From contig JAPYKE020000037.1 in assembly GCA_028554795.2 (NCBI GenBank), positions 3,040,501 through 3,104,500 of the forward strand: DNA of 64,000 bases, read 5' to 3'. The notes under the pieces were generated by a model, which saw nothing but the letters and a program-made list of their open reading frames with translations, did not search any database and was not told the DNA's origin. Origin of the DNA: Sinohyriopsis cumingii. Lineage: Eukaryota; Mollusca; Bivalvia; Unionida; Unionidae. Numbering within the stretch: the first letter of the stretch is position 1; the number at the start of each line of letters is the position of its first letter. The translations under genes were made by a program, and so were the position numbers. Positions 1 through 64,000 of this stretch are shown in pieces.

Positions 1-3000
1 ATTCTCGCGAACTACGTCTACCTGTTTGATGAATTTGGTTTTGTCGTGAATCATCTGGAAGTAGCGGGAAGGTTCTGTCAAATATTCCGTCTTGGGTAAA
101 CACGGTCGTTGTGCCATTTTTCCCCACAAGCAATTTAACATCACTTTGGCAAACGATCGCCTGCCTTCGTTTTTCTCGATGTGATCTAAAGTGATGCCTT
201 CTTGTTCCCGGTATTTCTCTTTGAATTTTATTTGGTCTTCGGGAGTGTGACACCAGGAAGGATAGCCACTGGCTTCTTGCTTCAGTTTCAAAAAGGCATC
301 CACGTAGTCTGTGAAAATGCCTTTCTGCGTGGGGTCACCCTTCTGGTATTGTTGTGTCTTGGGAAAGTGGCAAATTTCGTACACTTCTAACAGTTGGTAT
401 CCCATGTCCAGAGCTTTGAACAATTCTACGCTGACCCAAGTCCCCGTCAAGGCGCGTTCTTCCTGGGTGTGCTGACAAGGCTGGTCTTGGTTGCACGTTT
501 CGGCACAAGTACGGCACAAAGGAAACATCAGTTTGCCTTGACAATGGTGAGGAAACACGGGATGGTACAAGTCGGTGGGAGGCAAAACTTTGCACTTGAT
601 CAAAGCTTCGTATTGTCGAATGTTTTTCATGTCGGTGTGTTCCGTTAACAAGTGTGGGTGCCCTGCAGAAAAGCGACAATATTTGCATACGTAGGTATAC
701 AGCGAACACACGTCCAAGTATTTGATTTCTTCTCCTTTCTCTTCGTCGGCTTGGTACAGCAAACAGGTGGCATTGGTCCTTCCTCCGTACAAACTATCCC
801 TTGGGTTCAAGGGGTCCATGAACTGGTAACTTTCCACGAGCCGTTTAAATTCGGGATCAGTTTTCAAACGGTGATCGTATTCATTTCCACTACTTGGTAT
901 CCTTCCTGTTCTAACTTTAGGCGTCGCTGACAAGTGGCCTGTACAAGTCTTCCATGGTTCGTTGTAAAAACTGATTTTTAGTGCCACGGTCAGGGTAACA
1001 GACGGGACATCCGTGAAATAAGCAACCGTTAAACTCATACAAAATCTTGGGGTTTTCTAAGTCCCAGCCATCGACCGAATGCGTTCCAATGGTCTTTTCG
1101 CCCCCTCCGTTGCGGACATGCTGAATCCATTTGTCTTCCTTGTCGCACAAGTAATGTAACCAGTGTAGGGTTTTGACCGAGTATTGACGTTTGACATAGT
1201 TGGTCGATTGAGGACAGCCACGGTGTTTTCAGGCATGAATCGTTGGCGGTACACTAAGGAACACGCTTTGGCAATGGTGCAAGCTTCTTTCAAAGGATCC
1301 ACCCCTCAGTGTTCCATGAACAGTTCTCGAAAATTTCCACAGCATCGTCATAAAATGTCCACGTCGGAACGACAATGCTTTAACATTTCTTCCTGAAAGT
1401 CGAAAGGGTCGGAGGCATGGACCTGGTACCAAGTGTAGAAAGCTTCTCGTTGTTCGGTACGCATGTTGTCAGGGTCGTAATAGTGAGCCTCAGGTAAATG
1501 GGGTAGATATGTTGATATGCCTCGGTGTTGAAAAAGTGAGGAAAATACCCTTTAGCCATTTCTGTCATTCCAAATGTTTGAGGCATTCGACTCAAAGGCA
1601 TGGCCAAGTAACTCATCGAATCTTTAAACTGTACTTGTCCCACTTGCATGAAAATGATTTTGGCTCCGTTCAAAGTCACTTTAGGACGCTCGATGCCTTG
1701 TTCCGTTTAGTAGCTCAAAAGAAACTGTCCATCGTATCCGGAGAAATTGTGAGCCATCACCGTGGCATGACGATGACAATCTCCGTAACGTTCGATGTCC
1801 CCTTGGCTCCATGTCTTGTCGATGGGGTCTAAGACCCATCGGGCGAAATCGGCTAGCGTGTTCGGTCCCCGAAAGATTTTTTCACGCCCTCCGGGAATCT
1901 TACTGCAGTGAGGGCAATGACTGAAGATAGGTTCTTGAATGCACTTTTCGCACGCTCGATGAGCCACGCAGAAATTAGGAATGTGAATACCGGTCTCTTG
2001 CATGCATTCGAAATCGAAAAAGATGAAATTGCCTTTCTTCTTGTGTCCATCCTCTTTCTCTGGTTGGGATTGGTATTTTTGCACGTAGCATTGGTGTTCC
2101 AAGTCCACGATGTGGTGACAAATGTGACATTTTTTCTTTCCTGAACATACGTGTGCCTTGGCATTATTGGTACGTATGCCTTGGCCACACGTAGGGCACA
2201 ATCTGAGGAGTTGACAAGCACATTTCTTCTGTGAACCTTGCACCTTGCGTATTCAAATGTTGTTGATAACAGGCAGGGCTGACAAACGTGCGCTGACAAG
2301 TTGAACAATGCACTGGTTCTTGCCCTTCGCTCAGACAGGGTGGAGAGGCTAAACATCCTGAGCATTTCGATCCACAATGCTTGTGTTGCTCTCCGTTGTT
2401 ATAACCATAGTCACATTTCTCACAATAATATCTATATCCCAGGAATCCAGTGATACTGGTAATGGTATCGAAATTTTCATCGTGATAATAGACATGAATG
2501 TATTTTCCGTCCTTAAAGTCTTGGCCTCGAAACAACGGAGGCCCGCGGACTTCTTGAGGGTACACATTCAAGGTGTAGCGTGGAGCTAGGACATCTTGCA
2601 ATTTTTGCATCTCAGGAATGCCACAGGGTTTGTCTTTGGGCAAGTCGGCTTGTTGCAACAGGAGTTCTGCTTCGTTTCGTTGTTTGGCTCGGTCCGATTT
2701 TCGAACGTTCTCCCAGGCTCTTTTCCATTCTACCGTGTCGTTTTTGTCGACATAGGTTCGTCCCACCACGATAGCCCTGGCTAAACACATCTGGTCTTGA
2801 GGGTTGTTAATTCGGACAAGACTTGTGTTGGTGCTGCGAAGCTCGTCCACCAATAACATCGTTTTGAGTCCAGTCCCTTAAGGAGAAGAGACGTGGGTCA
2901 TGTCCAGTGTGGCTTTTCCATCGATGATGTCAAACTGGTCATTGAATTGTTGCACGTGTTGAATTTTGTCCATGACTTTGGCAGCGGTCAATTCTGCAGG

Positions 3001-3438
3001 GCTACTAAACTCGATCCAAACAGGGGATTTCAAACCGTCGTGTTGTATGGAAAGTCTCAAGCGATCGTCTTCTTTGGGTTGACATTGTCGCTTGAGTGTG
3101 GTGAGCAAAGAATCCCACATGTCGGTGATGAACCCTTCTGCTTTCTCTAACGGTACTTCGGACTTGAAATCTTTAAACTTCACCGTGTATTTGTAAACCG
3201 TGGTTCTAAATTTTCTAGAGAATCGCTTTTCCGTCTCTTGAATGGAATAGTAGTTTTCAGGGTTGACTAAGGGTGGTGACCTTTGTTTAGAGGGTTTGGA
3301 TTCTGGTTCACTCATGTCCTCTTCAAAATCACTGGCATGAATTTGTGCCAAGACTTCTGCCCTGGTACGAGACGATAGATCACGTTTCTGTCTCTTACTT
3401 TCTTCTTCTTTCTTCTTGAATGAATTGGATCGTTTCAT
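1..3438 (-). pseudogene. POLB: protein-primed DNA polymerase B, broken copy (Polinton B)
   Basis: The fragments are collinear with the PolB of element A. They start at the ATG at 3436-3438 and run off the window edge, ending in the region before the thumb. The N-terminal domain, the Cys-rich zinc-finger segment, the exonuclease motif I (DFE type, about 2030) and exonuclease II (NFSGYD type, about 1740) are recognisable. Breaks seen: an in-frame TAA at 2878-2880, a 7-bp tandem duplication at 2235-2248 that shifts the frame, a TAA at 1707-1709, a frameshift near 1505, and several more frame changes between about 1380 and 920. It cannot make a polymerase. The N-terminal frame is intact here at the place where A carries a 1-nt insertion. 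Confidence 0.9.
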
Positions 3439-3485
3439 CTTGATAGCAAAACGTCAAATGACTAAAGTTTAAACACCATGGACTA

Positions 3486-3520
3486 ATTTATAGTCATGGC
3501 AGACCAGCGTATCTAAAAGG
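3486..3520. promoter_or_regulatory. divergent TATA pair between PolB and zinc-knuckle gene (B)
   Basis: A TATAAAT box on the minus strand (3486-3492) faces PolB. A degenerate TATCTAAAA box (3510-3518) faces the zinc-knuckle gene starting at 3573. The two are about 20 bp apart, the same back-to-back arrangement as 7111-7143 in element A. Confidence 0.6.
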
Positions 3521-3572
3521 GTGTGTGTCTTGTCCTTTCACTACTCATTTCACTCTCTAACTGAGCACAACG

Positions 3573-4016
3573 ATGGTAGAGACTACACAAATCGAACGTT
3601 TCATCAGAGCTTTGCGAGGGGTCATTAGAAAATTCTCTTCAGACCAGCCGACAAACTACTCTCCTTCCTTGCGAGATAAAAGTGAAGATACTTGCTATAT
3701 CTGTCAGAAGAAAGGACATTGGTCTTCAGGGTGTCCAGACCCTCAAAAAAGAAAAAAAGGGGTTAGAAAAGACAAAAGTAAATATGCCTGTTATTATTGT
3801 CAAGAAAAAGGACATTGGTCTCCAGATTGCCCAAAAAAGAAACAAGAGGAGTCAGAAGAAGAGAGGGATTCTTCAGAGGAAGAAGAGGAAGAAAAGGAGG
3901 AAGAAAGCAGACAGGTGAAGAAAAAGAAACAGAAGAAAAGAAGAAGGGAAGAAAGTGAGGAGGAAGAGGAGGAAAAGACTGTGACGGTGAAGAAATTTAA
4001 AAAACAGAGAGACTAA
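3573..4016 (+). CDS. double CCHC zinc-knuckle, acidic/basic tail protein (Polinton B)
   Basis: 147 residues, intact. Two retroviral-type knuckles (C-x2-C-x4-H-x4-C, starting CYIC and CYYC) lie at about residues 36-50 and 68-82. They are followed by a long Glu/Ser run and a Lys/Arg-rich C-terminus with coiled-coil character. The family binds single-stranded nucleic acid; here a role in replication or as a nucleocapsid-like binding protein is inference from the domain and from its divergent pairing with PolB. It is collinear with 6586-7056 in A. The start lies about 55 bp downstream of its TATA-like box. It is the only intact gene in an otherwise dead end, so either decay is recent or the gene is still useful. 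Confidence 0.85.
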   Translation: MVETTQIERFIRALRGVIRKFSSDQPTNYSPSLRDKSEDTCYICQKKGHWSSGCPDPQKRKKGVRKDKSKYACYYCQEKGHWSPDCPKKKQEESEEERDSSEEEEEEKEEESRQVKKKKQKKRRREESEEEEEEKTVTVKKFKKQRD

Positions 4017-4048
4017 ACAATGAGACAGAAGAAGTCTGCTCTCTTCCG

Positions 4049-4137
4049 ATTGGACGTGGGCTGACTGAATTTTGTAACGCGTGTTTGGAATGGCCAATGA
4101 ACTCAATCCGTTTCAATCCTTCCTCTACCTATAAATA
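4049..4137 (+). promoter_or_regulatory. CCAAT/TATA promoter of the Arg-rich terminal gene (B)
   Basis: An inverted CCAAT (ATTGG, 4049-4053), a direct CCAAT (4094-4098) and a TATAAATA box (4130-4137) sit 45 bp before the ATG at 4182. The same layout is on the minus strand of A (CCAAT 5627-5631 and 5587-5591, TATA 5543-5550, ATG 5498), so the arrangement is conserved between two diverged elements. Confidence 0.65.
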
Positions 4138-4181
4138 AGCGCAGTTCACTGCATTGATTCACCTGTTCTCGGCGCCTCAAC

Positions 4182-4412
4182 ATGTGGACCGACGTTCAAT
4201 CTTCTACGCTTGTGTCTTCGATGATGTTCAGGACGGACATACCGATGTATGTTCGATCCAAGTGGACAGTTGTCCATAGGACCGACACCAGCCTATGGAT
4301 ACGTAGGATTTAGGTGGAGAGGCAAGGATGCCTCAAAAGAGTTTTAGTCTATGGACCTACCATTAGACGAAGCCTATGACGAAGAAGATGTCGCAGATGC
4401 CCTTTATGTTAA
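4182..4412 (+). pseudogene. small Arg/Cys-rich terminal protein, broken (Polinton B)
   Basis: Counterpart of the 77-residue gene at 5265-5498 in A. The frame is kept to the same terminal stop, but an in-frame TAG (4311-4313, codon 44) and TGA (4377-4379) interrupt it. The first 43 residues are close to the A protein and include the same RSKWTVVHR and LWIRRI stretches. A histone-type stem-loop follows 24 bp after the terminal stop. Confidence 0.75.
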
Positions 4413-4435
4413 GGGTATATTAACATAAACCCAAA

Positions 4436-4451
4436 GGCCCTTTTCAGGGCC
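4436..4451 (+). terminator. histone-mRNA-type 3' stem-loop (B terminal gene)
   Basis: GGCCCTTTTCAGGGCC forms a 6-bp stem with a TTTC loop. It is preceded by AAA and followed by ACTCA, then a purine-rich TCAAAAAGAT at about 4462-4471, where a U7-type histone downstream element would lie. It is the same signal found after five genes of element A. Confidence 0.75.
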
Positions 4452-4794
4452 ACTCATAGGTCTCAAAAAGATCTTGACTTTCAATTGCCTAGCCCATTTT
4501 TTTTTTTTATTTTTTTTTTAAATCCCATGTTAAATTCCCCTTGTCCCTAGAATTGCTATTTTTTTTTCTCCCATATTCAATTCCCTTTGTCCCTAGACAA
4601 GCCCAAACTCTATTCCCATGTTAAATTCCCATTGTCCCTAGACAAGCCCAAACTCTATTCCCCATGTTAAATTCCCATTGTCCCTAGAGTGGCCCAGCAA
4701 TTTTCCCCATGTTAAATTTACATAGTCCCCAGAGTGGCCCAGGGGTGTTTTAATGGTAATTCCCATTGTCCCTAGGGTGGCCCACTTCACTACT
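4452..4794. repeat. terminal inverted repeat of Polinton B
   Basis: Starts with an A/T-rich homopolymer stretch (about 4497-4520). It then has about six imperfect tandem copies of a 35-50-bp unit built on CCATGTTAAATTCCC and CATTGTCCCTAG, ending CACTTCACTACT at 4794. Element A has the same architecture, but its repeat core reads TTGTCCGTAAAGTGACCCA, so the subterminal repeats have diverged while the outer end is kept. Confidence 0.8.
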
Positions 4795-4897
4795 GTGATG
4801 CGACCATTGTACGTGTAGCGAGTTTTAATAATTCTACACCATATCATCTATCTTCTTTTACAACAGCAGTAACAGCAACACATCTACTACATCTATT
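4795..4897. other. host spacer between two head-to-head Polintons
   Basis: 103 bp of non-repeat sequence between the outer end of B (4794) and the outer end of A (4898). If B made a target duplication, its copy on this side would be GTGATG at 4795-4800. The last six bases are A's duplication. Confidence 0.7.
4892..4897. repeat. target-site duplication of Polinton A, left copy
   Basis: TCTATT directly precedes the element and is repeated exactly at 25465-25470 directly after it. Six base pairs is the duplication length known for Polinton integration. Confidence 0.9.
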
Positions 4898-5249
4898 AGT
4901 AGTGAAAGGGGGCGCTTTACGGACAATGGGAATTAGCATTAAAAACACCCTTGGGTCACTTTACGGACAAGGGAAATTTAACATGGAGAAAAATCGTGGG
5001 TCACTTTACGGACAAGGGAATTTAACATGGCAATAAATCGTGGGTCACTTTACGGACAAGGGGAATTGAACATGGCAATAAATCGTGGGTCACTTTACGG
5101 ACAAGGGGAATGGAACATGGGATTTTTTTTTTTTAAAAAAAGTTTTTTTAAATTTAAATTTAAATTTAAATTTAAAAAAGGGGTAGGCAATTCAAAGACT
5201 ATCTCTTTTCGAGAAATATGGCTGGCCCTGAAAAGGGCCTTTGGGTTTT
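4898..5249. repeat. left terminal inverted repeat of Polinton A
   Basis: Matches 25130-25464 in inverse orientation. The outer part holds four tandem copies of a roughly 45-bp unit beginning GGGTCACTTTACGGACAA (starts 4953, 4998, 5042, 5087). A T/A homopolymer and a (AAATTT)n run follow, and the inner 55 bp contains a histone-type 3' stem-loop on the minus strand. The two repeats differ mainly in the length of the AAATTT run. Confidence 0.93.
5224..5239 (-). terminator. histone-mRNA-type 3' stem-loop inside left TIR
   Basis: On the minus strand this reads GGCCCTTTTCAGGGCC, preceded by AAA. It is followed by AGCCA and then TCTCGAAAAGAGAT about 11 bases on. It lies 25 bp after the stop of the minus-strand gene 5265-5498, the usual spacing of histone genes. 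The identical signal is in the right TIR. Confidence 0.8.
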
Positions 5250-5264
5250 ATGTTAATGTATTCA

Positions 5265-5498
5265 TTAACATAAATGGCACCGCATTGGTCTTCTTCTTGT
5301 CCTTAGGCTGCGTCTTACTGTTGGTCCGTACATCAGCACTCTTTTCAGGCATCCTTGCCTCTCCACGTAGATCCTACGTATCCACAGGCTGGTGTTTGTC
5401 CTGTGGACAACGGTCCACTTGGATCGGACATACATGAGCAAGTCTGTCCGAAACATCATGGAAGACACAAGGGTGGATGACTCAACTGTAGTCCACAT
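5265..5498 (-). CDS. small Arg/Cys-rich terminal protein (Polinton A)
   Basis: 77 residues, intact; I recognise no family. The N-terminal half is Ser/Thr and Met-rich. The C-terminal half is strongly basic (stretches RRSLRTRRR and KWTVVHR) and ends in a Cys-x-x-Cys-like CHLC, suggesting nucleic-acid binding. That is inference only. The start is supported by a TATAAATA box 45 bp upstream (5543-5550) and by collinearity with 4182-4412 in B, where the gene is broken at codon 44. It is transcribed outward toward the left end and ends 25 bp before a histone-type 3' stem-loop in the TIR. Confidence 0.75.
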   Translation of the reverse strand: MWTTVESSTLVSSMMFRTDLLMYVRSKWTVVHRTNTSLWIRRIYVERQGCLKRVLMYGPTVRRSLRTRRRPMRCHLC

Positions 5499-5542
5499 CT
5501 TGAAGCGACGAGAACAGGTGAATCAATGCATTGAACGGCGCT

Positions 5543-5656
5543 TATTTATAGGGACAGAAAGGATTGAAACGGATTGAGTTCATTCACCAATCCGAACACG
5601 CGTTACAGAATTCAGTCAGCTCGCATCCAATCCGAAGAGAGCAGTCTGTGACGTCA
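5543..5656. promoter_or_regulatory. bidirectional CCAAT / TATA / CRE promoter region
   Basis: For the minus-strand gene there is TATAAATA (5543-5550) with CCAAT motifs at 5587-5591 and 5627-5631. A perfect palindromic CRE, TGACGTCA (5649-5656), lies between the two divergent genes, 62 bp before the ATG of 5718. CCAAT and CRE/ATF sites are common in cell-cycle-regulated metazoan promoters; their use here is inferred. Confidence 0.6.
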
Positions 5657-5717
5657 CGTAGTCAATATAGATTCGCTAGCGCTTGTGTGCATTCAGTCTA
5701 TGCGACAGTGATTCAAC

Positions 5718-6293
5718 ATGACGGAAACTCAGAAAACGATCCATTGGGGTGCACCAGCAGGGGAGACCGCCCAAGGGAACCCGGACTTACTTTCAGAAGA
5801 GGTCAATTGGGATTTTGTGGATTTTCTCTCCTCGCAAGAATTTGTTCCGGAACCTTCGTTACCTTCTTCATTACCGCAAGTGGAAAATTTTAGACAGAGA
5901 CAGAAAGAAGAATTGGAGAAATTTATACAACGACAAAAGGAAGCGGAACAGGCTTTTCTCCTACAGCAACAGCAACAAGAAGAAGAGGTAAGAAAAAAAC
6001 AACAACAGCAACAGCAAGAAGAAGTAGCAGCAAAGAAACAAGAGGGTGAAAATCAAACGGTCACGGTACTGTTGGACATTTTAGCAGAGTTAAGAAGTCT
6101 GAAACAAATGTATCAGACTTCTTTATCACGACCGAAGAGAATACGACCTTCCCGAGCTAAACACGTCAACCCTGTGACTAAGCCTACCGTACCACCCTTA
6201 GTGATTTCAACTCAATCATCATCAACATTACGCAGTCCAGAAGTAGGCCTTGGCCGTGGCAAAGGCATAAGGCAGTTAAAGTTGATTGCTTAA
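5718..6293 (+). CDS. Gln/Glu-rich coiled-coil protein with histone-type 3' end
   Basis: 191 residues; I recognise no family. An acidic N-terminus is followed at about residues 55-115 by a long helical segment rich in Gln, Glu and Lys with poly-Q runs. Then come a Leu-patterned stretch (LLDILAELRSL, about 117-127) that continues the coiled coil, and a basic, Pro/Ser-rich tail. It is absent from Polinton B, where the zinc-knuckle and Arg-rich genes are directly adjacent, so it is an accessory gene gained by A or lost from B. Its stop is 28 bp before a canonical histone-type stem-loop. An AATAAA lies far downstream at 6551-6556. Confidence 0.8.
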   Translation: MTETQKTIHWGAPAGETAQGNPDLLSEEVNWDFVDFLSSQEFVPEPSLPSSLPQVENFRQRQKEELEKFIQRQKEAEQAFLLQQQQQEEEVRKKQQQQQQEEVAAKKQEGENQTVTVLLDILAELRSLKQMYQTSLSRPKRIRPSRAKHVNPVTKPTVPPLVISTQSSSTLRSPEVGLGRGKGIRQLKLIA

Positions 6294-6321
6294 ACTCACC
6301 CTTTCACCATGAAGAAAAAAA

Positions 6322-6360
6322 GGCCCTTTTCAGGGCCACCCACATTTCTCGAAAAGAAAT
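6322..6360 (+). terminator. histone-type 3' stem-loop plus downstream purine element
   Basis: The best match in the window. AAA, GGCCCTTTTCAGGGCC (6322-6337) and ACCCA are followed 10 bp later by CTCGAAAAGAAAT (6348-6360). This is the order and spacing of metazoan replication-dependent histone genes: SLBP stem-loop, cleavage after ACCCA, and a U7-pairing downstream element. Confidence 0.85.
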
Positions 6361-6494
6361 ACAATTTCAATTTGCCAATAACTCAAAAAAAACTCACCCA
6401 TTTTACCCTTATAGTACGTGTCTGTGTATGAGTGCGTGAGTGTAGCTTCTTATTTTAAAATCAAAACTCAAAGACACTTACCTTATATCATTCA

Positions 6495-6500
6495 TTTATT
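6495..6500 (-). terminator. AATAAA polyadenylation signal of the zinc-knuckle gene
   Basis: AATAAA on the minus strand, 85 bp after the stop of the 6586-7056 gene. It is conventional, unlike the histone-type ends of the neighbouring accessory genes. Confidence 0.5.
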
Positions 6501-6585
6501 CTTTTTTCCATTTTTTACAATCCAATTCACAATTCACAACACAACACTTTAATAAAAAGTTCATTGACTTCTTCTTTCTCCTTGT

Positions 6586-7056
6586 TTAGTCTCTCTGTTT
6601 TTTGAATTTTTTCACCGTCACACTCTTTTCCTCTTCTTCCTCCTCCTCGCTTTCTTCCCTTCTTCTTTTCTTCTCCTGTTTCTTTTTCTTCACCTGTCTG
6701 CTTTCTTCCTCAGAAGAATCCCTCTCTTCTTTCAAAGAATCCCTTTCTTCTGAAGAATCCCTCTTTTCTTCTGACTCCTCTTGTTTCTTTTTTGGGCAAT
6801 CTGGAGACCAATGTCCTTTTTCTTGACAATAATAACAGGTATCTTGACTTTTGTCTTTTTTATCCCCTGTTTTTTTTCGTTTTTGACGGTCTGGACACTC
6901 TGAAGACCAATGCCCTTTCTTCTGACAGATATAGCAAGTATCTTGACTTTTATCTCTGAAGGAAGGAGAGTAGTCCGTAGGCTGGTCTGAAGAGAATTTT
7001 CTAATGACCCCTCGCAAAGCTCTGACGAAACGTTCCATCTGGTTAGTCTCTTCCAT
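6586..7056 (-). CDS. double CCHC zinc-knuckle protein (Polinton A)
   Basis: 156 residues. Two CCHC knuckles of the C-x2-C-x4-H-x4-C type are separated by a basic linker. A long Glu/Ser and Lys/Arg charged tail follows, ending in KKFKKQRD. I chose the start at 7054-7056 and not the upstream in-frame ATG at 7102-7104, because that one lies only about 5-15 bp from the TATA box at 7111-7119, before any plausible transcription start. The chosen start also matches the paralogue at 3573. Single-stranded nucleic-acid binding is inferred from the knuckles. It is divergent from PolB, which hints at a joint replication role. Confidence 0.85.
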   Translation of the reverse strand: MEETNQMERFVRALRGVIRKFSSDQPTDYSPSFRDKSQDTCYICQKKGHWSSECPDRQKRKKTGDKKDKSQDTCYYCQEKGHWSPDCPKKKQEESEEKRDSSEERDSLKEERDSSEEESRQVKKKKQEKKRRREESEEEEEEEKSVTVKKFKKQRD

Positions 7057-7108
7057 CGTTGTGCTCGGCTTGAGAGTGAAATGAATAGTGAAAGGACAAG
7101 ACACACAC

Positions 7109-7143
7109 CCTTTTATATACGCTGGTCTGCTATGACTATAAAG
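7109..7143. promoter_or_regulatory. divergent TATA pair, zinc-knuckle / PolB (A)
   Basis: The minus-strand TATATAAAAGG (7109-7119) serves the zinc-knuckle gene. The plus-strand TATAAAG (7137-7143) serves PolB, whose ATG is 48 bp downstream at 7191. The pair is conserved in B at 3486-3520. Confidence 0.7.
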
Positions 7144-7190
7144 TAGTTTATGGTGTTTGAACTTGAGTCATTTGACTTTTTGCTTTCAAG

Positions 7191-10100
7191 ATGAAACGAT
7201 CCCATTCATTCGAGAAGAAAGAAGAAGAAAGTAAGAGGCAGAAACGTGATCTCTCGCCTCGTACCAGGGCTGAAATCTTGGCACAAATTCATGCCAGTGA
7301 TTTTGAAGAGGACATGAGTGAACCAGAATCCAAAACCCTCTAAACCAAGTTCATCACCCTTTGTCAACCCTGAAAAGTACTATTCCATTCGAGAGACGGA
7401 AAAGCGCTCCTCTAGAAAATTTAGAACCACGGCTTACACCTACACGGTGAAGTTTAAAGATTTCAAGGCTGACGTACCGTTAGAGAAAGCAGAAGGGTTC
7501 ATCACCGAGATGTGGGATTCTTTGCTCACTGCACTCAAGCGACAATGTCAACCCAAAGAAGACGATCGCTTGAGACTTTCCATACAACACGACGGTTTGA
7601 AATCCCCTGTTTGGATCGAGTTTAGCACCCCTGCAGAATTGACTGCTTCCAAAGTCATGGACAAGATTCAACACGTACAACAATCTAATGATCAGTTTGA
7701 CATCACCGATGGTAAAGCCACACTAGACATGACCCACGTCTCTCCTCCTCAAGGGACAGGACGCAAAAAGATGTTATTGGTGGACGACCTTCGCAACACC
7801 AAAAAGAGTCTCGTCCGAATTAACAACCCTCATGACCAGATGTGTTTAGCCCGTGCCATCGTGGTGGGACGAACCTATGCCAACAAGAACGACACGGTAG
7901 AATGGAAAAGAACCTGGGACACTATTCAACGTTCCGACCGAGCCAAACAACGAAACGAAGCAGAACTCCTGTTACAACAAGCTGACCTGTCCAAAGACAC
8001 ACCCTGTGGTATTCCTGAGATGCAAAAATTGCAAGATGCCCTAGCTCCACGCTACACCTTGAAAGTGCACCCTCAAGAAGTGCGCGGACCTCTGTTGTTT
8101 CGAGGCCAAGACTTTAAGGACGGAAAATACATTCACCTTTATCATCACGATGAACATTTCGATACCATTACCAGTATCACTGGATTCCTGAGATACTGTT
8201 ATTATTGTGAGAAATGTGACCATGGTTATAACAATCGAGAGCAACACAAGCATTGTGGATCGAAATGCTCAGGATGTTTGGCCTCTTCACCCTGTCTGAG
8301 CGAAGGGCAAGAACCAGTGCCTTGTTCCACTTGTCTGCGCACGTTTGTCAGCCCTACCTGTTACCAACAACATTTGAAGACGCAAGGTTCATAGCAGAAA
8401 TGTGCTTGTCAACTCCTGAGATTGTGCCCTACGTGTGGACAAGGCATACGTACCAATAATACCAAGGCACACGTATGTTCAGGAAAGAAAAAATGTCACA
8501 TTTGTCACCACATCGTGGACTTGGAACACGAATGTTACGTGCAAAAATACCAACCCCCACCAGAGAAAGAGGACGGTCACAAGAAGAAAGGCAATTTCAT
8601 CTTTTTCGATTTCGAATGCATGCAAGAGACTGGCATTCACATTCCTAATTTCTGCGTGGCTCATCGAGCGTGCGAGAAGTGCATTCAAGAACCTATCTTC
8701 AGTCATTGCCCTCACTGCAGCAAGATTCCCGGAGGGCGTGAAAAAATCTTTCGGGGACCCAACACGTTAGCCGATTTTGCCCAATGGGTCTTAGACCCCG
8801 TCGACAAGACGTGGAGCCAAGAGGACATCGAACGTTACGGAGATTGTCATCGCCATGCCACGGTGATGGCTCACAATTTCTCCGGATACGATGGACAGTT
8901 TCTTTTGAGGTACTATACGGAACAAGGCACCGAGCGTCCTAAAGTGACTTTGAACGGAGCCAAAATCATTTTCATGCAAGTGGGACAAGTGCAGTTTAAA
9001 GATTCGATGAGCTATTTGGCCATGCCTTTGAGTCGAATGCCTAAAACGTTTGGAATGACAGAAATGGCTAAAGGGTACTTTCCACACTTTTTCAATACGG
9101 AAGCCAATCAACACGCCGTTCTACCCCATTTACCCGAGGCTCACTATTACGACCCCGACAACATGCGTACCGAACAACGAGAAGCTTTCTACGCTTGGTA
9201 CCAGGCTCATGCCTCTGACCCCTTCGACTTTCAGGAAGAAATGTTAAAGTATTGTCGTTCCGACGTGGACATTTTACGACGTTGCTGTGGAAAATTTCGA
9301 GAACTGTTCATGGAACACGGAGGGGTCGATCCTTTGAAAGAAGCTTGCACCATTGCCAAAGCGTGTTCCTTAGTGTATCGACAACGATTCATGCCTGAAA
9401 AGACCGTGGCTGTCATCAGTCCTCAAACGACCCACTTTGTCAAACGTCAATACTCGGTCAAAGCCCTACGTTGGTTACATTACTTGTGCGACAAGGAAGA
9501 CAAATGGATTCAGCATGCCCGCAACGGAGGGGGCGAAAAGACCATCGGAACGTATTCGGTCGATGGCTGGGACTTAGAAAACCCCAAGATCGTGTACGAG
9601 TTTAACGGTTGCTTATTTCACGGATGTCCCGTCTGTTACCCTGACCGTGGCACTAAAAATCAGTTTTTGCAACGAACCATGGAAGACTTGTACCAGGACA
9701 CTTGTCAGCGACGCCTAAAGTTGGAACAGGAAGGATACCAAGTGGTGGAAATGTGGGAACACGAATACGATCACCGCTTGAAAACCGATCCCGAGTTTAA
9801 ACGTGTCGTGGAAAGTTACCAGTTCATGGACCCGCTGAACCCGAGGGATAGTTTGTACGGAGGAAGGACCAATGCCACCTGTTTGCTGTACCAAGCCGAC
9901 GAAGAGAAAGGAGAAGAAATCAAATACTTGGACGTGTGTTCGCTGTATCCCTACGTGTGCAAATATTGTCGCTTTCCTGTAGGGCACCCGCAATTGCTGA
10001 CGGAACACATCGACCTGAAAAACATTCGACAATACGAAGGCTTGATCAAGTGCAAAGTTTTGCCTCCCACGAACCTATACCATCCCGTCTTACCTCACCA

Positions 10101-11235
10101 TTGTCAAGGCAAATTGATGTTTCCCTTGTGCCGTACTTGTGCCGAAACGTGCAACCAAGACCAACCTTGTCAGCACAGCCAGGAAGAACGTGCCTTGACG
10201 GGAACCTGGGTCAGCGTAGAATTGTTCAAAGCTATGGACATGGGATACCAACTGTTAGAAGTGTACGAAATTTGCCACTTTCCCAAGACACAACAATACC
10301 GCAAGGGTGACCCCACTCAGAAAGGCATTTTCGCCGACTACGTGGATGCCTTTTTGAAACTGAAGCAAGAAGCCAGCGGCTATCCTTCCTGGTGTCACAC
10401 TCCCGAAGACCAAATACAATTCAAAGAGAAATACTACGAACAAGAAGGCATCTCTTTAGACCACATCGAGAAAAACGAAGGCAGGAGATCGTTTGCCAAA
10501 GTGATGTTAAATTGCTTGTGGGGTAAAATGGCACAACGACCGTGTTTACCCAAGACGGAATATTTGACAGAACCTTCCCGCTACTTCCAGATGATTCACG
10601 ACAAAACCAAATACATGAAACACGTGGACGTCGTTCGAGAGAATTTGATCTTGGTCAATTACGAAGAAGATCTGGACTTTGTACAAGACGACCCTTTTGG
10701 AAATGTCATCATTGCGGCTTACGTGACAGCCCATGCTCGCTTAAAATTGTACGAAGCTTTAGAACTGTTAGAAGAACGCGTCCTGTACTTTGACACGGAC
10801 AGTTGCATTTACGTCCATCACCCTATTCAACATCACCCTAACATCGAAGGAGACCGTTTAGGAGCCTGGACAGACGAGCATCCCGACGACAAGATTCTAA
10901 GTTTCGTCAGTGGCGGTCCCAAAAATTACGGCTACGAATACCGGGACAAACAAGGAGAAGTGCACACGACGTGCAAAGTGAAAGGACTGACTCTGAATTA
11001 TCGTACCAGTCGAGTGGTCAACTTTGGGGTATTGAAAGAAGCCTTGCAATCGGGAGAGGATGGAAACTTTAAAGTGACCACTCACCAACCGAACAAGATT
11101 GTACGTTTACCCACTCACCACATCGTCAGTCGACCTTTGGAAAAAGTTTATCAAATCGTGTACCAGAAGCGAGTTCGACTTCCCAATCATTTCACCTTAC
11201 CGTATGGACACGTTGGTATAAAACATTGGTTGTAA
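7191..11235 (+). pseudogene. POLB: protein-primed DNA polymerase B, nearly complete, two breaks (Polinton A)
   Basis: Replicative polymerase of the element. Visible in order: N-terminal domain, a Cys/His-rich zinc-finger block (about 8205-8540), exonuclease motifs I (FFDFE, about 8605), II (NFSGYD, about 8874) and III (YCRSDVDIL, about 9250), and an inserted segment with FHGCPVCYP (about 9617). These are followed by palm motif A (DVCSLYP, about 9930), motif B (KVMLNCLWGK, about 10500), motif C (FDTDS, about 10790) and KVKGL (about 10977). Total about 1,340 codons, normal for the family. Two breaks: compared with copy B, one extra A in the run 7332-7335 sends the ATG frame to a stop at 7341-7343, and an in-frame TAG sits at 8392-8394. 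Downstream of that TAG the frame is open to 11235 with all catalytic motifs. Either A is recently disabled or the breaks are tolerated. Confidence 0.93.
11217..11224 (+). promoter_or_regulatory. TATA box of BIR gene 1, inside the 3' end of PolB
   Basis: TATAAAAC lies 42 bp before the ATG at 11259 and within the last codons of PolB. Confidence 0.6.
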
Positions 11236-11258
11236 GAGGATAGCCACTCACCAGAAAG

Positions 11259-11717
11259 ATGACTTCGCCACAGCAAGAATCGAGTGAGAAACCCGATGAG
11301 AACTCCAAGTTCAAACCCTACCATTTTCCAGTCTTCTTACCTGACTATTGTGATTGTGCCCGTCGATTGGACACGTTTCAGAAATGGCCTACGGATAGGG
11401 AAGGATTACCTTCTTCGCATGTTTTAGCTAGAACAGGATTTGTCTACTTGGGACCTGAGTCAGGATTGGGATACGAGGTACAGTGTTTCGCTTGCGGACT
11501 GAAGTTACGAATGGATCTATGTATCTATAAAGATTCAGCTATTCTGGAACATACTCGATGGTCTCCGCACTGCCCTTACCTTTCTATGGCCTTTCCACCC
11601 ATCACACTACGGTACAATGTTGACGGTACCTTAGAGACGGTACCTTCCGAAACAAGACATAAAAAACGTAAAAAAGGAAAGATGTACAAGCTGGAGACTG
11701 CATTGAGACTAGTATAA
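11259..11717 (+). CDS. BIR-domain protein (inhibitor-of-apoptosis-like) 1
   Basis: 152 residues with one BIR domain at about 30-108. It begins RLDTFQKWP, continues with LARTGFVYLG, then the zinc ligands CFAC, His in LEHTRW and Cys in PHCPYL. IAP proteins bind caspases or related partners and block cell death; an anti-death role for the element is inference. The Trp normally found after CGxxL in the peptide-binding groove is absent, and the loop there (MDLCIYK) is longer than usual, so partner choice may differ. A basic tail (KKRKKGK) follows the domain and there is no RING finger. Its stop codon lies inside the TATA box of the next gene. Confidence 0.9.
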   Translation: MTSPQQESSEKPDENSKFKPYHFPVFLPDYCDCARRLDTFQKWPTDREGLPSSHVLARTGFVYLGPESGLGYEVQCFACGLKLRMDLCIYKDSAILEHTRWSPHCPYLSMAFPPITLRYNVDGTLETVPSETRHKKRKKGKMYKLETALRLV

Positions 11718-11720
11718 AAA
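11713..11720 (+). promoter_or_regulatory. TATA box overlapping the stop codon of BIR 1
   Basis: TATAAAAA; bases 11715-11717 are the TAA stop of BIR 1. It lies 57 bp before the ATG of BIR 2 at 11777. Confidence 0.7.
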
Positions 11721-11776
11721 GGGGGCTATGGTCAAGATCGATAGTTCATTGTGACTACCAAGACCGAGCGAACAAG

Positions 11777-12520
11777 ATGAATACTTTGAAAAAGACATCG
11801 TTCCAGTTTGGGGATTGTAAAAAAGTTGTATCTTCCTCTAGTGTGACTAATATTGGATGGATAAGACCCATGCATTGCGACGGAAAATGTCCGGAAGGAA
11901 ACTGCGATTGTCCATGTGGTTACCATTGTAATTGCGTAACGGAGTTTGCAGACGAGTGCGATTGTGAGCCTTGCGATGGGACCGATGCTGTACCTTGTGA
12001 CCTGAGCGATGCCGTAAAGCATCATGGGAACTTTAGTACCCCTACCCCTGTCATGGAAAGTGATGCTGTGCGTGTCAAACCTGTGGGATGCGAAAGCGAT
12101 GCTGCTCGTCCTCTTGGACATTTTACTGGGTTTCGTTTTAAAGGGGAATGTCGACCTTCACGTTTACCTCCCTACGGATGTCATCCAGCCCTGAGCAAAC
12201 TCCTACCCATTTCACTCAACCCTCATCGAAACGAACCTGTGAAAAACGAATATTCGTTTCCTGTGCGTTCGTCGGAATACTGCGACTTTGAAAATCGTCT
12301 TCAATCGTTCAAAGGAAAATGGCCAAAGTATCTGGGAGGACCGACCCCCGAAGAATTAGCCAGAGCCGGATTTTTCTACTTGGGCGAAGGAGATAAAGTC
12401 AAGTGCTTCAGTTGCGGTGTGTCACTTCACCACTGGGAACCGCAAGATTCGGCCTACGTAGAACATGCTCGATGGTCACCGAATTGTCATTACTTACCTT
12501 TAGTGGGACCGAGACATTGA
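11777..12520 (+). CDS. Cys-rich plus BIR-domain protein (inhibitor-of-apoptosis-like) 2
   Basis: 247 residues. The N-terminus (about 35-75) is extremely rich in Cys with repeated CxC and CxxC spacing, suggesting metal binding. A middle segment has short SDAV/SDAA repeats. A canonical BIR is at about 166-243: NRLQSFKGKWP, LARAGFFYLG, CFSCG, Trp in HHW, VEHARW, PNCHYL. All zinc ligands and the groove Trp are present, so this copy looks more conventional than BIR 1. No RING or CARD is visible. It follows BIR 1 with its own TATA box. Tandem BIR genes with different N-termini suggest duplication followed by domain acquisition. Confidence 0.9.
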   Translation: MNTLKKTSFQFGDCKKVVSSSSVTNIGWIRPMHCDGKCPEGNCDCPCGYHCNCVTEFADECDCEPCDGTDAVPCDLSDAVKHHGNFSTPTPVMESDAVRVKPVGCESDAARPLGHFTGFRFKGECRPSRLPPYGCHPALSKLLPISLNPHRNEPVKNEYSFPVRSSEYCDFENRLQSFKGKWPKYLGGPTPEELARAGFFYLGEGDKVKCFSCGVSLHHWEPQDSAYVEHARWSPNCHYLPLVGPRH

Positions 12521-12548
12521 AGTAACTTCTTACCATAATCATCTGTTC

Positions 12549-13004
12549 ATGGATACTTTACAAGAGAACATTTGTGCTTTGCCTGTGGAGTTGAGAGAAC
12601 GCATTTACCGAGAGCTGGTGAAAATACAAGTGAAACGTAAAGAACAATTGCATCCGATACGTCACCGGTGTTTGAACCACTGGTACCTGAAGGCTATACA
12701 AGGACTGATTCAATTGAAAGTGTTCCATTGGACAGACATTGATCAACGACCTCCTGGTTATAAAAAGGAATGGTTTGGTATGGACGATTGTAGTTACTAC
12801 ATTGTAAACGTACTGCATCGAATTCCAGAGGAAGAGTTAACGAATTACCAACATCTTTCACACAATGTCAACTTGGTGAAAGAGGAAACTTCTGAACGAA
12901 TTGTAATGTGTAGATTAGTGACTCAACGATTTAAATTCGACACTGAAGTGAAACCATGTTTGTGCAAAGAGTACATTTCTTGTGTCAGACCAAAGAGGAT
13001 TTAG
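12549..13004 (+). CDS. F-box-like accessory protein, paralogue 1
   Basis: 151 residues. The N-terminus (about 8-35) has the Leu-Pro-x-Glu-Leu-x5-Ile-x3-Leu pattern of an F-box-like helix set. The remainder is a Trp/Tyr-containing region with charged segments that I do not recognise. F-box proteins recruit substrates to SCF ubiquitin ligases; use of that route here is inference from a short motif. The next gene starts with an almost identical 119-nt block and then diverges. Confidence 0.6.
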   Translation: MDTLQENICALPVELRERIYRELVKIQVKRKEQLHPIRHRCLNHWYLKAIQGLIQLKVFHWTDIDQRPPGYKKEWFGMDDCSYYIVNVLHRIPEEELTNYQHLSHNVNLVKEETSERIVMCRLVTQRFKFDTEVKPCLCKEYISCVRPKRI

Positions 13005-13016
13005 TATGACCTATTC

Positions 13017-13535
13017 ATGGATACTTTACAAGAGAACATTCGTGCTTTGCCTGTGGAGTTGAGAGAACGCATTTACCGAGAGCTGGTGAAAATACAAGTG
13101 AAACGTAAAGAACAATTGCATCCGATACGTCACCAGATCTTTAACCACTGGTACTTGAAGGGTATAAGAGAACTGATTCGTCAGAAATTCTTTCAATGGT
13201 CAGACATTGTTCAAAACTTTGAGGTCGCTAATGATCGACATGTTCATGATTATGGTTACTTCGAGATTCACCTAGTGCAATGCATTGAGGAAGACAAGTT
13301 AAAGGATTACCAACATATTTTACGTGGAATCTACTTAGAGGAAGAGGAAACACCTAAACGAACTCTGACGTTTCGGTTACAGTATGCAAGATTTAGATTC
13401 CCTACTGGAGAACGAAGATCTCTGGCTAGAAAGTACGTGTATTGCATCCGAAAAAAAGAGAATATAAAAACAGGCTGCCATGCCACGGTTTATGTCACAT
13501 GTCATCCAACAGATTCCGTGGAAGGAACTCAATGA
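13017..13535 (+). CDS. F-box-like accessory protein, paralogue 2
   Basis: 172 residues, 12 bp after paralogue 1. The first 119 nt (13017-13135) differ from 12549-12667 at a single base, while the rest matches only at the protein level (HWYLK, then patchy similarity). It is about 20 residues longer at the C-terminus. Its end overlaps the next ORF and contains that gene's TATA box (13463-13470). Confidence 0.6.
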   Translation: MDTLQENIRALPVELRERIYRELVKIQVKRKEQLHPIRHQIFNHWYLKGIRELIRQKFFQWSDIVQNFEVANDRHVHDYGYFEIHLVQCIEEDKLKDYQHILRGIYLEEEETPKRTLTFRLQYARFRFPTGERRSLARKYVYCIRKKENIKTGCHATVYVTCHPTDSVEGTQ

Positions 13536-13704
13536 CCATATTCAAACCGTGGATCATTACCATCGATTATTACAAGAACTGTATCCATTCAATTTTGGAC
13601 GACAAGTGGTGTGTGTCTTAGTGACTTGTTTTCTGGGATTTCGTTTACCAGCCGATTCTTTGTGGACTCTTTACGATCAGTACTTACCACCTCCATGGCC
13701 TTAA
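13480..13704 (+). CDS. small hypothetical accessory protein
   Basis: Up to 74 residues, unrecognised; a hydrophobic central stretch (about 43-53) precedes a Pro-rich end. A TATAAAAA box (13463-13470) lies just before the first ATG. Because transcription would start near 13493, the in-frame ATG at 13492 is as likely as 13480. It overlaps the end of the previous gene and its last 10 bp overlap the ATG at 13695. Weakly supported. Confidence 0.4.
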   Translation: MPRFMSHVIQQIPWKELNDHIQTVDHYHRLLQELYPFNFGRQVVCVLVTCFLGFRLPADSLWTLYDQYLPPPWP

Positions 13705-14036
13705 ATGGTCACGAAAAACTCCTTTTGCTCAAAGCCTTGCGTTTTCATCTGGATACTTCTAGACCTCAACAGGAAAAAAAGATTCGTCAACTTTTAGCGA
13801 CCCAAGACGTGTATGACGATGTGTGTGTAGCTTGTGACTTACATCCCCATTGGACAGATGTTCGTGACTGGAAAAAGGGGGGTTTTGAGGCTTGGACCCA
13901 AGAAGTGGCCCAGTATGCACGAGAGTTGTTCAAGGAAAAAAGTTACTTTTCAACCCGTGTTAGTGACGGTGCCAGAAGAACCCGTCACCGAGAACAACCA
14001 CTCGCTTCAGGACAGGACTGTCATGGACATTCCTGA
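13695..14036 (+). CDS. hypothetical accessory protein, 5' frame of a possibly split gene
   Basis: 113 residues from an ATG in good context (CTCCATGG). It is helical and charged with a Trp-rich middle (HPHWTDVRDW, about 55-65). After an A6 run at 13936-13941 this frame turns into low-complexity Arg/His sequence and ends, whereas the +1 frame continues with more protein-like sequence into a membrane segment (13942-14244). I read this as one gene with a 1-nt indel at the A run, or as two overlapping genes; the sequence alone cannot decide. Confidence 0.45.
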   Translation: MALNGHEKLLLLKALRFHLDTSRPQQEKKIRQLLATQDVYDDVCVACDLHPHWTDVRDWKKGGFEAWTQEVAQYARELFKEKSYFSTRVSDGARRTRHREQPLASGQDCHGHS

Positions 14037-14244
14037 AAGGTCATTCCGGGAGGACACTTGTGTGACAATACCTCAAGTAGAGACTGTAAGAACATTACAC
14101 ACTGTCCCTAGGACATCTTGGTTAACCAAAACATGTTGTACAGACACTTGTTTATATTTCACTTTGATCGCTTTGCTGTGTTTTATATTCCTGTACATCA
14201 CTATTTGGGTTGTATGTATTTTTGTCTTTCGTGTTCATATTTGA
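13942..14244 (+). other. C-terminal transmembrane frame, probable continuation of 13695 gene
   Basis: This frame is open through from before 13834. After the A6 run it encodes an acidic, Thr/Val-rich stretch and a strong hydrophobic segment of about 25 residues near the C-terminus (about 14150-14230). The ending is typical of a tail-anchored membrane protein. No ATG of its own is convincing. An AATAAA at 14252-14257 follows directly. Confidence 0.45.
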
Positions 14245-14251
14245 AACATTC

Positions 14252-14257
14252 AATAAA
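14252..14257 (+). terminator. AATAAA polyadenylation signal
   Basis: AATAAA 8 bp after the stop at 14244, closing the accessory block and directly preceding the ATPase promoter. Confidence 0.5.
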
Positions 14258-14270
14258 CGTGTTCTGAAAA

Positions 14271-14279
14271 AGTATATAA
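14271..14279 (+). promoter_or_regulatory. TATA box of the packaging ATPase
   Basis: GTATATAAA; 50-58 bp before the ATG at 14329. It argues against the in-frame ATG at 14284, which is too close to be transcribed. Confidence 0.6.
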
Positions 14280-14328
14280 ACTCTTGTCTTGTTTGTTTTT
14301 TCGTGTCACAAGTGACATTTCTCATACC

Positions 14329-15087
14329 ATGGCTACCTCTGCTGTCTCTGCTCCCTCTTCCTCTACTGTCAAAGTCATCGACGAACACTTAGATCGTGCC
14401 AGTTGGGAGGCTTTGTATCTTCGCCATCCCTTTAACATGCTCATTGCTGGACCTAGCGGTTCGGGCAAAACCGAATTCGTCAAACGTTTGATCGAACATA
14501 AACATCATTTGATCGATCGACCCCCTCAACGGATCGTGTGGTGTTACAAAGAGTGGCAATCGGCGTACAGCCTCTTGCGAGAAAGTCAAGGCGATTCCAT
14601 CGTGTTTGTGGAAGGCATTCCTAAAGAAGACGATGGCATCGTCTCTGACTCCCGTCTAACCCATTTGGTCATTTTCGACGACATGTTAGGAGAAGACGAA
14701 GAAGAAATTAAACTGTGGTTCACGCGCAAAGGGCATCACCGTAATGCCAGTGTCGTTTACATCACCCAAAATTTGTTTCAACAAAGTAAAGCCCATCGCA
14801 CCATCAGTCTCAATGCGCATTACGTGGTCTTGTTTAAAAGCCCTCGAGATAAATCGCAAGTGCAAGTCTTAGCCAAACAGTTAGGAACGCCTTGGCTGAC
14901 TCAGGCGTACGACGATGCCACTCAAACGCCACACGCCTATTTACTCGTCGATTTGAAACCTACGACCCCCGAGGATTTGCGATTTCGTACCCACTTGTTT
15001 CACCACTGGTGCCAAGACGGAGGGCCTGTCCTGTACACGTCTCCGTCCTCGACTTCATTTCACTCCTCCCATGAAAAAAATCTATAA
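14329..15087 (+). CDS. ATP: A32/FtsK-HerA-type DNA packaging ATPase
   Basis: 252 residues. Walker A GPSGSGKT at 41-48, Walker B LVIFDDML at 113-120, and a sensor-like YITQN at about 145-149. This is the Polinton/viral genome-packaging ATPase, which pumps DNA into preformed capsids. Length and order match the family. The start is the Met in CATACCATGG at 14329, chosen over the upstream ATG next to the TATA box. The stop codon (15085-15087) is part of the next gene's TATA box. Confidence 0.95.
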   Translation: MATSAVSAPSSSTVKVIDEHLDRASWEALYLRHPFNMLIAGPSGSGKTEFVKRLIEHKHHLIDRPPQRIVWCYKEWQSAYSLLRESQGDSIVFVEGIPKEDDGIVSDSRLTHLVIFDDMLGEDEEEIKLWFTRKGHHRNASVVYITQNLFQQSKAHRTISLNAHYVVLFKSPRDKSQVQVLAKQLGTPWLTQAYDDATQTPHAYLLVDLKPTTPEDLRFRTHLFHHWCQDGGPVLYTSPSSTSFHSSHEKNL

Positions 15088-15090
15088 AAA
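15083..15090 (+). promoter_or_regulatory. TATA box overlapping the ATPase stop codon
   Basis: TATAAAAA with the TAA stop at 15085-15087 inside it; 46 bp before the ATG at 15129. Confidence 0.7.
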
Positions 15091-15128
15091 CCTCAGACCC
15101 TTTTTCGTCTGTCTCACACAGTGTGAAC

Positions 15129-16076
15129 ATGACGTCCCTTCAGTCGCATCTTCCCGTCAAATTGATTCGTGCCTTGTATGGCATCAGCCGAGAAAAAGAT
15201 CCGCAAACACGAGCCCGTGTCTTAGAAGCTAGTCTCAAAGAAGTCTTACGATGGTTCACGGTGACGGCACGTCAATTACTCCAAGGAATCATTCAGATTC
15301 CTCATCAAACCCAACGCTTTTTCGATCGAAACAAAGTCGCTTTGGTCCAACTGGCCGATCCCCGCATCGACACTCAAACCAAAAAACAAATCATTTTGAA
15401 ACCTGGAGGGAGCGGTACTCTAGGAGGGGTCATCATTCGCTCACTCTTAAGATGGGATCCTAATGCCCCCAAAGTTATCCCTAAGACAAAAGTCCAACGA
15501 AGCCCCAAGAAGAAAAAGAAAAAGACCAAGTCCCCAAGAAGAACTTCTCCAGTGGCGGGACCCTCCTCTTACCAGACACCACCACCATCACCCCGGAAAA
15601 AGAAAAGAAGCCCCCAGAAAAAGAAACAGAGAAAAAGTCCTCAAAAAAAGAAAAGTCCACAGAAGAAAACTAGTCGCAAGAGAGGCACTTCGGCCAGGAC
15701 GCAACCTTACACTCGCAAGCCACGACCTGCCACAACGTCTCCGGCAGCCTCACGTTTGTCCACTTCTCCGTTGATGTCACCAGGAACTGAAGAGTACTTG
15801 GAGACGTTGATCACACCAAGAACTTCCGTTGATGACCCCCAAAAGAACTTCCCCAGTGGCAGGACCTTCCAATTTAGCAGCAGCGGCTGCTGCTCACAAA
15901 GTACCTTCTCCCAAATCAAAGTTCAAGAAAGATCGGGCATGTTACAAAGTTTACTGGATTTGTCCAAGCAAGAACTGGCTCGATTTAGTCCGTTACGTAC
16001 CCCTGCACGACGTGTCATGCCTGTCCTCAAACTGATAAAACGTAAAGACAATCAGTGGCGACGCGTTCCAGTATAA
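15129..16076 (+). CDS. basic Lys/Ser/Pro-rich virion-type protein
   Basis: 315 residues. The N-terminal about 110 residues are folded-looking and end in a Gly-rich GGSGTLGG patch. A long middle (about 115-215) is built of KKK/SPQ/SPRR repeats and resembles a DNA-condensing core protein. The C-terminal about 50 residues are again ordered. A viral core role is inference from composition and from position among virion genes. A nucleotide repeat of the RTSPVAGPS-coding segment recurs at about 15845-15880 in another frame (see findings). The start is the ATG at 15129 downstream of the TATA box. Confidence 0.75.
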   Translation: MTSLQSHLPVKLIRALYGISREKDPQTRARVLEASLKEVLRWFTVTARQLLQGIIQIPHQTQRFFDRNKVALVQLADPRIDTQTKKQIILKPGGSGTLGGVIIRSLLRWDPNAPKVIPKTKVQRSPKKKKKKTKSPRRTSPVAGPSSYQTPPPSPRKKKRSPQKKKQRKSPQKKKSPQKKTSRKRGTSARTQPYTRKPRPATTSPAASRLSTSPLMSPGTEEYLETLITPRTSVDDPQKNFPSGRTFQFSSSGCCSQSTFSQIKVQERSGMLQSLLDLSKQELARFSPLRTPARRVMPVLKLIKRKDNQWRRVPV

Positions 16077-16080
16077 AAAA
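16072..16080 (+). promoter_or_regulatory. TATA box overlapping the stop codon of the basic protein gene
   Basis: TATAAAAAA; stop TAA at 16074-16076 lies inside. ATG of the next gene is at 16135. Confidence 0.7.
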
Positions 16081-16134
16081 GGCCTGTGACCGAGTAGGGT
16101 ATCAGTGTTTTTAGGTGCTCCTAAAGACTCAAAG

Positions 16135-16521
16135 ATGTCACCCTCCAGAAAACCCCAAGGAAAGAAAAGGAAAGGACTACCACCACGTTTAGCCAAACAT
16201 GGGGACCTGTTATCTGTCCTGTCCAAAGCTTCTCCACCCCTACGAAAAAAACTCATTCAAACGGCCTCCAAAGAGGTCATCGATACCGTGTGCGAATGTT
16301 GTTTGAACGTTTTGAAAGGCACGATCCCTTTGTCCAAACACCAGAAACAATGCTTAGGCAAACATCGTCACGTTCTTCGGAAAATGGTTCAAAAGAAAAT
16401 TCCCATTCGTCAAAAAAAGAAGATGTTGGTCCAACGTGGAGGCATTTTACCTCTCTTGTTAGGCCCCATACTGACAGGAGTCTTGGGAACCATGTTGGGA
16501 GGACTGATGGGAGCAAGATAA
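16135..16521 (+). CDS. conserved Polinton small protein with C-terminal GG membrane-active-like helix
   Basis: 128 residues. It has a basic N-terminus, a Cys/His cluster (CECC at about 61-64, then spaced His and Cys to about 85) and a Lys-rich segment (RQKKKML). It ends in a hydrophobic Gly-rich segment (QRGGILPLLLGPILTG, about 103-118). The KK..L.QRGG.LPLL pattern is one I know from many Polinton and adintovirus genomes, where it is compared with adenovirus minor core or membrane-lytic peptides. A role in membrane disruption or core packing is inference. A counterpart with a GG-IFPLL segment exists in element C at 55320-55709. Confidence 0.75.
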   Translation: MSPSRKPQGKKRKGLPPRLAKHGDLLSVLSKASPPLRKKLIQTASKEVIDTVCECCLNVLKGTIPLSKHQKQCLGKHRHVLRKMVQKKIPIRQKKKMLVQRGGILPLLLGPILTGVLGTMLGGLMGAR

Positions 16522-16526
16522 AAAGG
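16517..16526 (+). promoter_or_regulatory. TATA-like box overlapping the stop codon of 16135 gene
   Basis: GATAAAAAGG with stop TAA at 16519-16521; 45 bp before the ATG at 16571. Confidence 0.55.
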
Positions 16527-16570
16527 CCTTCGGAAGTCCCAAGATCTCAGAATCGACCGCTGACAACCCC

Positions 16571-17278
16571 ATGGAAGGACGAAAACTAGCTTTAGTGCCT
16601 TACAAACGATGGATGGAATACCATCGGTGGCAAGAACAACGCACCCCGCATTTACCTCCCAATCCCAATTTGAGCGAGATGTCCCAGTTACAACACGAAT
16701 TGCAATCCTTGATGGATCGCCAAGATTTGTCCGAAACAGAAAAATCGCAAAAGTACGGTCAACTCTTGCAAAGACTGCAACTCTTTCACCAGAAAGCTTT
16801 AGACGAAACAGCTTTACCCACTCTAAAAGATTTTAAGACCTTGATGAAAAGTCCAGCACCATCATCACCATTACCCCCACCACCACTACCATCCCCAAGG
16901 GTCACCAGAGATGCTACCCCACAAAGACCTGAGGAAGAAGAGATGCGCGAAGTGTTTCAAACACCGTCAGCAGCTCCCATTTCGAGTAAGATTGCAGCAT
17001 CCTTGTTGACCCCGTCCCCCACACCCCAACGAGAAGAAATGAAAGCTTGGGTTAAAAAGATGATGTCCACGCCTCCTTCGACAGAAGTGAAAAAGAAAGA
17101 AGGGAAACCAGAAGCGAAAAAAGAAAAGAAAACCAAAGCCATTCCATTGCCACCTCCACCTCCACCACCACTACCTTCGACTTCTACTCCCGTAGCCCAT
17201 CGGACACGTAAATCCGTTTCCAAACCACCCTTTCGACCCACTCAAAGTAGCATCACCGAAGAGTGGGTGACTTATTAA
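16571..17278 (+). CDS. conserved Polinton protein, helical N-terminus and Pro-rich tail
   Basis: 235 residues. Residues 1-95 begin with LVPYKRW and contain a helical segment with LMDRQDLSETEKSQKYGQLL, a pattern I associate with a small conserved protein of Polintons and related elements; no function is established. The remainder is low-complexity Pro/Ser/Thr and Lys-rich with two poly-Pro runs (about 97-107 and 198-205). It lies between the GG-peptide gene and the integrase. Confidence 0.7.
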   Translation: MEGRKLALVPYKRWMEYHRWQEQRTPHLPPNPNLSEMSQLQHELQSLMDRQDLSETEKSQKYGQLLQRLQLFHQKALDETALPTLKDFKTLMKSPAPSSPLPPPPLPSPRVTRDATPQRPEEEEMREVFQTPSAAPISSKIAASLLTPSPTPQREEMKAWVKKMMSTPPSTEVKKKEGKPEAKKEKKTKAIPLPPPPPPPLPSTSTPVAHRTRKSVSKPPFRPTQSSITEEWVTY

Positions 17279-17299
17279 GACACCAATCCACACAAAAAA

Positions 17300-18412
17300 A
17301 TGGAAAAAGTCTTAGCCAGCATTTACTACGATCCCTCGCATCCTGCAGGTTACGCAGGAGTTCAAAAATTGTATCGTGCTGCCAAAACGCGACTGAAAAG
17401 TCTCCGTTTACCTCAAGTGCAACGATGGTTACAAGAACAAGCTACCTACACTTTGCACAAACCCATTCGACGCAAGTTTGCCAGAAGTCGCACCCGAGTG
17501 GAAGGCATCGATCATCAATGGCAAGCCGATTTAGCCGATGTCTCTCATTTGGCCAGCTACAATCGTGGCTACAAATATCTGTTTTGTGTCATCGACGTCT
17601 TTTCCAAATTTGCCTGGGTCGTGCCCTTGACTTCCAAATCCAGCAGCGAGTTAGTGCGAGCCCTGCAACGAGTGTTGAAACAAAGTGGCCGTCACCTTCT
17701 TCGATGGCAAACGGACAAAGGCACCGAATTTCTGAACCAAGCTTTCCAAAAAGAATTAAAGAAACGTGACATTCATTTTTTTACCACCGAGAATCCCGAA
17801 ACCAAAGCCAGCATCGTGGAGCGTTTTCAACGCACTTTGAAAGAACGCATGTGGAAATATTTTACGCATCACCACACTCTGAAGTACATCGACATCTTAC
17901 CGCACCTGGTGCAAGCGTACAACCAATCTTACCATCGAAGCATCGGACGTGCCCCGCAAGACGTGACTCCCGACAACGAAGTGTTGGTGTTCGAGCGTCT
18001 GTTCGGTACGTCCCCGACGAGGGCTGTCCCCAAGAAAAGTGGAGAGTTGACCGTAGGAGATTGGGTGCGCATTGGCAAAACCAAACGCACTTTCGACAAA
18101 GGTTACTTACCTAACTGGACGACCGAATTGTTTCGCGTCACTGGACGAGTGCATGGCCGTCATCCTGCCGTCTATAAATTGGAAGACATGAACGGAGAAG
18201 TACTCAAAGGAACGTTTTATTTGCCCGAGTTACAACGTGTCACCAAAAAAGAAGACGACGTGTACGACATCGAAAGCATTCTCGAACGCAGAACCCGTAA
18301 AGTGGGCAAACGACGTGTCAAAGAAGTCAAAGTACGTTGGAAAGGATATCCACCCAGTTTCGATTCTTGGATCGACGCTTCGCAAGTCATCGACTATAAA
18401 AAGAAGAAGTGA
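17300..18412 (+). CDS. INT: retroviral-type integrase with C-terminal chromodomain
   Basis: 370 residues. The rve catalytic core has D77 (WQAD), D139 (QTDKGTEF) and E174 (SIVERF), giving the expected DD35E spacing. An SH3-like segment follows (about 245-305). A chromodomain ends the protein (about 318-365; YDIESIL, VRWKGY, DSWI), supplying the three aromatic cage residues. It inserts element DNA with 6-bp staggered joining, matching the 6-bp duplication around A. Chromodomains read methylated histone tails, so chromatin-targeted insertion is inferred. The gene is intact. Confidence 0.96.
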   Translation: MEKVLASIYYDPSHPAGYAGVQKLYRAAKTRLKSLRLPQVQRWLQEQATYTLHKPIRRKFARSRTRVEGIDHQWQADLADVSHLASYNRGYKYLFCVIDVFSKFAWVVPLTSKSSSELVRALQRVLKQSGRHLLRWQTDKGTEFLNQAFQKELKKRDIHFFTTENPETKASIVERFQRTLKERMWKYFTHHHTLKYIDILPHLVQAYNQSYHRSIGRAPQDVTPDNEVLVFERLFGTSPTRAVPKKSGELTVGDWVRIGKTKRTFDKGYLPNWTTELFRVTGRVHGRHPAVYKLEDMNGEVLKGTFYLPELQRVTKKEDDVYDIESILERRTRKVGKRRVKEVKVRWKGYPPSFDSWIDASQVIDYKKKK

Positions 18413-18417
18413 CCATC

Positions 18418-18834
18418 ATGCCCTTTCACACAGCAGACGCAGCTACGTCGACCACTCCTTCTTCCCCTAGTTCTTCTGTGCAAGATTTACAAAAACAACC
18501 CTTGTGGGTGTGGTGTGGAGAACGTGTGCCTAAAACGCAAATCGTCTTTTTCTGCCAAATCTTCGTGGTGTATTGTGTCATCGGGGCAGCCATCGCCAAT
18601 TTGAGTTTGCAACAAGGAGACAAACAATTGTGGACCATTTTATTGAGCAGTTGCATCGGTTACCTGCTTCCCAATCCCTCCCTGAAATTCTCCTCGAACG
18701 GGAACGTTGTGTCCAGTGCCAGTGTCAGTCACCACTCCAATAACAACCACAACCAGAACCCCATTTTGGGCGGAGACACACCTCTGACATCCACTAATAT
18801 TCCCTCGGACAGCCACAGAACTCTGGAATTATGA
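18418..18834 (+). CDS. small two-pass membrane protein, conserved in Polintons
   Basis: 138 residues. A Ser/Thr-rich N-terminus is followed by two hydrophobic segments (about 41-60, QIVFFCQIFVVYCVIGAA, and about 71-84) and LLPNP, then a Ser/Asn/His-rich tail. I recognise the VPKTQIVFFCQ...GYLLPNP layout from other invertebrate Polintons, where it sits next to the penton gene, but know no function. Its stop overlaps the next start as ATGA (18831-18834), so coupling by reinitiation is possible. Confidence 0.75.
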   Translation: MPFHTADAATSTTPSSPSSSVQDLQKQPLWVWCGERVPKTQIVFFCQIFVVYCVIGAAIANLSLQQGDKQLWTILLSSCIGYLLPNPSLKFSSNGNVVSSASVSHHSNNNHNQNPILGGDTPLTSTNIPSDSHRTLEL

Positions 18835-19772
18835 GTCACCAAAACCAATTTTACTTAACCTTACCCAGTGACAGTTCCATGGAGGTGTTTCCCAACAACA
18901 CGTTGTGCTGTTACACGGCCAAATTACCTCAAGCCATCCCCTTAGATCACGAAGCCCATTGGGAAGTGGCTTTAGTGGAAATGATTCACCCAACCCAAGT
19001 CCACAATGTCATTCCCAATCAAAATTATTTTAAGGTAGAAGTTCATGACAAACCATTGCAAGAGGAGTTGGATAAGATTGGCACATATACCAATAAAACC
19101 TATGATGACAAAACTAAAACGTGGACCTACAACTTGTCCATTCTCCCAGGCTATTATTTCAGTGGTCATCATTTGGTCAGCGCCATAGCCTCCAAGTTTA
19201 ATGGCGTGTTTCTGAAAGCTTTGGGGAATGTCCAAAAGAGTGTCACCCTGGAATACCACAAAATAGCTCGTCGCTTTCTGATGAAATTTTCTGAGGGGTC
19301 CAAAAAATTCATGTCTTTCTTATTTTGTCCTGAATTGTTTGACATATTGGGCGGTGACACGGAGCTGAGGAAGATAGGAGAACAAAAAAAAAGCCCCGAA
19401 TTACCAGTCATTCATGACAACGACTCTTTTGCGAGGTATTTTCGTTTCCCGGTAGAACTGAACCAAGGACTGAATTTGATCTTCGTGTACTCCGATGTGG
19501 TGGAATACAACGTGGTGGGACACACCTCCGTGCCGTTACTGCGTGTCATTCCTTTCAAAGTGGATTCTGCCACAAACGCTGACGAGGAAGGTGGAAACAC
19601 TTATCACGTCCACCGCGAATTTGTCCATCCTCACTATTTACCTGTCAGCAAGTCGTATTTGGACACGGTCAACATTACTATAAAAGGAGATTTGGGACAA
19701 GATATTCCATTCACCAAAGGAAAAGTCACGGTGAAACTCCATTTTCGAAAACGGTTCTCTCACGACTCGTAA
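18831..19772 (+). CDS. minor capsid protein, penton-like single jelly roll
   Basis: 313 residues. It begins with FYLTLPSDSS and has the FPNNTLCCYTAKLP...WEVALVEM pattern of the Polinton minor capsid protein, which forms the fivefold vertices in predicted virions. The alternating beta-strand-rich pattern continues to the end with no breaks. Its position before the small basic protein and major capsid gene is the usual order. A TATAAAAGG (19679-19687) in its 3' part may serve the next gene. Confidence 0.9.
   Translation: MSHQNQFYLTLPSDSSMEVFPNNTLCCYTAKLPQAIPLDHEAHWEVALVEMIHPTQVHNVIPNQNYFKVEVHDKPLQEELDKIGTYTNKTYDDKTKTWTYNLSILPGYYFSGHHLVSAIASKFNGVFLKALGNVQKSVTLEYHKIARRFLMKFSEGSKKFMSFLFCPELFDILGGDTELRKIGEQKKSPELPVIHDNDSFARYFRFPVELNQGLNLIFVYSDVVEYNVVGHTSVPLLRVIPFKVDSATNADEEGGNTYHVHREFVHPHYLPVSKSYLDTVNITIKGDLGQDIPFTKGKVTVKLHFRKRFSHDS
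19679..19687 (+). promoter_or_regulatory. TATA box candidate for 19780 gene
   Basis: TATAAAAGG inside the end of the penton-like gene, 93-101 bp before the ATG at 19780. Confidence 0.45.
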
Positions 19773-19779
19773 GCAAGTC

Positions 19780-20199
19780 ATGTATCCAGTGTACCAAGGG
19801 GTGGCTCGACAGCGAGGACACGGTTTAGGAGACATGTTAAAATCGGCCTTTCGTTCGGTGGCCCCGGTGTTGAAACCGATGGTGACACGCGGATTGCACG
19901 CCTTGAAAGATGCGGCACTGACGCAAGGCAAAGAATTTCTCCAAAATGTCATCATCGACAAACAAAACCCTAAAGAAGCCTTCATGAGGGCAGGCAAAAA
20001 TGTCTTGCTGCAAACGGGCAAAGACATTTTGGGCCGACAAGAGACACCTATAAATGCCCTGCACGCTACCGAGTCAGGCATTCAGCAAGGACAAGGCAGA
20101 AAGAGACGACGAAGAAGAAAACACCCTTTCACCAGACTTCAAGCGAGAAAGGCCAAGAAAAGAAGAACCGTTCGAGACTTAGACGTTTTCGATTATTGA
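19780..20199 (+). CDS. small basic virion protein, pVI/pX-like architecture
   Basis: 139 residues. The N-terminus carries QRGHGLGDMLKSAFRS (about 11-26), an amphipathic-helix pattern following a Gly-rich start. A middle helix follows, and then a strongly basic tail (GRKRRRRRKH, about 105-114). The layout resembles adenovirus-type minor virion proteins that bind DNA and membranes. Its place between the two capsid genes supports a virion role; the specific homology is not certain. Confidence 0.65.
   Translation: MYPVYQGVARQRGHGLGDMLKSAFRSVAPVLKPMVTRGLHALKDAALTQGKEFLQNVIIDKQNPKEAFMRAGKNVLLQTGKDILGRQETPINALHATESGIQQGQGRKRRRRRKHPFTRLQARKAKKRRTVRDLDVFDY
20049..20055 (+). promoter_or_regulatory. 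TATA box candidate for the major capsid gene
   Basis: TATAAAT within the preceding gene, 158 bp before the ATG at 20213. Distance is long, so assignment is tentative. Confidence 0.3.
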
Positions 20200-20212
20200 A
20201 ACACAAAACAAA

Positions 20213-21514
20213 ATGATGCACCGAGAGTCTTGCGCCTGTTCCAAGACGGAACTGGATCTGTTTGCCATGCCCCCCACCATGATGACGATGCAAGAATCCC
20301 AATGGGTGGAATTTCATCCCGTCTCCTCACTGACCGATTCCGCTCCCATCGAGTTTGAAATCAAAGGACAGCCCGAAGATTACATCGATCTGAATAGCAG
20401 TTACTTGTACTTGAAAGTCCAAGTTCTAGATAAGGATGGTGCTGGAGTAGAAGACACTGAGAATATAGCTCCCGTCAACAATTTCATGCATTCCTTGTTC
20501 AGCTCAGTGGATTTGTACTTGAATAACAAACTGGTCAGCAGCAGCATGGATACATACCCTTACCGTGCCTACCTGGAAAATCTCTTGACGTACGGAACAG
20601 ATGCCAAGGATACTCATCTCAATGCCTGTGTGCTGTGGGTAGATGACACAGCGGGCAAGTTCGACGCAATAGATCCAAGCAATGAAGGCTTTGAGGCAAG
20701 AGAAACCAAAATCTTAGACAAGAAAAGTTTAGAACTGATGGATCGTTTGCATTTGGACATGTGGTTGCAAGAGAAATATTTGCTGAACGGGGTGAATGTC
20801 CGCTTGAGACTGAATCGCAGCAGTGCCACTTTCCATTTGCAGGCTGCTGATCCTGCTAAGCCTCCTAAAAGCATAATCCAGGAGGCCAAACTCTACGTAC
20901 GACGCGTAGAAGTGTTACCTAAAGTGGCAAACGACATCAGTCAAACGTTGAGCAGAACGACCGCCAAGTATCCGATCCGACGTGTGGAAGTGAAAACCTT
21001 CACCATTTCTGCTGGACTGCAATCCATAACCGAAGATCATCTGTTTCAAGGACAGCTACCCAAGCGTTTAATCCTTGGTATGGTCTCGAATTCAGCCTTC
21101 AACGGAGCCATCAAAGAAAATCCTTTCAACTTTCAACACTTCGGTGTGAAGAAAATCGAAGTCAGTAGGGATGGCAAGACCTTGTGTACCCGACCTTTCG
21201 AACCTGACTTTGCCAACAAAAATTACTTGAGATCGTACTTGTCCCTGTACGAAGCCACCGGCCAGTTAGGAACCAACACCAGTCACGGCATTGAGTACGA
21301 AGATTATGCAGGAGGCTATGCTTTGTGGGCTTTCGATTTCACTCCAGACCAAGGCAGCGACGAAGGACATTTCCACCCTATAAAATCTGGCCAGATTCGT
21401 GTGGAACTTCAGTTTGCAAAGCCACTGGAACAGACAGTGAACGTCATCCTGTATGCAGAATTCGATAATACCATAGAAATCAACAGTTTGAGAGAAGTCA
21501 TTCTAGATTATTAG
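20213..21514 (+). CDS. MCP: major capsid protein, double jelly roll (hexon-like)
   Basis: 433 residues, intact, the usual length. Characteristic segments include EFEIKGQPEDYIDL near residue 45, NNFMHSLFSSVDLYLNN at about 88-104, PYRAYLENLLTYG at about 114-126, and the C-terminal GQIRVELQFAKPL. These are typical of Polinton/adintovirus major capsid proteins, which trimerise into hexon-like capsomers. It is followed closely by the conserved 21521 gene and the protease. Confidence 0.95.
   Translation: MMHRESCACSKTELDLFAMPPTMMTMQESQWVEFHPVSSLTDSAPIEFEIKGQPEDYIDLNSSYLYLKVQVLDKDGAGVEDTENIAPVNNFMHSLFSSVDLYLNNKLVSSSMDTYPYRAYLENLLTYGTDAKDTHLNACVLWVDDTAGKFDAIDPSNEGFEARETKILDKKSLELMDRLHLDMWLQEKYLLNGVNVRLRLNRSSATFHLQAADPAKPPKSIIQEAKLYVRRVEVLPKVANDISQTLSRTTAKYPIRRVEVKTFTISAGLQSITEDHLFQGQLPKRLILGMVSNSAFNGAIKENPFNFQHFGVKKIEVSRDGKTLCTRPFEPDFANKNYLRSYLSLYEATGQLGTNTSHGIEYEDYAGGYALWAFDFTPDQGSDEGHFHPIKSGQIRVELQFAKPLEQTVNVILYAEFDNTIEINSLREVILDY
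21379..21385 (+). promoter_or_regulatory. TATA box candidate for 21521 gene
   Basis: TATAAAA in the 3' part of the major capsid gene, 142 bp before the ATG at 21521. Tentative. Confidence 0.3.
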
Positions 21515-21520
21515 AAAGCC

Positions 21521-22027
21521 ATGGAAGACTGTTATCCCTCTTTACCTAGTGGAGAAACTTTAAAGATGGAATGTGAGGAGACCGTGGAAAAAGAAGAATC
21601 TCAAGACAAAGACGAAGAAGATATCATGATGAAGTCGAGATGGCCAGAACAAGAAGCCCATTTAGTCTCCTGTTTTGCCAAACACTTGGTCGACAAAATG
21701 ACGGAATTGATCAAGAAAAATTGCTATGGATGTCAAAACGATCATCCCAGTCAAATTCAACACGATAAATGCTTGATGTTAAGTCAAGAAGAAAAATTGG
21801 ACGAGTATCTGGACGAAGCTTGGAGTCTCATCTCGAACGAAGACGTGTTGCACCAGTGGTATAAAGACTTGCGTGAACATTCTTGTCCACCATTAACCAC
21901 TCAAGAGATCCATCGTATCGAAGCTCTCCTGAATCAGAGTGAGGAAACAGAACGAATAACCGTTTATTCGTCAGACATTTTCAAGCAAAAAGTCAGGATC
22001 GAATTGACGACTTATTATTACCTGTGA
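21521..22027 (+). CDS. conserved Polinton protein with C-x2-C...H putative zinc site
   Basis: 168 residues. An acidic N-terminus is followed by a helical region and CYGCQNDHPSQIQHDKCLM (about 68-86), supplying Cys-x2-Cys and His/His/Cys in zinc-site spacing. The GC..DHPSQ..H..CLM pattern is one I know from other metazoan Polintons between the capsid gene and protease; its function is unknown. The gene is intact. Confidence 0.75.
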   Translation: MEDCYPSLPSGETLKMECEETVEKEESQDKDEEDIMMKSRWPEQEAHLVSCFAKHLVDKMTELIKKNCYGCQNDHPSQIQHDKCLMLSQEEKLDEYLDEAWSLISNEDVLHQWYKDLREHSCPPLTTQEIHRIEALLNQSEETERITVYSSDIFKQKVRIELTTYYYL

Positions 22028-22052
22028 AGAAGAAGAAAACAAACACAAATCA

Positions 22053-22613
22053 ATGGATACCTGGGAACTTTATTACCTTTTGAACCACAGTTCGTATACG
22101 GCTTCTTGGAATCCCGTCGTCTGTGCTAAAGATGAACTCCCTCATCGCAAACCTAAAGACCATCAAGCTTACGTGATCAACACGGACGACAGTCATCTCC
22201 CAGGAACCCACTGGGTAGCCGTCTACTTTCCTCAAGAAGGATGTGTGGAATATTTCGATTCGTACGGATTGCCCCCTTTGGAAGACGATATCATCGACTT
22301 TATGAGAAGAAATGCTCAAACCACCCGATTCAATAATGTGAAATTACAAGGCACAGATTCCTTGGTGTGTGGACAGTACTGTGTGTATTTTCTGCATCAT
22401 CGCAGCCTGGGCTATTCCTTAGAACATTTAGTGACTCATTTCGATCCTCGTTCTTCTGCTAGAAACGATGTGAAAGTAGATCGATGGTTTTGTGACCAGT
22501 ATGCTTATCTTTTGTCTCAAGCTAGGAAACGTAGTGTCCATCAATGGCCTAATGATTTCCAACAGTGGAAATCACGATTTCATTCACAACGTTGTCAGCC
22601 CTGTTCTAAGTAG
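22053..22613 (+). CDS. PRO: adenain-like cysteine protease (Ulp1 fold)
   Basis: 186 residues. His53 in GTHWVAVYF, Asp69 in EYFDSYGLP and Cys110 in CGQYCVYFL form the expected catalytic triad order, with a Gln just before the Cys. Capsid-maturation protease of Polintons. Length is normal and the frame is intact. An AATAAA lies downstream at 22725-22730. Confidence 0.95.
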   Translation: MDTWELYYLLNHSSYTASWNPVVCAKDELPHRKPKDHQAYVINTDDSHLPGTHWVAVYFPQEGCVEYFDSYGLPPLEDDIIDFMRRNAQTTRFNNVKLQGTDSLVCGQYCVYFLHHRSLGYSLEHLVTHFDPRSSARNDVKVDRWFCDQYAYLLSQARKRSVHQWPNDFQQWKSRFHSQRCQPCSK

Positions 22614-22846
22614 ATTGTTGATTGAGAAAAAAAATGTTTGTGATTTGAAAAAAATGTTTGATGTTATAGTGTTATATTATTGTTAAAAATGTTAGAGTTG
22701 TTGTTTAGTGTTAAGTGATTTTTGAATAAAAAATGTTGTGTTTAGAAAAAATGCTTTTGTGGTTTGTTTAGCTATAAGAATGTTGGATTGATGCTCTTTC
22801 ATTTCTTACTATCCCTCTCATGAACGTTGCGGCTCGAAAACCGTGT
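22614..22846 (+). other. 3' untranslated region with polyadenylation signal
   Basis: An AT-rich spacer with several imperfect AAAAATGTTTG repeats and AATAAA at 22725-22730. It separates the core genes from the terminal three-gene cassette. No ORF of note. Confidence 0.5.
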
Positions 22847-22884
22847 GGGGGATGTTTTCCTTCACGTCCGCGCTTTCACTTTAA
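22847..22884 (+). promoter_or_regulatory. 32-bp shared promoter box, copy 1
   Basis: The 32 bp 22847-22878 ends TTCACGTCCGCGCTTTCA and is repeated exactly at 23721-23752 and 24440-24471. Each copy precedes an ATG by 90-93 bp and is followed by an A/T-rich TATA position (here the weak TTTAAG). Confidence 0.7.
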
Positions 22885-22938
22885 GAACCGGGTTGTTCCC
22901 AGTCTAGCCATCCATTGTCGACTCATCCTCCTAAGAAG

Positions 22939-23295
22939 ATGTGCTCCAAACTAGCTAAGCTCAACGAAGCCTACGTGAATCTGCATAGGGTCAGACACAG
23001 TCTGATACCGAAACCAGAAGAAATAGAGAATGTGAGAATGTTAAAAATCACTGAAGACCTGATAGAAGAGCTCTTCAGAGAAGAAATGAACAGGGAGAAA
23101 GAAGAATGGACAGAGAAGTACAGACTTCAGAGACAGCAGCAACAGCAGCAACAACAGCAACAGCAGCAACCTGAAGCTGACAGAGGCTTTGTCGATTGTC
23201 GTATCGACACCAAAGAATTCTTCTTCTCTTTCCGAAGAAGCAGACCTATTGCCAGAAAGTCTATCCTCAGAGGACATCGCATTCTTAGAAACTAA
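22939..23295 (+). CDS. terminal cassette gene 1: helical poly-Q protein, histone-type 3' end
   Basis: 118 residues; no family recognised. The helical N-terminus (KLAKLNEAYVNLHRVRHSL) and a charged segment lead into a run of 13 Gln, and the tail is basic with several Arg. The start is the ATG at 22939, 92 bp after the shared box start. The first 60 residues resemble the next two genes in pattern. After the CAG repeat another frame is also open (to 23395) and is Ser/Glu-rich, but it would run through the stem-loop, so I prefer this stop. The stop lies 33 bp before the stem-loop. Confidence 0.6.
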   Translation: MCSKLAKLNEAYVNLHRVRHSLIPKPEEIENVRMLKITEDLIEELFREEMNREKEEWTEKYRLQRQQQQQQQQQQQQPEADRGFVDCRIDTKEFFFSFRRSRPIARKSILRGHRILRN

Positions 23296-23328
23296 AAAAG
23301 AATGCCATAGCAAAAAAAACAAAAAAAC

Positions 23329-23365
23329 AGCCCTTTTCAGGGCTACCCAATACTCTAGAAAAGAA
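23329..23365 (+). terminator. histone-type 3' stem-loop and purine element, cassette gene 1
   Basis: AGCCCTTTTCAGGGCT (23329-23344) has a basal A-T pair in place of G-C; pairing is preserved by a compensatory change. It is followed by ACCCA and TCTAGAAAAGAAAT. A conventional AATAAA follows at 23411-23416. Confidence 0.8.
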
Positions 23366-23720
23366 ATAACGATCGATTTGCCAATGTGTGTGTAGGTAGA
23401 GTAGTGCGAAAATAAACACTAACTCTTTCTTAAAAATTTTGAGGGTATGTGTTTGTGTGATTGTGTTTGTAAGTGATAAAGTAGGTTGGTGTGGATAGTA
23501 GATTAAAATGATGTTTGTTTTTTTGGGCTGCTTGAGGTGTATATTTGGGGTTAGATTGGATTGCTTTGCATATGTAAATAGTCTATTGAAGTGATTCATA
23601 AAAAATTTTATAATAGTGATGGGTAGCATAAAAAAGTGAGCGAGTGTTTCTTTTAGGTCCGCGCGTTGTTGTTGTTGTTTTTTTAGTCGTGATCTAGGTA
23701 AGATGAATTTTATGTTTTTA

Positions 23721-23760
23721 GGGGGATGTTTTCCTTCACGTCCGCGCTTTCAGTATAAAT
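23721..23760 (+). promoter_or_regulatory. 32-bp shared promoter box, copy 2, plus TATA
   Basis: Exact repeat of the box at 22847, followed by TATAAAT (23754-23760); 93 bp from box start to the ATG at 23814. Confidence 0.75.
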
Positions 23761-23813
23761 TGAAACTCGTTCGGCAGTCCAGCTACCCTTGTTGATTGAT
23801 CAACACCAAAAAA

Positions 23814-24137
23814 ATGAACACGAGACTTGAGAAACTGTTGGAGCTTCATGTGCATCTGGAATATGCCAGGCGCATATTAAATGAACTGGCCGCTGAAGCC
23901 ATTGTCGAGGAGGGAAGGATAAGAGAGGAGGAAAGAAGAAAAAAAGAAGAGGAGGAGAGAAGATATAAAGAAGAGGAGGAGGAAAAGGAGAGAAGAAAAA
24001 ATTTCAGAATCCCAGAGAGTGAAAATTGGGATTCTGAAGCGACATATCCTGCCTCTGCTCTCTCCCCCCAAAAGGTAAAAAGTAACTGGGGGATAAGATG
24101 TGTATGTGGCGCCAGGCCTGGAAGGTGCCACCATTAA
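23814..24137 (+). CDS. terminal cassette gene 2: charged coiled-coil protein, histone-type 3' end
   Basis: 107 residues; no family recognised. The helical N-terminus LEKLLELHVHLEYARRIL is patterned like gene 1. A Glu/Lys/Arg coiled coil of about 40 residues follows, then a tail with two Cys and His. The start at 23814 is preferred because it is the first ATG and lies 93 bp from the promoter box. The stop lies 29 bp before the stem-loop. Its 3' flank is nearly identical to that of gene 1, showing tandem duplication. Confidence 0.6.
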   Translation: MNTRLEKLLELHVHLEYARRILNELAAEAIVEEGRIREEERRKKEEEERRYKEEEEEKERRKNFRIPESENWDSEATYPASALSPQKVKSNWGIRCVCGARPGRCHH

Positions 24138-24166
24138 CCAGGTGTCCATGAAGTTCCAAACAAAAC

Positions 24167-24203
24167 AGCCCTTTTCAGGGCTACCCAATACTCTAGAAAA
24201 GAA
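24167..24203 (+). terminator. histone-type 3' stem-loop and purine element, cassette gene 2
   Basis: AGCCCTTTTCAGGGCT (24167-24182), ACCCA, then CTAGAAAAGAAAT. AATAAA follows at 24287-24292 after a (TG)n tract. Confidence 0.8.
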
Positions 24204-24221
24204 ATAACCATCAATTTGCCA

Positions 24222-24222
<1 letters not shown>

Positions 24223-24269
<47 letters not shown>
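24223..24269 (+). repeat. (TG)n microsatellite
   Basis: About 23 TG units. The homologous position after cassette gene 1 has only about 4 units, so it expanded after the duplication. Confidence 0.95.
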
Positions 24270-24271
<2 letters not shown>

Positions 24272-24439
24272 GTAGAGTAGTGTGAAAATAAACACTAACT
24301 CTTTATTAATAGTGGAAGTGTGTGTTTGTGTGTTTGTGTTTGTAAATGGTGAAGTAAGTTTGTGTGAATAGTAAATTATGGGTTTCTTAGCGTATGTGAA
24401 GAGTATAGTTAGGGTTATATTATATGAAATGAGAAAGTA

Positions 24440-24479
24440 GGGGGATGTTTTCCTTCACGTCCGCGCTTTCACTATAATA
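24440..24479 (+). promoter_or_regulatory. 32-bp shared promoter box, copy 3, plus TATA
   Basis: Exact repeat of the box, followed by TATAATA (24473-24479); 90 bp from box start to the ATG at 24530. Confidence 0.75.
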
Positions 24480-24529
24480 ACCCACCACGTTCGTCGTTCG
24501 AACCATTCTACGGAATAATAAAAACGAAG

Positions 24530-25114
24530 ATGGTGGTTGCAAGTGACTTGTTCAACAATTTGGTACATATATACAACTGGATAATAGATGGTATCTATGT
24601 AGTGGAGAGACTGGAAAAAGAATGGAAGATAGCAGAGTACCTGGACTACGCTAAATGTCTAAACATAGCCAAAGAAGTGATAGCAGGAATGATTGAAGAG
24701 GAGGAAAAAAGATTGAGAGGTATGATAAATCCCACCTATGTCAGAGTGGGAAGCCTAAAGGAAGCACTTGACAATGCAAGCAAAGTCAGGTGCTTTCTTG
24801 AAAAAATGTCACATGGGACAGAGTGCTCTTATGTGGAGAGAGGCCAGGAAAGACTGAGGAAAGGAGAGGAGTTGATGAGAAAAGTGATGGAGGTAGAAGT
24901 CAAGAAGATTAAAGAGAGATGGTATAAAGAAAGAAAAGAAGAAGAAAATAGAAAAAAAAGGGATGAATTTGAAAAACTGAACACAAACTGGATGAAAATC
25001 CAAGAGAAGTTCAGGGCCATGGGCCACCCGGACTGGCTGCCGGAAACAGAAAAGAAAAAGAAGAAAGGAATGATGGACAAAATAAGAGGATGGTGGAAGA
25101 AGTTAAGAAGTTAA
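24530..25114 (+). CDS. terminal cassette gene 3: charged helical protein, histone-type 3' end
   Basis: 194 residues; no family recognised. The helical N-terminus (VVERLEKEWKIAEYLDYA, then ...KEVIAGMIEEEEKRL) is patterned like cassette genes 1 and 2. It continues with a long Lys/Glu coiled coil and a C-terminal Trp/Lys amphipathic segment (MMDKIRGWWKKLRS) that could bind membranes; this is inference. It reads outward to the right end and stops 25 bp before the stem-loop inside the TIR, mirroring the left-end gene. Confidence 0.7.
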   Translation: MVVASDLFNNLVHIYNWIIDGIYVVERLEKEWKIAEYLDYAKCLNIAKEVIAGMIEEEEKRLRGMINPTYVRVGSLKEALDNASKVRCFLEKMSHGTECSYVERGQERLRKGEELMRKVMEVEVKKIKERWYKERKEEENRKKRDEFEKLNTNWMKIQEKFRAMGHPDWLPETEKKKKKGMMDKIRGWWKKLRS

Positions 25115-25129
25115 AAGAAGAAGAAGAAA

Positions 25130-25464
25130 AAAACCCAAAGGCCCTTTTCAGGGCCAGCCATATTTCTCGAAAAGAGATAGTCTTTGAATTGCCTAAATTT
25201 AAATTTAAATTTAAAAAAACTTTTTTTAAAAAAAAAAAATCCCATGTTCCATTCCCCTTGTCCGTAAAGTGACCCACGATTTATTGCCATGTTCAATTCC
25301 CCTTGTCCGTAAAGTGACCCACGATTTATTGCCATGTTAAATTCCCTTGTCCGTAAAGTGACCCACGATTTTTCTCCATGTTAAATTTCCCTTGTCCGTA
25401 AAGTGACCCAAGGGTGTTTTTAATGCTAATTCCCATTGTCCGTAAAGCGCCCCCTTTCACTACT
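25130..25464. repeat. right terminal inverted repeat of Polinton A
   Basis: Inverse copy of 4898-5249 with the same four 45-bp subrepeats and ending CACTACT. It contains the histone-type stem-loop near its inner edge. Confidence 0.93.
25140..25180 (+). terminator. histone-type 3' stem-loop inside right TIR
   Basis: GGCCCTTTTCAGGGCC (25140-25155), AGCCA, then CTCGAAAAGAGATAG (25166-25180). Identical to the left-TIR copy and oriented outward, so one TIR sequence serves the 3' ends of both terminal genes. Confidence 0.8.
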
Positions 25465-25470
25465 TCTATT
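25465..25470. repeat. target-site duplication of Polinton A, right copy
   Basis: TCTATT directly after the element, identical to 4892-4897. Confidence 0.9.
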
Positions 25471-25658
25471 ACTTCCATCATCGCCACCACTACCACTACT
25501 TCAACAGCTGTTACTACTGCCATTTCAGCGGCGTTTCAGAATAATAATATTAACATTGATTGAAAAGGGCAATGCTGTTTATGTATGTATCGTTTATTAT
25601 CTCCTACAAAACCTGGAATTTTAGTTGATAAAATCTAATATTTGATCTATAACAAGAA

Positions 25659-25975
25659 CCGCTCCGGTGGCCTAATATTTAGTGTGTCCGTTTCGGATCA
25701 GGTTGTTTGCGGGTTCGAACCCCGGCCGAGTCATATCAAAGACTTATAAAATTATACTTGCAGCTGCCTAGCTTGGCGCTCAGCATTAAGAGGTTAGTAT
25801 TAGGACTGGTCGGAATGGTGTCAGGATAATGTAACTGGGTGGGACACGATGCTACATGTCTGAGGAATGATGCCCCAGTGCTAGACATCACTATAAACTG
25901 CCACACTGCAGACATCGTAGCGATATGACTGAAAAATTGTTAAAGCTACGTTAAAAATCGAAATAACACACACCC
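25659..25975 (+). repeat. tRNA-derived SINE, family 1, copy 1
   Basis: The head is tRNA-like: an A-box-like GGTGGCCTAA and a B box GGGTTCGAACCCC at about 25710. The body contains CATTAAGAGGTTAGTATTAGG and CTGCCACACTGCAGAC and ends AAGCTACGTTAAAAATC. A CCCA/CACA-rich tail follows (25966-26010). Shares its full length with 28177-28500 and, inverted, 58053-58334. Confidence 0.85.
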
Positions 25976-26568
25976 ACCCACCCACACCCACCCACCCACC
26001 CCACACATACATCTATCACACATTATGCGTCTTCCATTTTCTACCAGATGATTTTCGTGTGCAATATTGCCCGCGAAGTAAAAGGTCAAGCGCGACTGTT
26101 GGCCGTGTATAGTCTACAGCTTATAGGCAGACAACCCGCTGTGAAGAAAGGTCGTGTACTCTCTCTTTAGTTACCGCTCTTGAGATCCAATAATAAATTG
26201 AAAATCAGATCAGTTATTGGTGTATGAATTAATCAAGATTACGGTCCAAGTTTACAGCATTATATCTTTAATAAAATATATAAATATTGATTCCCTTTTA
26301 TACACACAGCCTGCTTTCTCCTTCTCATCAGTCTGTTGCGTAAAATCATAGTAGTCATTTAGCTTCCGTCATTTAACATCTATTGCGTTATTGGGTCCAG
26401 GTTGATACAACATATATAGTGGTCTTGAATGGTAGTTATAGATAATCGATTGTAAGCACATTATTCTACCGCAATATTGTTGGAAAATAATTTAATTGGC
26501 TCTTGTGAACTGTTATTTTTCGTAAAAAGAGTATAACCCTGTCTAAACCAGAAACAGTTTGCCAACAC

Positions 26569-26613
26569 CTCTCTCTCTCTCTCTCTCTCTCTCTGTCACA
26601 CACACACACACAC
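26569..26613. repeat. (CT)n(CA)n microsatellite
   Basis: About 13 CT units then about 8 CA units. Confidence 0.9.
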
Positions 26614-26881
26614 GTGAATTATTATGGAAAAAAGAGAGAAAAAAACAAGAAATGAAAGAAGGCATGTAGCAAGATATGTTGTCATAAGATATTGAAATTA
26701 AAATTGTCAGAATTCTGATTCAAGGAAACGCTCATTTGTTTATCAGTAGCGCTCATAGATGCTAAGAAAGCTTGGTGTTCTTGCTTACCTCACATAACGA
26801 ATTACTCGAAAATGCGAACAATAGACTTGCATGCGTATGTGCGACACGCTATTTGTAAGCTGTGTGTATGATTCAACGCTG

Positions 26882-27062
26882 TTGTTGTTTTTGTTGTGGG
26901 GTTTAACGCCATTTTTCAGCACACGATTGGCTATGCATGGCGGCCAGTATTAATAGTGGAGGAAGAACCAGGGAAAACCCCAGGAAGAACCACCGAAGCT
27001 ACTGGCATGAACATGACATCTACGCGGTCTCTCAGATCTTCAAGTAGGACAGTGTAGATCAG
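26882..27062 (-). repeat. tRNA-derived SINE, family 2, 3' part, inverted
   Basis: Read on the minus strand it ends GTGCTGAAAAATGGCGTTAAACCC plus an ACAAC-rich tail, the same 3' end as the SINE at 27439-27692. The tRNA-like head is missing. Confidence 0.7.
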
Positions 27063-27438
27063 ATTTTAATCAGATTGCCTGTTAGGGTTACATCAGCTAA
27101 GATGTACATGTTAACGTGCTTGTATTCGTTGAACAGTGTCGCAAACTAATAAGTCTGAGAAGATGAAATCATAACTTAATATGGGAATCAAATGATAAGT
27201 AGGTTCTCTTCTTTTGTACTATGATAGAGCCTTAAAGATTTCATTAACACATTGCAAAATTATCTCTATACTTCCCTATCTTTTTCTAGAGGACCATTAT
27301 GTTACCTAATAAGTATACGATACTAATGGTCCTATTTCCCATATACAAGTATAAATATAATGGTCCTATTTCCCATATACAAGCTAGTGTATATTATTTT
27401 GCCCACCTCCGTCCCACCCACCCCTACACCTTTCCAGG

Positions 27439-27692
27439 AACCCCGAGTGACCGAGTGGTCTAAAGCGCTCACCGTTACGAATCACTGCCATCTCACCTCT
27501 GTCTGCGTGGGTTCGAGTCTCTGGCTCGGCGCATGTGGGTATGTGAGAAAGCTTGCTGGTAGTTTCTCCTGGGTCGGTGGTTCTTTTCGGGTTTTTCGCG
27601 GGTTCTTCCTTCACCATTTATTTTGGCCGCTATGTATAGCCTATTTTGTGCTGAAAATGGCGTTAAACCCTATAACAACAACAACTACTGCT
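27439..27692 (+). repeat. tRNA-derived SINE, family 2, full length
   Basis: A tRNA-like head (GAGTGACCGAGTGGTCTAAAG A-box region and GGGTTCGAGTC B box at about 27510) is followed by a body ending in GGCGTTAAACCCTATAACAACAACAAC. Internal polymerase III promoter by sequence. Confidence 0.8.
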
Positions 27693-28176
27693 ACATCTTT
27701 CCAAAACTAGGTAGCATTCTTGCGACAAAATAAAAAATGGAATAAAATGGTTCAAATTTTAATAAATATTATGTTACCCATTATTTATCTAAACAGTTAT
27801 GGTATTAAAGTAGATGTAAGAATTAATAAGAAAATATGTTTAGCTATTATTGTTAATTCTCAGCAGCTGCTGCAGATTAAAGGAAGCAGTGATTATGGGC
27901 AGTATCTCCCATTCTGTTTATTTCGACTGTTTAAAATATGGTAAGGAGTGGTTGTATACAATAGGGGAGGGGATCCAGGAATATTGTTTTTTATTGCATT
28001 AACGAGGGAGGGGGACTTAACAAGTAGACAAGGGGTCTCTAGGATGGAACCCTCTACGTCAGCCCAGGTCGAAAAGCCCAATAAAGTTCATGCTTTTTAA
28101 TCACTTCCAAGGCTTGATTTCAAGCACCTGACAATAAAAAAAAATTTATGTAGGAAACGTTCCGGTTGTTTCGTGA

Positions 28177-28505
28177 CCGATCCGGTGTCCTAGTGGTTTA
28201 AGCGTCCTCCTTGGATGCGGGAGGTCACGGGTTTGAATCCCGGCCGAGGCATACAAAAGATTATTAAAAATGGTACTAACAGCTGCTTCACTCACCAGGC
28301 GCTCAGCATTAAGAGGTTAGTGTTAGGACTGGTCGGCCTGGTGTCAGGATAATGTGACTGGATGGAATATCATACTACATGCCTGCGGCATAATGCCCCA
28401 GTGCTAGACATCAGTATAAACTGCCACACTGCAGACGTCTTAGCAATATGAATGATTTTTTTTCAAGCTACGTTAAAAATCCAAAACACACACATTCACA
28501 CACAC
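28177..28505 (+). repeat. tRNA-derived SINE, family 1, copy 2
   Basis: Head CCTAGTGGTTTAAGCG and B box GGGTTTGAATCCCGG (about 28229); body and end match 25659-25975, with a (CA)-rich tail. Confidence 0.85.
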
Positions 28506-29054
28506 ATTTCCGGTTGTTTCGCGCTGATTTTTAAAGGGGGAGAATAGGGAGCGCCAGACTCCGCTCTCCTTTCCCCCTCCTGCTCGTGGTATAGTTAGTT
28601 TATGGTCTCTTGACATACCTTAAAGTTCAATTTACTCCATAACTTGAATGCTTACTTAATGTTACGTTATTTTCGGACATAATCCTGCACGGGTGTCCAT
28701 GTTTTAAGCTGTTTGTTTTAAATTTGATTTTGTACAATGCTTCAAATATTCCAAACGAGCAGGTTGAATAAAATTACCAGATATGTGTTACTAAATAGAT
28801 AGAATATAACAACGTTTAGATTGGTCATTTGGCATACTCAACTAGACTGCAGCGTGACATCAAAGGACATACGTCGACCGAGAGTTTAGTCAAGGTTTGT
28901 ACAATTGAAGGTTACCAAAGGAATGGCTCATTTCTATTTTTTCTTTCTTTCTTTTTCTTTTCTTCTGTTCGAACTATACAATGATCTATATTGTAAAGTC
29001 CATCGGCAATATTTGTGCATAGGTGACAAATGTAAGCATATTTATTGCGTAAGT

Positions 29055-29272
29055 AGCAGCAGAGGATGCGAACAGACCACTTGCTGGAAGGTCCATTTTT
29101 GAAAACTAAGGCTTCCTACGAAAAATGAGGGAAAAAAAGAGGGGGTGAAGATATCACTGCTGGAAGGTTTATTTTTGAGAACTAAGGCTTCCTACGAAAA
29201 CGAAAGTCAATAACGTCAAACTATCGTTTTGCCGCCAAGACACTTATTTGAGGTGGCGCCTCCTCTGCTGCT
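29055..29272. repeat. left TIR of element C (unit copy 1)
   Basis: 218 bp, inverse of 57829-58052. It contains two direct copies of a roughly 75-bp sequence (TTTTTGA(A/G)AACTAAGGCTTCC). Its inner edge is TCCTCTGCTGCT, the inverse of its own outer edge. It recurs at 34757-34974, 40459-40676 and 46161-46378. Confidence 0.85.
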
Positions 29273-29279
29273 ATAATTA

Positions 29280-29948
29280 TCAACCAAAAAATTTATCAAG
29301 GCCTATACGATATCGCGATCGAGGATCATGTAAATTTATTGTTATAAATCCGTGAGGGGTAGTTTGTGCTTTTGAAAAGAAGTTTTTAAATCTAATTATG
29401 TCCATATCTAAGTTGCACCAAGTCTGATGAATATTTCTTAAGGTATGTGTATCAGCTCCATTAAACACAACTAAAATGTTACAGTCCTCTCTGATCACCT
29501 TTGGTATTTGTGTATATCATTGAGTGACATAGATTATATCTGTATTTTTATGTCTGCCTCGAGAAAATATTCTAACTGGATTTCATTACTTGTCCAGCAT
29601 TACGTCGTCGTATGCAACTAAATTATTAATAAATCCATCTAGTTCATTAACACTCAGCGCTTCATCAATATCGGTTATAAAATTAATAATGTCATCGCCA
29701 TCTTCATTTAACAATTTTGCATTTTCATTAACATCTTTAAGTACATCATAACATCTCTGATCATCGACTGATGGTGCATCCAAATACAACGTGTCCCACT
29801 TAAACCATCTCATTATCAAATTAAGCAGTAATTGTGTCTTTCCACTTCCAGACGGGCCTATTATTATCATTCTGATGGAATTCGGTAATGCTGAAATGTG
29901 TTTTACTGGCTCTTGCTTTCGTGTCGCTGAGAAATCAGTTACATCCAT
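29280..29948 (-). pseudogene. ATP: packaging ATPase relic, element C unit 1
   Basis: One minus-strand frame interrupted by two adjacent stops (about 29584-29589) and a TGA (about 29522). Walker A GPSGSGKT is at about residue 32 and a Walker B-like VAYDDVML at about 112. The C-terminal half reads REDCNILVVFNGADTHTLR. FtsK/HerA packaging ATPase as in A, but of a different lineage. Same relic at 34982-35650, 40684-41352 and 46386-47054. Confidence 0.85.
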
Positions 29949-30117
29949 ATGATAAATTATAAATATACACGAATCTATATTGTTTACGTTGTAGAGTTAA
30001 AACTCCAACCACTGATTTAGTCACTGTTAAAAAAAATAGAAAAATAGCATATGGTGGAAGATGTGCAGTATGTAACAGAATTGTTTTTCGTTATTAACCA
30101 GAAATCAACTTACGGAT

Positions 30118-30389
30118 GGCGGTGATATACCAGGATATAATTATTGTGGTCCTGGTTACCCGACAAAATCAACCAAAACCTGGTGAATATCCATTAAAAT
30201 GATATTGATAAAGCATGTCACGCTCATGATGTAGTTTATAAAAGTAAAAACCTCCAAGACAGACATATTGCAGATGTGAAGTTGATTCATTCGTTAAATT
30301 CCATAAAAATTAAAAATATCAGAGAATCAGCTAATTGGTTGGTAAGATATGCGATGAAAGGTAAACCAGCATTAGGAACCGGTAATTAA
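30118..30389 (+). pseudogene. phospholipase A2 domain relic, element C unit 1
   Basis: Frame 1 shows GYNYCGPGYP, the calcium-loop pattern of secreted and parvovirus-type PLA2. After a frameshift and stops, another frame shows IDKACHAHDVVY, matching the catalytic D-x-AC-x2-HD-x2-Y helix. About 45 further residues run to the stop at 30387-30389. In parvoviruses this domain breaches endosomal membranes; a similar role here is inference. Disrupted, so not functional. Confidence 0.75.
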
Positions 30390-30417
30390 TTAACCAATTG
30401 TTAAAATAATGGAATAA

Positions 30418-31378
30418 ATGTATTATTACCCAAGGGAATATTGGAGGGTTAGAGCAGCAATTAGTAAACTCGCTGATGCAGCAGGTGTCGAACGTTCTGC
30501 CGCCGCAAATTGGTTAGCACGACAGGCAATATGGCAAATTTATTTACCACCACCTAAACGAATTTAGCATGCATGTTTTGATGTCAGTACTCCTAAAGAA
30601 GTCCATCAAACAGATATTTTGTTTTAACCACACGATACTAATAAAATTAAATTGGTAGACGTCAAATAACATACAAATACGTGTTGACTGTCATTGATTT
30701 TGCAAGTAGGTATAAAGAAGCAGAGTCACTATCATGTTAAACAGCTGCTGAAGTTATATCTGCTTTTGAGCGAATTTATCAACAAGGACAATTGCGATGG
30801 CCGCAACTATTTCAAGTTGATCCTGGCAAAGAATTTCTTGGTGCAGTATCACCTCTGATGAAAAAATATAATGTCGAAATTAGACGAGGGCACATTGCAA
30901 TACATCGTGATCAGGCAATTGTTGAATGATCTAATCGAACACTTGCTGAGTGGGTATTTGGATATCAGTATGCGAAGGAAATAATTCAAGAAACGAGATC
31001 TCGCGAATGGGTTGCAAGATTAACAAGTGTGATAGCTGCATTAAATAATGAAATTACTCGAACAACTGCCATGAAACCTATTAATACAATTGCAAAAAAA
31101 ATATACCAATAAAACGAAATGATTTTTCAAAACAACCAGTATTAGGTAATGCTACTGTGAGGTATTTATATGAACCTGGTGAACTTGAAGGTGGTAAAAT
31201 AAGAGCGACTGATCCTATTTGGAGCGTAACGACATATAAAATATCAAGCGTGGTAAGATCTACTGGTAGACTTGCCATCTACAGATTAGATTCAACTGCT
31301 CCTCAACGTGGATTTGTACGTGAACAATTACAAGTAATTCCTGAAGACACACAAATACCACCGCATTCACTTAACTAG
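30418..31378 (+). pseudogene. INT: retroviral-type integrase relic, element C unit 1
   Basis: The ATG frame begins YYYPREYWR and stops after about 49 codons. Further pieces show HQTD, then YKYVLTVIDFASRYKEAE, QVDPGKEF and IVE followed by TGA. These cover the DDE core, and the stop directly follows the catalytic Glu. The C-terminal domain is open from about 31157. No chromodomain is visible, unlike in A. Copies at 36120-37080, 41822-42782 and 47524-48483. Confidence 0.85.
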
Positions 31379-31388
31379 CACCTCGACG

Positions 31389-34342
31389 TTATTTATATTC
31401 AAGACAGGTCAGCATTAAATTTTCGCGTGTATGACCAAATTTACTATTAATTCTATCTACGGTAAATTGTCTTGGATCATTACTCGAGTATCGCCACAAC
31501 ATTACTGTATTACAGCTCGCACAATGATTATTTTGCTGTTGTTTCAGCGTTATTATAAATTCAGCATCAAGATCTGTTCTTATTATATCCTTGTCAATAA
31601 CATCGCCAGTGGTTTCTATAACGTCTATAATAACCCTCAGCAATCTAGTTATTTTTCTAACTCTAGACACTGCGAGATAAACTAAATTTGACCATCGATA
31701 CGATCATCGACGATCCAAACTCGCGTATCAGAAATAGTTAACCCCTAAGATGAATGAATCATCATTGCGTATCCAAGCGTCCACGAGATTTGTCAATAGA
31801 TAACGCGTTCTCAACAACATTGACACCAACTAAAACAATATTATTTAACACAAGATTTTGTTTCTTTGACGATCCTGGTAGATCAACGTCGATATTCTGC
31901 CGTCGCATATCAACCGGTCGATAACACAATGGTACAGGTAGATTTGATTTTTTTTTATTTAACACACATAACTGTTGTTGAAGTGTCCACGAAATTCTTT
32001 TACCATTCGTGTGGAGACAATCCAACAAAAGGTGGTGGTTGACCATGATCGCCTCACATTATTACAGCGGTATTTTTTTGTTAATAACCAATCAAGAAAT
32101 GTTTTTAATGTATCTTTAGATACTGTACATATTTCATCCCAAACGATAATCTTTGGAATGTATTTCTCTCCCATTCGATCAGGAGTCCATGCTTCTCCTT
32201 TCCATCGAAAAAAGCCGTGATAAGTGCACGATTTAATATTTCTTTCTCTCATTTCTCTTGTGTATAGGGGTTAAAACGATCATATCAAAATTCCGAAATA
32301 GTTCAATCACGTGACTTCTTTTACCTGAAACTCCTGGTACATTAAGATAAACTGTTTCATGTCTAGCTACGGGATCATGCACTGACGGTGCAGACGACAA
32401 CTTTAATGTCTGATATTTTCTGCAATAAATATATCTGATTTTAACATCAGCGGATTCAGAATAATCGAGTATATTTTCCTGTTTTATTCTCCATTAGCCC
32501 CATGGTGCACAAGTGCTGTTATTTAATTTTCCAACAATCCTGAATATTTTTTATTGGTATAAAACGAATCTGTAGCGACTCTGACAGCAAACGTAGAAAC
32601 TCTGTTTATCATCGATAATATATTTATCGAAACGTACGCGAGCATTGAAGATCTTAAATGACTAAATTGTGGTGACTCACCGTCCATATAACACATAATT
32701 TAGTTCCATTTGGCAAGAAAACTATTTCTCGACTTATAAACGTATTTTTCTTCGTCTATAATCATTCTTGTACAATGTCGTTTCTGATCGTATGTCTCTC
32801 CTTGTGTGAATTTACCGATTATTTTTCTGCCGAGATCATTTGAGATTTTATTTCCATAATCGGTTGTATCAGGATTTTTATCATCAGAATATTTCTTTTG
32901 TTGTGGTAACCAAACTTCTTTCTGCGAACGATATGATATAATTGCTTAACTTACTGTCAAAAAATATCAGTATTTTTACGTCGAGCATATATCGTAATAA
33001 TACTGTTGGTGCCCACATTTTTTCCGAAAAAATGTTTGAAAAAACCAAACATAACAAATAGGATGAAGACCTTTAGCAAACTCGAATGATTCAACACAAG
33101 CGAATCCAGTCAGGTCAAAATCTGGTAATGGTCCGTTTATCGATGCTCTGGTCATTTCGTGTGTCGGATGACCGAATCATTTAAAAGATACAGAAAACTC
33201 TCCCATTCCAAGAAAAAGTCCCGGATAACATGCAACCATATCAACTGAGATAACATCTCAGTGATCGTATTTGCTATTCCACAATCCACCGTGTCCGTAT
33301 TCGACACAACTCGATATTATATCATTGATAAAATCAAACCGAATAGGTTTTCACGAATGTTTCTCTCTAGCAAAATGAGCCGCAAACTGAAGGAACGGTA
33401 AAAACAATTACTGAGTATTTTTTCAGTATCATCAGTATATTTTAATGCAAAATTTTTCATTTTTGTGTGAAAAGAATCTGTTCGATAAATCTCACCATTA
33501 GGTCGTACAAACTGATCAAATTTTCTTTTTTCTTCGATGCAGACCATCTGGTAGAATCAGTTCATCGTCGTTTTCAAAACTCTACCATACTGATACAGGA
33601 TCGTTTTTACTTATTTCATTAATAAAATCAAATATATCTCCTTGGTAAAATTTAACGGTTCGATTTTGTGGGAATATTGTTACCGTATTAGTCCACGCAT
33701 GCGAATTATGATCAATAATTTCGATCGAAGCTCCTTTTGATTTATATTTTGATTCGTACATAATCTCTTCGGTTCTCGTTTTTATTATTATTGGAAATTT
33801 TAGCTTCTTTATAGCTCAGCGATGTCTTTGATAGACGCTCCGGTGTCTTTAACTATTTCTCCCCACTCGTTTATTATTTTACGTCTTTTATCTGTTAGAC
33901 CTTTTCCGCGAATCGAAACTGTAAAATGTTCCGTTACTCGTTCGGTTACACAATTCATCGGTTTTACATTATCAACACTGAGTTTTTCATTTATCGGATA
34001 AATTCCATAAATAACCGCGGTTACAGGATACGCTCTTTCATAATACAGTTTGTTAGTATCAGTCAACATTCCTGGTTTGGAATTTTTACTCAGTATGGCA
34101 AATTTTTCATTATGAGGGACAGGATCATATTAGTCACGGATAATCCAATTGTCTGTTTCTGCTAGTACAATAAATTTTACTTTAAAAAGATATTTTCGAT
34201 TGTCGAGATAATTAATGATAGTTGCCGCTCGTTTGTCGTTCATCGTAGCATCGACACCATCGGTGATTTTGAATGTTGACCATACGTGAGTTGCGCCATC
34301 TTTGCTAAATTCCTTCTTGGCCTCGTGAATTGTAATAATCAA
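31389..34342 (-). pseudogene. PolB / SF1 helicase / HNH polyprotein relic, unit 1 (N-terminus cut)
   Basis: On the minus strand, in order: an N-terminal domain; a polymerase motif A-like VDMVACYP (about 33230); GKFTQG (about 32815); SHLRSSMLAY; motif C-like VATDSFY (about 32570); Walker A-like VPGVSGKR (about 32325); DEAD-type IVWDEI (about 32155); SF1 motif V-like MIHSS-stop-G (about 31755); and a C-terminal HNH nuclease (CASC...VDRI...GHT..N..LTC, 31400-31520). I know this polymerase-helicase-HNH order from unnamed large proteins in fungi and animals. Many stops and shifts. The N-terminus is removed by the unit junction. Confidence 0.75.
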
Positions 34343-34981
34343 TGCTTGAATGCTTACTTAATGTTACGTTATTTTCGGACATAATCCTGCACGGGTGTCC
34401 ATGTTTTAAGCTGTTTGTTTTAAATTTGATTTTGTACAATGCTTCAAATATTCCAAACGAGCAGGTTGAATAAAATTACCAGATATGTGTTACTAAATAG
34501 ATAGAATATAACAACGTTTAGATTGATCATTTGGCATACTCAACTAGACTGCAGCGTGACATCCAAGGACATACGTCGACCGAGAGTTTAGTCAGGGTTT
34601 GTACAATTGAAGGTTACCAAAGGAATGGCTCATTTCTATTTTTTCTTTCTTTCTTTTTCTTTTCTTCTGTTCGAACTATAAAATGATCTATATTGTAAAG
34701 TCCATCGGCAATATTTGTGCATAGGTGACAAATGTAAGCATATTTATTGCGTAAGTAGCAGCAGAGGATGCGAACAGACCACTTGCTGGAAGGTCCATTT
34801 TTGAAAACTAAGGCTTCCTACGAAAAATGAGGGAAAAAAAGAGGGGGTGAAGATATCACTGCTGGAAGGTTTATTTTTGAGAACTAAGGCTTCCTACGAA
34901 AACGAAAGTCAATAACGTCAAACTATCGTTTTGCCGCCAAGACACTTATTTGAGGTGGCGCCTCCTCTGCTGCTATAATTA

Positions 34982-35650
34982 TCAACCAAAAATTTTATCA
35001 AGGCCTATACGATATCGCGATCGAGGATCATGTAAATTTATTGTTATAAATCCGTGAGGGGTAGTTTGTGCTTTTGAAAAGAAGTTTTTAAATCTAATTA
35101 TGTCCATATCTAAGTTGCACCAAGTCTGATGAATATTTCTTAAGGTATGTGTATCAGCTCCATTAAACACAACTAAAATGTTACAGTCCTCTCTGATCAC
35201 CTTTGGTATTTGTGTATATCATTGAGTGACATAGATTATATCTGTATTTTTATGTCTGCCTCGAGAAAATATTCTAACTGGATTTCATTACTTGTCCAGC
35301 ATTACGTCGTCGTATGCAACTAAATTATTAATAAATCCATCTAGTTCATTAACACTCAGCGCTTCATCAATATCGGTTATAAAATTAATAATGTCATCGC
35401 CATCTTCATTTAACAATTTTGCATTTTCATTAACATCTTTAAGTACATCATAACATCTCTGATCATCGACTGATGGTGCATCCAAATACAACGTGTCCCA
35501 CTTAAACCATCTCATTATCAAATTAAGCAGTAATTGTGTCTTTCCACTTCCAGACGGGCCTATTATTATCATTCTGATGGAATTCGGTAATGCTGAAATG
35601 TGTTTTACTGGCTCTTGCTTTCGTGTCGCTGAGAAATCAGTTACATCCAT
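34982..35650 (-). pseudogene. ATP: packaging ATPase relic, unit 2
   Basis: Copy of 29280-29948 with the same internal stops; differs at the extreme C-terminus (Ile for Phe before the final Phe-Gly). Confidence 0.85.
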
Positions 35651-35819
35651 ATGATAAATTATAAATATACACGAATCTATATTGTTTACGTTGTAGAGTT
35701 AAAACTCCAACCACTGATTTAGTCACTGTTAAAAAAAATAGAAAAATAGCATATGGTGGAAGATGTGCAGTATGTAACAGAATTGTTTTTCGTTATTAAC
35801 CAGAAATCAACTTACGGAT

Positions 35820-36091
35820 GGCGGTGATATACCAGGATATAATTATTGTGGTCCTGGTTACCCGACAAAATCAACCAAAACCTGGTGAATATCCATTAAA
35901 ATGATATTGATAAAGCATGTCACGCTCATGATGTAGTTTATAAAAGTAAAAACCTCCAAGACAGACATATTGCAGATGTGAAGTTGATTCATTCGTTAAA
36001 TTCCATAAAAATTAAAAATATCAGAGAATCAGCTAATTGGTTGGTAAGATATGCGATGAAAGGTAAACCAGCATTAGGAACCGGTAATTAA
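35820..36091 (+). pseudogene. phospholipase A2 relic, unit 2
   Basis: Same as 30118-30389. Confidence 0.7.
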
Positions 36092-36119
36092 TTAACCAAT
36101 TGTTAAAATAATGGAATAA

Positions 36120-37080
36120 ATGTATTATTACCCAAGGGAATATTGGAGGGTTAGAGCAGCAATTAGTAAACTCGCTGATGCAGCAGGTGTCGAACGTTCT
36201 GCCGCCGCAAATTGGTTAGCACGACAGGCAATATGGCAAATTTATTTACCACCACCTAAACGAATTTAGCATGCATGTTTTGATGTCAGTACTCCTAAAG
36301 AAGTCCATCAAACAGATATTTTGTTTTAACCACACGATACTAATAAAATTAAATTGGTAGACGTCAAATAACATACAAATACGTGTTGACTGTCATTGAT
36401 TTTGCAAGTAGGTATAAAGAAGCAGAGTCACTATCATGTTAAACAGCTGCTGAAGTTATATCTGCTTTTGAGCGAATTTATCAACAAGGACAATTGCGAT
36501 GGCCGCAACTATTTCAAGTTGATCCTGGCAAAGAATTTCTTGGTGCAGTATCACCTCTGATGAAAAAATATAATGTCGAAATTAGACGAGGGCACATTGC
36601 AATACATCGTGATCAGGCAATTGTTGAATGATCTAATCGAACACTTGCTGAGTGGGTATTTGGATATCAGTATGCGAAGGAAATAATTCAAGAAACGAGA
36701 TCTCGCGAATGGGTTGCAAGATTAACAAGTGTGATAGCTGCATTAAATAATGAAATTACTCGAACAACTGCCATGAAACCTATTAATACAATTGCAAAAA
36801 AAATATACCAATAAAACGAAATGATTTTTCAAAACAACCAGTATTAGGTAATGCTACTGTGAGGTATTTATATGAACCTGGTGAACTTGAAGGTGGTAAA
36901 ATAAGAGCGACTGATCCTATTTGGAGCGTAACGACATATAAAATATCAAGCGTGGTAAGATCTACTGGTAGACTTGCCATCTACAGATTAGATTCAACTG
37001 CTCCTCAACGTGGATTTGTACGTGAACAATTACAAGTAATTCCTGAAGACACACAAATACCACCGCATTCACTTAACTAG
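36120..37080 (+). pseudogene. INT: integrase relic, unit 2
   Basis: Same as 30418-31378, same stops. Confidence 0.8.
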
Positions 37081-37090
37081 CACCTCGACG

Positions 37091-40044
37091 TTATTTATAT
37101 TCAAGACAGGTCAGCATTAAATTTTCGCGTGTATGACCAAATTTACTATTAATTCTATCTACGGTAAATTGTCTTGGATCATTACTCGAGTATCGCCACA
37201 ACATTACTGTATTACAGCTCGCACAATGATTATTTTGCTGTTGTTTCAGCGTTATTATAAATTCAGCATCAAGATCTGTTCTTATTATATCCTTGTCAAT
37301 AACATCGCCAGTGGTTTCTATAACGTCTATAATAACCCTCAGCAATCTAGTTATTTTTCTAACTCTAGACACTGCGAGATAAACTAAATTTGACCATCGA
37401 TACGATCATCGACGATCCAAACTCGCGTATCAGAAATAGTTAACCCCTAAGATGAATGAATCATCATTGCGTATCCAAGCGTCCACGAGATTTGTCAATA
37501 GATAACGCGTTCTCAACAACATTGACACCAACTAAAACAATATTATTTAACACAAGATTTTGTTTCTTTGACGATCCTGGTAGATCAACGTCGATATTCT
37601 GCCGTCGCATATCAACCGGTCGATAACACAATGGTACAGGTAGATTTGATTTTTTTTTATTTAACACACATAACTGTTGTTGAAGTGTCCACGAAATTCT
37701 TTTACCATTCGTGTGGAGACAATCCAACAAAAGGTGGTGGTTGACCATGATCGCCTCACATTATTACAGCGGTATTTTTTTGTTAATAACCAATCAAGAA
37801 ATGTTTTTAATGTATCTTTAGATACTGTACATATTTCATCCCAAACGATAATCTTTGGAATGTATTTCTCTCCCATTCGATCAGGAGTCCATGCTTCTCC
37901 TTTCCATCGAAAAAAGCCGTGATAAGTGCACGATTTAATATTTCTTTCTCTCATTTCTCTTGTGTATAGGGGTTAAAACGATCATATCAAAATTCCGAAA
38001 TAGTTCAATCACGTGACTTCTTTTACCTGAAACTCCTGGTACATTAAGATAAACTGTTTCATGTCTAGCTACGGGATCATGCACTGACGGTGCAGACGAC
38101 AACTTTAATGTCTGATATTTTCTGCAATAAATATATCTGATTTTAACATCAGCGGATTCAGAATAATCGAGTATATTTTCCTGTTTTATTCTCCATTAGC
38201 CCCATGGTGCACAAGTGCTGTTATTTAATTTTCCAACAATCCTGAATATTTTTTATTGGTATAAAACGAATCTGTAGCGACTCTGACAGCAAACGTAGAA
38301 ACTCTGTTTATCATCGATAATATATTTATCGAAACGTACGCGAGCATTGAAGATCTTAAATGACTAAATTGTGGTGACTCACCGTCCATATAACACATAA
38401 TTTAGTTCCATTTGGCAAGAAAACTATTTCTCGACTTATAAACGTATTTTTCTTCGTCTATAATCATTCTTGTACAATGTCGTTTCTGATCGTATGTCTC
38501 TCCTTGTGTGAATTTACCGATTATTTTTCTGCCGAGATCATTTGAGATTTTATTTCCATAATCGGTTGTATCAGGATTTTTATCATCAGAATATTTCTTT
38601 TGTTGTGGTAACCAAACTTCTTTCTGCGAACGATATGATATAATTGCTTAACTTACTGTCAAAAAATATCAGTATTTTTACGTCGAGCATATATCGTAAT
38701 AATACTGTTGGTGCCCACATTTTTTCCGAAAAAATGTTTGAAAAAACCAAACATAACAAATAGGATGAAGACCTTTAGCAAACTCGAATGATTCAACACA
38801 AGCGAATCCAGTCAGGTCAAAATCTGGTAATGGTCCGTTTATCGATGCTCTGGTCATTTCGTGTGTCGGATGACCGAATCATTTAAAAGATACAGAAAAC
38901 TCTCCCATTCCAAGAAAAAGTCCCGGATAACATGCAACCATATCAACTGAGATAACATCTCAGTGATCGTATTTGCTATTCCACAATCCACCGTGTCCGT
39001 ATTCGACACAACTCGATATTATATCATTGATAAAATCAAACCGAATAGGTTTTCACGAATGTTTCTCTCTAGCAAAATGAGCCGCAAACTGAAGGAACGG
39101 TAAAAACAATTACTGAGTATTTTTTCAGTATCATCAGTATATTTTAATGCAAAATTTTTCATTTTTGTGTGAAAAGAATCTGTTCGATAAATCTCACCAT
39201 TAGGTCGTACAAACTGATCAAATTTTCTTTTTTCTTCGATGCAGACCATCTGGTAGAATCAGTTCATCGTCGTTTTCAAAACTCTACCATACTGATACAG
39301 GATCGTTTTTACTTATTTCATTAATAAAATCAAATATATCTCCTTGGTAAAATTTAACGGTTCGATTTTGTGGGAATATTGTTACCGTATTAGTCCACGC
39401 ATGCGAATTATGATCAATAATTTCGATCGAAGCTCCTTTTGATTTATATTTTGATTCGTACATAATCTCTTCGGTTCTCGTTTTTATTATTATTGGAAAT
39501 TTTAGCTTCTTTATAGCTCAGCGATGTCTTTGATAGACGCTCCGGTGTCTTTAACTATTTCTCCCCACTCGTTTATTATTTTACGTCTTTTATCTGTTAG
39601 ACCTTTTCCGCGAATCGAAACTGTAAAATGTTCCGTTACTCGTTCGGTTACACAATTCATCGGTTTTACATTATCAACACTGAGTTTTTCATTTATCGGA
39701 TAAATTCCATAAATAACCGCGGTTACAGGATACGCTCTTTCATAATACAGTTTGTTAGTATCAGTCAACATTCCTGGTTTGGAATTTTTACTCAGTATGG
39801 CAAATTTTTCATTATGAGGGACAGGATCATATTAGTCACGGATAATCCAATTGTCTGTTTCTGCTAGTACAATAAATTTTACTTTAAAAAGATATTTTCG
39901 ATTGTCGAGATAATTAATGATAGTTGCCGCTCGTTTGTCGTTCATCGTAGCATCGACACCATCGGTGATTTTGAATGTTGACCATACGTGAGTTGCGCCA
40001 TCTTTGCTAAATTCCTTCTTGGCCTCGTGAATTGTAATAATCAA
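37091..40044 (-). pseudogene. PolB/helicase/HNH relic, unit 2
   Basis: Same as 31389-34342, cut at the same unit junction. Confidence 0.75.
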
Positions 40045-40683
40045 TGCTTGAATGCTTACTTAATGTTACGTTATTTTCGGACATAATCCTGCACGGGTGT
40101 CCATGTTTTAAGCTGTTTGTTTTAAATTTGATTTTGTACAATGCTTCAAATATTCCAAACGAGCAGGTTGAATAAAATTACCAGATATGTGTTACTAAAT
40201 AGATAGAATATAACAACGTTTAGATTGATCATTTGGCATACTCAACTAGACTGCAGCGTGACATCCAAGGACATACGTCGACCGAGAGTTTAGTCAGGGT
40301 TTGTACAATTGAAGGTTACCAAAGGAATGGCTCATTTCTATTTTTTCTTTCTTTCTTTTTCTTTTCTTCTGTTCGAACTATAAAATGATCTATATTGTAA
40401 AGTCCATCGGCAATATTTGTGCATAGGTGACAAATGTAAGCATATTTATTGCGTAAGTAGCAGCAGAGGATGCGAACAGACCACTTGCTGGAAGGTCCAT
40501 TTTTGAAAACTAAGGCTTCCTACGAAAAATGAGGGAAAAAAAGAGGGGGTGAAGATATCACTGCTGGAAGGTTTATTTTTGAGAACTAAGGCTTCCTACG
40601 AAAACGAAAGTCAATAACGTCAAACTATCGTTTTGCCGCCAAGACACTTATTTGAGGTGGCGCCTCCTCTGCTGCTATAATTA

Positions 40684-41352
40684 TCAACCAAAAATTTTAT
40701 CAAGGCCTATACGATATCGCGATCGAGGATCATGTAAATTTATTGTTATAAATCCGTGAGGGGTAGTTTGTGCTTTTGAAAAGAAGTTTTTAAATCTAAT
40801 TATGTCCATATCTAAGTTGCACCAAGTCTGATGAATATTTCTTAAGGTATGTGTATCAGCTCCATTAAACACAACTAAAATGTTACAGTCCTCTCTGATC
40901 ACCTTTGGTATTTGTGTATATCATTGAGTGACATAGATTATATCTGTATTTTTATGTCTGCCTCGAGAAAATATTCTAACTGGATTTCATTACTTGTCCA
41001 GCATTACGTCGTCGTATGCAACTAAATTATTAATAAATCCATCTAGTTCATTAACACTCAGCGCTTCATCAATATCGGTTATAAAATTAATAATGTCATC
41101 GCCATCTTCATTTAACAATTTTGCATTTTCATTAACATCTTTAAGTACATCATAACATCTCTGATCATCGACTGATGGTGCATCCAAATACAACGTGTCC
41201 CACTTAAACCATCTCATTATCAAATTAAGCAGTAATTGTGTCTTTCCACTTCCAGACGGGCCTATTATTATCATTCTGATGGAATTCGGTAATGCTGAAA
41301 TGTGTTTTACTGGCTCTTGCTTTCGTGTCGCTGAGAAATCAGTTACATCCAT
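40684..41352 (-). pseudogene. ATP: packaging ATPase relic, unit 3
   Basis: Same as unit 2. Confidence 0.85.
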
Positions 41353-41521
41353 ATGATAAATTATAAATATACACGAATCTATATTGTTTACGTTGTAGAG
41401 TTAAAACTCCAACCACTGATTTAGTCACTGTTAAAAAAAATAGAAAAATAGCATATGGTGGAAGATGTGCAGTATGTAACAGAATTGTTTTTCGTTATTA
41501 ACCAGAAATCAACTTACGGAT

Positions 41522-41793
41522 GGCGGTGATATACCAGGATATAATTATTGTGGTCCTGGTTACCCGACAAAATCAACCAAAACCTGGTGAATATCCATTA
41601 AAATGATATTGATAAAGCATGTCACGCTCATGATGTAGTTTATAAAAGTAAAAACCTCCAAGACAGACATATTGCAGATGTGAAGTTGATTCATTCGTTA
41701 AATTCCATAAAAATTAAAAATATCAGAGAATCGGCTAATTGGTTGGTAAGATATGCGATGAAAGGTAAACCAGCATTAGGAACCGGTAATTAA
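41522..41793 (+). pseudogene. phospholipase A2 relic, unit 3
   Basis: Same as 30118-30389 apart from one silent-looking A-to-G change near 41732. Confidence 0.7.
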
Positions 41794-41821
41794 TTAACCA
41801 ATTGTTAAAATAATGGAATAA

Positions 41822-42782
41822 ATGTATTATTACCCAAGGGAATATTGGAGGGTTAGAGCAGCAATTAGTAAACTCGCTGATGCAGCAGGTGTCGAACGTT
41901 CTGCCGCCGCAAATTGGTTAGCACGACAGGCAATATGGCAAATTTATTTACCACCACCTAAACGAATTTAGCATGCATGTTTTGATGTCAGTACTCCTAA
42001 AGAAGTCCATCAAACAGATATTTTGTTTTAACCACACGATACTAATAAAATTAAATTGGTAGACGTCAAATAACATACAAATACGTGTTGACTGTCATTG
42101 ATTTTGCAAGTAGGTATAAAGAAGCAGAGTCACTATCATGTTAAACAGCTGCTGAAGTTATATCTGCTTTTGAGCGAATTTATCAACAAGGACAATTGCG
42201 ATGGCCGCAACTATTTCAAGTTGATCCTGGCAAAGAATTTCTTGGTGCAGTATCACCTCTGATGAAAAAATATAATGTCGAAATTAGACGAGGGCACATT
42301 GCAATACATCGTGATCAGGCAATTGTTGAATGATCTAATCGAACACTTGCTGAGTGGGTATTTGGATATCAGTATGCGAAGGAAATAATTCAAGAAACGA
42401 GATCTCGCGAATGGGTTGCAAGATTAACAAGTGTGATAGCTGCATTAAATAATGAAATTACTCGAACAACTGCCATGAAACCTATTAATACAATTGCAAA
42501 AAAAATATACCAATAAAACGAAATGATTTTTCAAAACAACCAGTATTAGGTAATGCTACTGTGAGGTATTTATATGAACCTGGTGAACTTGAAGGTGGTA
42601 AAATAAGAGCGACTGATCCTATTTGGAGCGTAACGACATATAAAATATCAAGCGTGGTAAGATCTACTGGTAGACTTGCCATCTACAGATTAGATTCAAC
42701 TGCTCCTCAACGTGGATTTGTACGTGAACAATTACAAGTAATTCCTGAAGACACACAAATACCACCGCATTCACTTAACTAG
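41822..42782 (+). pseudogene. INT: integrase relic, unit 3
   Basis: Same as 30418-31378. Confidence 0.8.
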
Positions 42783-42792
42783 CACCTCGACG

Positions 42793-45746
42793 TTATTTAT
42801 ATTCAAGACAGGTCAGCATTAAATTTTCGCGTGTATGACCAAATTTACTATTAATTCTATCTACGGTAAATTGTCTTGGATCATTACTCGAGTATCGCCA
42901 CAACATTACTGTATTACAGCTCGCACAATGATTATTTTGCTGTTGTTTCAGCGTTATTATAAATTCAGCATCAAGATCTGTTCTTATTATATCCTTGTCA
43001 ATAACATCGCCAGTGGTTTCTATAACGTCTATAATAACCCTCAGCAATCTAGTTATTTTTCTAACTCTAGACACTGCGAGATAAACTAAATTTGACCATC
43101 GATACGATCATCGACGATCCAAACTCGCGTATCAGAAATAGTTAACCCCTAAGATGAATGAATCATCATTGCGTATCCAAGCGTCCACGAGATTTGTCAA
43201 TAGATAACGCGTTCTCAACAACATTGACACCAACTAAAACAATATTATTTAACACAAGATTTTGTTTCTTTGACGATCCTGGTAGATCAACGTCGATATT
43301 CTGCCGTCGCATATCAACCGGTCGATAACACAATGGTACAGGTAGATTTGATTTTTTTTTATTTAACACACATAACTGTTGTTGAAGTGTCCACGAAATT
43401 CTTTTACCATTCGTGTGGAGACAATCCAACAAAAGGTGGTGGTTGACCATGATCGCCTCACATTATTACAGCGGTATTTTTTTGTTAATAACCAATCAAG
43501 AAATGTTTTTAATGTATCTTTAGATACTGTACATATTTCATCCCAAACGATAATCTTTGGAATGTATTTCTCTCCCATTCGATCAGGAGTCCATGCTTCT
43601 CCTTTCCATCGAAAAAAGCCGTGATAAGTGCACGATTTAATATTTCTTTCTCTCATTTCTCTTGTGTATAGGGGTTAAAACGATCATATCAAAATTCCGA
43701 AATAGTTCAATCACGTGACTTCTTTTACCTGAAACTCCTGGTACATTAAGATAAACTGTTTCATGTCTAGCTACGGGATCATGCACTGACGGTGCAGACG
43801 ACAACTTTAATGTCTGATATTTTCTGCAATAAATATATCTGATTTTAACATCAGCGGATTCAGAATAATCGAGTATATTTTCCTGTTTTATTCTCCATTA
43901 GCCCCATGGTGCACAAGTGCTGTTATTTAATTTTCCAACAATCCTGAATATTTTTTATTGGTATAAAACGAATCTGTAGCGACTCTGACAGCAAACGTAG
44001 AAACTCTGTTTATCATCGATAATATATTTATCGAAACGTACGCGAGCATTGAAGATCTTAAATGACTAAATTGTGGTGACTCACCGTCCATATAACACAT
44101 AATTTAGTTCCATTTGGCAAGAAAACTATTTCTCGACTTATAAACGTATTTTTCTTCGTCTATAATCATTCTTGTACAATGTCGTTTCTGATCGTATGTC
44201 TCTCCTTGTGTGAATTTACCGATTATTTTTCTGCCGAGATCATTTGAGATTTTATTTCCATAATCGGTTGTATCAGGATTTTTATCATCAGAATATTTCT
44301 TTTGTTGTGGTAACCAAACTTCTTTCTGCGAACGATATGATATAATTGCTTAACTTACTGTCAAAAAATATCAGTATTTTTACGTCGAGCATATATCGTA
44401 ATAATACTGTTGGTGCCCACATTTTTTCCGAAAAAATGTTTGAAAAAACCAAACATAACAAATAGGATGAAGACCTTTAGCAAACTCGAATGATTCAACA
44501 CAAGCGAATCCAGTCAGGTCAAAATCTGGTAATGGTCCGTTTATCGATGCTCTGGTCATTTCGTGTGTCGGATGACCGAATCATTTAAAAGATACAGAAA
44601 ACTCTCCCATTCCAAGAAAAAGTCCCGGATAACATGCAACCATATCAACTGAGATAACATCTCAGTGATCGTATTTGCTATTCCACAATCCACCGTGTCC
44701 GTATTCGACACAACTCGATATTATATCATTGATAAAATCAAACCGAATAGGTTTTCACGAATGTTTCTCTCTAGCAAAATGAGCCGCAAACTGAAGGAAC
44801 GGTAAAAACAATTACTGAGTATTTTTTCAGTATCATCGGTATATTTTAATGCAAAATTTTTCATTTTTGTGTGAAAAGAATCTGTTCGATAAATCTCACC
44901 ATTAGGTCGTACAAACTGATCAAATTTTCTTTTTTCTTCGATGCAGACCATCTGGTAGAATCAGTTCATCGTCGTTTTCAAAACTCTACCATACTGATAC
45001 AGGATCGTTTTTACTTATTTCATTAATAAAATCAAATATATCTCCTTGGTAAAATTTAACGGTTCGATTTTGTGGGAATATTGTTACCGTATTAGTCCAC
45101 GCATGCGAATTATGATCAATAATTTCGATCGAAGCTCCTTTTGATTTATATTTTGATTCGTACATAATCTCTTCGGTTCTCGTTTTTATTATTATTGGAA
45201 ATTTTAGCTTCTTTATAGCTCAGCGATGTCTTTGATAGACGCTCCGGTGTCTTTAACTATTTCTCCCCACTCGTTTATTATTTTACGTCTTTTATCTGTT
45301 AGACCTTTTCCGCGAATCGAAACTGTAAAATGTTCCGTTACTCGTTCGGTTACACAATTCATCGGTTTTACATTATCAACACTGAGTTTTTCATTTATCG
45401 GATAAATTCCATAAATAACCGCGGTTACAGGATACGCTCTTTCATAATACAGTTTGTTAGTATCAGTCAACATTCCTGGTTTGGAATTTTTACTCAGTAT
45501 GGCAAATTTTTCATTATGAGGGACAGGATCATATTAGTCACGGATAATCCAATTGTCTGTTTCTGCTAGTACAATAAATTTTACTTTAAAAAGATATTTT
45601 CGATTGTCGAGATAATTAATGATAGTTGCCGCTCGTTTGTCGTTCATCGTAGCATCGACACCATCGGTGATTTTGAATGTTGACCATACGTGAGTTGCGC
45701 CATCTTTGCTAAATTCCTTCTTGGCCTCGTGAATTGTAATAATCAA
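42793..45746 (-). pseudogene. PolB/helicase/HNH relic, unit 3
   Basis: Same as 31389-34342, cut at the same unit junction. Confidence 0.75.
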
Positions 45747-46385
45747 TGCTTGAATGCTTACTTAATGTTACGTTATTTTCGGACATAATCCTGCACGGGT
45801 GTCCATGTTTTAAGCTGTTTGTTTTAAATTTGATTTTGTACAATGCTTCAAATATTCCAAACGAGCAGGTTGAATAAAATTACCAGATATGTGTTACTAA
45901 ATAGATAGAATATAACAACGTTTAGATTGATCATTTGGCATACTCAACTAGACTGCAGCGTGACATCCAAGGACATACGTCGACCGAGAGTTTAGTCAGG
46001 GTTTGTACAATTGAAGGTTACCAAAGGAATGGCTCATTTCTATTTTTTCTTTCTTTCTTTTTCTTTTCTTCTGTTCGAACTATAAAATGATCTATATTGT
46101 AAAGTCCATCGGCAATATTTGTGCATAGGTGACAAATGTAAGCATATTTATTGCGTAAGTAGCAGCAGAGGATGCGAACAGACCACTTGCTGGAAGGTCC
46201 ATTTTTGAAAACTAAGGCTTCCTACGAAAAATGAGGGAAAAAAAGAGGGGGTGAAGATATCACTGCTGGAAGGTTTATTTTTGAGAACTAAGGCTTCCTA
46301 CGAAAACGAAAGTCAATAACGTCAAACTATCGTTTTGCCGCCAAGACACTTATTTGAGGTGGCGCCTCCTCTGCTGCTATAATTA

Positions 46386-47054
46386 TCAACCAAAAATTTT
46401 ATCAAGGCCTATACGATATCGCGATCGAGGATCATGTAAATTTATTGTTATAAATCCGTGAGGGGTAGTTTGTGCTTTTGAAAAGAAGTTTTTAAATCTA
46501 ATTATGTCCATATCTAAGTTGCACCAAGTCTGATGAATATTTCTTAAGGTATGTGTATCAGCTCCATTAAACACAACTAAAATGTTACAGTCCTCTCTGA
46601 TCACCTTTGGTATTTGTGTATATCATTGAGTGACATAGATTATATCTGTATTTTTATGTCTGCCTCGAGAAAATATTCTAACTGGATTTCATTACTTGTC
46701 CAGCATTACGTCGTCGTATGCAACTAAATTATTAATAAATCCATCTAGTTCATTAACACTCAGCGCTTCATCAATATCGGTTATAAAATTAATAATGTCA
46801 TCGCCATCTTCATTTAACAATTTTGCATTTTCATTAACATCTTTAAGTACATCATAACATCTCTGATCATCGACTGATGGTGCAACCAAATACAACGTGT
46901 CCCACTTAAACCATCTCATTATCAAATTAAGCAGTAATTGTGTCTTTCCACTTCCAGACGGGCCTATTATTATCATTCTGATGGAATTCGGTAATGCTGA
47001 AATGTGTTTTACTGGCTCTTGCTTTCGTGTCGCTGAGAAATCAGTTACATCCAT
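46386..47054 (-). pseudogene. ATP: packaging ATPase relic, unit 4
   Basis: As units 1-3 but with Asp to Val in the LDAPS segment (46884), the first of the copy-4-specific differences. Confidence 0.85.
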
Positions 47055-47223
47055 ATGATAAATTATAAATATACACGAATCTATATTGTTTACGTTGTAG
47101 AGTTAAAACTCCAACCACTGATTTAGTCACTGTTAGAAAAAATAGAAAAATAGCATTTGGTGGAAGATGTGCAGTATGTAACAGAATTGTTTTTCGTTAT
47201 TAACCAGAAATCAACTTACTGAT

Positions 47224-47495
47224 GGCGGTGATATACCAGGATATAATTATTGTGGTCCTGGTTACCCGACAAAATCAAATAAAACCTGGTGAATATCCAT
47301 TAAAATGATATTGATATTGCATGTCACGCTCATGATGTAGTTTATAAAAGTAAAAACCTCCAAGACAGACATATTGCAGATGTGAAGTTGATTCATTCGT
47401 TAAATTCCATAAAAATTAAAAATATCAGAGAATCAGCTAATTGGTTGGTAAGATATGCAATGAAAGGTAAACCAGCATTAGGAACCGGTAATTAA
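47224..47495 (+). pseudogene. phospholipase A2 relic, unit 4
   Basis: The catalytic segment reads IDIACHAHDVVY, closer to the consensus D-x-AC-x2-HD than the IDKACH of units 1-3. The frame is still broken between the calcium loop and the catalytic helix. Confidence 0.75.
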
Positions 47496-47523
47496 TTAAC
47501 CAATTGTTAAAATAATGGAATAA

Positions 47524-48483
47524 ATTTATTATTACCCAAGGGAATATTGGAGGGTTAGAGCAGCAATTAGTAAACTCGCTGATGCAGCAGGTGTCGAACG
47601 TTCTGCCGCCGCAAATTGGTTAGCACGACAGGCAATATGGCAAATTTATTTACCACCACCTAAACGAATTTAGCATGCATGTTTTGATGTCAGTACTCCT
47701 AAAGAAGTCCATCAAACAGATATTTTGTTCTAACCACACGATACTAATAAAATTAAATTGGTAGACGTCAAATAACATACAAATACGTGTTGACTGTCAT
47801 TGATTTTGCAAGTAGGTATAAAGAAGCAGAGCCACTATCATCTTAAACAGCTGCTGAAGTTATATCTGCTTTTGAGCGAATTTATCAACGAGGACAATTG
47901 CGATGGCCGCAACTATTTCAAGTTGATCCTGGCAAAGAATTTCTTGGTGCAGTATCACCTCTGATGAAAAAATATAATGTCGAAATTAGACGAGGGCACA
48001 TTGCAATACATCGTGATCAGGCAATTGTTGAATGATTTAATCGAACACTTGCTGAGTGGGTATTTGGATATCAGTATGCGAAGGAAATAATTCAAGAAAC
48101 GAGATCTCGCGAATGGGTTGCAAGATTAACAAGTGTGATAGCTGCATTAAACAATGAAATTACTCGAACAACTGCCATGAAACCTATTAATGCAATTGCA
48201 AAAAAATATACCAATAAAACGAAATGATTTTTCAAAACAACCAGTATTAGGTAATGCTACTGTGAGGTATTTATATGAACCTGGTGAACTTGAAGGTGGT
48301 AAAATAAGAGCGACTGATCCTATTTGGAGCGTAACGACAAATAAAATATCAAGCGTGGTAAGATCTACTGGTAGACTTGCCATCTACAGATTAGATTCAA
48401 CTGCTCCTCAATGTGGATTTGTACGTGAACAATTACAAGTAATTCCTGAAGACACACAAATACCACCGCATTCACTTAACTAG
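47524..48483 (+). pseudogene. INT: integrase relic, unit 4
   Basis: Same layout. The TGA after the catalytic Glu is kept, but the following codon differs from units 1-3. A 1-base deletion near 48203 lengthens the open C-terminal frame (from about 48190). Differences from other units include Tyr to Asn and Arg to Cys in the C-terminal domain. Confidence 0.8.
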
Positions 48484-51400
48484 CACCTCGACGTCGATTA
48501 CATTCAAGACAGGTCAGCATTACATTTTCGCGTGTATGACCAAATTTACTATCAATTCTATCTACGGTAAATTGTCTTGGATCATTACTCGAGTATCGCC
48601 ACAACATTACTGTATTACAGCTCGCACAATGATTATTTTGCTGTTGTTTCAGCGTTATTATAAATTCAGCATCAAGATCTGTTCTTATTATATCCTTGTC
48701 AATAACATCGCCAGTGGTTTCTATAACGTCTATAATAACCCTCAGCAATCTAGTTATTTTTCTAACTCTAGACACTGCGAGATAAACTAAATTTGACCAT
48801 CGATACGATCATCGACGATCCAAACTCGCGTATCAGAAATAGTTAACCATTAAGATGAATGAATCATCATTGCGTATCCAAGCGTCCACGAGATTTGTCA
48901 ATAGATAACGCGTTCTCAACAACATTGACACCAACTAAAACAATATTATTTAACACAAGATTTTGTTTCTTTGACGATCCTGGTAGATCAACGTCGATAT
49001 TCTGCCGTCGCATATCAACCGGTCGATAACACAATGGTACAGGTAGATTTGATTTTTTTTTTATTTAACACACATAACTGTTGTTGAAGTGTCCACGAAA
49101 TTCTTTTACCATTCGTGTGGAGACAATCCAGCAAAAGGTGGTGGTTGACCATGATCACCTCACATTATTACAGCGGTATATTTTTGTTAATAACCAATCA
49201 AGAAATGTTTTTAATGTATCTTTAGATACTGTACATATTTCATCCCAAACGATAATCTTTGGAATGTATTTCTCTCCCATTCGATCAGGAGACCATGCTT
49301 CTCCTTTCCATCGATAAAAGCCGTGATAAGTGCACGATTTAATATTTCTTTTTCTCATTTCTCTTGTGTATAGGGGTTAAAACGATCATATCAAAATTCC
49401 GAAATAGTTCAATCACGTGACTTCTTTTACCTGAAACTCCTGGTACATTAAGATAAACTGTTTTATGTCTAGCTACGGGATCATGCACTGACGGTGCAGA
49501 TGACAGCTTTAATGTCTGATATTTTCTGCAATAAATATATCTGATTTTAACATCAGCGGATTCAGAATAATCGAGTATATTTTCCTGTTTTATTCTCCAT
49601 TAGCCCCATGGTGCACAAGTGCTGTTATTTAATTTTCCAACAATCCTGAATATTTTGTATTGGTATAAAACGAATCTGTAGCGACTCTGACAGCAAACGT
49701 AGAAACTCTGTTTATCATCGATAATATATTTATCGAAACGTACGCGAGCATTGAAGATCTTAAATGACTAAATTGTGGTGACTCACCGTCCATATAACAC
49801 ATAATTTAGTTCCATTTGGCAAGAAAGCTATTTCTCGACTTATAAACGTATTTTTCTTCGTTGTATCAGCGATTATAAAATCTAACTCAGCATCGTCTAT
49901 AATCATTCTTGTACAATGTCGTTTCTGATCGTATGTCTCTCCTTGTGTGAATTTACCGATTATTTTTCTGCCGAGATCATTTGCGATTTTATTTCCATAA
50001 TCGGTTGTATCAGGATTTTTATCATCAGAATATTTCTTTTGTTGTGGTAACCAAACTTCTTTCTGCGAACGATATGATATAATTGCTTAACTTACTGTCA
50101 AAAATATCAGTATTTTTACGTCGAGCATATATCGTAATAATACTGTTGGTGCCCACATTTTTTCCGAAAAAATGTTTGCCAAACCAAACATAACAAATAG
50201 GATGAAGACCTTTAGCAAACTCGAATGATTCAACACAAGCGAATCCAGTCAGGTCAAAATCTGGTAATGGTCCGTTTATCGATACTCTGGTCATTTCGTG
50301 TGTCGGATGACCGAATCATTTAAAAGATACAGAAAACTCTCCCATTCCAAGAAAAAGTCCCGGATAACATGCAACCATATCAACTGAGATAACATCTCTG
50401 TGATCGTATTTGCTATTCCACAATCCACCGTGTCCGTATTCGACACAACTCAATATTATATCATTGAGAAAATCAAACCGAATTGGTTTTCACGAATGTT
50501 TCTCTCTAGCAAAATGAGCCGCAAACTGAAGGAACGGTAAAACAATTACTGAGTATTTTTTCAGTATCATCGGTATATTTTAATGCAAAATTTTTCATTT
50601 TTGTGTGAAAAGAATCTGTTCGATAAATCTCACCATTAGGTCGTACAAACTGATCAAATTTTCTTTTTTCTTCGATGCAGACCATCTGGTAGAATCAGTT
50701 CATCGTCGTTTTCAAACTCTACCATACTGATACAGGATCGTTTTTACTTATTTCATTAATAAAATCAAATATATCTCCTTGGTAAAATTTAACGGTTCGA
50801 TTTTGTGGGAATATTGTTACCGTATTAGTCCACGCATGCGCATTATGATCAATAATTTCGATCGAAGCTCCTTTTGATTTATATTTTGATTCGTACATAA
50901 TCTCTTCGGTTCTCGTTTTTATTATTATTGGAAATTTTAGCTTCTTTATAGCTCAGCGATGTCTTTGATAGACGCTCCGGTGTCTTTAACTATTTCTCCC
51001 CACTCGTTTATTATTTTACGTCTTTTATCTGTTAGACCTTTTCCGCGAATCGAAACTGTAAAATGTTCCGTTACTCGTTCGGTTACACAATTCATCGGTT
51101 TTACATTATCAACACTGCGTTTTTCATTTATCGGATAAATTCCATAAATAACCGCGGTTACAGGATACGCTCTTTCATAATACAGTTTGTTAGTATCAGT
51201 CAACATTCCTGGTTTGGAATTTTTACTCAGTATGGCAATTTTTTCATTATGAGGGACAGGATCATATTAGTCACGGATAATCCAATTGTCTGTTTCTGCT
51301 AGTACAATAAATTTTACTTTAGAAAGATATTTTCGATTGTCGAGATAATTAATGATAGTTGCCGCTCGTTTGTCGTTCATCGTAGCATCGACACCATCGG

Positions 51401-51619
51401 TGATTTTGAATGTTGACCATACGTGAGTTGCGCCATCTTTGCTAAATTCCTTCTTGGCCTCGTGAATTGTAATAATCAAGGTTTTATTCTTCGGATGAAC
51501 CAGAGCTTTAATCGGCAAGTCAGGGGATATTCTGTCATTATTAAACTTATTTTTTGAAGGCTTGATCTTGGATAATCTCTCGAATTCGTTCGTATTATAA
51601 TTAAGATAATCATTTCAAT

Positions 51620-51620
<1 letters not shown>
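48476..51620 (-). pseudogene. PolB / SF1 helicase / HNH polyprotein relic, unit 4 (longest)
   Basis: Longest copy, about 1,000 codons, reaching a stop near 51620 just before a (TA)n microsatellite that may have cut off the original N-terminus. The HNH end is intact here (CLECNRRRGAS) whereas units 1-3 have Cys to Tyr and a premature stop. The segment 50025-50294 is open and shows NGPLPDFDLTGFACVE and VWFGKHF, downstream of motif A. Polymerase, helicase and HNH parts lie in one orientation in the order given for unit 1. Confidence 0.75.

Positions 51621-51626
<6 letters not shown>

Positions 51627-51709
<83 letters not shown>
51627..51709. repeat. (TA)n microsatellite
   Basis: About 40 TA units. 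Open frames encoding Tyr-Ile repeats across it are artefacts. Confidence 0.97.
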
Positions 51710-51711
<2 letters not shown>

Positions 51712-51716
51712 GGCTA

Positions 51717-51982
51717 ATGATAGGTTCCGTGACTCCTTGTAACAAAGCCTGCGTAAACGAATTATGCGGGCATCATTTGCAAACAGTTCGTAACGGAAGG
51801 TTAGGACCAAAACCGTGTTTGAAAAACGGTGTTGGAGTTAGAGAAAAAACGCAGTTGTGTATGCAATGTGATGGTAAAAAATACAGTGAACTAAAAAGAT
51901 ACTATGATTAAAAAAATAATGACAGTGACAAGGTTATAAAATGTGCAGAAGATTATCTAATAAGATTAGCAAAGTAATAATT
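51717..51982 (+). pseudogene. Cys-rich small protein relic, element C
   Basis: Open for 64 residues, then TAA, then about 20 further protein-like codons (CAEDYLIRLAK) to a stop. Spaced Cys pairs (C-x3-C-x4-C, then C-x15-C-x2-C) suggest a zinc-binding fold. No family recognised. Confidence 0.4.
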
Positions 51983-52021
51983 TAGACAAATAATCAATTA
52001 AATAAATAATATTATATATAA

Positions 52022-52365
52022 ATAGAACAAAAACAATTTGCTAAACACTCAAGCCAAGACTTTGTAAGACATCCTATCATAACAAATTATGAAGCAAATC
52101 GTGATGATGTAATCAGACACTATCGACTAAAAAAAATAGTCGGTTTTGTTAATAATTTGGTTATCGCATGTTTGGTGGGAAGAAAAAGTATCACTGTCAT
52201 AGGTTAGTATTTGAATGTTTCAACGGAGTACTGGAAGACGGTTTTCTGATCGATCATATTGACTCAAATCCCCACATAATAAAGCCAAAACTATAAATCA
52301 GATAATATTGACAAATATTCAAAAATTGCAAGATCAGTTAAATCTACAAATACAGAGACTGGCGA
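52022..52365 (+). pseudogene. HNH homing-endonuclease-type relic, element C
   Basis: Two frames joined by a frameshift near 52165. The first shows FVRHPIITNYEANRDDVIR; the second shows HRLVFECFNG and FLIDHIDSNPH, the HNH core (His in RLVFE context, IDHID). It resembles phage-type free-standing HNH homing nucleases. Non-functional as it stands. Confidence 0.65.
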
Positions 52366-53035
52366 ATAAATGATATTTCACTCAATGAACGCAGCTGGCA
52401 AGTATTTTGGTATTTGCATGTCTTACGTATATTTTGTCGCAGAAACTATAACCAAATCTGCCTTCTCTAACAAATATAAACAAAAAATCTTTTTCCATTA
52501 TTGTTAGAGATAACTCTTAAGCTAAGATATCTCCCGGTAGAGTAATTAAGTAGTTACCTCGATATATTTACTAAACTATTTATTTAATTTCTTTTTTGTC
52601 ATTGTTCAGTAATTAATTAATTATGATACACCTGTCAATTTATAATTTCAAACTGATTTATGTCGATGAAACTAACAAATCATCGTGAGGTTTTGAAGAT
52701 GGAAAGGTATGGAAATGCGCTCATAGCACTCTTATATCCCACTACTCACAAGAAAGATAACTCCCCCTCCTTGACAGAGAGTAATTTAGCGATTACCTCC
52801 CTTTGTTAAGGGCAATGGCATGAAAGGAAGAGAGATAATTTTGTAGTGCATATTTGTCCGTAAAATTAGTAATATAAATATTGACGATCAGGATGTAATG
52901 GAGATTCTTCTTTTCAATATTCCGGACATTTTAGAAATATTCTCTTGTCTGTATTAAAATCAGCTCGCGCTGGTTCTGGTAGTCCATGATACTCTGGCGG
53001 GATTTCAGGCCATCCTAAAACAAATCGATTGACGA
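52366..53035. other. element C spacer without visible gene
   Basis: AT-rich; I see no coding segment. Confidence 0.5.
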
Positions 53036-53473
53036 TTAATATATATCTACAACGTAATCTGGAGAATTTATCTCTCTCGCAGATGATAATGTTGGTTCAT
53101 GGACTGTTATAGCTATTTTCGCTTCTCTTCCGGTTAATGATTTGATTCTGCGTTGAAATTCATCATCGATTTGTTCGATCTGATAACTTCCTGTAGGAAT
53201 AGAAACAACTAGCCAGTCGGGGGTTCCATCATCTTTATTTCTATTTGCAAATGCAAGCGAATTATTCGCCTGTAATCCACCAAATGATTTTGATCTGATA
53301 TTTGGCCAACTATAATATAAACATAATTGCGCTAGTGCGATTTCGTTCACTGGAATCGCAGTTGGAAAGTTATCACTGAATTCTGGATTAATTGAATTTA
53401 CTGATATCATCGTTGTTTTTGGTGGAGTTGTATTCGTTACGATTTGTTGTAGTAGCTCGCTTGGGGATGTCAT
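53036..53473 (-). CDS. capsid-associated protein, possibly penton-like N-terminus, element C
   Basis: 145 residues, open. TMISVNSINPEFSDNFPTAI and NEIALAQLCLYYSWPNI recall the opening of Polinton minor capsid (penton-like) proteins, where WEV-L-E strands follow a short N-terminus. It is about half the length of the A protein, so it is probably truncated. Assignment is tentative. Confidence 0.5.
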   Translation of the reverse strand: MTSPSELLQQIVTNTTPPKTTMISVNSINPEFSDNFPTAIPVNEIALAQLCLYYSWPNIRSKSFGGLQANNSLAFANRNKDDGTPDWLVVSIPTGSYQIEQIDDEFQRRIKSLTGREAKIAITVHEPTLSSAREINSPDYVVDIY

Positions 53474-53950
53474 TGTTATTTAAATCTTGATTTTCTAAAT
53501 CAATCATTATCATTGCTTCTTTGTAGATTTTGATCATCTCCGTGAACCCAAAATCTGATATTGTTCCATCACTAAGGCTCGTTGATAATAACGAGGATAA
53601 TTTGGAGTATGCTAGCGTTGCTGTATGTAATTTTATTATATAATCATGCAATTTTGCATTTGTGCAAGTACATATTTTTTTGCAATGGTATTGAGAATAC
53701 CGGCAATCGTTGTTGTAGTTGAAACACAAATTGTTACAACTATTGGTGCCATAATTGTTATTGTTGATAATAACAAGCCGGTTCCAGCAATAACAGCAGA
53801 AGCTGAATAAACAATTATATCAACAATAACTATACGTCTGCGATATTTCTTTATTTTTATTGCATGCTGTTCGACGGTATCTTTCAATTTTGTTTGCCAT
53901 TCACGTGTTTGATTATAGCTAAATTTTTGAACGTCGATTGAAGTGCTCAT
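53440..53950 (-). pseudogene. membrane protein relic with two hydrophobic segments, element C
   Basis: The frame from 53950 has a charged N-terminus (IKIKKYRRRIV) and two hydrophobic stretches (about residues 40-62 and 65-80). It then shifts near 53640-53690 into the frame ending at 53388, which carries an ordered LHDYIIKLHTATLAYSKL region. One gene with a frameshift is the simplest reading. Counterpart in position to the membrane protein beside the penton gene of A. Confidence 0.5.
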
Positions 53951-53956
53951 TATATT

Positions 53957-54178
53957 TTACTTAGTAATCAACTGAGTTGCTTCAGCCACAAATTCCAGAC
54001 ACCACCAGTAAGACGTTGTAGTTAATTTCTTATCAGCTGCTTTCAAAATAAATATTTCTTCGTTTCCTTTATTTAATATGATCGACACAACTCCAGAAAA
54101 CTTATCGGTTGAATGCCGCCAGGGATACGAAGTAAATATCTCAAATTTTACAGCGCAGAACACAGACAGCTTGTACAC
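53957..54178 (-). CDS. hypothetical protein, element C
   Basis: 73 residues, unrecognised; beta-rich pattern. Probably a remnant of a larger gene. Confidence 0.3.
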   Translation of the reverse strand: MYKLSVFCAVKFEIFTSYPWRHSTDKFSGVVSIILNKGNEEIFILKAADKKLTTTSYWWCLEFVAEATQLITK

Positions 54179-54339
54179 ACCAGTGACTTCTGCAGTATGT
54201 TTGAGAGTTTTATTTTTCTGTGACCATGTTGAGAATCATGATGATGCTGTGTATACTATGTTAGTAATCTGCCCGTGTGAGATTTCAGATTAATTTTTTT
54301 AACGATCTCAGGGATCCCATTTATGACATCTTCTAGTTT

Positions 54340-54552
54340 TTTCTAATCGTTTAAATTTCTGATATAGCTGTTTTAATATCGCCGAGTTTCACGTCAACAA
54401 TCCACGTGGTGCCAAAGAAATCATCTGCGATTTTATTGAGTTTTTGAAAATTTCTACGAGTATTTAAAAACATATCTACGTGAACATCATACTCAGCTCA
54501 TAGCGTGGATAATTTAGTATCTACTGTGTCTACATATTTTTGTCGCGGCATC
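54340..54552 (-). pseudogene. small helical protein relic, element C
   Basis: Starts MPRQKYVDTVDTKLSTL, then an in-frame TGA, then continues helical (FLNTRRNFQKLNKIADDF) to a stop near 54340. Directly follows the fibre-like gene. Unrecognised. Confidence 0.4.
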
Positions 54553-54954
54553 TTAATCAGATGTTGGATCTCTTAAAACAACTATTTTGTTTTTGTTCAT
54601 GCTGAGTTCGCCTGTCATTGTATCACCGATGTTCCGCAATCGATTATCAACGCTTCTTGCAATTTCATTTCTAATAGTTGCGAATGATATATTTGAGTCT
54701 CTGATTTTTTCGTCATTGGCAAATACTGGAATGTTATCCGTTGTAGCACCGAGAACTCTACGAACTATATCATTCCAATTGATGTTGCTTGCCTTTAAAA
54801 CACTGTATTCATCCTGAAAAATAACAACTTCATCTCTGTTAAGTCCAGAGAGGTCCATAATATTATTGAGTTCATCTTTAGTCGCGTAATTTGACAAATC
54901 AATATCATTTTTTTTTCTTGCCCTTGATAGAAGAAGATCTTCCGTAAATATCAA
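54553..54954 (-). CDS. fibre-like protein, element C
   Basis: 133 residues, open. A helical N-terminus with DLSNYATKDELNN is followed by a C-terminal segment NIGDTMTGELSMNKNKI, a hallmark repeat of phage tail fibres and of fibre-like proteins in some adintoviruses, where it forms trimeric shafts. A receptor-binding or vertex role is inference. It may be truncated. Confidence 0.6.
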   Translation of the reverse strand: MIFTEDLLLSRARKKNDIDLSNYATKDELNNIMDLSGLNRDEVVIFQDEYSVLKASNINWNDIVRRVLGATTDNIPVFANDEKIRDSNISFATIRNEIARSVDNRLRNIGDTMTGELSMNKNKIVVLRDPTSD

Positions 54955-54975
54955 CCATTATACTTTAAGATCTGT

Positions 54976-55251
54976 TTAAAACGACGCGGTTACATTAATT
55001 ACTTCACGACCACATATCGGTGGATCAGTTCGTGTTTGTATTGGTAATGTTGAATACCAGACTGGAGTTTTTATTGTGTTTATATATTTTAAATAATCAA
55101 CTGGTGGAGGAAGCCCATATGAATCGAAATAAACGATTCCACGTGGATAAATTGCGTATGCCACCCAGTGAGTACCAGGCCCTGAAATATCATCAAGATT
55201 AATAAAGCCTGTTTCAAAATTGTTTGGCTGTTTTGGTAATTGGTCACGCAT
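54976..55251 (-). pseudogene. PRO: adenain-like protease relic, element C
   Basis: Open for 91 residues. GTHWVAYAIYP supplies the catalytic His and YFDSYGLPPP the Asp, closely matching A's protease. At the expected catalytic Cys region it reads PICGREVINVT and ends, so the second Cys helix is lost and the C-terminal third is missing. Confidence 0.85.
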
Positions 55252-55319
55252 AAAAACACTTCTGAAATTTTTTATATTTACTTTTTTAGCAGCATCAAAT
55301 TAAACAAAATTTGACATTG

Positions 55320-55709
55320 GACGGATTAACGAAGTGTTCCTGGAAGTCTCAGACCTTTCCCGTATCGATAAGGGGTTCCCGGTAATCTCAGACTCCTTCC
55401 CTTTTTTATATCCTTGTCCTGTTGCTTTCTTTAATGCCATTCCAGCGACTGTTCCAACAACACCTAACGCGGCTGATTTCGCTACAGCCTGGGCTTCAGC
55501 TGCTATTAATGCTGGTATAGCTGCAAGAAGTGGAAATATACCACCAACTTTAACAATATCTTCAATAGCGTTCGGAGAAAGATGAAGTTAACTCCCGATT
55601 TTGATTCTAAGGCCTTATTAAAATGTTTAAGTTGGGTCTTGGTTAATGATAATTTGTTTGGACTGCCATTAGCAATTTCATCCTTTTTAGTGATATTTTT
55701 GTTCTGCAT
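55320..55709 (-). pseudogene. GG membrane-active-like small virion protein relic, element C
   Basis: The N-terminal frame (ATG near 55709) has a basic helical start with KLSLTKTQLKHFNKAL. A frameshift near 55585 moves to a frame with VGGIFPLLAAIPALIAA, a long Ala/Gly hydrophobic segment and a basic tail. Same layout and GG-x-x-PLL core as 16135-16521 in A. Confidence 0.6.
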
Positions 55710-55799
55710 TTACTCGCAAGTTTTGATTGTAATTTTTTCACCTGGCCGGAAGTCAGAGTGACTCTAACGTGACTGTACGGCATTTTTATAATAGGATAA

Positions 55800-56408
55800 A
55801 TGATTTAAGTACATGTTTTCTACAGCAGCGTCAATAACTCGCATTCTACCACCAGCACCTTCAAGTGACATTGATTTATCTGAAAGAATAACTGCAATTG
55901 CTTTATACTCTAGAATAGCTCCTCTATTTACGGGAGCTCGGAAGTATATATCAACGACAGTTTATTGTGCTAAATAAGGATGCTCCAGCGAAAAGTAATA
56001 GATTGGATATAATTTTGTAAAATCTAATTGTGATATTTGTAAACCAGTATCTATATTTTCATCACGTTCCATAAATGCCATTAAACGACGATATGCACGT
56101 GCAACATGATTTAATTCAAAATTCAATAATATATCTTCGGATGGTTCTTGATGTCCATTTATTCTCAGTGAAACTTCACTAACTCCAAGTTTGTCAAATA
56201 CCATGTGACTACGTGCTTGTGAATTTACTCGCCTAAAACCTTGAAAAGCAATAAATATATATCGTGGTGCAGAAACACCTTGATGTGATGCTATATGCCA
56301 TGTAAATAAACCATTAATGTTACTTTGAACACTATATGTGGTCATCGTCAACCACGACAACAACGATTTATCACCTTGGTCCATAAAATAAATTAATTTC
56401 GCAGGCAT
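55800..56408 (-). pseudogene. MCP: major capsid protein, C-terminal part, element C
   Basis: Open 148 residues, then TAA at 55962-55964, then about 50 more codons in frame (DIYFRAPVNRGAILEY...SLEGAGGRMRVID). PRYIFIAFQGFRRV, the SEVSLRINGHQEPSED strand and HVARAYRRL match the second jelly roll of Polinton hexon-like proteins. The N-terminal half is absent: 56408 abuts an unrelated small gene. Confidence 0.65.
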
Positions 56409-56415
56409 AACTTCA

Positions 56416-56597
56416 GTGCTAGGTAATTTTACTTACTATGGTTTTCTTCGTACTAATCAAGCTAGTCTATCCTTGACTGTCAAGAACGCTTTACCGGCAT
56501 TTTTATTTTTACCAATAGCGCCGATGCCTTTATCACGACTAACCTCAATAGCCTTTATCCCTAATTGTTTTGCAGTCAATAGTGCTTTTGGAGCCAT
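56416..56597 (-). pseudogene. small basic protein relic, element C
   Basis: Starts MAPKALLTAKQLG; basic, about 48 codons to a TGA, then further stops before the capsid fragment. Unrecognised; perhaps the N-terminus of a deleted gene fused to the capsid remnant. Confidence 0.35.
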
Positions 56598-56761
56598 CCT
56601 TTTGAGAAGAAAAAAAAAACCATAACAGTATGACCAAGTCCATCTCCGTAAATCTCTTTGTACGTTGGCAATTGTGAGTTTACTACCCTACCATTACAGG
56701 TCCGCGTTGTGCATTGTGTACAATCATTTTTTTTTTAAATTACATTCTGATTAATTAATTG

Positions 56762-57325
56762 TTAATCGCTGTGATAATCATCAGCAGTTTTATCGATGAG
56801 AGAACGATAAACATTGATATCCACAATACCGCCAGTAAATAATCTTCGACAAATATCAAATATTTCATTAATGATTTCGGGCGAATTATTTCCTGCACTT
56901 TTTCCTCCGATCAAAACTTCTAATCTATCTACGTCAGAAAGAACACTGTCAGGATAGATTCCTTGAATAACAAAACCACTTCCAGTTATTTCATATTTCT
57001 TACTTGTTGTTTCTTCTGTTTCTCTCTCCCATTTTCCTGAGACTGATTTCCATTTTGCTTCTTTCTTATCTGGCGAAGAACGTAATTCCTTCCTTCGTCT
57101 AGTTTCTTCAAATTCCTGATCTTCTTCTCTTTCTTTCCTTTCTCGTTCAACCTCCTTAAATTTCGACCTCATTTCCCTCTCTCTTTCTTTCCTTTCTGGT
57201 TTTACTTTCTCAAGTTGCAACTTCATTTCTTCTTCTCTTTGTCTCCTTTCCAGTATTAATTGTCTAATACGCTCATCTATTGTTAACATCTCCCACAGAT
57301 CTGATCTGTGGAGTATCAGTAGCAA
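56762..57325 (-). CDS. charged coiled-coil protein with ordered C-terminus, element C
   Basis: Up to 187 residues; the Met 11 codons in (57292) is an equally good start. A long Arg/Glu/Lys coiled coil (about 15-105) precedes an ordered domain (about 110-187, with YEITGSGFVIQGIYP). An upstream piece in another frame (about 57430-57290, RTMRSADWVRDLFRIATD) looks like its original N-terminal part, so the gene is probably broken. Confidence 0.45.
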   Translation of the reverse strand: MLLILHRSDLWEMLTIDERIRQLILERRQREEEMKLQLEKVKPERKEREREMRSKFKEVERERKEREEDQEFEETRRRKELRSSPDKKEAKWKSVSGKWERETEETTSKKYEITGSGFVIQGIYPDSVLSDVDRLEVLIGGKSAGNNSPEIINEIFDICRRLFTGGIVDINVYRSLIDKTADDYHSD

Positions 57326-57499
57326 TGCGAAATAAATCCCTAACCCAATCGGCAGATCTCATGGTTCTCACATATTCGGGTTTTACATAATTATCTCTAT
57401 CATGATATCGAAACGCGGCAATATCAGTTATTTGGTTTGTGTCTTTGATATCGCAATACTCTCGGGCGTAAATTTATCTGCAATATTAATTGTACCTCC

Positions 57500-57801
57500 T
57501 GGCAGAGGTGGTGGTTGAGGAGGATGGCGGGTGGTGGTTGTGCTGCTTGAAGATGGCCAGCAATAGCAGCAGGCAATGTTTCAAGAGTTTTATGTGTTGC
57601 CTCAGTTGATGTTACAATTTTTTGGGTTGGTTCGACGATTGGTTTCAGTAATTTTGATGTACCTTCTACATATTCAACTTGTGATTCTTGACGTTCTTAA
57701 AGTTTTCGTCTAACAGAATCACGAACAGGCAAAAACTTTTTGATTGCTTTTAGTCTTTCTCGAGCTAATCTAGCTGTAAACGATTCAGCAACAGGTGCCA
57801 T
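57500..57801 (-). pseudogene. Pro/Thr-rich protein relic at right end, element C
   Basis: Starts MAPVAESFTARLARERLKAI; basic helix, TAA near 57700, then a Thr/Pro-rich segment. Possibly the first exon-like part of the same gene as 56762-57325, with frameshifts between. Unrecognised. Confidence 0.4.
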
Positions 57802-57828
57802 TATTGAAATAAATAATGATCTAAGTAT

Positions 57829-58052
57829 AGCAGCAGAGGAGGCGTGACCTCAAATAAGTGTCCAGACGGGTAAATGACAGTTTGACGTTATTGACTTTCG
57901 TTTTCGTAGGAAGCCTTAGTTTTCAAAAAAAAAAACTTCCAGCAGTGACATCTTCACCCCCCCCCCCTTTTCTCTTCTTTATTTTTCATTGGGAGCCTTA
58001 GTTTTCAAACATGGACCTTCCAGCAAGTGGTCTGTTTAACTCCTCTGCTGCT
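57829..58052. repeat. right TIR of element C
   Basis: 224 bp, inverse of 29055-29272, with both edges carrying the AGCAGCAGAGGA motif and its inverse. Confidence 0.85.
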
Positions 58053-58334
58053 TATGTGTGTGCGTGTGTGTGTCTGAGTATTTGTGTGTGTTGGATTTTT
58101 GACGTAGCTTTAAGAATGTTTCAATCATATTGCTACAATGTCTGCAGTGTGACTGTTTATAGTTATGTCTATCACTGTGCCATCACGCCGCAGATATGTC
58201 GCATGATGAACCACCCAACGATGCAGCTGTTAGTGCTATTTTTACAACTCTTTGGTACGATTCGGCTGGGGATCGAACCCGCGACCTCCTGCATCCTAGG
58301 CGGGCGCTCTAACCACTAAGCCACCGGAGCGGTA
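58053..58334 (-). repeat. tRNA-derived SINE, family 1, copy 3, inverted, abutting element C
   Basis: On the minus strand the head reads CGGTGGCTTAGTGGTTAGAG with B box GGGTTCGATCCC (about 58268-58280), the body includes TGCAGACATTG, and the tail is a (CA)-rich run. Element C ends exactly in or beside the SINE tail. Confidence 0.8.
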
Positions 58335-61300
58335 AGGCAGTAGAATATATTGGTGCCAAATTGGGCAACACAGTTCCCATTGCATTAGTGTCTTAGTGTG
58401 ATGATTTGCAAGATTTTCGAACTTGTCGGGTTTAACGACACGTCAGTGCAGTATTGTGTATACATGGTGACGATTAGAAGTAAAGTGCCGCAAATGCAAA
58501 TATAACAAATTTGTAAACGATCTTCAGAAAGATAAAGTAATCCTACTAACCCACCCCTAAACATGAAGCACTGAACGATACAAGTTAAAAGGTAAATATT
58601 TTAAAATTCTGTAAAATGTATATAAAATAAAAGGTAAAGATAAAACTACCTGTATTATTCGCACATCTTGTATGTGTTCGGTCAGAAACAAAAACATAAA
58701 AATTGTCAATCTGCCGTATTTAGACCAGGGACTAACCTACCAACCCATCAGTGTTATGAATCTTACAATCGTTTGTAAAGACCTTTACCCAACCTATGTA
58801 TGGAGAAAGCCTCACGGAGCCACGTGAGGGATGTGGTTGAACAAGACGAGTCCTGACCTTTCCATCAATACATCCACCTGGAGCACATGGTTTCCGTTAT
58901 TAGAATTGGGTATGCAACTATGAAGGTCTGTTCAAAGTGCATTGTGATGTGCATGAGATAATTCATTCAGATAAGGCAAGATGTTTTATGTGCACACCCC
59001 AATTTTGTGAGTGGATGAGGCCCTCATCAATATTATATTAAAAATAAAACAGCCGGGACATTCTGGTCTACCTATTTGTTAAAATCATTTAAAATGTATC
59101 ATTCATTTTTGATGGTTAATAACACAGGTTTAAAAATTAGTCTGGTAGCATTTTTTTTTTTCTTTTTATTCTTTGTTTCTGATGGGGGCGGGGTATAGGT
59201 GGGGGTTGGGAGTTGTAGAGAGCGTAGTATTTCAGAACTTTGAAAATCACCCATTTAAACGAACTCGAGAGAGAAGTTATCGCAAAAAGCCGCTAATTTT
59301 GTATCTCACCTAAATTTGAAAACTATTTTTGTTATCTCGCTCCCCGCCTCTCTCCCCTCCACCTCGACACCCAGCTCCTTCGCAGTCGGGATCCGAAATA
59401 GCTGTTGCAATATACTCCTCCTGGTGAAACATAGTAAATATGACTGACATCTGTAAAATTTGTATAACAGAGCTTAGGCTACCGGGAAAACAGACTGACT
59501 TACGACGGACGGATATGATGAACTACTAAAATGTATCCTGTTAAAACATACATAAGTGAGATAACGGCATAAACCACCTCACCCCACCCCACCCAACCCC
59601 CGCATTATCGTGAAGTATTTTTGCCAACTTTTTGGACTAAACCTTGACTGAACCTTTTATTTCTAAACACTGCTCTATTACTGAAGTCGAAATGGCACAC
59701 GCAATCAATGCATGACGCAGAGATAAAATCAAATCGCATGCAGACAATTTACATCATTCACCACTCTTTCCAAGCAAGCACCTGGTGAATGGATGTCCGT
59801 TGCCTGCTGTTCAATATTTTGACCACGTTAGGCATTGAGTGCTCGCTCCATTTTGACTCAACCTGTACTAGCTTAAGACTGCGGTATGATATATATTTTA
59901 GGGAAGAAATTGATGCTAACTTTACGTCATATAACTGAGATGTTTGTTATTCAAACAATATCCAGTACGATTTGTATATCTAAATATTGTAACCATATAA
60001 CACATCATCTTTTTAAAATTCTTAATCATAGAGGTCGCTAGTATTGACATTGACTGATATGGTAATCCCTGCAGAGGTTTTACTTGGTTCTGTATAAGGT
60101 AATTATAGGGACTTTAGAGTCCCACCATCATCGAATATGCTTTAAAATTAAAAAGAAATATCAAATGAAAGTAGAGTTTTTGCATATTTGGGGGAGGGGG
60201 TTGAAATTTTGATCTAAATATAATATATTTTGCTAGTAGTAATTTTAGTACAAAAGTTATTTACCAAATGGAATCATGTGAAAACATTTAATAGTGAAAT
60301 AGAGTAATGGCTATGAAAGTGGAATAATGTGATTACTGAATGAAGTGTTGACTGAGAAAATAACACTTTTTCTTTCACTCTCTTTCTCATATGTGTATGT
60401 GGACAGGTTTTGCACATCTATGCATAGGTATGTGTGTATAGATAAATGTGTATTCATGCGCATATGAATGTTTTTTCTACATGAGTATGCCTGAATAGAT
60501 CCTCTCCTCTCATATTTATTTTTGTAGAAATAATATTTTCATATATAAAATAATAATTAAATACAGTCAGGAACTTATATATCTAACAAAGCCTCAGGTA
60601 TATTAAATCCAGATCAGGCAATGCCCGAGTTATTTCTTTTTTCCGACGGACAGGCTGTACACTACATATAAAACATTGTAAGCAGTATTTAAGACAGTAG
60701 GACATTTTATTGAGTAATAAAGCTTTGAGGAAGGAGAAAATACGGGTAAAACGGAGAATATTTGAGACAGGATACGCCTCCTACATTTATAGATGGATGA
60801 CGGTCGCTTTTAAATATCGTTGCTAATACCACACTGATAACAATACATTTATTTGCTACATGAAAATTGTGATTCAACTGATTTTGTAAAATAGTGATTG
60901 TGACTTAATGATGAAAGAAGCAATTGTGATCAGTTTTAATTGTAATTTAGTCTTGCAAATTTCATTTTGATAAAAAGTATATTTATTATTTATGCATGCA
61001 AAAAAAATGTCAATTCTTATCACATATGTACTGTTCTATGCTTCATTTTTATGCTGTTTTTCATCACAGTCCTAGTTTCTTTTCACCTCTGATATAATAT
61101 AAACATCCAGGCAACGTTTTCTAATCTCTTCATTTTAATCCTTTACAATATGAATAATCGATAATCTGCTTTTTTCTTCCATAGGACTTCCATCCATGCT
61201 AAGCTCAAAATAATGTTATTGCTTTTAGCAACTGTCCCTCACAATTGAAAACGTGATATCGTTCTTTTAAGAGTGGCCACTGTCTGCTGTCTGTTGACAA

Positions 61301-61812
61301 CTATCAACACTATAGTCAGCATATGAGATACTTCAAAGTAGGAATTACCCTGTTTATGGTATACAGTATGTATATTGCCTGTTAACGATTGCATGAATTT
61401 TCCTTTCTCGTAAAATGAAATTTGAAACGTGCGTTTTTGCATACGTTTGACTTGTCTATGAGCTAACCCAATCTAAACTTAAATTTGTTATGCTATATTT
61501 AATTCATGGTATCGATTTCTTCACTGTTTTTAGTTTAGAAGTAGAACGTATCAGTCCAACAAATGAAGCGTGCACTTATGTATAAAGTTTTGAAGAACCT
61601 ATCTCGGACTTTTGTGTTCTCTTTTTCACTGACAAGTAATTTGGAATAAACGGCTAAAAATCTCAAGTGGCCCGGAATTGAGTGGAATGTTTGAATTTCG
61701 ATGCTCACTGCAAATCAACGATGGATGTAGAAAATAACTAAACTTGTCGCCGTATTGCTAATATTCTTTCTTGATTTGGACCAGCGTATGAAACAGAACA
61801 ACTAAATCGAGA
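58335..61812. other. host intergenic DNA, nothing recognised
   Basis: AT-rich, no credible ORF, no recognisable repeat beyond short homopolymers. The region may be intronic or 3' flank of the allantoinase-like gene. Confidence 0.6.
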
Positions 61813-61959
61813 TTACAAAGTCTCTGTTGGTGTCTTCTCATTAAGAAAAAAACTTCCTGTGTGTTTAGTAAGCAGCCGGCCATCTTTGAAAACTGGTCTT
61901 CCCCGAACAACCGTCATATGTACAACGCCCTTAAGCTCTTTTCCGAGGTAGGGAGTAAT
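61813..61959 (-). CDS. probable terminal exon of allantoinase (host gene)
   Basis: On the minus strand an AG acceptor (61960-61961) is followed by an open 48-codon exon. It begins ITPYLGKELKGVVH, continues TVVRGRPVFKDGRLL and ends TAA at 61813-61815. TPYLG..LKG.V..T.VRG..VF is the C-terminal signature of allantoinase and related amidohydrolases, which act in purine breakdown. The earlier exons would lie further right, beyond about 62000; I could not identify any in the window. It is the only clear host gene segment. Confidence 0.6.
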   Translation of the reverse strand: MTPYLGKELKGVVHMTVVRGRPVFKDGRLLTKHTGSFFLNEKTPTETL

Positions 61960-62756
61960 CTGATACCATAAATGAAAATGATTTTGCAAAATACTGGTAA
62001 CCCATGCTTTTCGAGTTTAAGACGTCCAAGTACGCTGGTACTAATTTTCATTTAAAAGCAGTAATTTTCATCGGATTAAAGATTTTTTGCATGTTTGCCT
62101 CATTATCGAAGTTATTTCACAAAAGACATATTTAAAGAAAACTAATTATACCATCTGAATTCAAAATTGCATTCATCAGACATAATAAATAAATATCATT
62201 GCATGTCATGATTTTGTGACTCTTCCAATAAAAATAATACAAACTAATTTGCATACAGAGTACACTATATTCAAGAAGAAAGAGAAACTCAGACGGAGGT
62301 TGGGGGCTAACTTTGTAGACAGTATAACGTGTAAAAACGTTATTTATCGTGTATCGCTATGCAGGGCGACGGGGGGTGGGGGTGCGCAAGGAGACCCGGG
62401 CCGAACAACACTTTTAAATTTTATAAAAGAAAAAAATTATTTGAACAAGAACTATGAGAGGCCCGGGTGTTTCTTACCCCAGGGTCAGTGATCGCTCTCT
62501 ACGACCCTCTCGCTACGTAAACATACAGTTCATATATACAGTTCATATATACCTGGCCGACGATGGACGGTAAAGCAATGTGCAGAGCATGTGCTCTCAC
62601 CGTCCCAGTATCGCTGCCAGACGACCAGACAATAAAAACCAGAACAATCATCTAAACTCAGTGAATATCTACAATCAGGGGAAAATAAGTCACCTTTTCA
62701 AAATCACTTCGCAAGTGTAATGACTAATATTTTAGTACCCGGATGGTCTATCTATC

Positions 62757-62962
62757 GTATAAGCCGAACCAGACGTTTCGGGCGGATTCTGGGCCGTAGT
62801 ACTTGAGTTTTCGACATTAGCATACAAGCCAGGCTAGATTATAGGAGCGGATTTTGGACGGTGGCACTTGCGTTTCGTACAAATCATACAAACCGGGTTG
62901 GACAATTTGAGTGCATTGTGTTTGGATGGTAGTACCTGCGTGTCGTATAAATCGTGCAAGGT
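62757..62962 (+). repeat. degenerate tandem repeat, about 70 bp, three copies
   Basis: Three diverged units each run from CATA(C)AA(G/A)CC through a GG-TGG-AGTACTTG-like stretch to a CGTA/CGAC end. Function unknown. Confidence 0.5.
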
Positions 62963-63015
62963 GAGCTAGTCACCGAGCCATATCAGTGAATTTAAATGTC
63001 AATATATTCAATTAA

Positions 63016-63017
<2 letters not shown>

Positions 63018-63046
<29 letters not shown>
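63018..63046 (+). repeat. (TG)n microsatellite
   Basis: About 14 TG units. Confidence 0.95.
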
Positions 63047-63051
<5 letters not shown>

Positions 63052-64000
63052 GGGTGATAAACATCTATTTATTCTTTTAACCATATCTATGGCATTTTTA
63101 TATTAATATGTCTTAACATTACTAAAGGACCAATAATTTACATAAATGCACGAACAATGTCGAACATTTTCCTTTGAATCTTACAATGTTCGAAAATTTT
63201 CAACATAAACATCGAAGTCATATTTAAATAAAGCTGTACATTGATGAAGATTACCTGGTTAGCTTTTTGTCTGATTGGTGGGCAGCATTTAAATTGTGTG
63301 GCTTTGTTAGGAATGGATTCTGCTTCCACGCTGAGATAGTGATGGCGCGTCTCCACAGTAAGTGGCGCCCCCATATTCTTGTCATTAATTATGTAAGTGA
63401 GAGCACTAGCCGCAAAAAGATGTACACTATGGCAACTCTGTCGAGATAGAGTTAACACATTTTTGGCTATATAAATTAGAGATGGTTTCTAAGGTCGCTT
63501 GATTTTTCCTTTGATAAATGAAATTGACTTTAATGCATGCACGTAACTTTAATGTATGTACGAATGATTGCAAAATTTACGACAGAAAACATTTTTTTTT
63601 ATATAAAAAAAACGCCGAAATTAATATTAAAAAAGACGAGAACTTATGAAATGGTATCTGTAAAATAAATGACCAAGATAAAGTGAAATATGATAACGTT
63701 TTATTCACCAATACATGTAGTTTTTACGCAGCACAGCGTAACGCGAGTTACTTCCATTTGTTACTTAAACTTATGATAAGAATTTGAAATTAATATTTTG
63801 GAAGACAGCAGTAAGGTGTTATTGTTTGATATTTGACTAAGGAATGTGGAGTGGAGGTTAGAGGTAGGTAAACTTCGATCATCAAAGAGTTAGAACGTCA
63901 AAAAATATCAACCTAAAGATGGTATGAAGCAGTTCAATAGGACAGTGCTCTCGAGTTACTTGTGACCACCAGTACAGAGTATTGTCTTCCTCAGACGAGA

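Follow-up and report, generated by a model that had tools for sequence, protein, structure and literature searches.

Can the genes of a mobile element be expressed as if they were histone genes of the host? The question is raised by a stretch of 64,000 nucleotides from Sinohyriopsis cumingii (the window), in which a first-pass annotation described histone-mRNA-type 3' ends behind five small accessory genes of a Polinton. To our knowledge, such ends are considered nearly confined to histone genes. The comparisons described below make it very likely, as far as sequence can tell, that the accessory genes near both ends of the Polinton use the host's pathway of replication-dependent histone gene expression. 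The features concerned are listed in Table 1.

By its core genes, long TIRs and 6-bp target duplication, the element is a Polinton/Maverick. Its TIR arms (4898-5168 and 25194-25464) are identical in the inverted-repeat comparison, and the duplication (TCTATT, at 4892-4897 and 25465-25470) was read directly from the sequence. Pfam scans identified PolB (PF03175 in the ORF 8422-11235), an integrase of the rve+chromo type (PF00665 and PF00385), and an A32-type packaging ATPase (PF04665); the protease (PF00770) reached only an E-value of 0.0081, under the cut-off, and the capsid protein was recognized by its relatives. Polinton/Maverick elements with capsid relatives in Mercenaria, Crassostrea, Ostrea, and Littorina have PolB, the A32-type ATPase, the rve+chromo integrase, and the capsid protein in common with it, as well as a long TIR and a 6-bp duplication. 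A second, partial inverted Polinton copy adjoins the element at about 1-4500 of the window. Each accessory gene is a single, intronless ORF, and the Pfam scans made found no histone products among them. The 150 scored genome copies of acc191 are 98-100% identical, and nothing in the PDB matches the predicted fold of acc194 at E ≤0.001. The five homologues of acc194 and the 20 of acc191 sit on short contigs without context.

Table 1. Coordinates of the Polinton, its accessory genes, and their putative histone-type signals in the window
Feature	Position	Strand	Evidence
Complete Polinton	4898..25464		Inverted repeat, target duplication read directly, core genes by Pfam
acc77, 77-aa gene	5265..5498	-	Intact in 32/35 loci matched, dN/dS 0.12
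acc191, Q-rich	5718..6293	+	dN/dS 0.47 in 21 intact ORFs of 35 loci matched
acc126	22915..23295	+	ORF; first ATG at 22939
acc113	23796..24137	+	ORF; first ATG at 23814; dN/dS 0.21 in 12 intact ORFs of 19 loci matched
acc194, predicted all-helical	24530..25114	+	ORF
Stem-loop GGCCCTTTTCAGGGCC and HDE after acc77	5224..5239 (Rfam match 5199-5244)	-	RF00032 35.6 bits, E 1.2e-6
Stem-loop and HDE after acc191	6322..6337 (Rfam match 6317-6361)	+	RF00032 41.2 bits, E 9.6e-9
Stem-loop AGCCCTTTTCAGGGCT and HDE CTAGAAAAGA after acc126	23329..23344 (Rfam match 23324-23369)	+	RF00032 31.0 bits, E 6.4e-5, below gathering
Stem-loop and HDE CTAGAAAAGA after acc113	24167..24182 (Rfam match 24162-24207)	+	RF00032 31.0 bits, E 6.4e-5, below gathering
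Stem-loop and HDE after acc194	25140..25155 (Rfam match 25135-25180)	+	RF00032 35.6 bits, E 1.2e-6
Sixth stem-loop and HDE, end of neighbouring partial inverted Polinton copy	4431..4476	+	RF00032 38.4 bits, E 1.1e-7
Histone-type promoter element of acc126	22847..22878	+	23/24 match to host H2B promoter
Second promoter element of acc113, TTTCTTTTAGGTCCGCGCGTT	23647..23667	+	21/21 identical to host H4 promoter
Histone-type promoter element of acc113, then TATA-like box	23721..23752	+	Comparison with host histone promoters
Histone-type promoter element of acc194, then TATA-like box	24440..24471	+	Comparison with host histone promoters

The five stem-loops lie exactly where the annotation had placed them, and the 6-bp stem with a TTTC loop that it had claimed is perfect in all five. 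The distance from the end of the stop codon to the first stem base is 26, 29, 34, 30, and 26 nt (acc77, acc191, acc126, acc113, and acc194, respectively). The covariance model by which the annotation proposed to check itself (RF00032, Histone3, gathering score 34) matches all five positions; four of the six sites in the window score above gathering and two (31.0 bits) below. A chance origin is ruled out by the Rfam E-values and by shuffling: the 16-mer, with up to two mismatches, is found six times in the window, where 0.03 would be expected, and none of 100 shuffles reached six. The model has no match in the 26-64 kb part of the window at E up to 1. Some details of the original description were modified. 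ACCCA, said to be usual after the stem, is present in three of the five sites, while both TIR sites have AGCCA. The count of five stands for the element itself, but the neighbouring copy adds a sixth, and the five are not independent because those after acc77 and acc194 are copies of one sequence, placed at the inner edges of the TIRs, and the 3' ends of acc126 and acc113 (both with A-U as the outermost stem pair) are near-identical. A stem-loop is found within 400 nt after all five end-located accessory genes and after none of the 18 other genes. AATAAA is located 258, 116, and 150 nt downstream of acc191, acc126, and acc113, and is absent within 400 nt downstream of the two outermost genes.

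The designation "histone-mRNA-type" holds at the sequence level, as all five genes of the host's own histone array (H4, H2B, H2A, H1, and H3; loci L061-L063) end in the same arrangement of stem-loop and HDE. The host stems are GGCCCT/AGGGCC in four genes and GGTCCT/AGGACC in H1. In the stem alignment all 66 cells are paired. Both bases differ in two of the six pairs, where the Polinton has A-U for G-C and host H1 has U-A for C-G. The HDE CTAGAAAAGA is present in four of the five host histone genes, and also in acc126 and acc113 of the Polinton; the spacing from stem to HDE is 13-14 nt in the host, with 13 in H2B, H3, and H4 (H4 by eye). The Polinton sites thus resemble the replication-dependent histone mRNA 3' end: a 6-bp stem closes a 4-nt loop, A's flank the hairpin, and an ACCCA-like tail and, at a spacing of 13 nt, a purine HDE follow. 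The genes that carry these sites, however, belong to a mobile element and encode no histones according to the Pfam scans made. For U7 (RF00066), no match was obtained in the host genome among 65 scored of 801,960 candidates.

The likeness extends to the 5' side of the right-end genes. Upstream of acc126, acc113, and acc194 are promoter elements of host H2B, H1, and H4, namely the H2B element GATGTTTTCCNTCACGTCCGCGCT, with a near copy in H1, and the H4 element TTTCTTTTAGGTCCGCGCGTT. Their match scores are 20-21 against a shuffle maximum of 12; the anchors used upstream of host H2A and acc126 fell short of the ATG by 6 and 3 nt, respectively, which leaves the reported matches unaffected. Beyond these signals, no similarity between the Polinton and the host array was seen in coding or wider flanking sequence. 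The common promoter element was not found upstream of the left-end genes acc77 and acc191. The same asymmetry holds among the loci examined: of the 20 right-end loci, 19 have the motif upstream of the gene, as against none of the 35 left-end loci. It occurs 30,227 times in the host genome (0 for the reversed control), with close matches in the host at two sites per histone unit.

Copies elsewhere in the host genome suggest that the 3' signals are maintained. All 55 Histone3 matches examined, of 75 scored, are Polinton ends, and 54 of them follow an accessory gene or another ORF in sense orientation. The HDE lies at a spacing of 13 nt in 101 of 105 stem-loops, a set defined by a strict pattern, so that decayed stem-loops are absent from it, and including the selected central stem-loops. 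Since the central stem-loops had been selected by Rfam score, conservation was assessed on the other stem-loops of the loci (12 acc113 and 13 acc191 copies, plus the window). In the stem-loop their pairwise identity is 0.94 and 0.97, and in the HDE it is 0.93 and 0.99, compared to 0.71-0.84 in the noncoding flanks. Five of the 25 stem-loops not used for selection contain one mispair, and a further one, that of acc113 in locus L020, combines a mispair with an altered loop.

Beyond the host, four partial Polinton loci of 8-21 kb were found in GTDB contigs titled as symbiont or bacterial MAGs, and probably represent host contamination. Unlike the element studied here, none of the four has the stem-loop or the accessory genes, although these partial loci may not reach the element ends. 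Judging from the sequences compared, histone-type ends are a trait of this Polinton family. IMG/VR contained no relative of the capsid protein, with either the single protein or the alignment as the query, and three stem-loop patterns retrieved 0, 0, and 1 stretches from it. The single stretch, L064, belongs to a T4-like phage by the look of its ORFs, and Histone3 does not match it at E up to 0.1. The one stretch of IMG/VR matched by the promoter pattern, L094, was taken as a coding coincidence, as the match is antisense to a DVKENI stretch inside an apparent phage ORF; it likewise lacks a Histone3 match. In the accessible part of the open-licence PMC literature, no report came to light that describes histone stem-loops for Polintons or other transposable elements.

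Histone-type 3' ends combined with host histone promoter elements fit a coupling to S phase, and their presence on five and three genes, respectively, makes co-activation with the host histones probable. Host histone transcription factors would act in S phase on the Polinton promoter elements; host SLBP would bind the stem-loop, U7 snRNP would pair with the HDE, and the RNA would be cut after the stem. The resulting mRNA would terminate with the stem-loop and lack a poly(A) tail, be made and translated in S phase, and decay at its end, while the capsid, polymerase, and integrase genes probably rely on ordinary polyadenylation. The accessory genes are thus envisaged as probably switched on with the host histones while the cell copies its DNA, and their mRNAs as probably non-polyadenylated and, we infer, made in S phase. 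It is plausible that this timing serves an element that needs host replication. We know of no use of histone-type RNA ends by small DNA viruses such as BK polyomavirus. The accessory proteins would then appear together with DNA replication, as the early proteins of a DNA virus do. According to the respective reports, the T antigen of BK polyomavirus is an S-phase-dependent early gene of a small DNA virus, so that early expression is tied to host S phase as proposed here (PMC11620372), and canonical histone genes of Hydractinia with stem-loop and HDE are expressed in S phase (PMC5011920).

Several other readings of the same features must be weighed. The hairpins could act as DNA, in replication or at the element ends, or as plain transcription terminators, with a likeness to histone signals in form only. 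Transcripts of some giant viruses end at hairpins, which provides a precedent, and two of the five stem-loops lie at the inner edge of the TIRs; the other three, however, are internal. Moreover, the TTTC loop is on the mRNA-sense strand with the HDE on the same side, at the nearly constant spacing given above, and the HDE of acc126 and acc113 is that of the host histones. As a pure hairpin would need neither the strand, nor the HDE, nor the promoter match, this reading is extremely improbable. The match to host histone signals, including 21/21 of the H4 promoter, could also date from a recent event in which a piece of a host histone gene was captured by accident, a piece that now has no function. 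Such an origin is very improbable: the observed similarity ends at the functional sites, the stem-loop and HDE of acc113 copies are 93-94% identical at a median dS of 0.77 (noncoding flanks 0.72-0.83), and the same 3' cassette follows the terminal ORF types acc194 and MASN-type, between which no similarity was detected.

The direction of transfer might also have been the opposite, the host histone promoters having received their element from an amplified Polinton. The many thousands of motif copies, compared with two close sites in each host histone unit, would agree with that. However, metazoan histone genes generally have the stem-loop, and no Polinton flanks were seen around the host sites in the comparisons made, which renders this direction improbable. 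Finally, working 3' signals might mainly serve to leave the mRNA without a tail and thereby out of reach of poly(A)-linked decay or silencing, with S-phase timing as a side effect. The left-end genes, with the 3' end but without the common histone promoter element, would suit such a role; the histone promoter elements of the three right-end genes point to timing instead, so that it appears rather unlikely.

If the accessory genes do follow the histone pathway, the Polinton could, as a tentative possibility, be regarded as a parasite of the whole histone regulon: with both gene ends recognized as histone, it would be drawn into the sites of histone transcription and processing and, at about ten thousand copies, could compete with the host histone genes for SLBP and U7. 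A copy number of that order is suggested by the 30,227 promoter motifs, given the one to three seen per right end. If true, a mobile element with both a histone promoter element and a histone RNA end would be a naturally occurring example of selfish DNA that has joined the S-phase programme, and the timing of Polinton expression in animal cells becomes a testable question. Some Polinton transcripts may then be missed by poly(A)-selected RNA-seq, and such elements may therefore seem more silent than they really are.

The first-pass annotation had placed a histone-mRNA-type stem-loop after each of five small genes of a Polinton, and all five are present as described. The Rfam Histone3 covariance model (RF00032) detects every one of these sites, two of them below its cut-off, and a sixth match falls in a neighbouring partial inverted copy. 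Among the 23 genes listed, the stem-loop lies 26-34 nt past the stop codon in all five end-located accessory genes (acc77 and acc191 at the left end; acc126, acc113, and acc194 at the right), and none occurs within 400 nt downstream of the 18 others. These do not count as five independent events: the outermost two share a single sequence, placed at the inner edge of each terminal inverted repeat (TIR), and the 3' ends of acc126 and acc113 are near-identical.

The element itself is complete, and its Pfam matches include viral-type DNA polymerase B, a Pox_A32-type ATPase, an integrase with a chromodomain, and a BIR domain protein; an adenovirus protease is matched weakly, below the cut-off. The predicted capsid protein has no match of its own in Pfam and is assigned through its relatives: of 7987 candidates scored, 1284 reach E 0.001 or better. 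The 120 listed include Mercenaria, Crassostrea, Ostrea, Saccostrea, and Littorina proteins, by which the host is probably a mollusc, and one of them carries the double-jelly-roll domain PF21738.

Features of the window (coordinates in nt)
Feature	Position	Observation	Basis
Complete Polinton	4898-25464	TIRs, target duplication, core genes	
TIR arms	4898-5168 and 25194-25464	identical to each other	inverted repeat comparison
Flanking duplication TCTATT	4892-4897 and 25465-25470		read directly from sequence
Stem-loops	5224-5239 (minus), 6322, 23329, 24167, 25140		Histone3
Sixth Histone3 match	4431-4476	in the partial copy	Histone3
acc191	5718-6293		
Two adjoining ORFs	11259-12520	BIR (inhibitor of apoptosis) domain in the first; second similar	Pfam (first), by eye (second)
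Predicted capsid protein	20213-21514		relatives
Second Polinton copy	~1-4500 (also listed: 4182-4476)	partial, inverted, adjoining the complete element on its left; 92-95% similar over long stretches	
Second double-jelly-roll element	26000-64000	remnants; no Histone3 match	Rfam (Histone3)
ATPase-like ORF fragment, four times	29586, 35288, 40990, 46692	5702-bp steps	
Capsid-like fragment	55962-56408	PF21738	

A histone-fold family search of the host genome containing the window (2.9 Gb) found tandem arrays of ~8.3 kb. One host unit (locus L061) encodes H4, H2B, H2A, H1, and H3, and Histone3 matches every one of them at 35-39 bits. Four of these genes have the stem GGCCCT/AGGGCC, with loops TTTT, TTTC, TTTA, and TTTT; in H1 the stem is GGTCCT/AGGACC. 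CTAGAAAAGA follows 13-14 nt after the stem in four of the five. Polinton ends correspondingly carry GGCCCTTTTCAGGGCC or AGCCCTTTTCAGGGCT, 13 nt, and then CTCGAAAAGA or CTAGAAAAGA; the purine-rich histone downstream element (HDE) of the neighbouring partial copy is CTCAAAAAGA. By eye, a TCAATTTGCC-like stretch further downstream seems common to Polinton and host ends. When six Polinton ends are aligned with the five host ends, every one of the 66 stem cells is paired. Two of the six pairs show changes on both sides; the other four never vary, which limits the covariation support for the stem.

Genome-wide, 75 Histone3 hits were scored among 589,472 first-look candidates, and all 55 of those examined are Polinton ends. 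The gene upstream is acc77 (25 hits), acc191 (10), acc194 (10), or another ORF (9), with no ORF recognised at one hit. Five of the nine other ORFs start MASN..L(D/N)KM, the rest being pieces resembling that ORF, so a single 3' cassette is common to ORFs that show no detected similarity. At the right ends among loci L001-L030 and L069-L093, the gene next to the TIR is either acc194 or a MASN-type ORF (~130 aa), between which no similarity was detected. Both kinds lie between the same promoter element and stem-loop, forming an exchangeable cassette. Across 105 strict stem-loops (55 loci and the window), HDE spacing is 13 nt in 101 and 14 nt in two, AAAAG being absent in two.

A promoter element absent from the first-pass annotation, GGGGGATGTTTTCCTTCACGTCCGCGCTTTCA, lies upstream of acc126, acc113, and acc194, followed by a TATA-like box that is weakest in acc126. 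Its core agrees with the host H2B promoter at 23/24 bases and with that of H1 at 24/26, while acc113 additionally carries 21/21 bases of the H4 promoter. Match scores are 20-21, whereas 150 shuffles reach 12 at most; none exceeds 12 among the 20 other Polinton genes, both left-end accessory genes included. When the 55 loci were scanned with up to 5/24 mismatches tolerated, the motif was found upstream, in sense, in 19, i.e., in 19 of 20 right-end loci (exception L070); at eight of the 19, a copy is identical to the H2B form. At the left-end locus L016, motif copies lie on the far side of the stem-loop. Across the whole host genome the 23-mer pattern is present 30,227 times (reversed control, 0), and among the first places listed the motifs are often grouped in twos or threes, 700-900 bp apart, as in the window.

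The 55-hit set is biased by selection toward good stem-loops, so other stem-loops in the same loci (12 copies of acc113 and 13 of acc191, together with the window) served as an unselected test. For acc113 and acc191, respectively, pairwise identity reaches 0.94 and 0.97 across the stem-loop, 0.93 and 0.99 across the HDE, and 0.84 and 0.92 at the coding-sequence end; it is 0.71-0.84 in noncoding flanks and 0.73-0.76 in the spacer. All six pairs are kept in 9/12 acc113 stem-loops (one mispair in 2/12, a mispair and an altered loop in 1/12) and in 10/13 of acc191 (one via wobble; one mispair in 3/13). With dN/dS of 0.12, 0.21, and 0.47, acc77, acc113, and acc191 behave as coding; the acc194 estimate is from one sequence pair. 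Median dS is 0.90 for acc77 and 0.094 for the neighbouring acc191 in the same loci, a difference by which the left end seems to be a mosaic, some of its parts old and others young.

In the host genome, the 150 acc191 copies scored, the top-ranking part of 32,621 candidates, are 98-100% identical; a single copy contains an internal stop. They indicate a very recent burst. Together with the 30,227 promoter motifs, they point to a recent, very large amplification of the Polinton, and we infer that right ends number on the order of ten thousand in the genome.

In Hydractinia, the canonical histone genes that have both stem-loop and HDE are reported to be expressed in S phase (PMC5011920), and the histone mRNAs of one bivalve are reported to have the stem-loop, with purine elements in some (PMC6210712). 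Several observations count against the histone-type reading of the Polinton genes. AATAAA is also found downstream of three of the five, and left-end acc77 and acc191 are devoid of the shared promoter element. A genome search for host U7 gave no match among the 65 of 801,960 candidates scored. In addition, neither accessory genes nor stem-loop are present in four partial Polinton loci taken from other records, so the histone-type 3' end looks like a trait of this element family. Titles and abstract openings in the open-licence literature mention no Polinton or other transposable element with a histone stem-loop. Each of the two components, the Polinton and the histone 3' end, is known; their combination, together with a histone promoter element, is new. 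The accessory genes carry every tested DNA feature of the histone mRNA 3'-end pathway and are likely to be expressed by this route, their behaviour at the RNA level being predicted from sequence.
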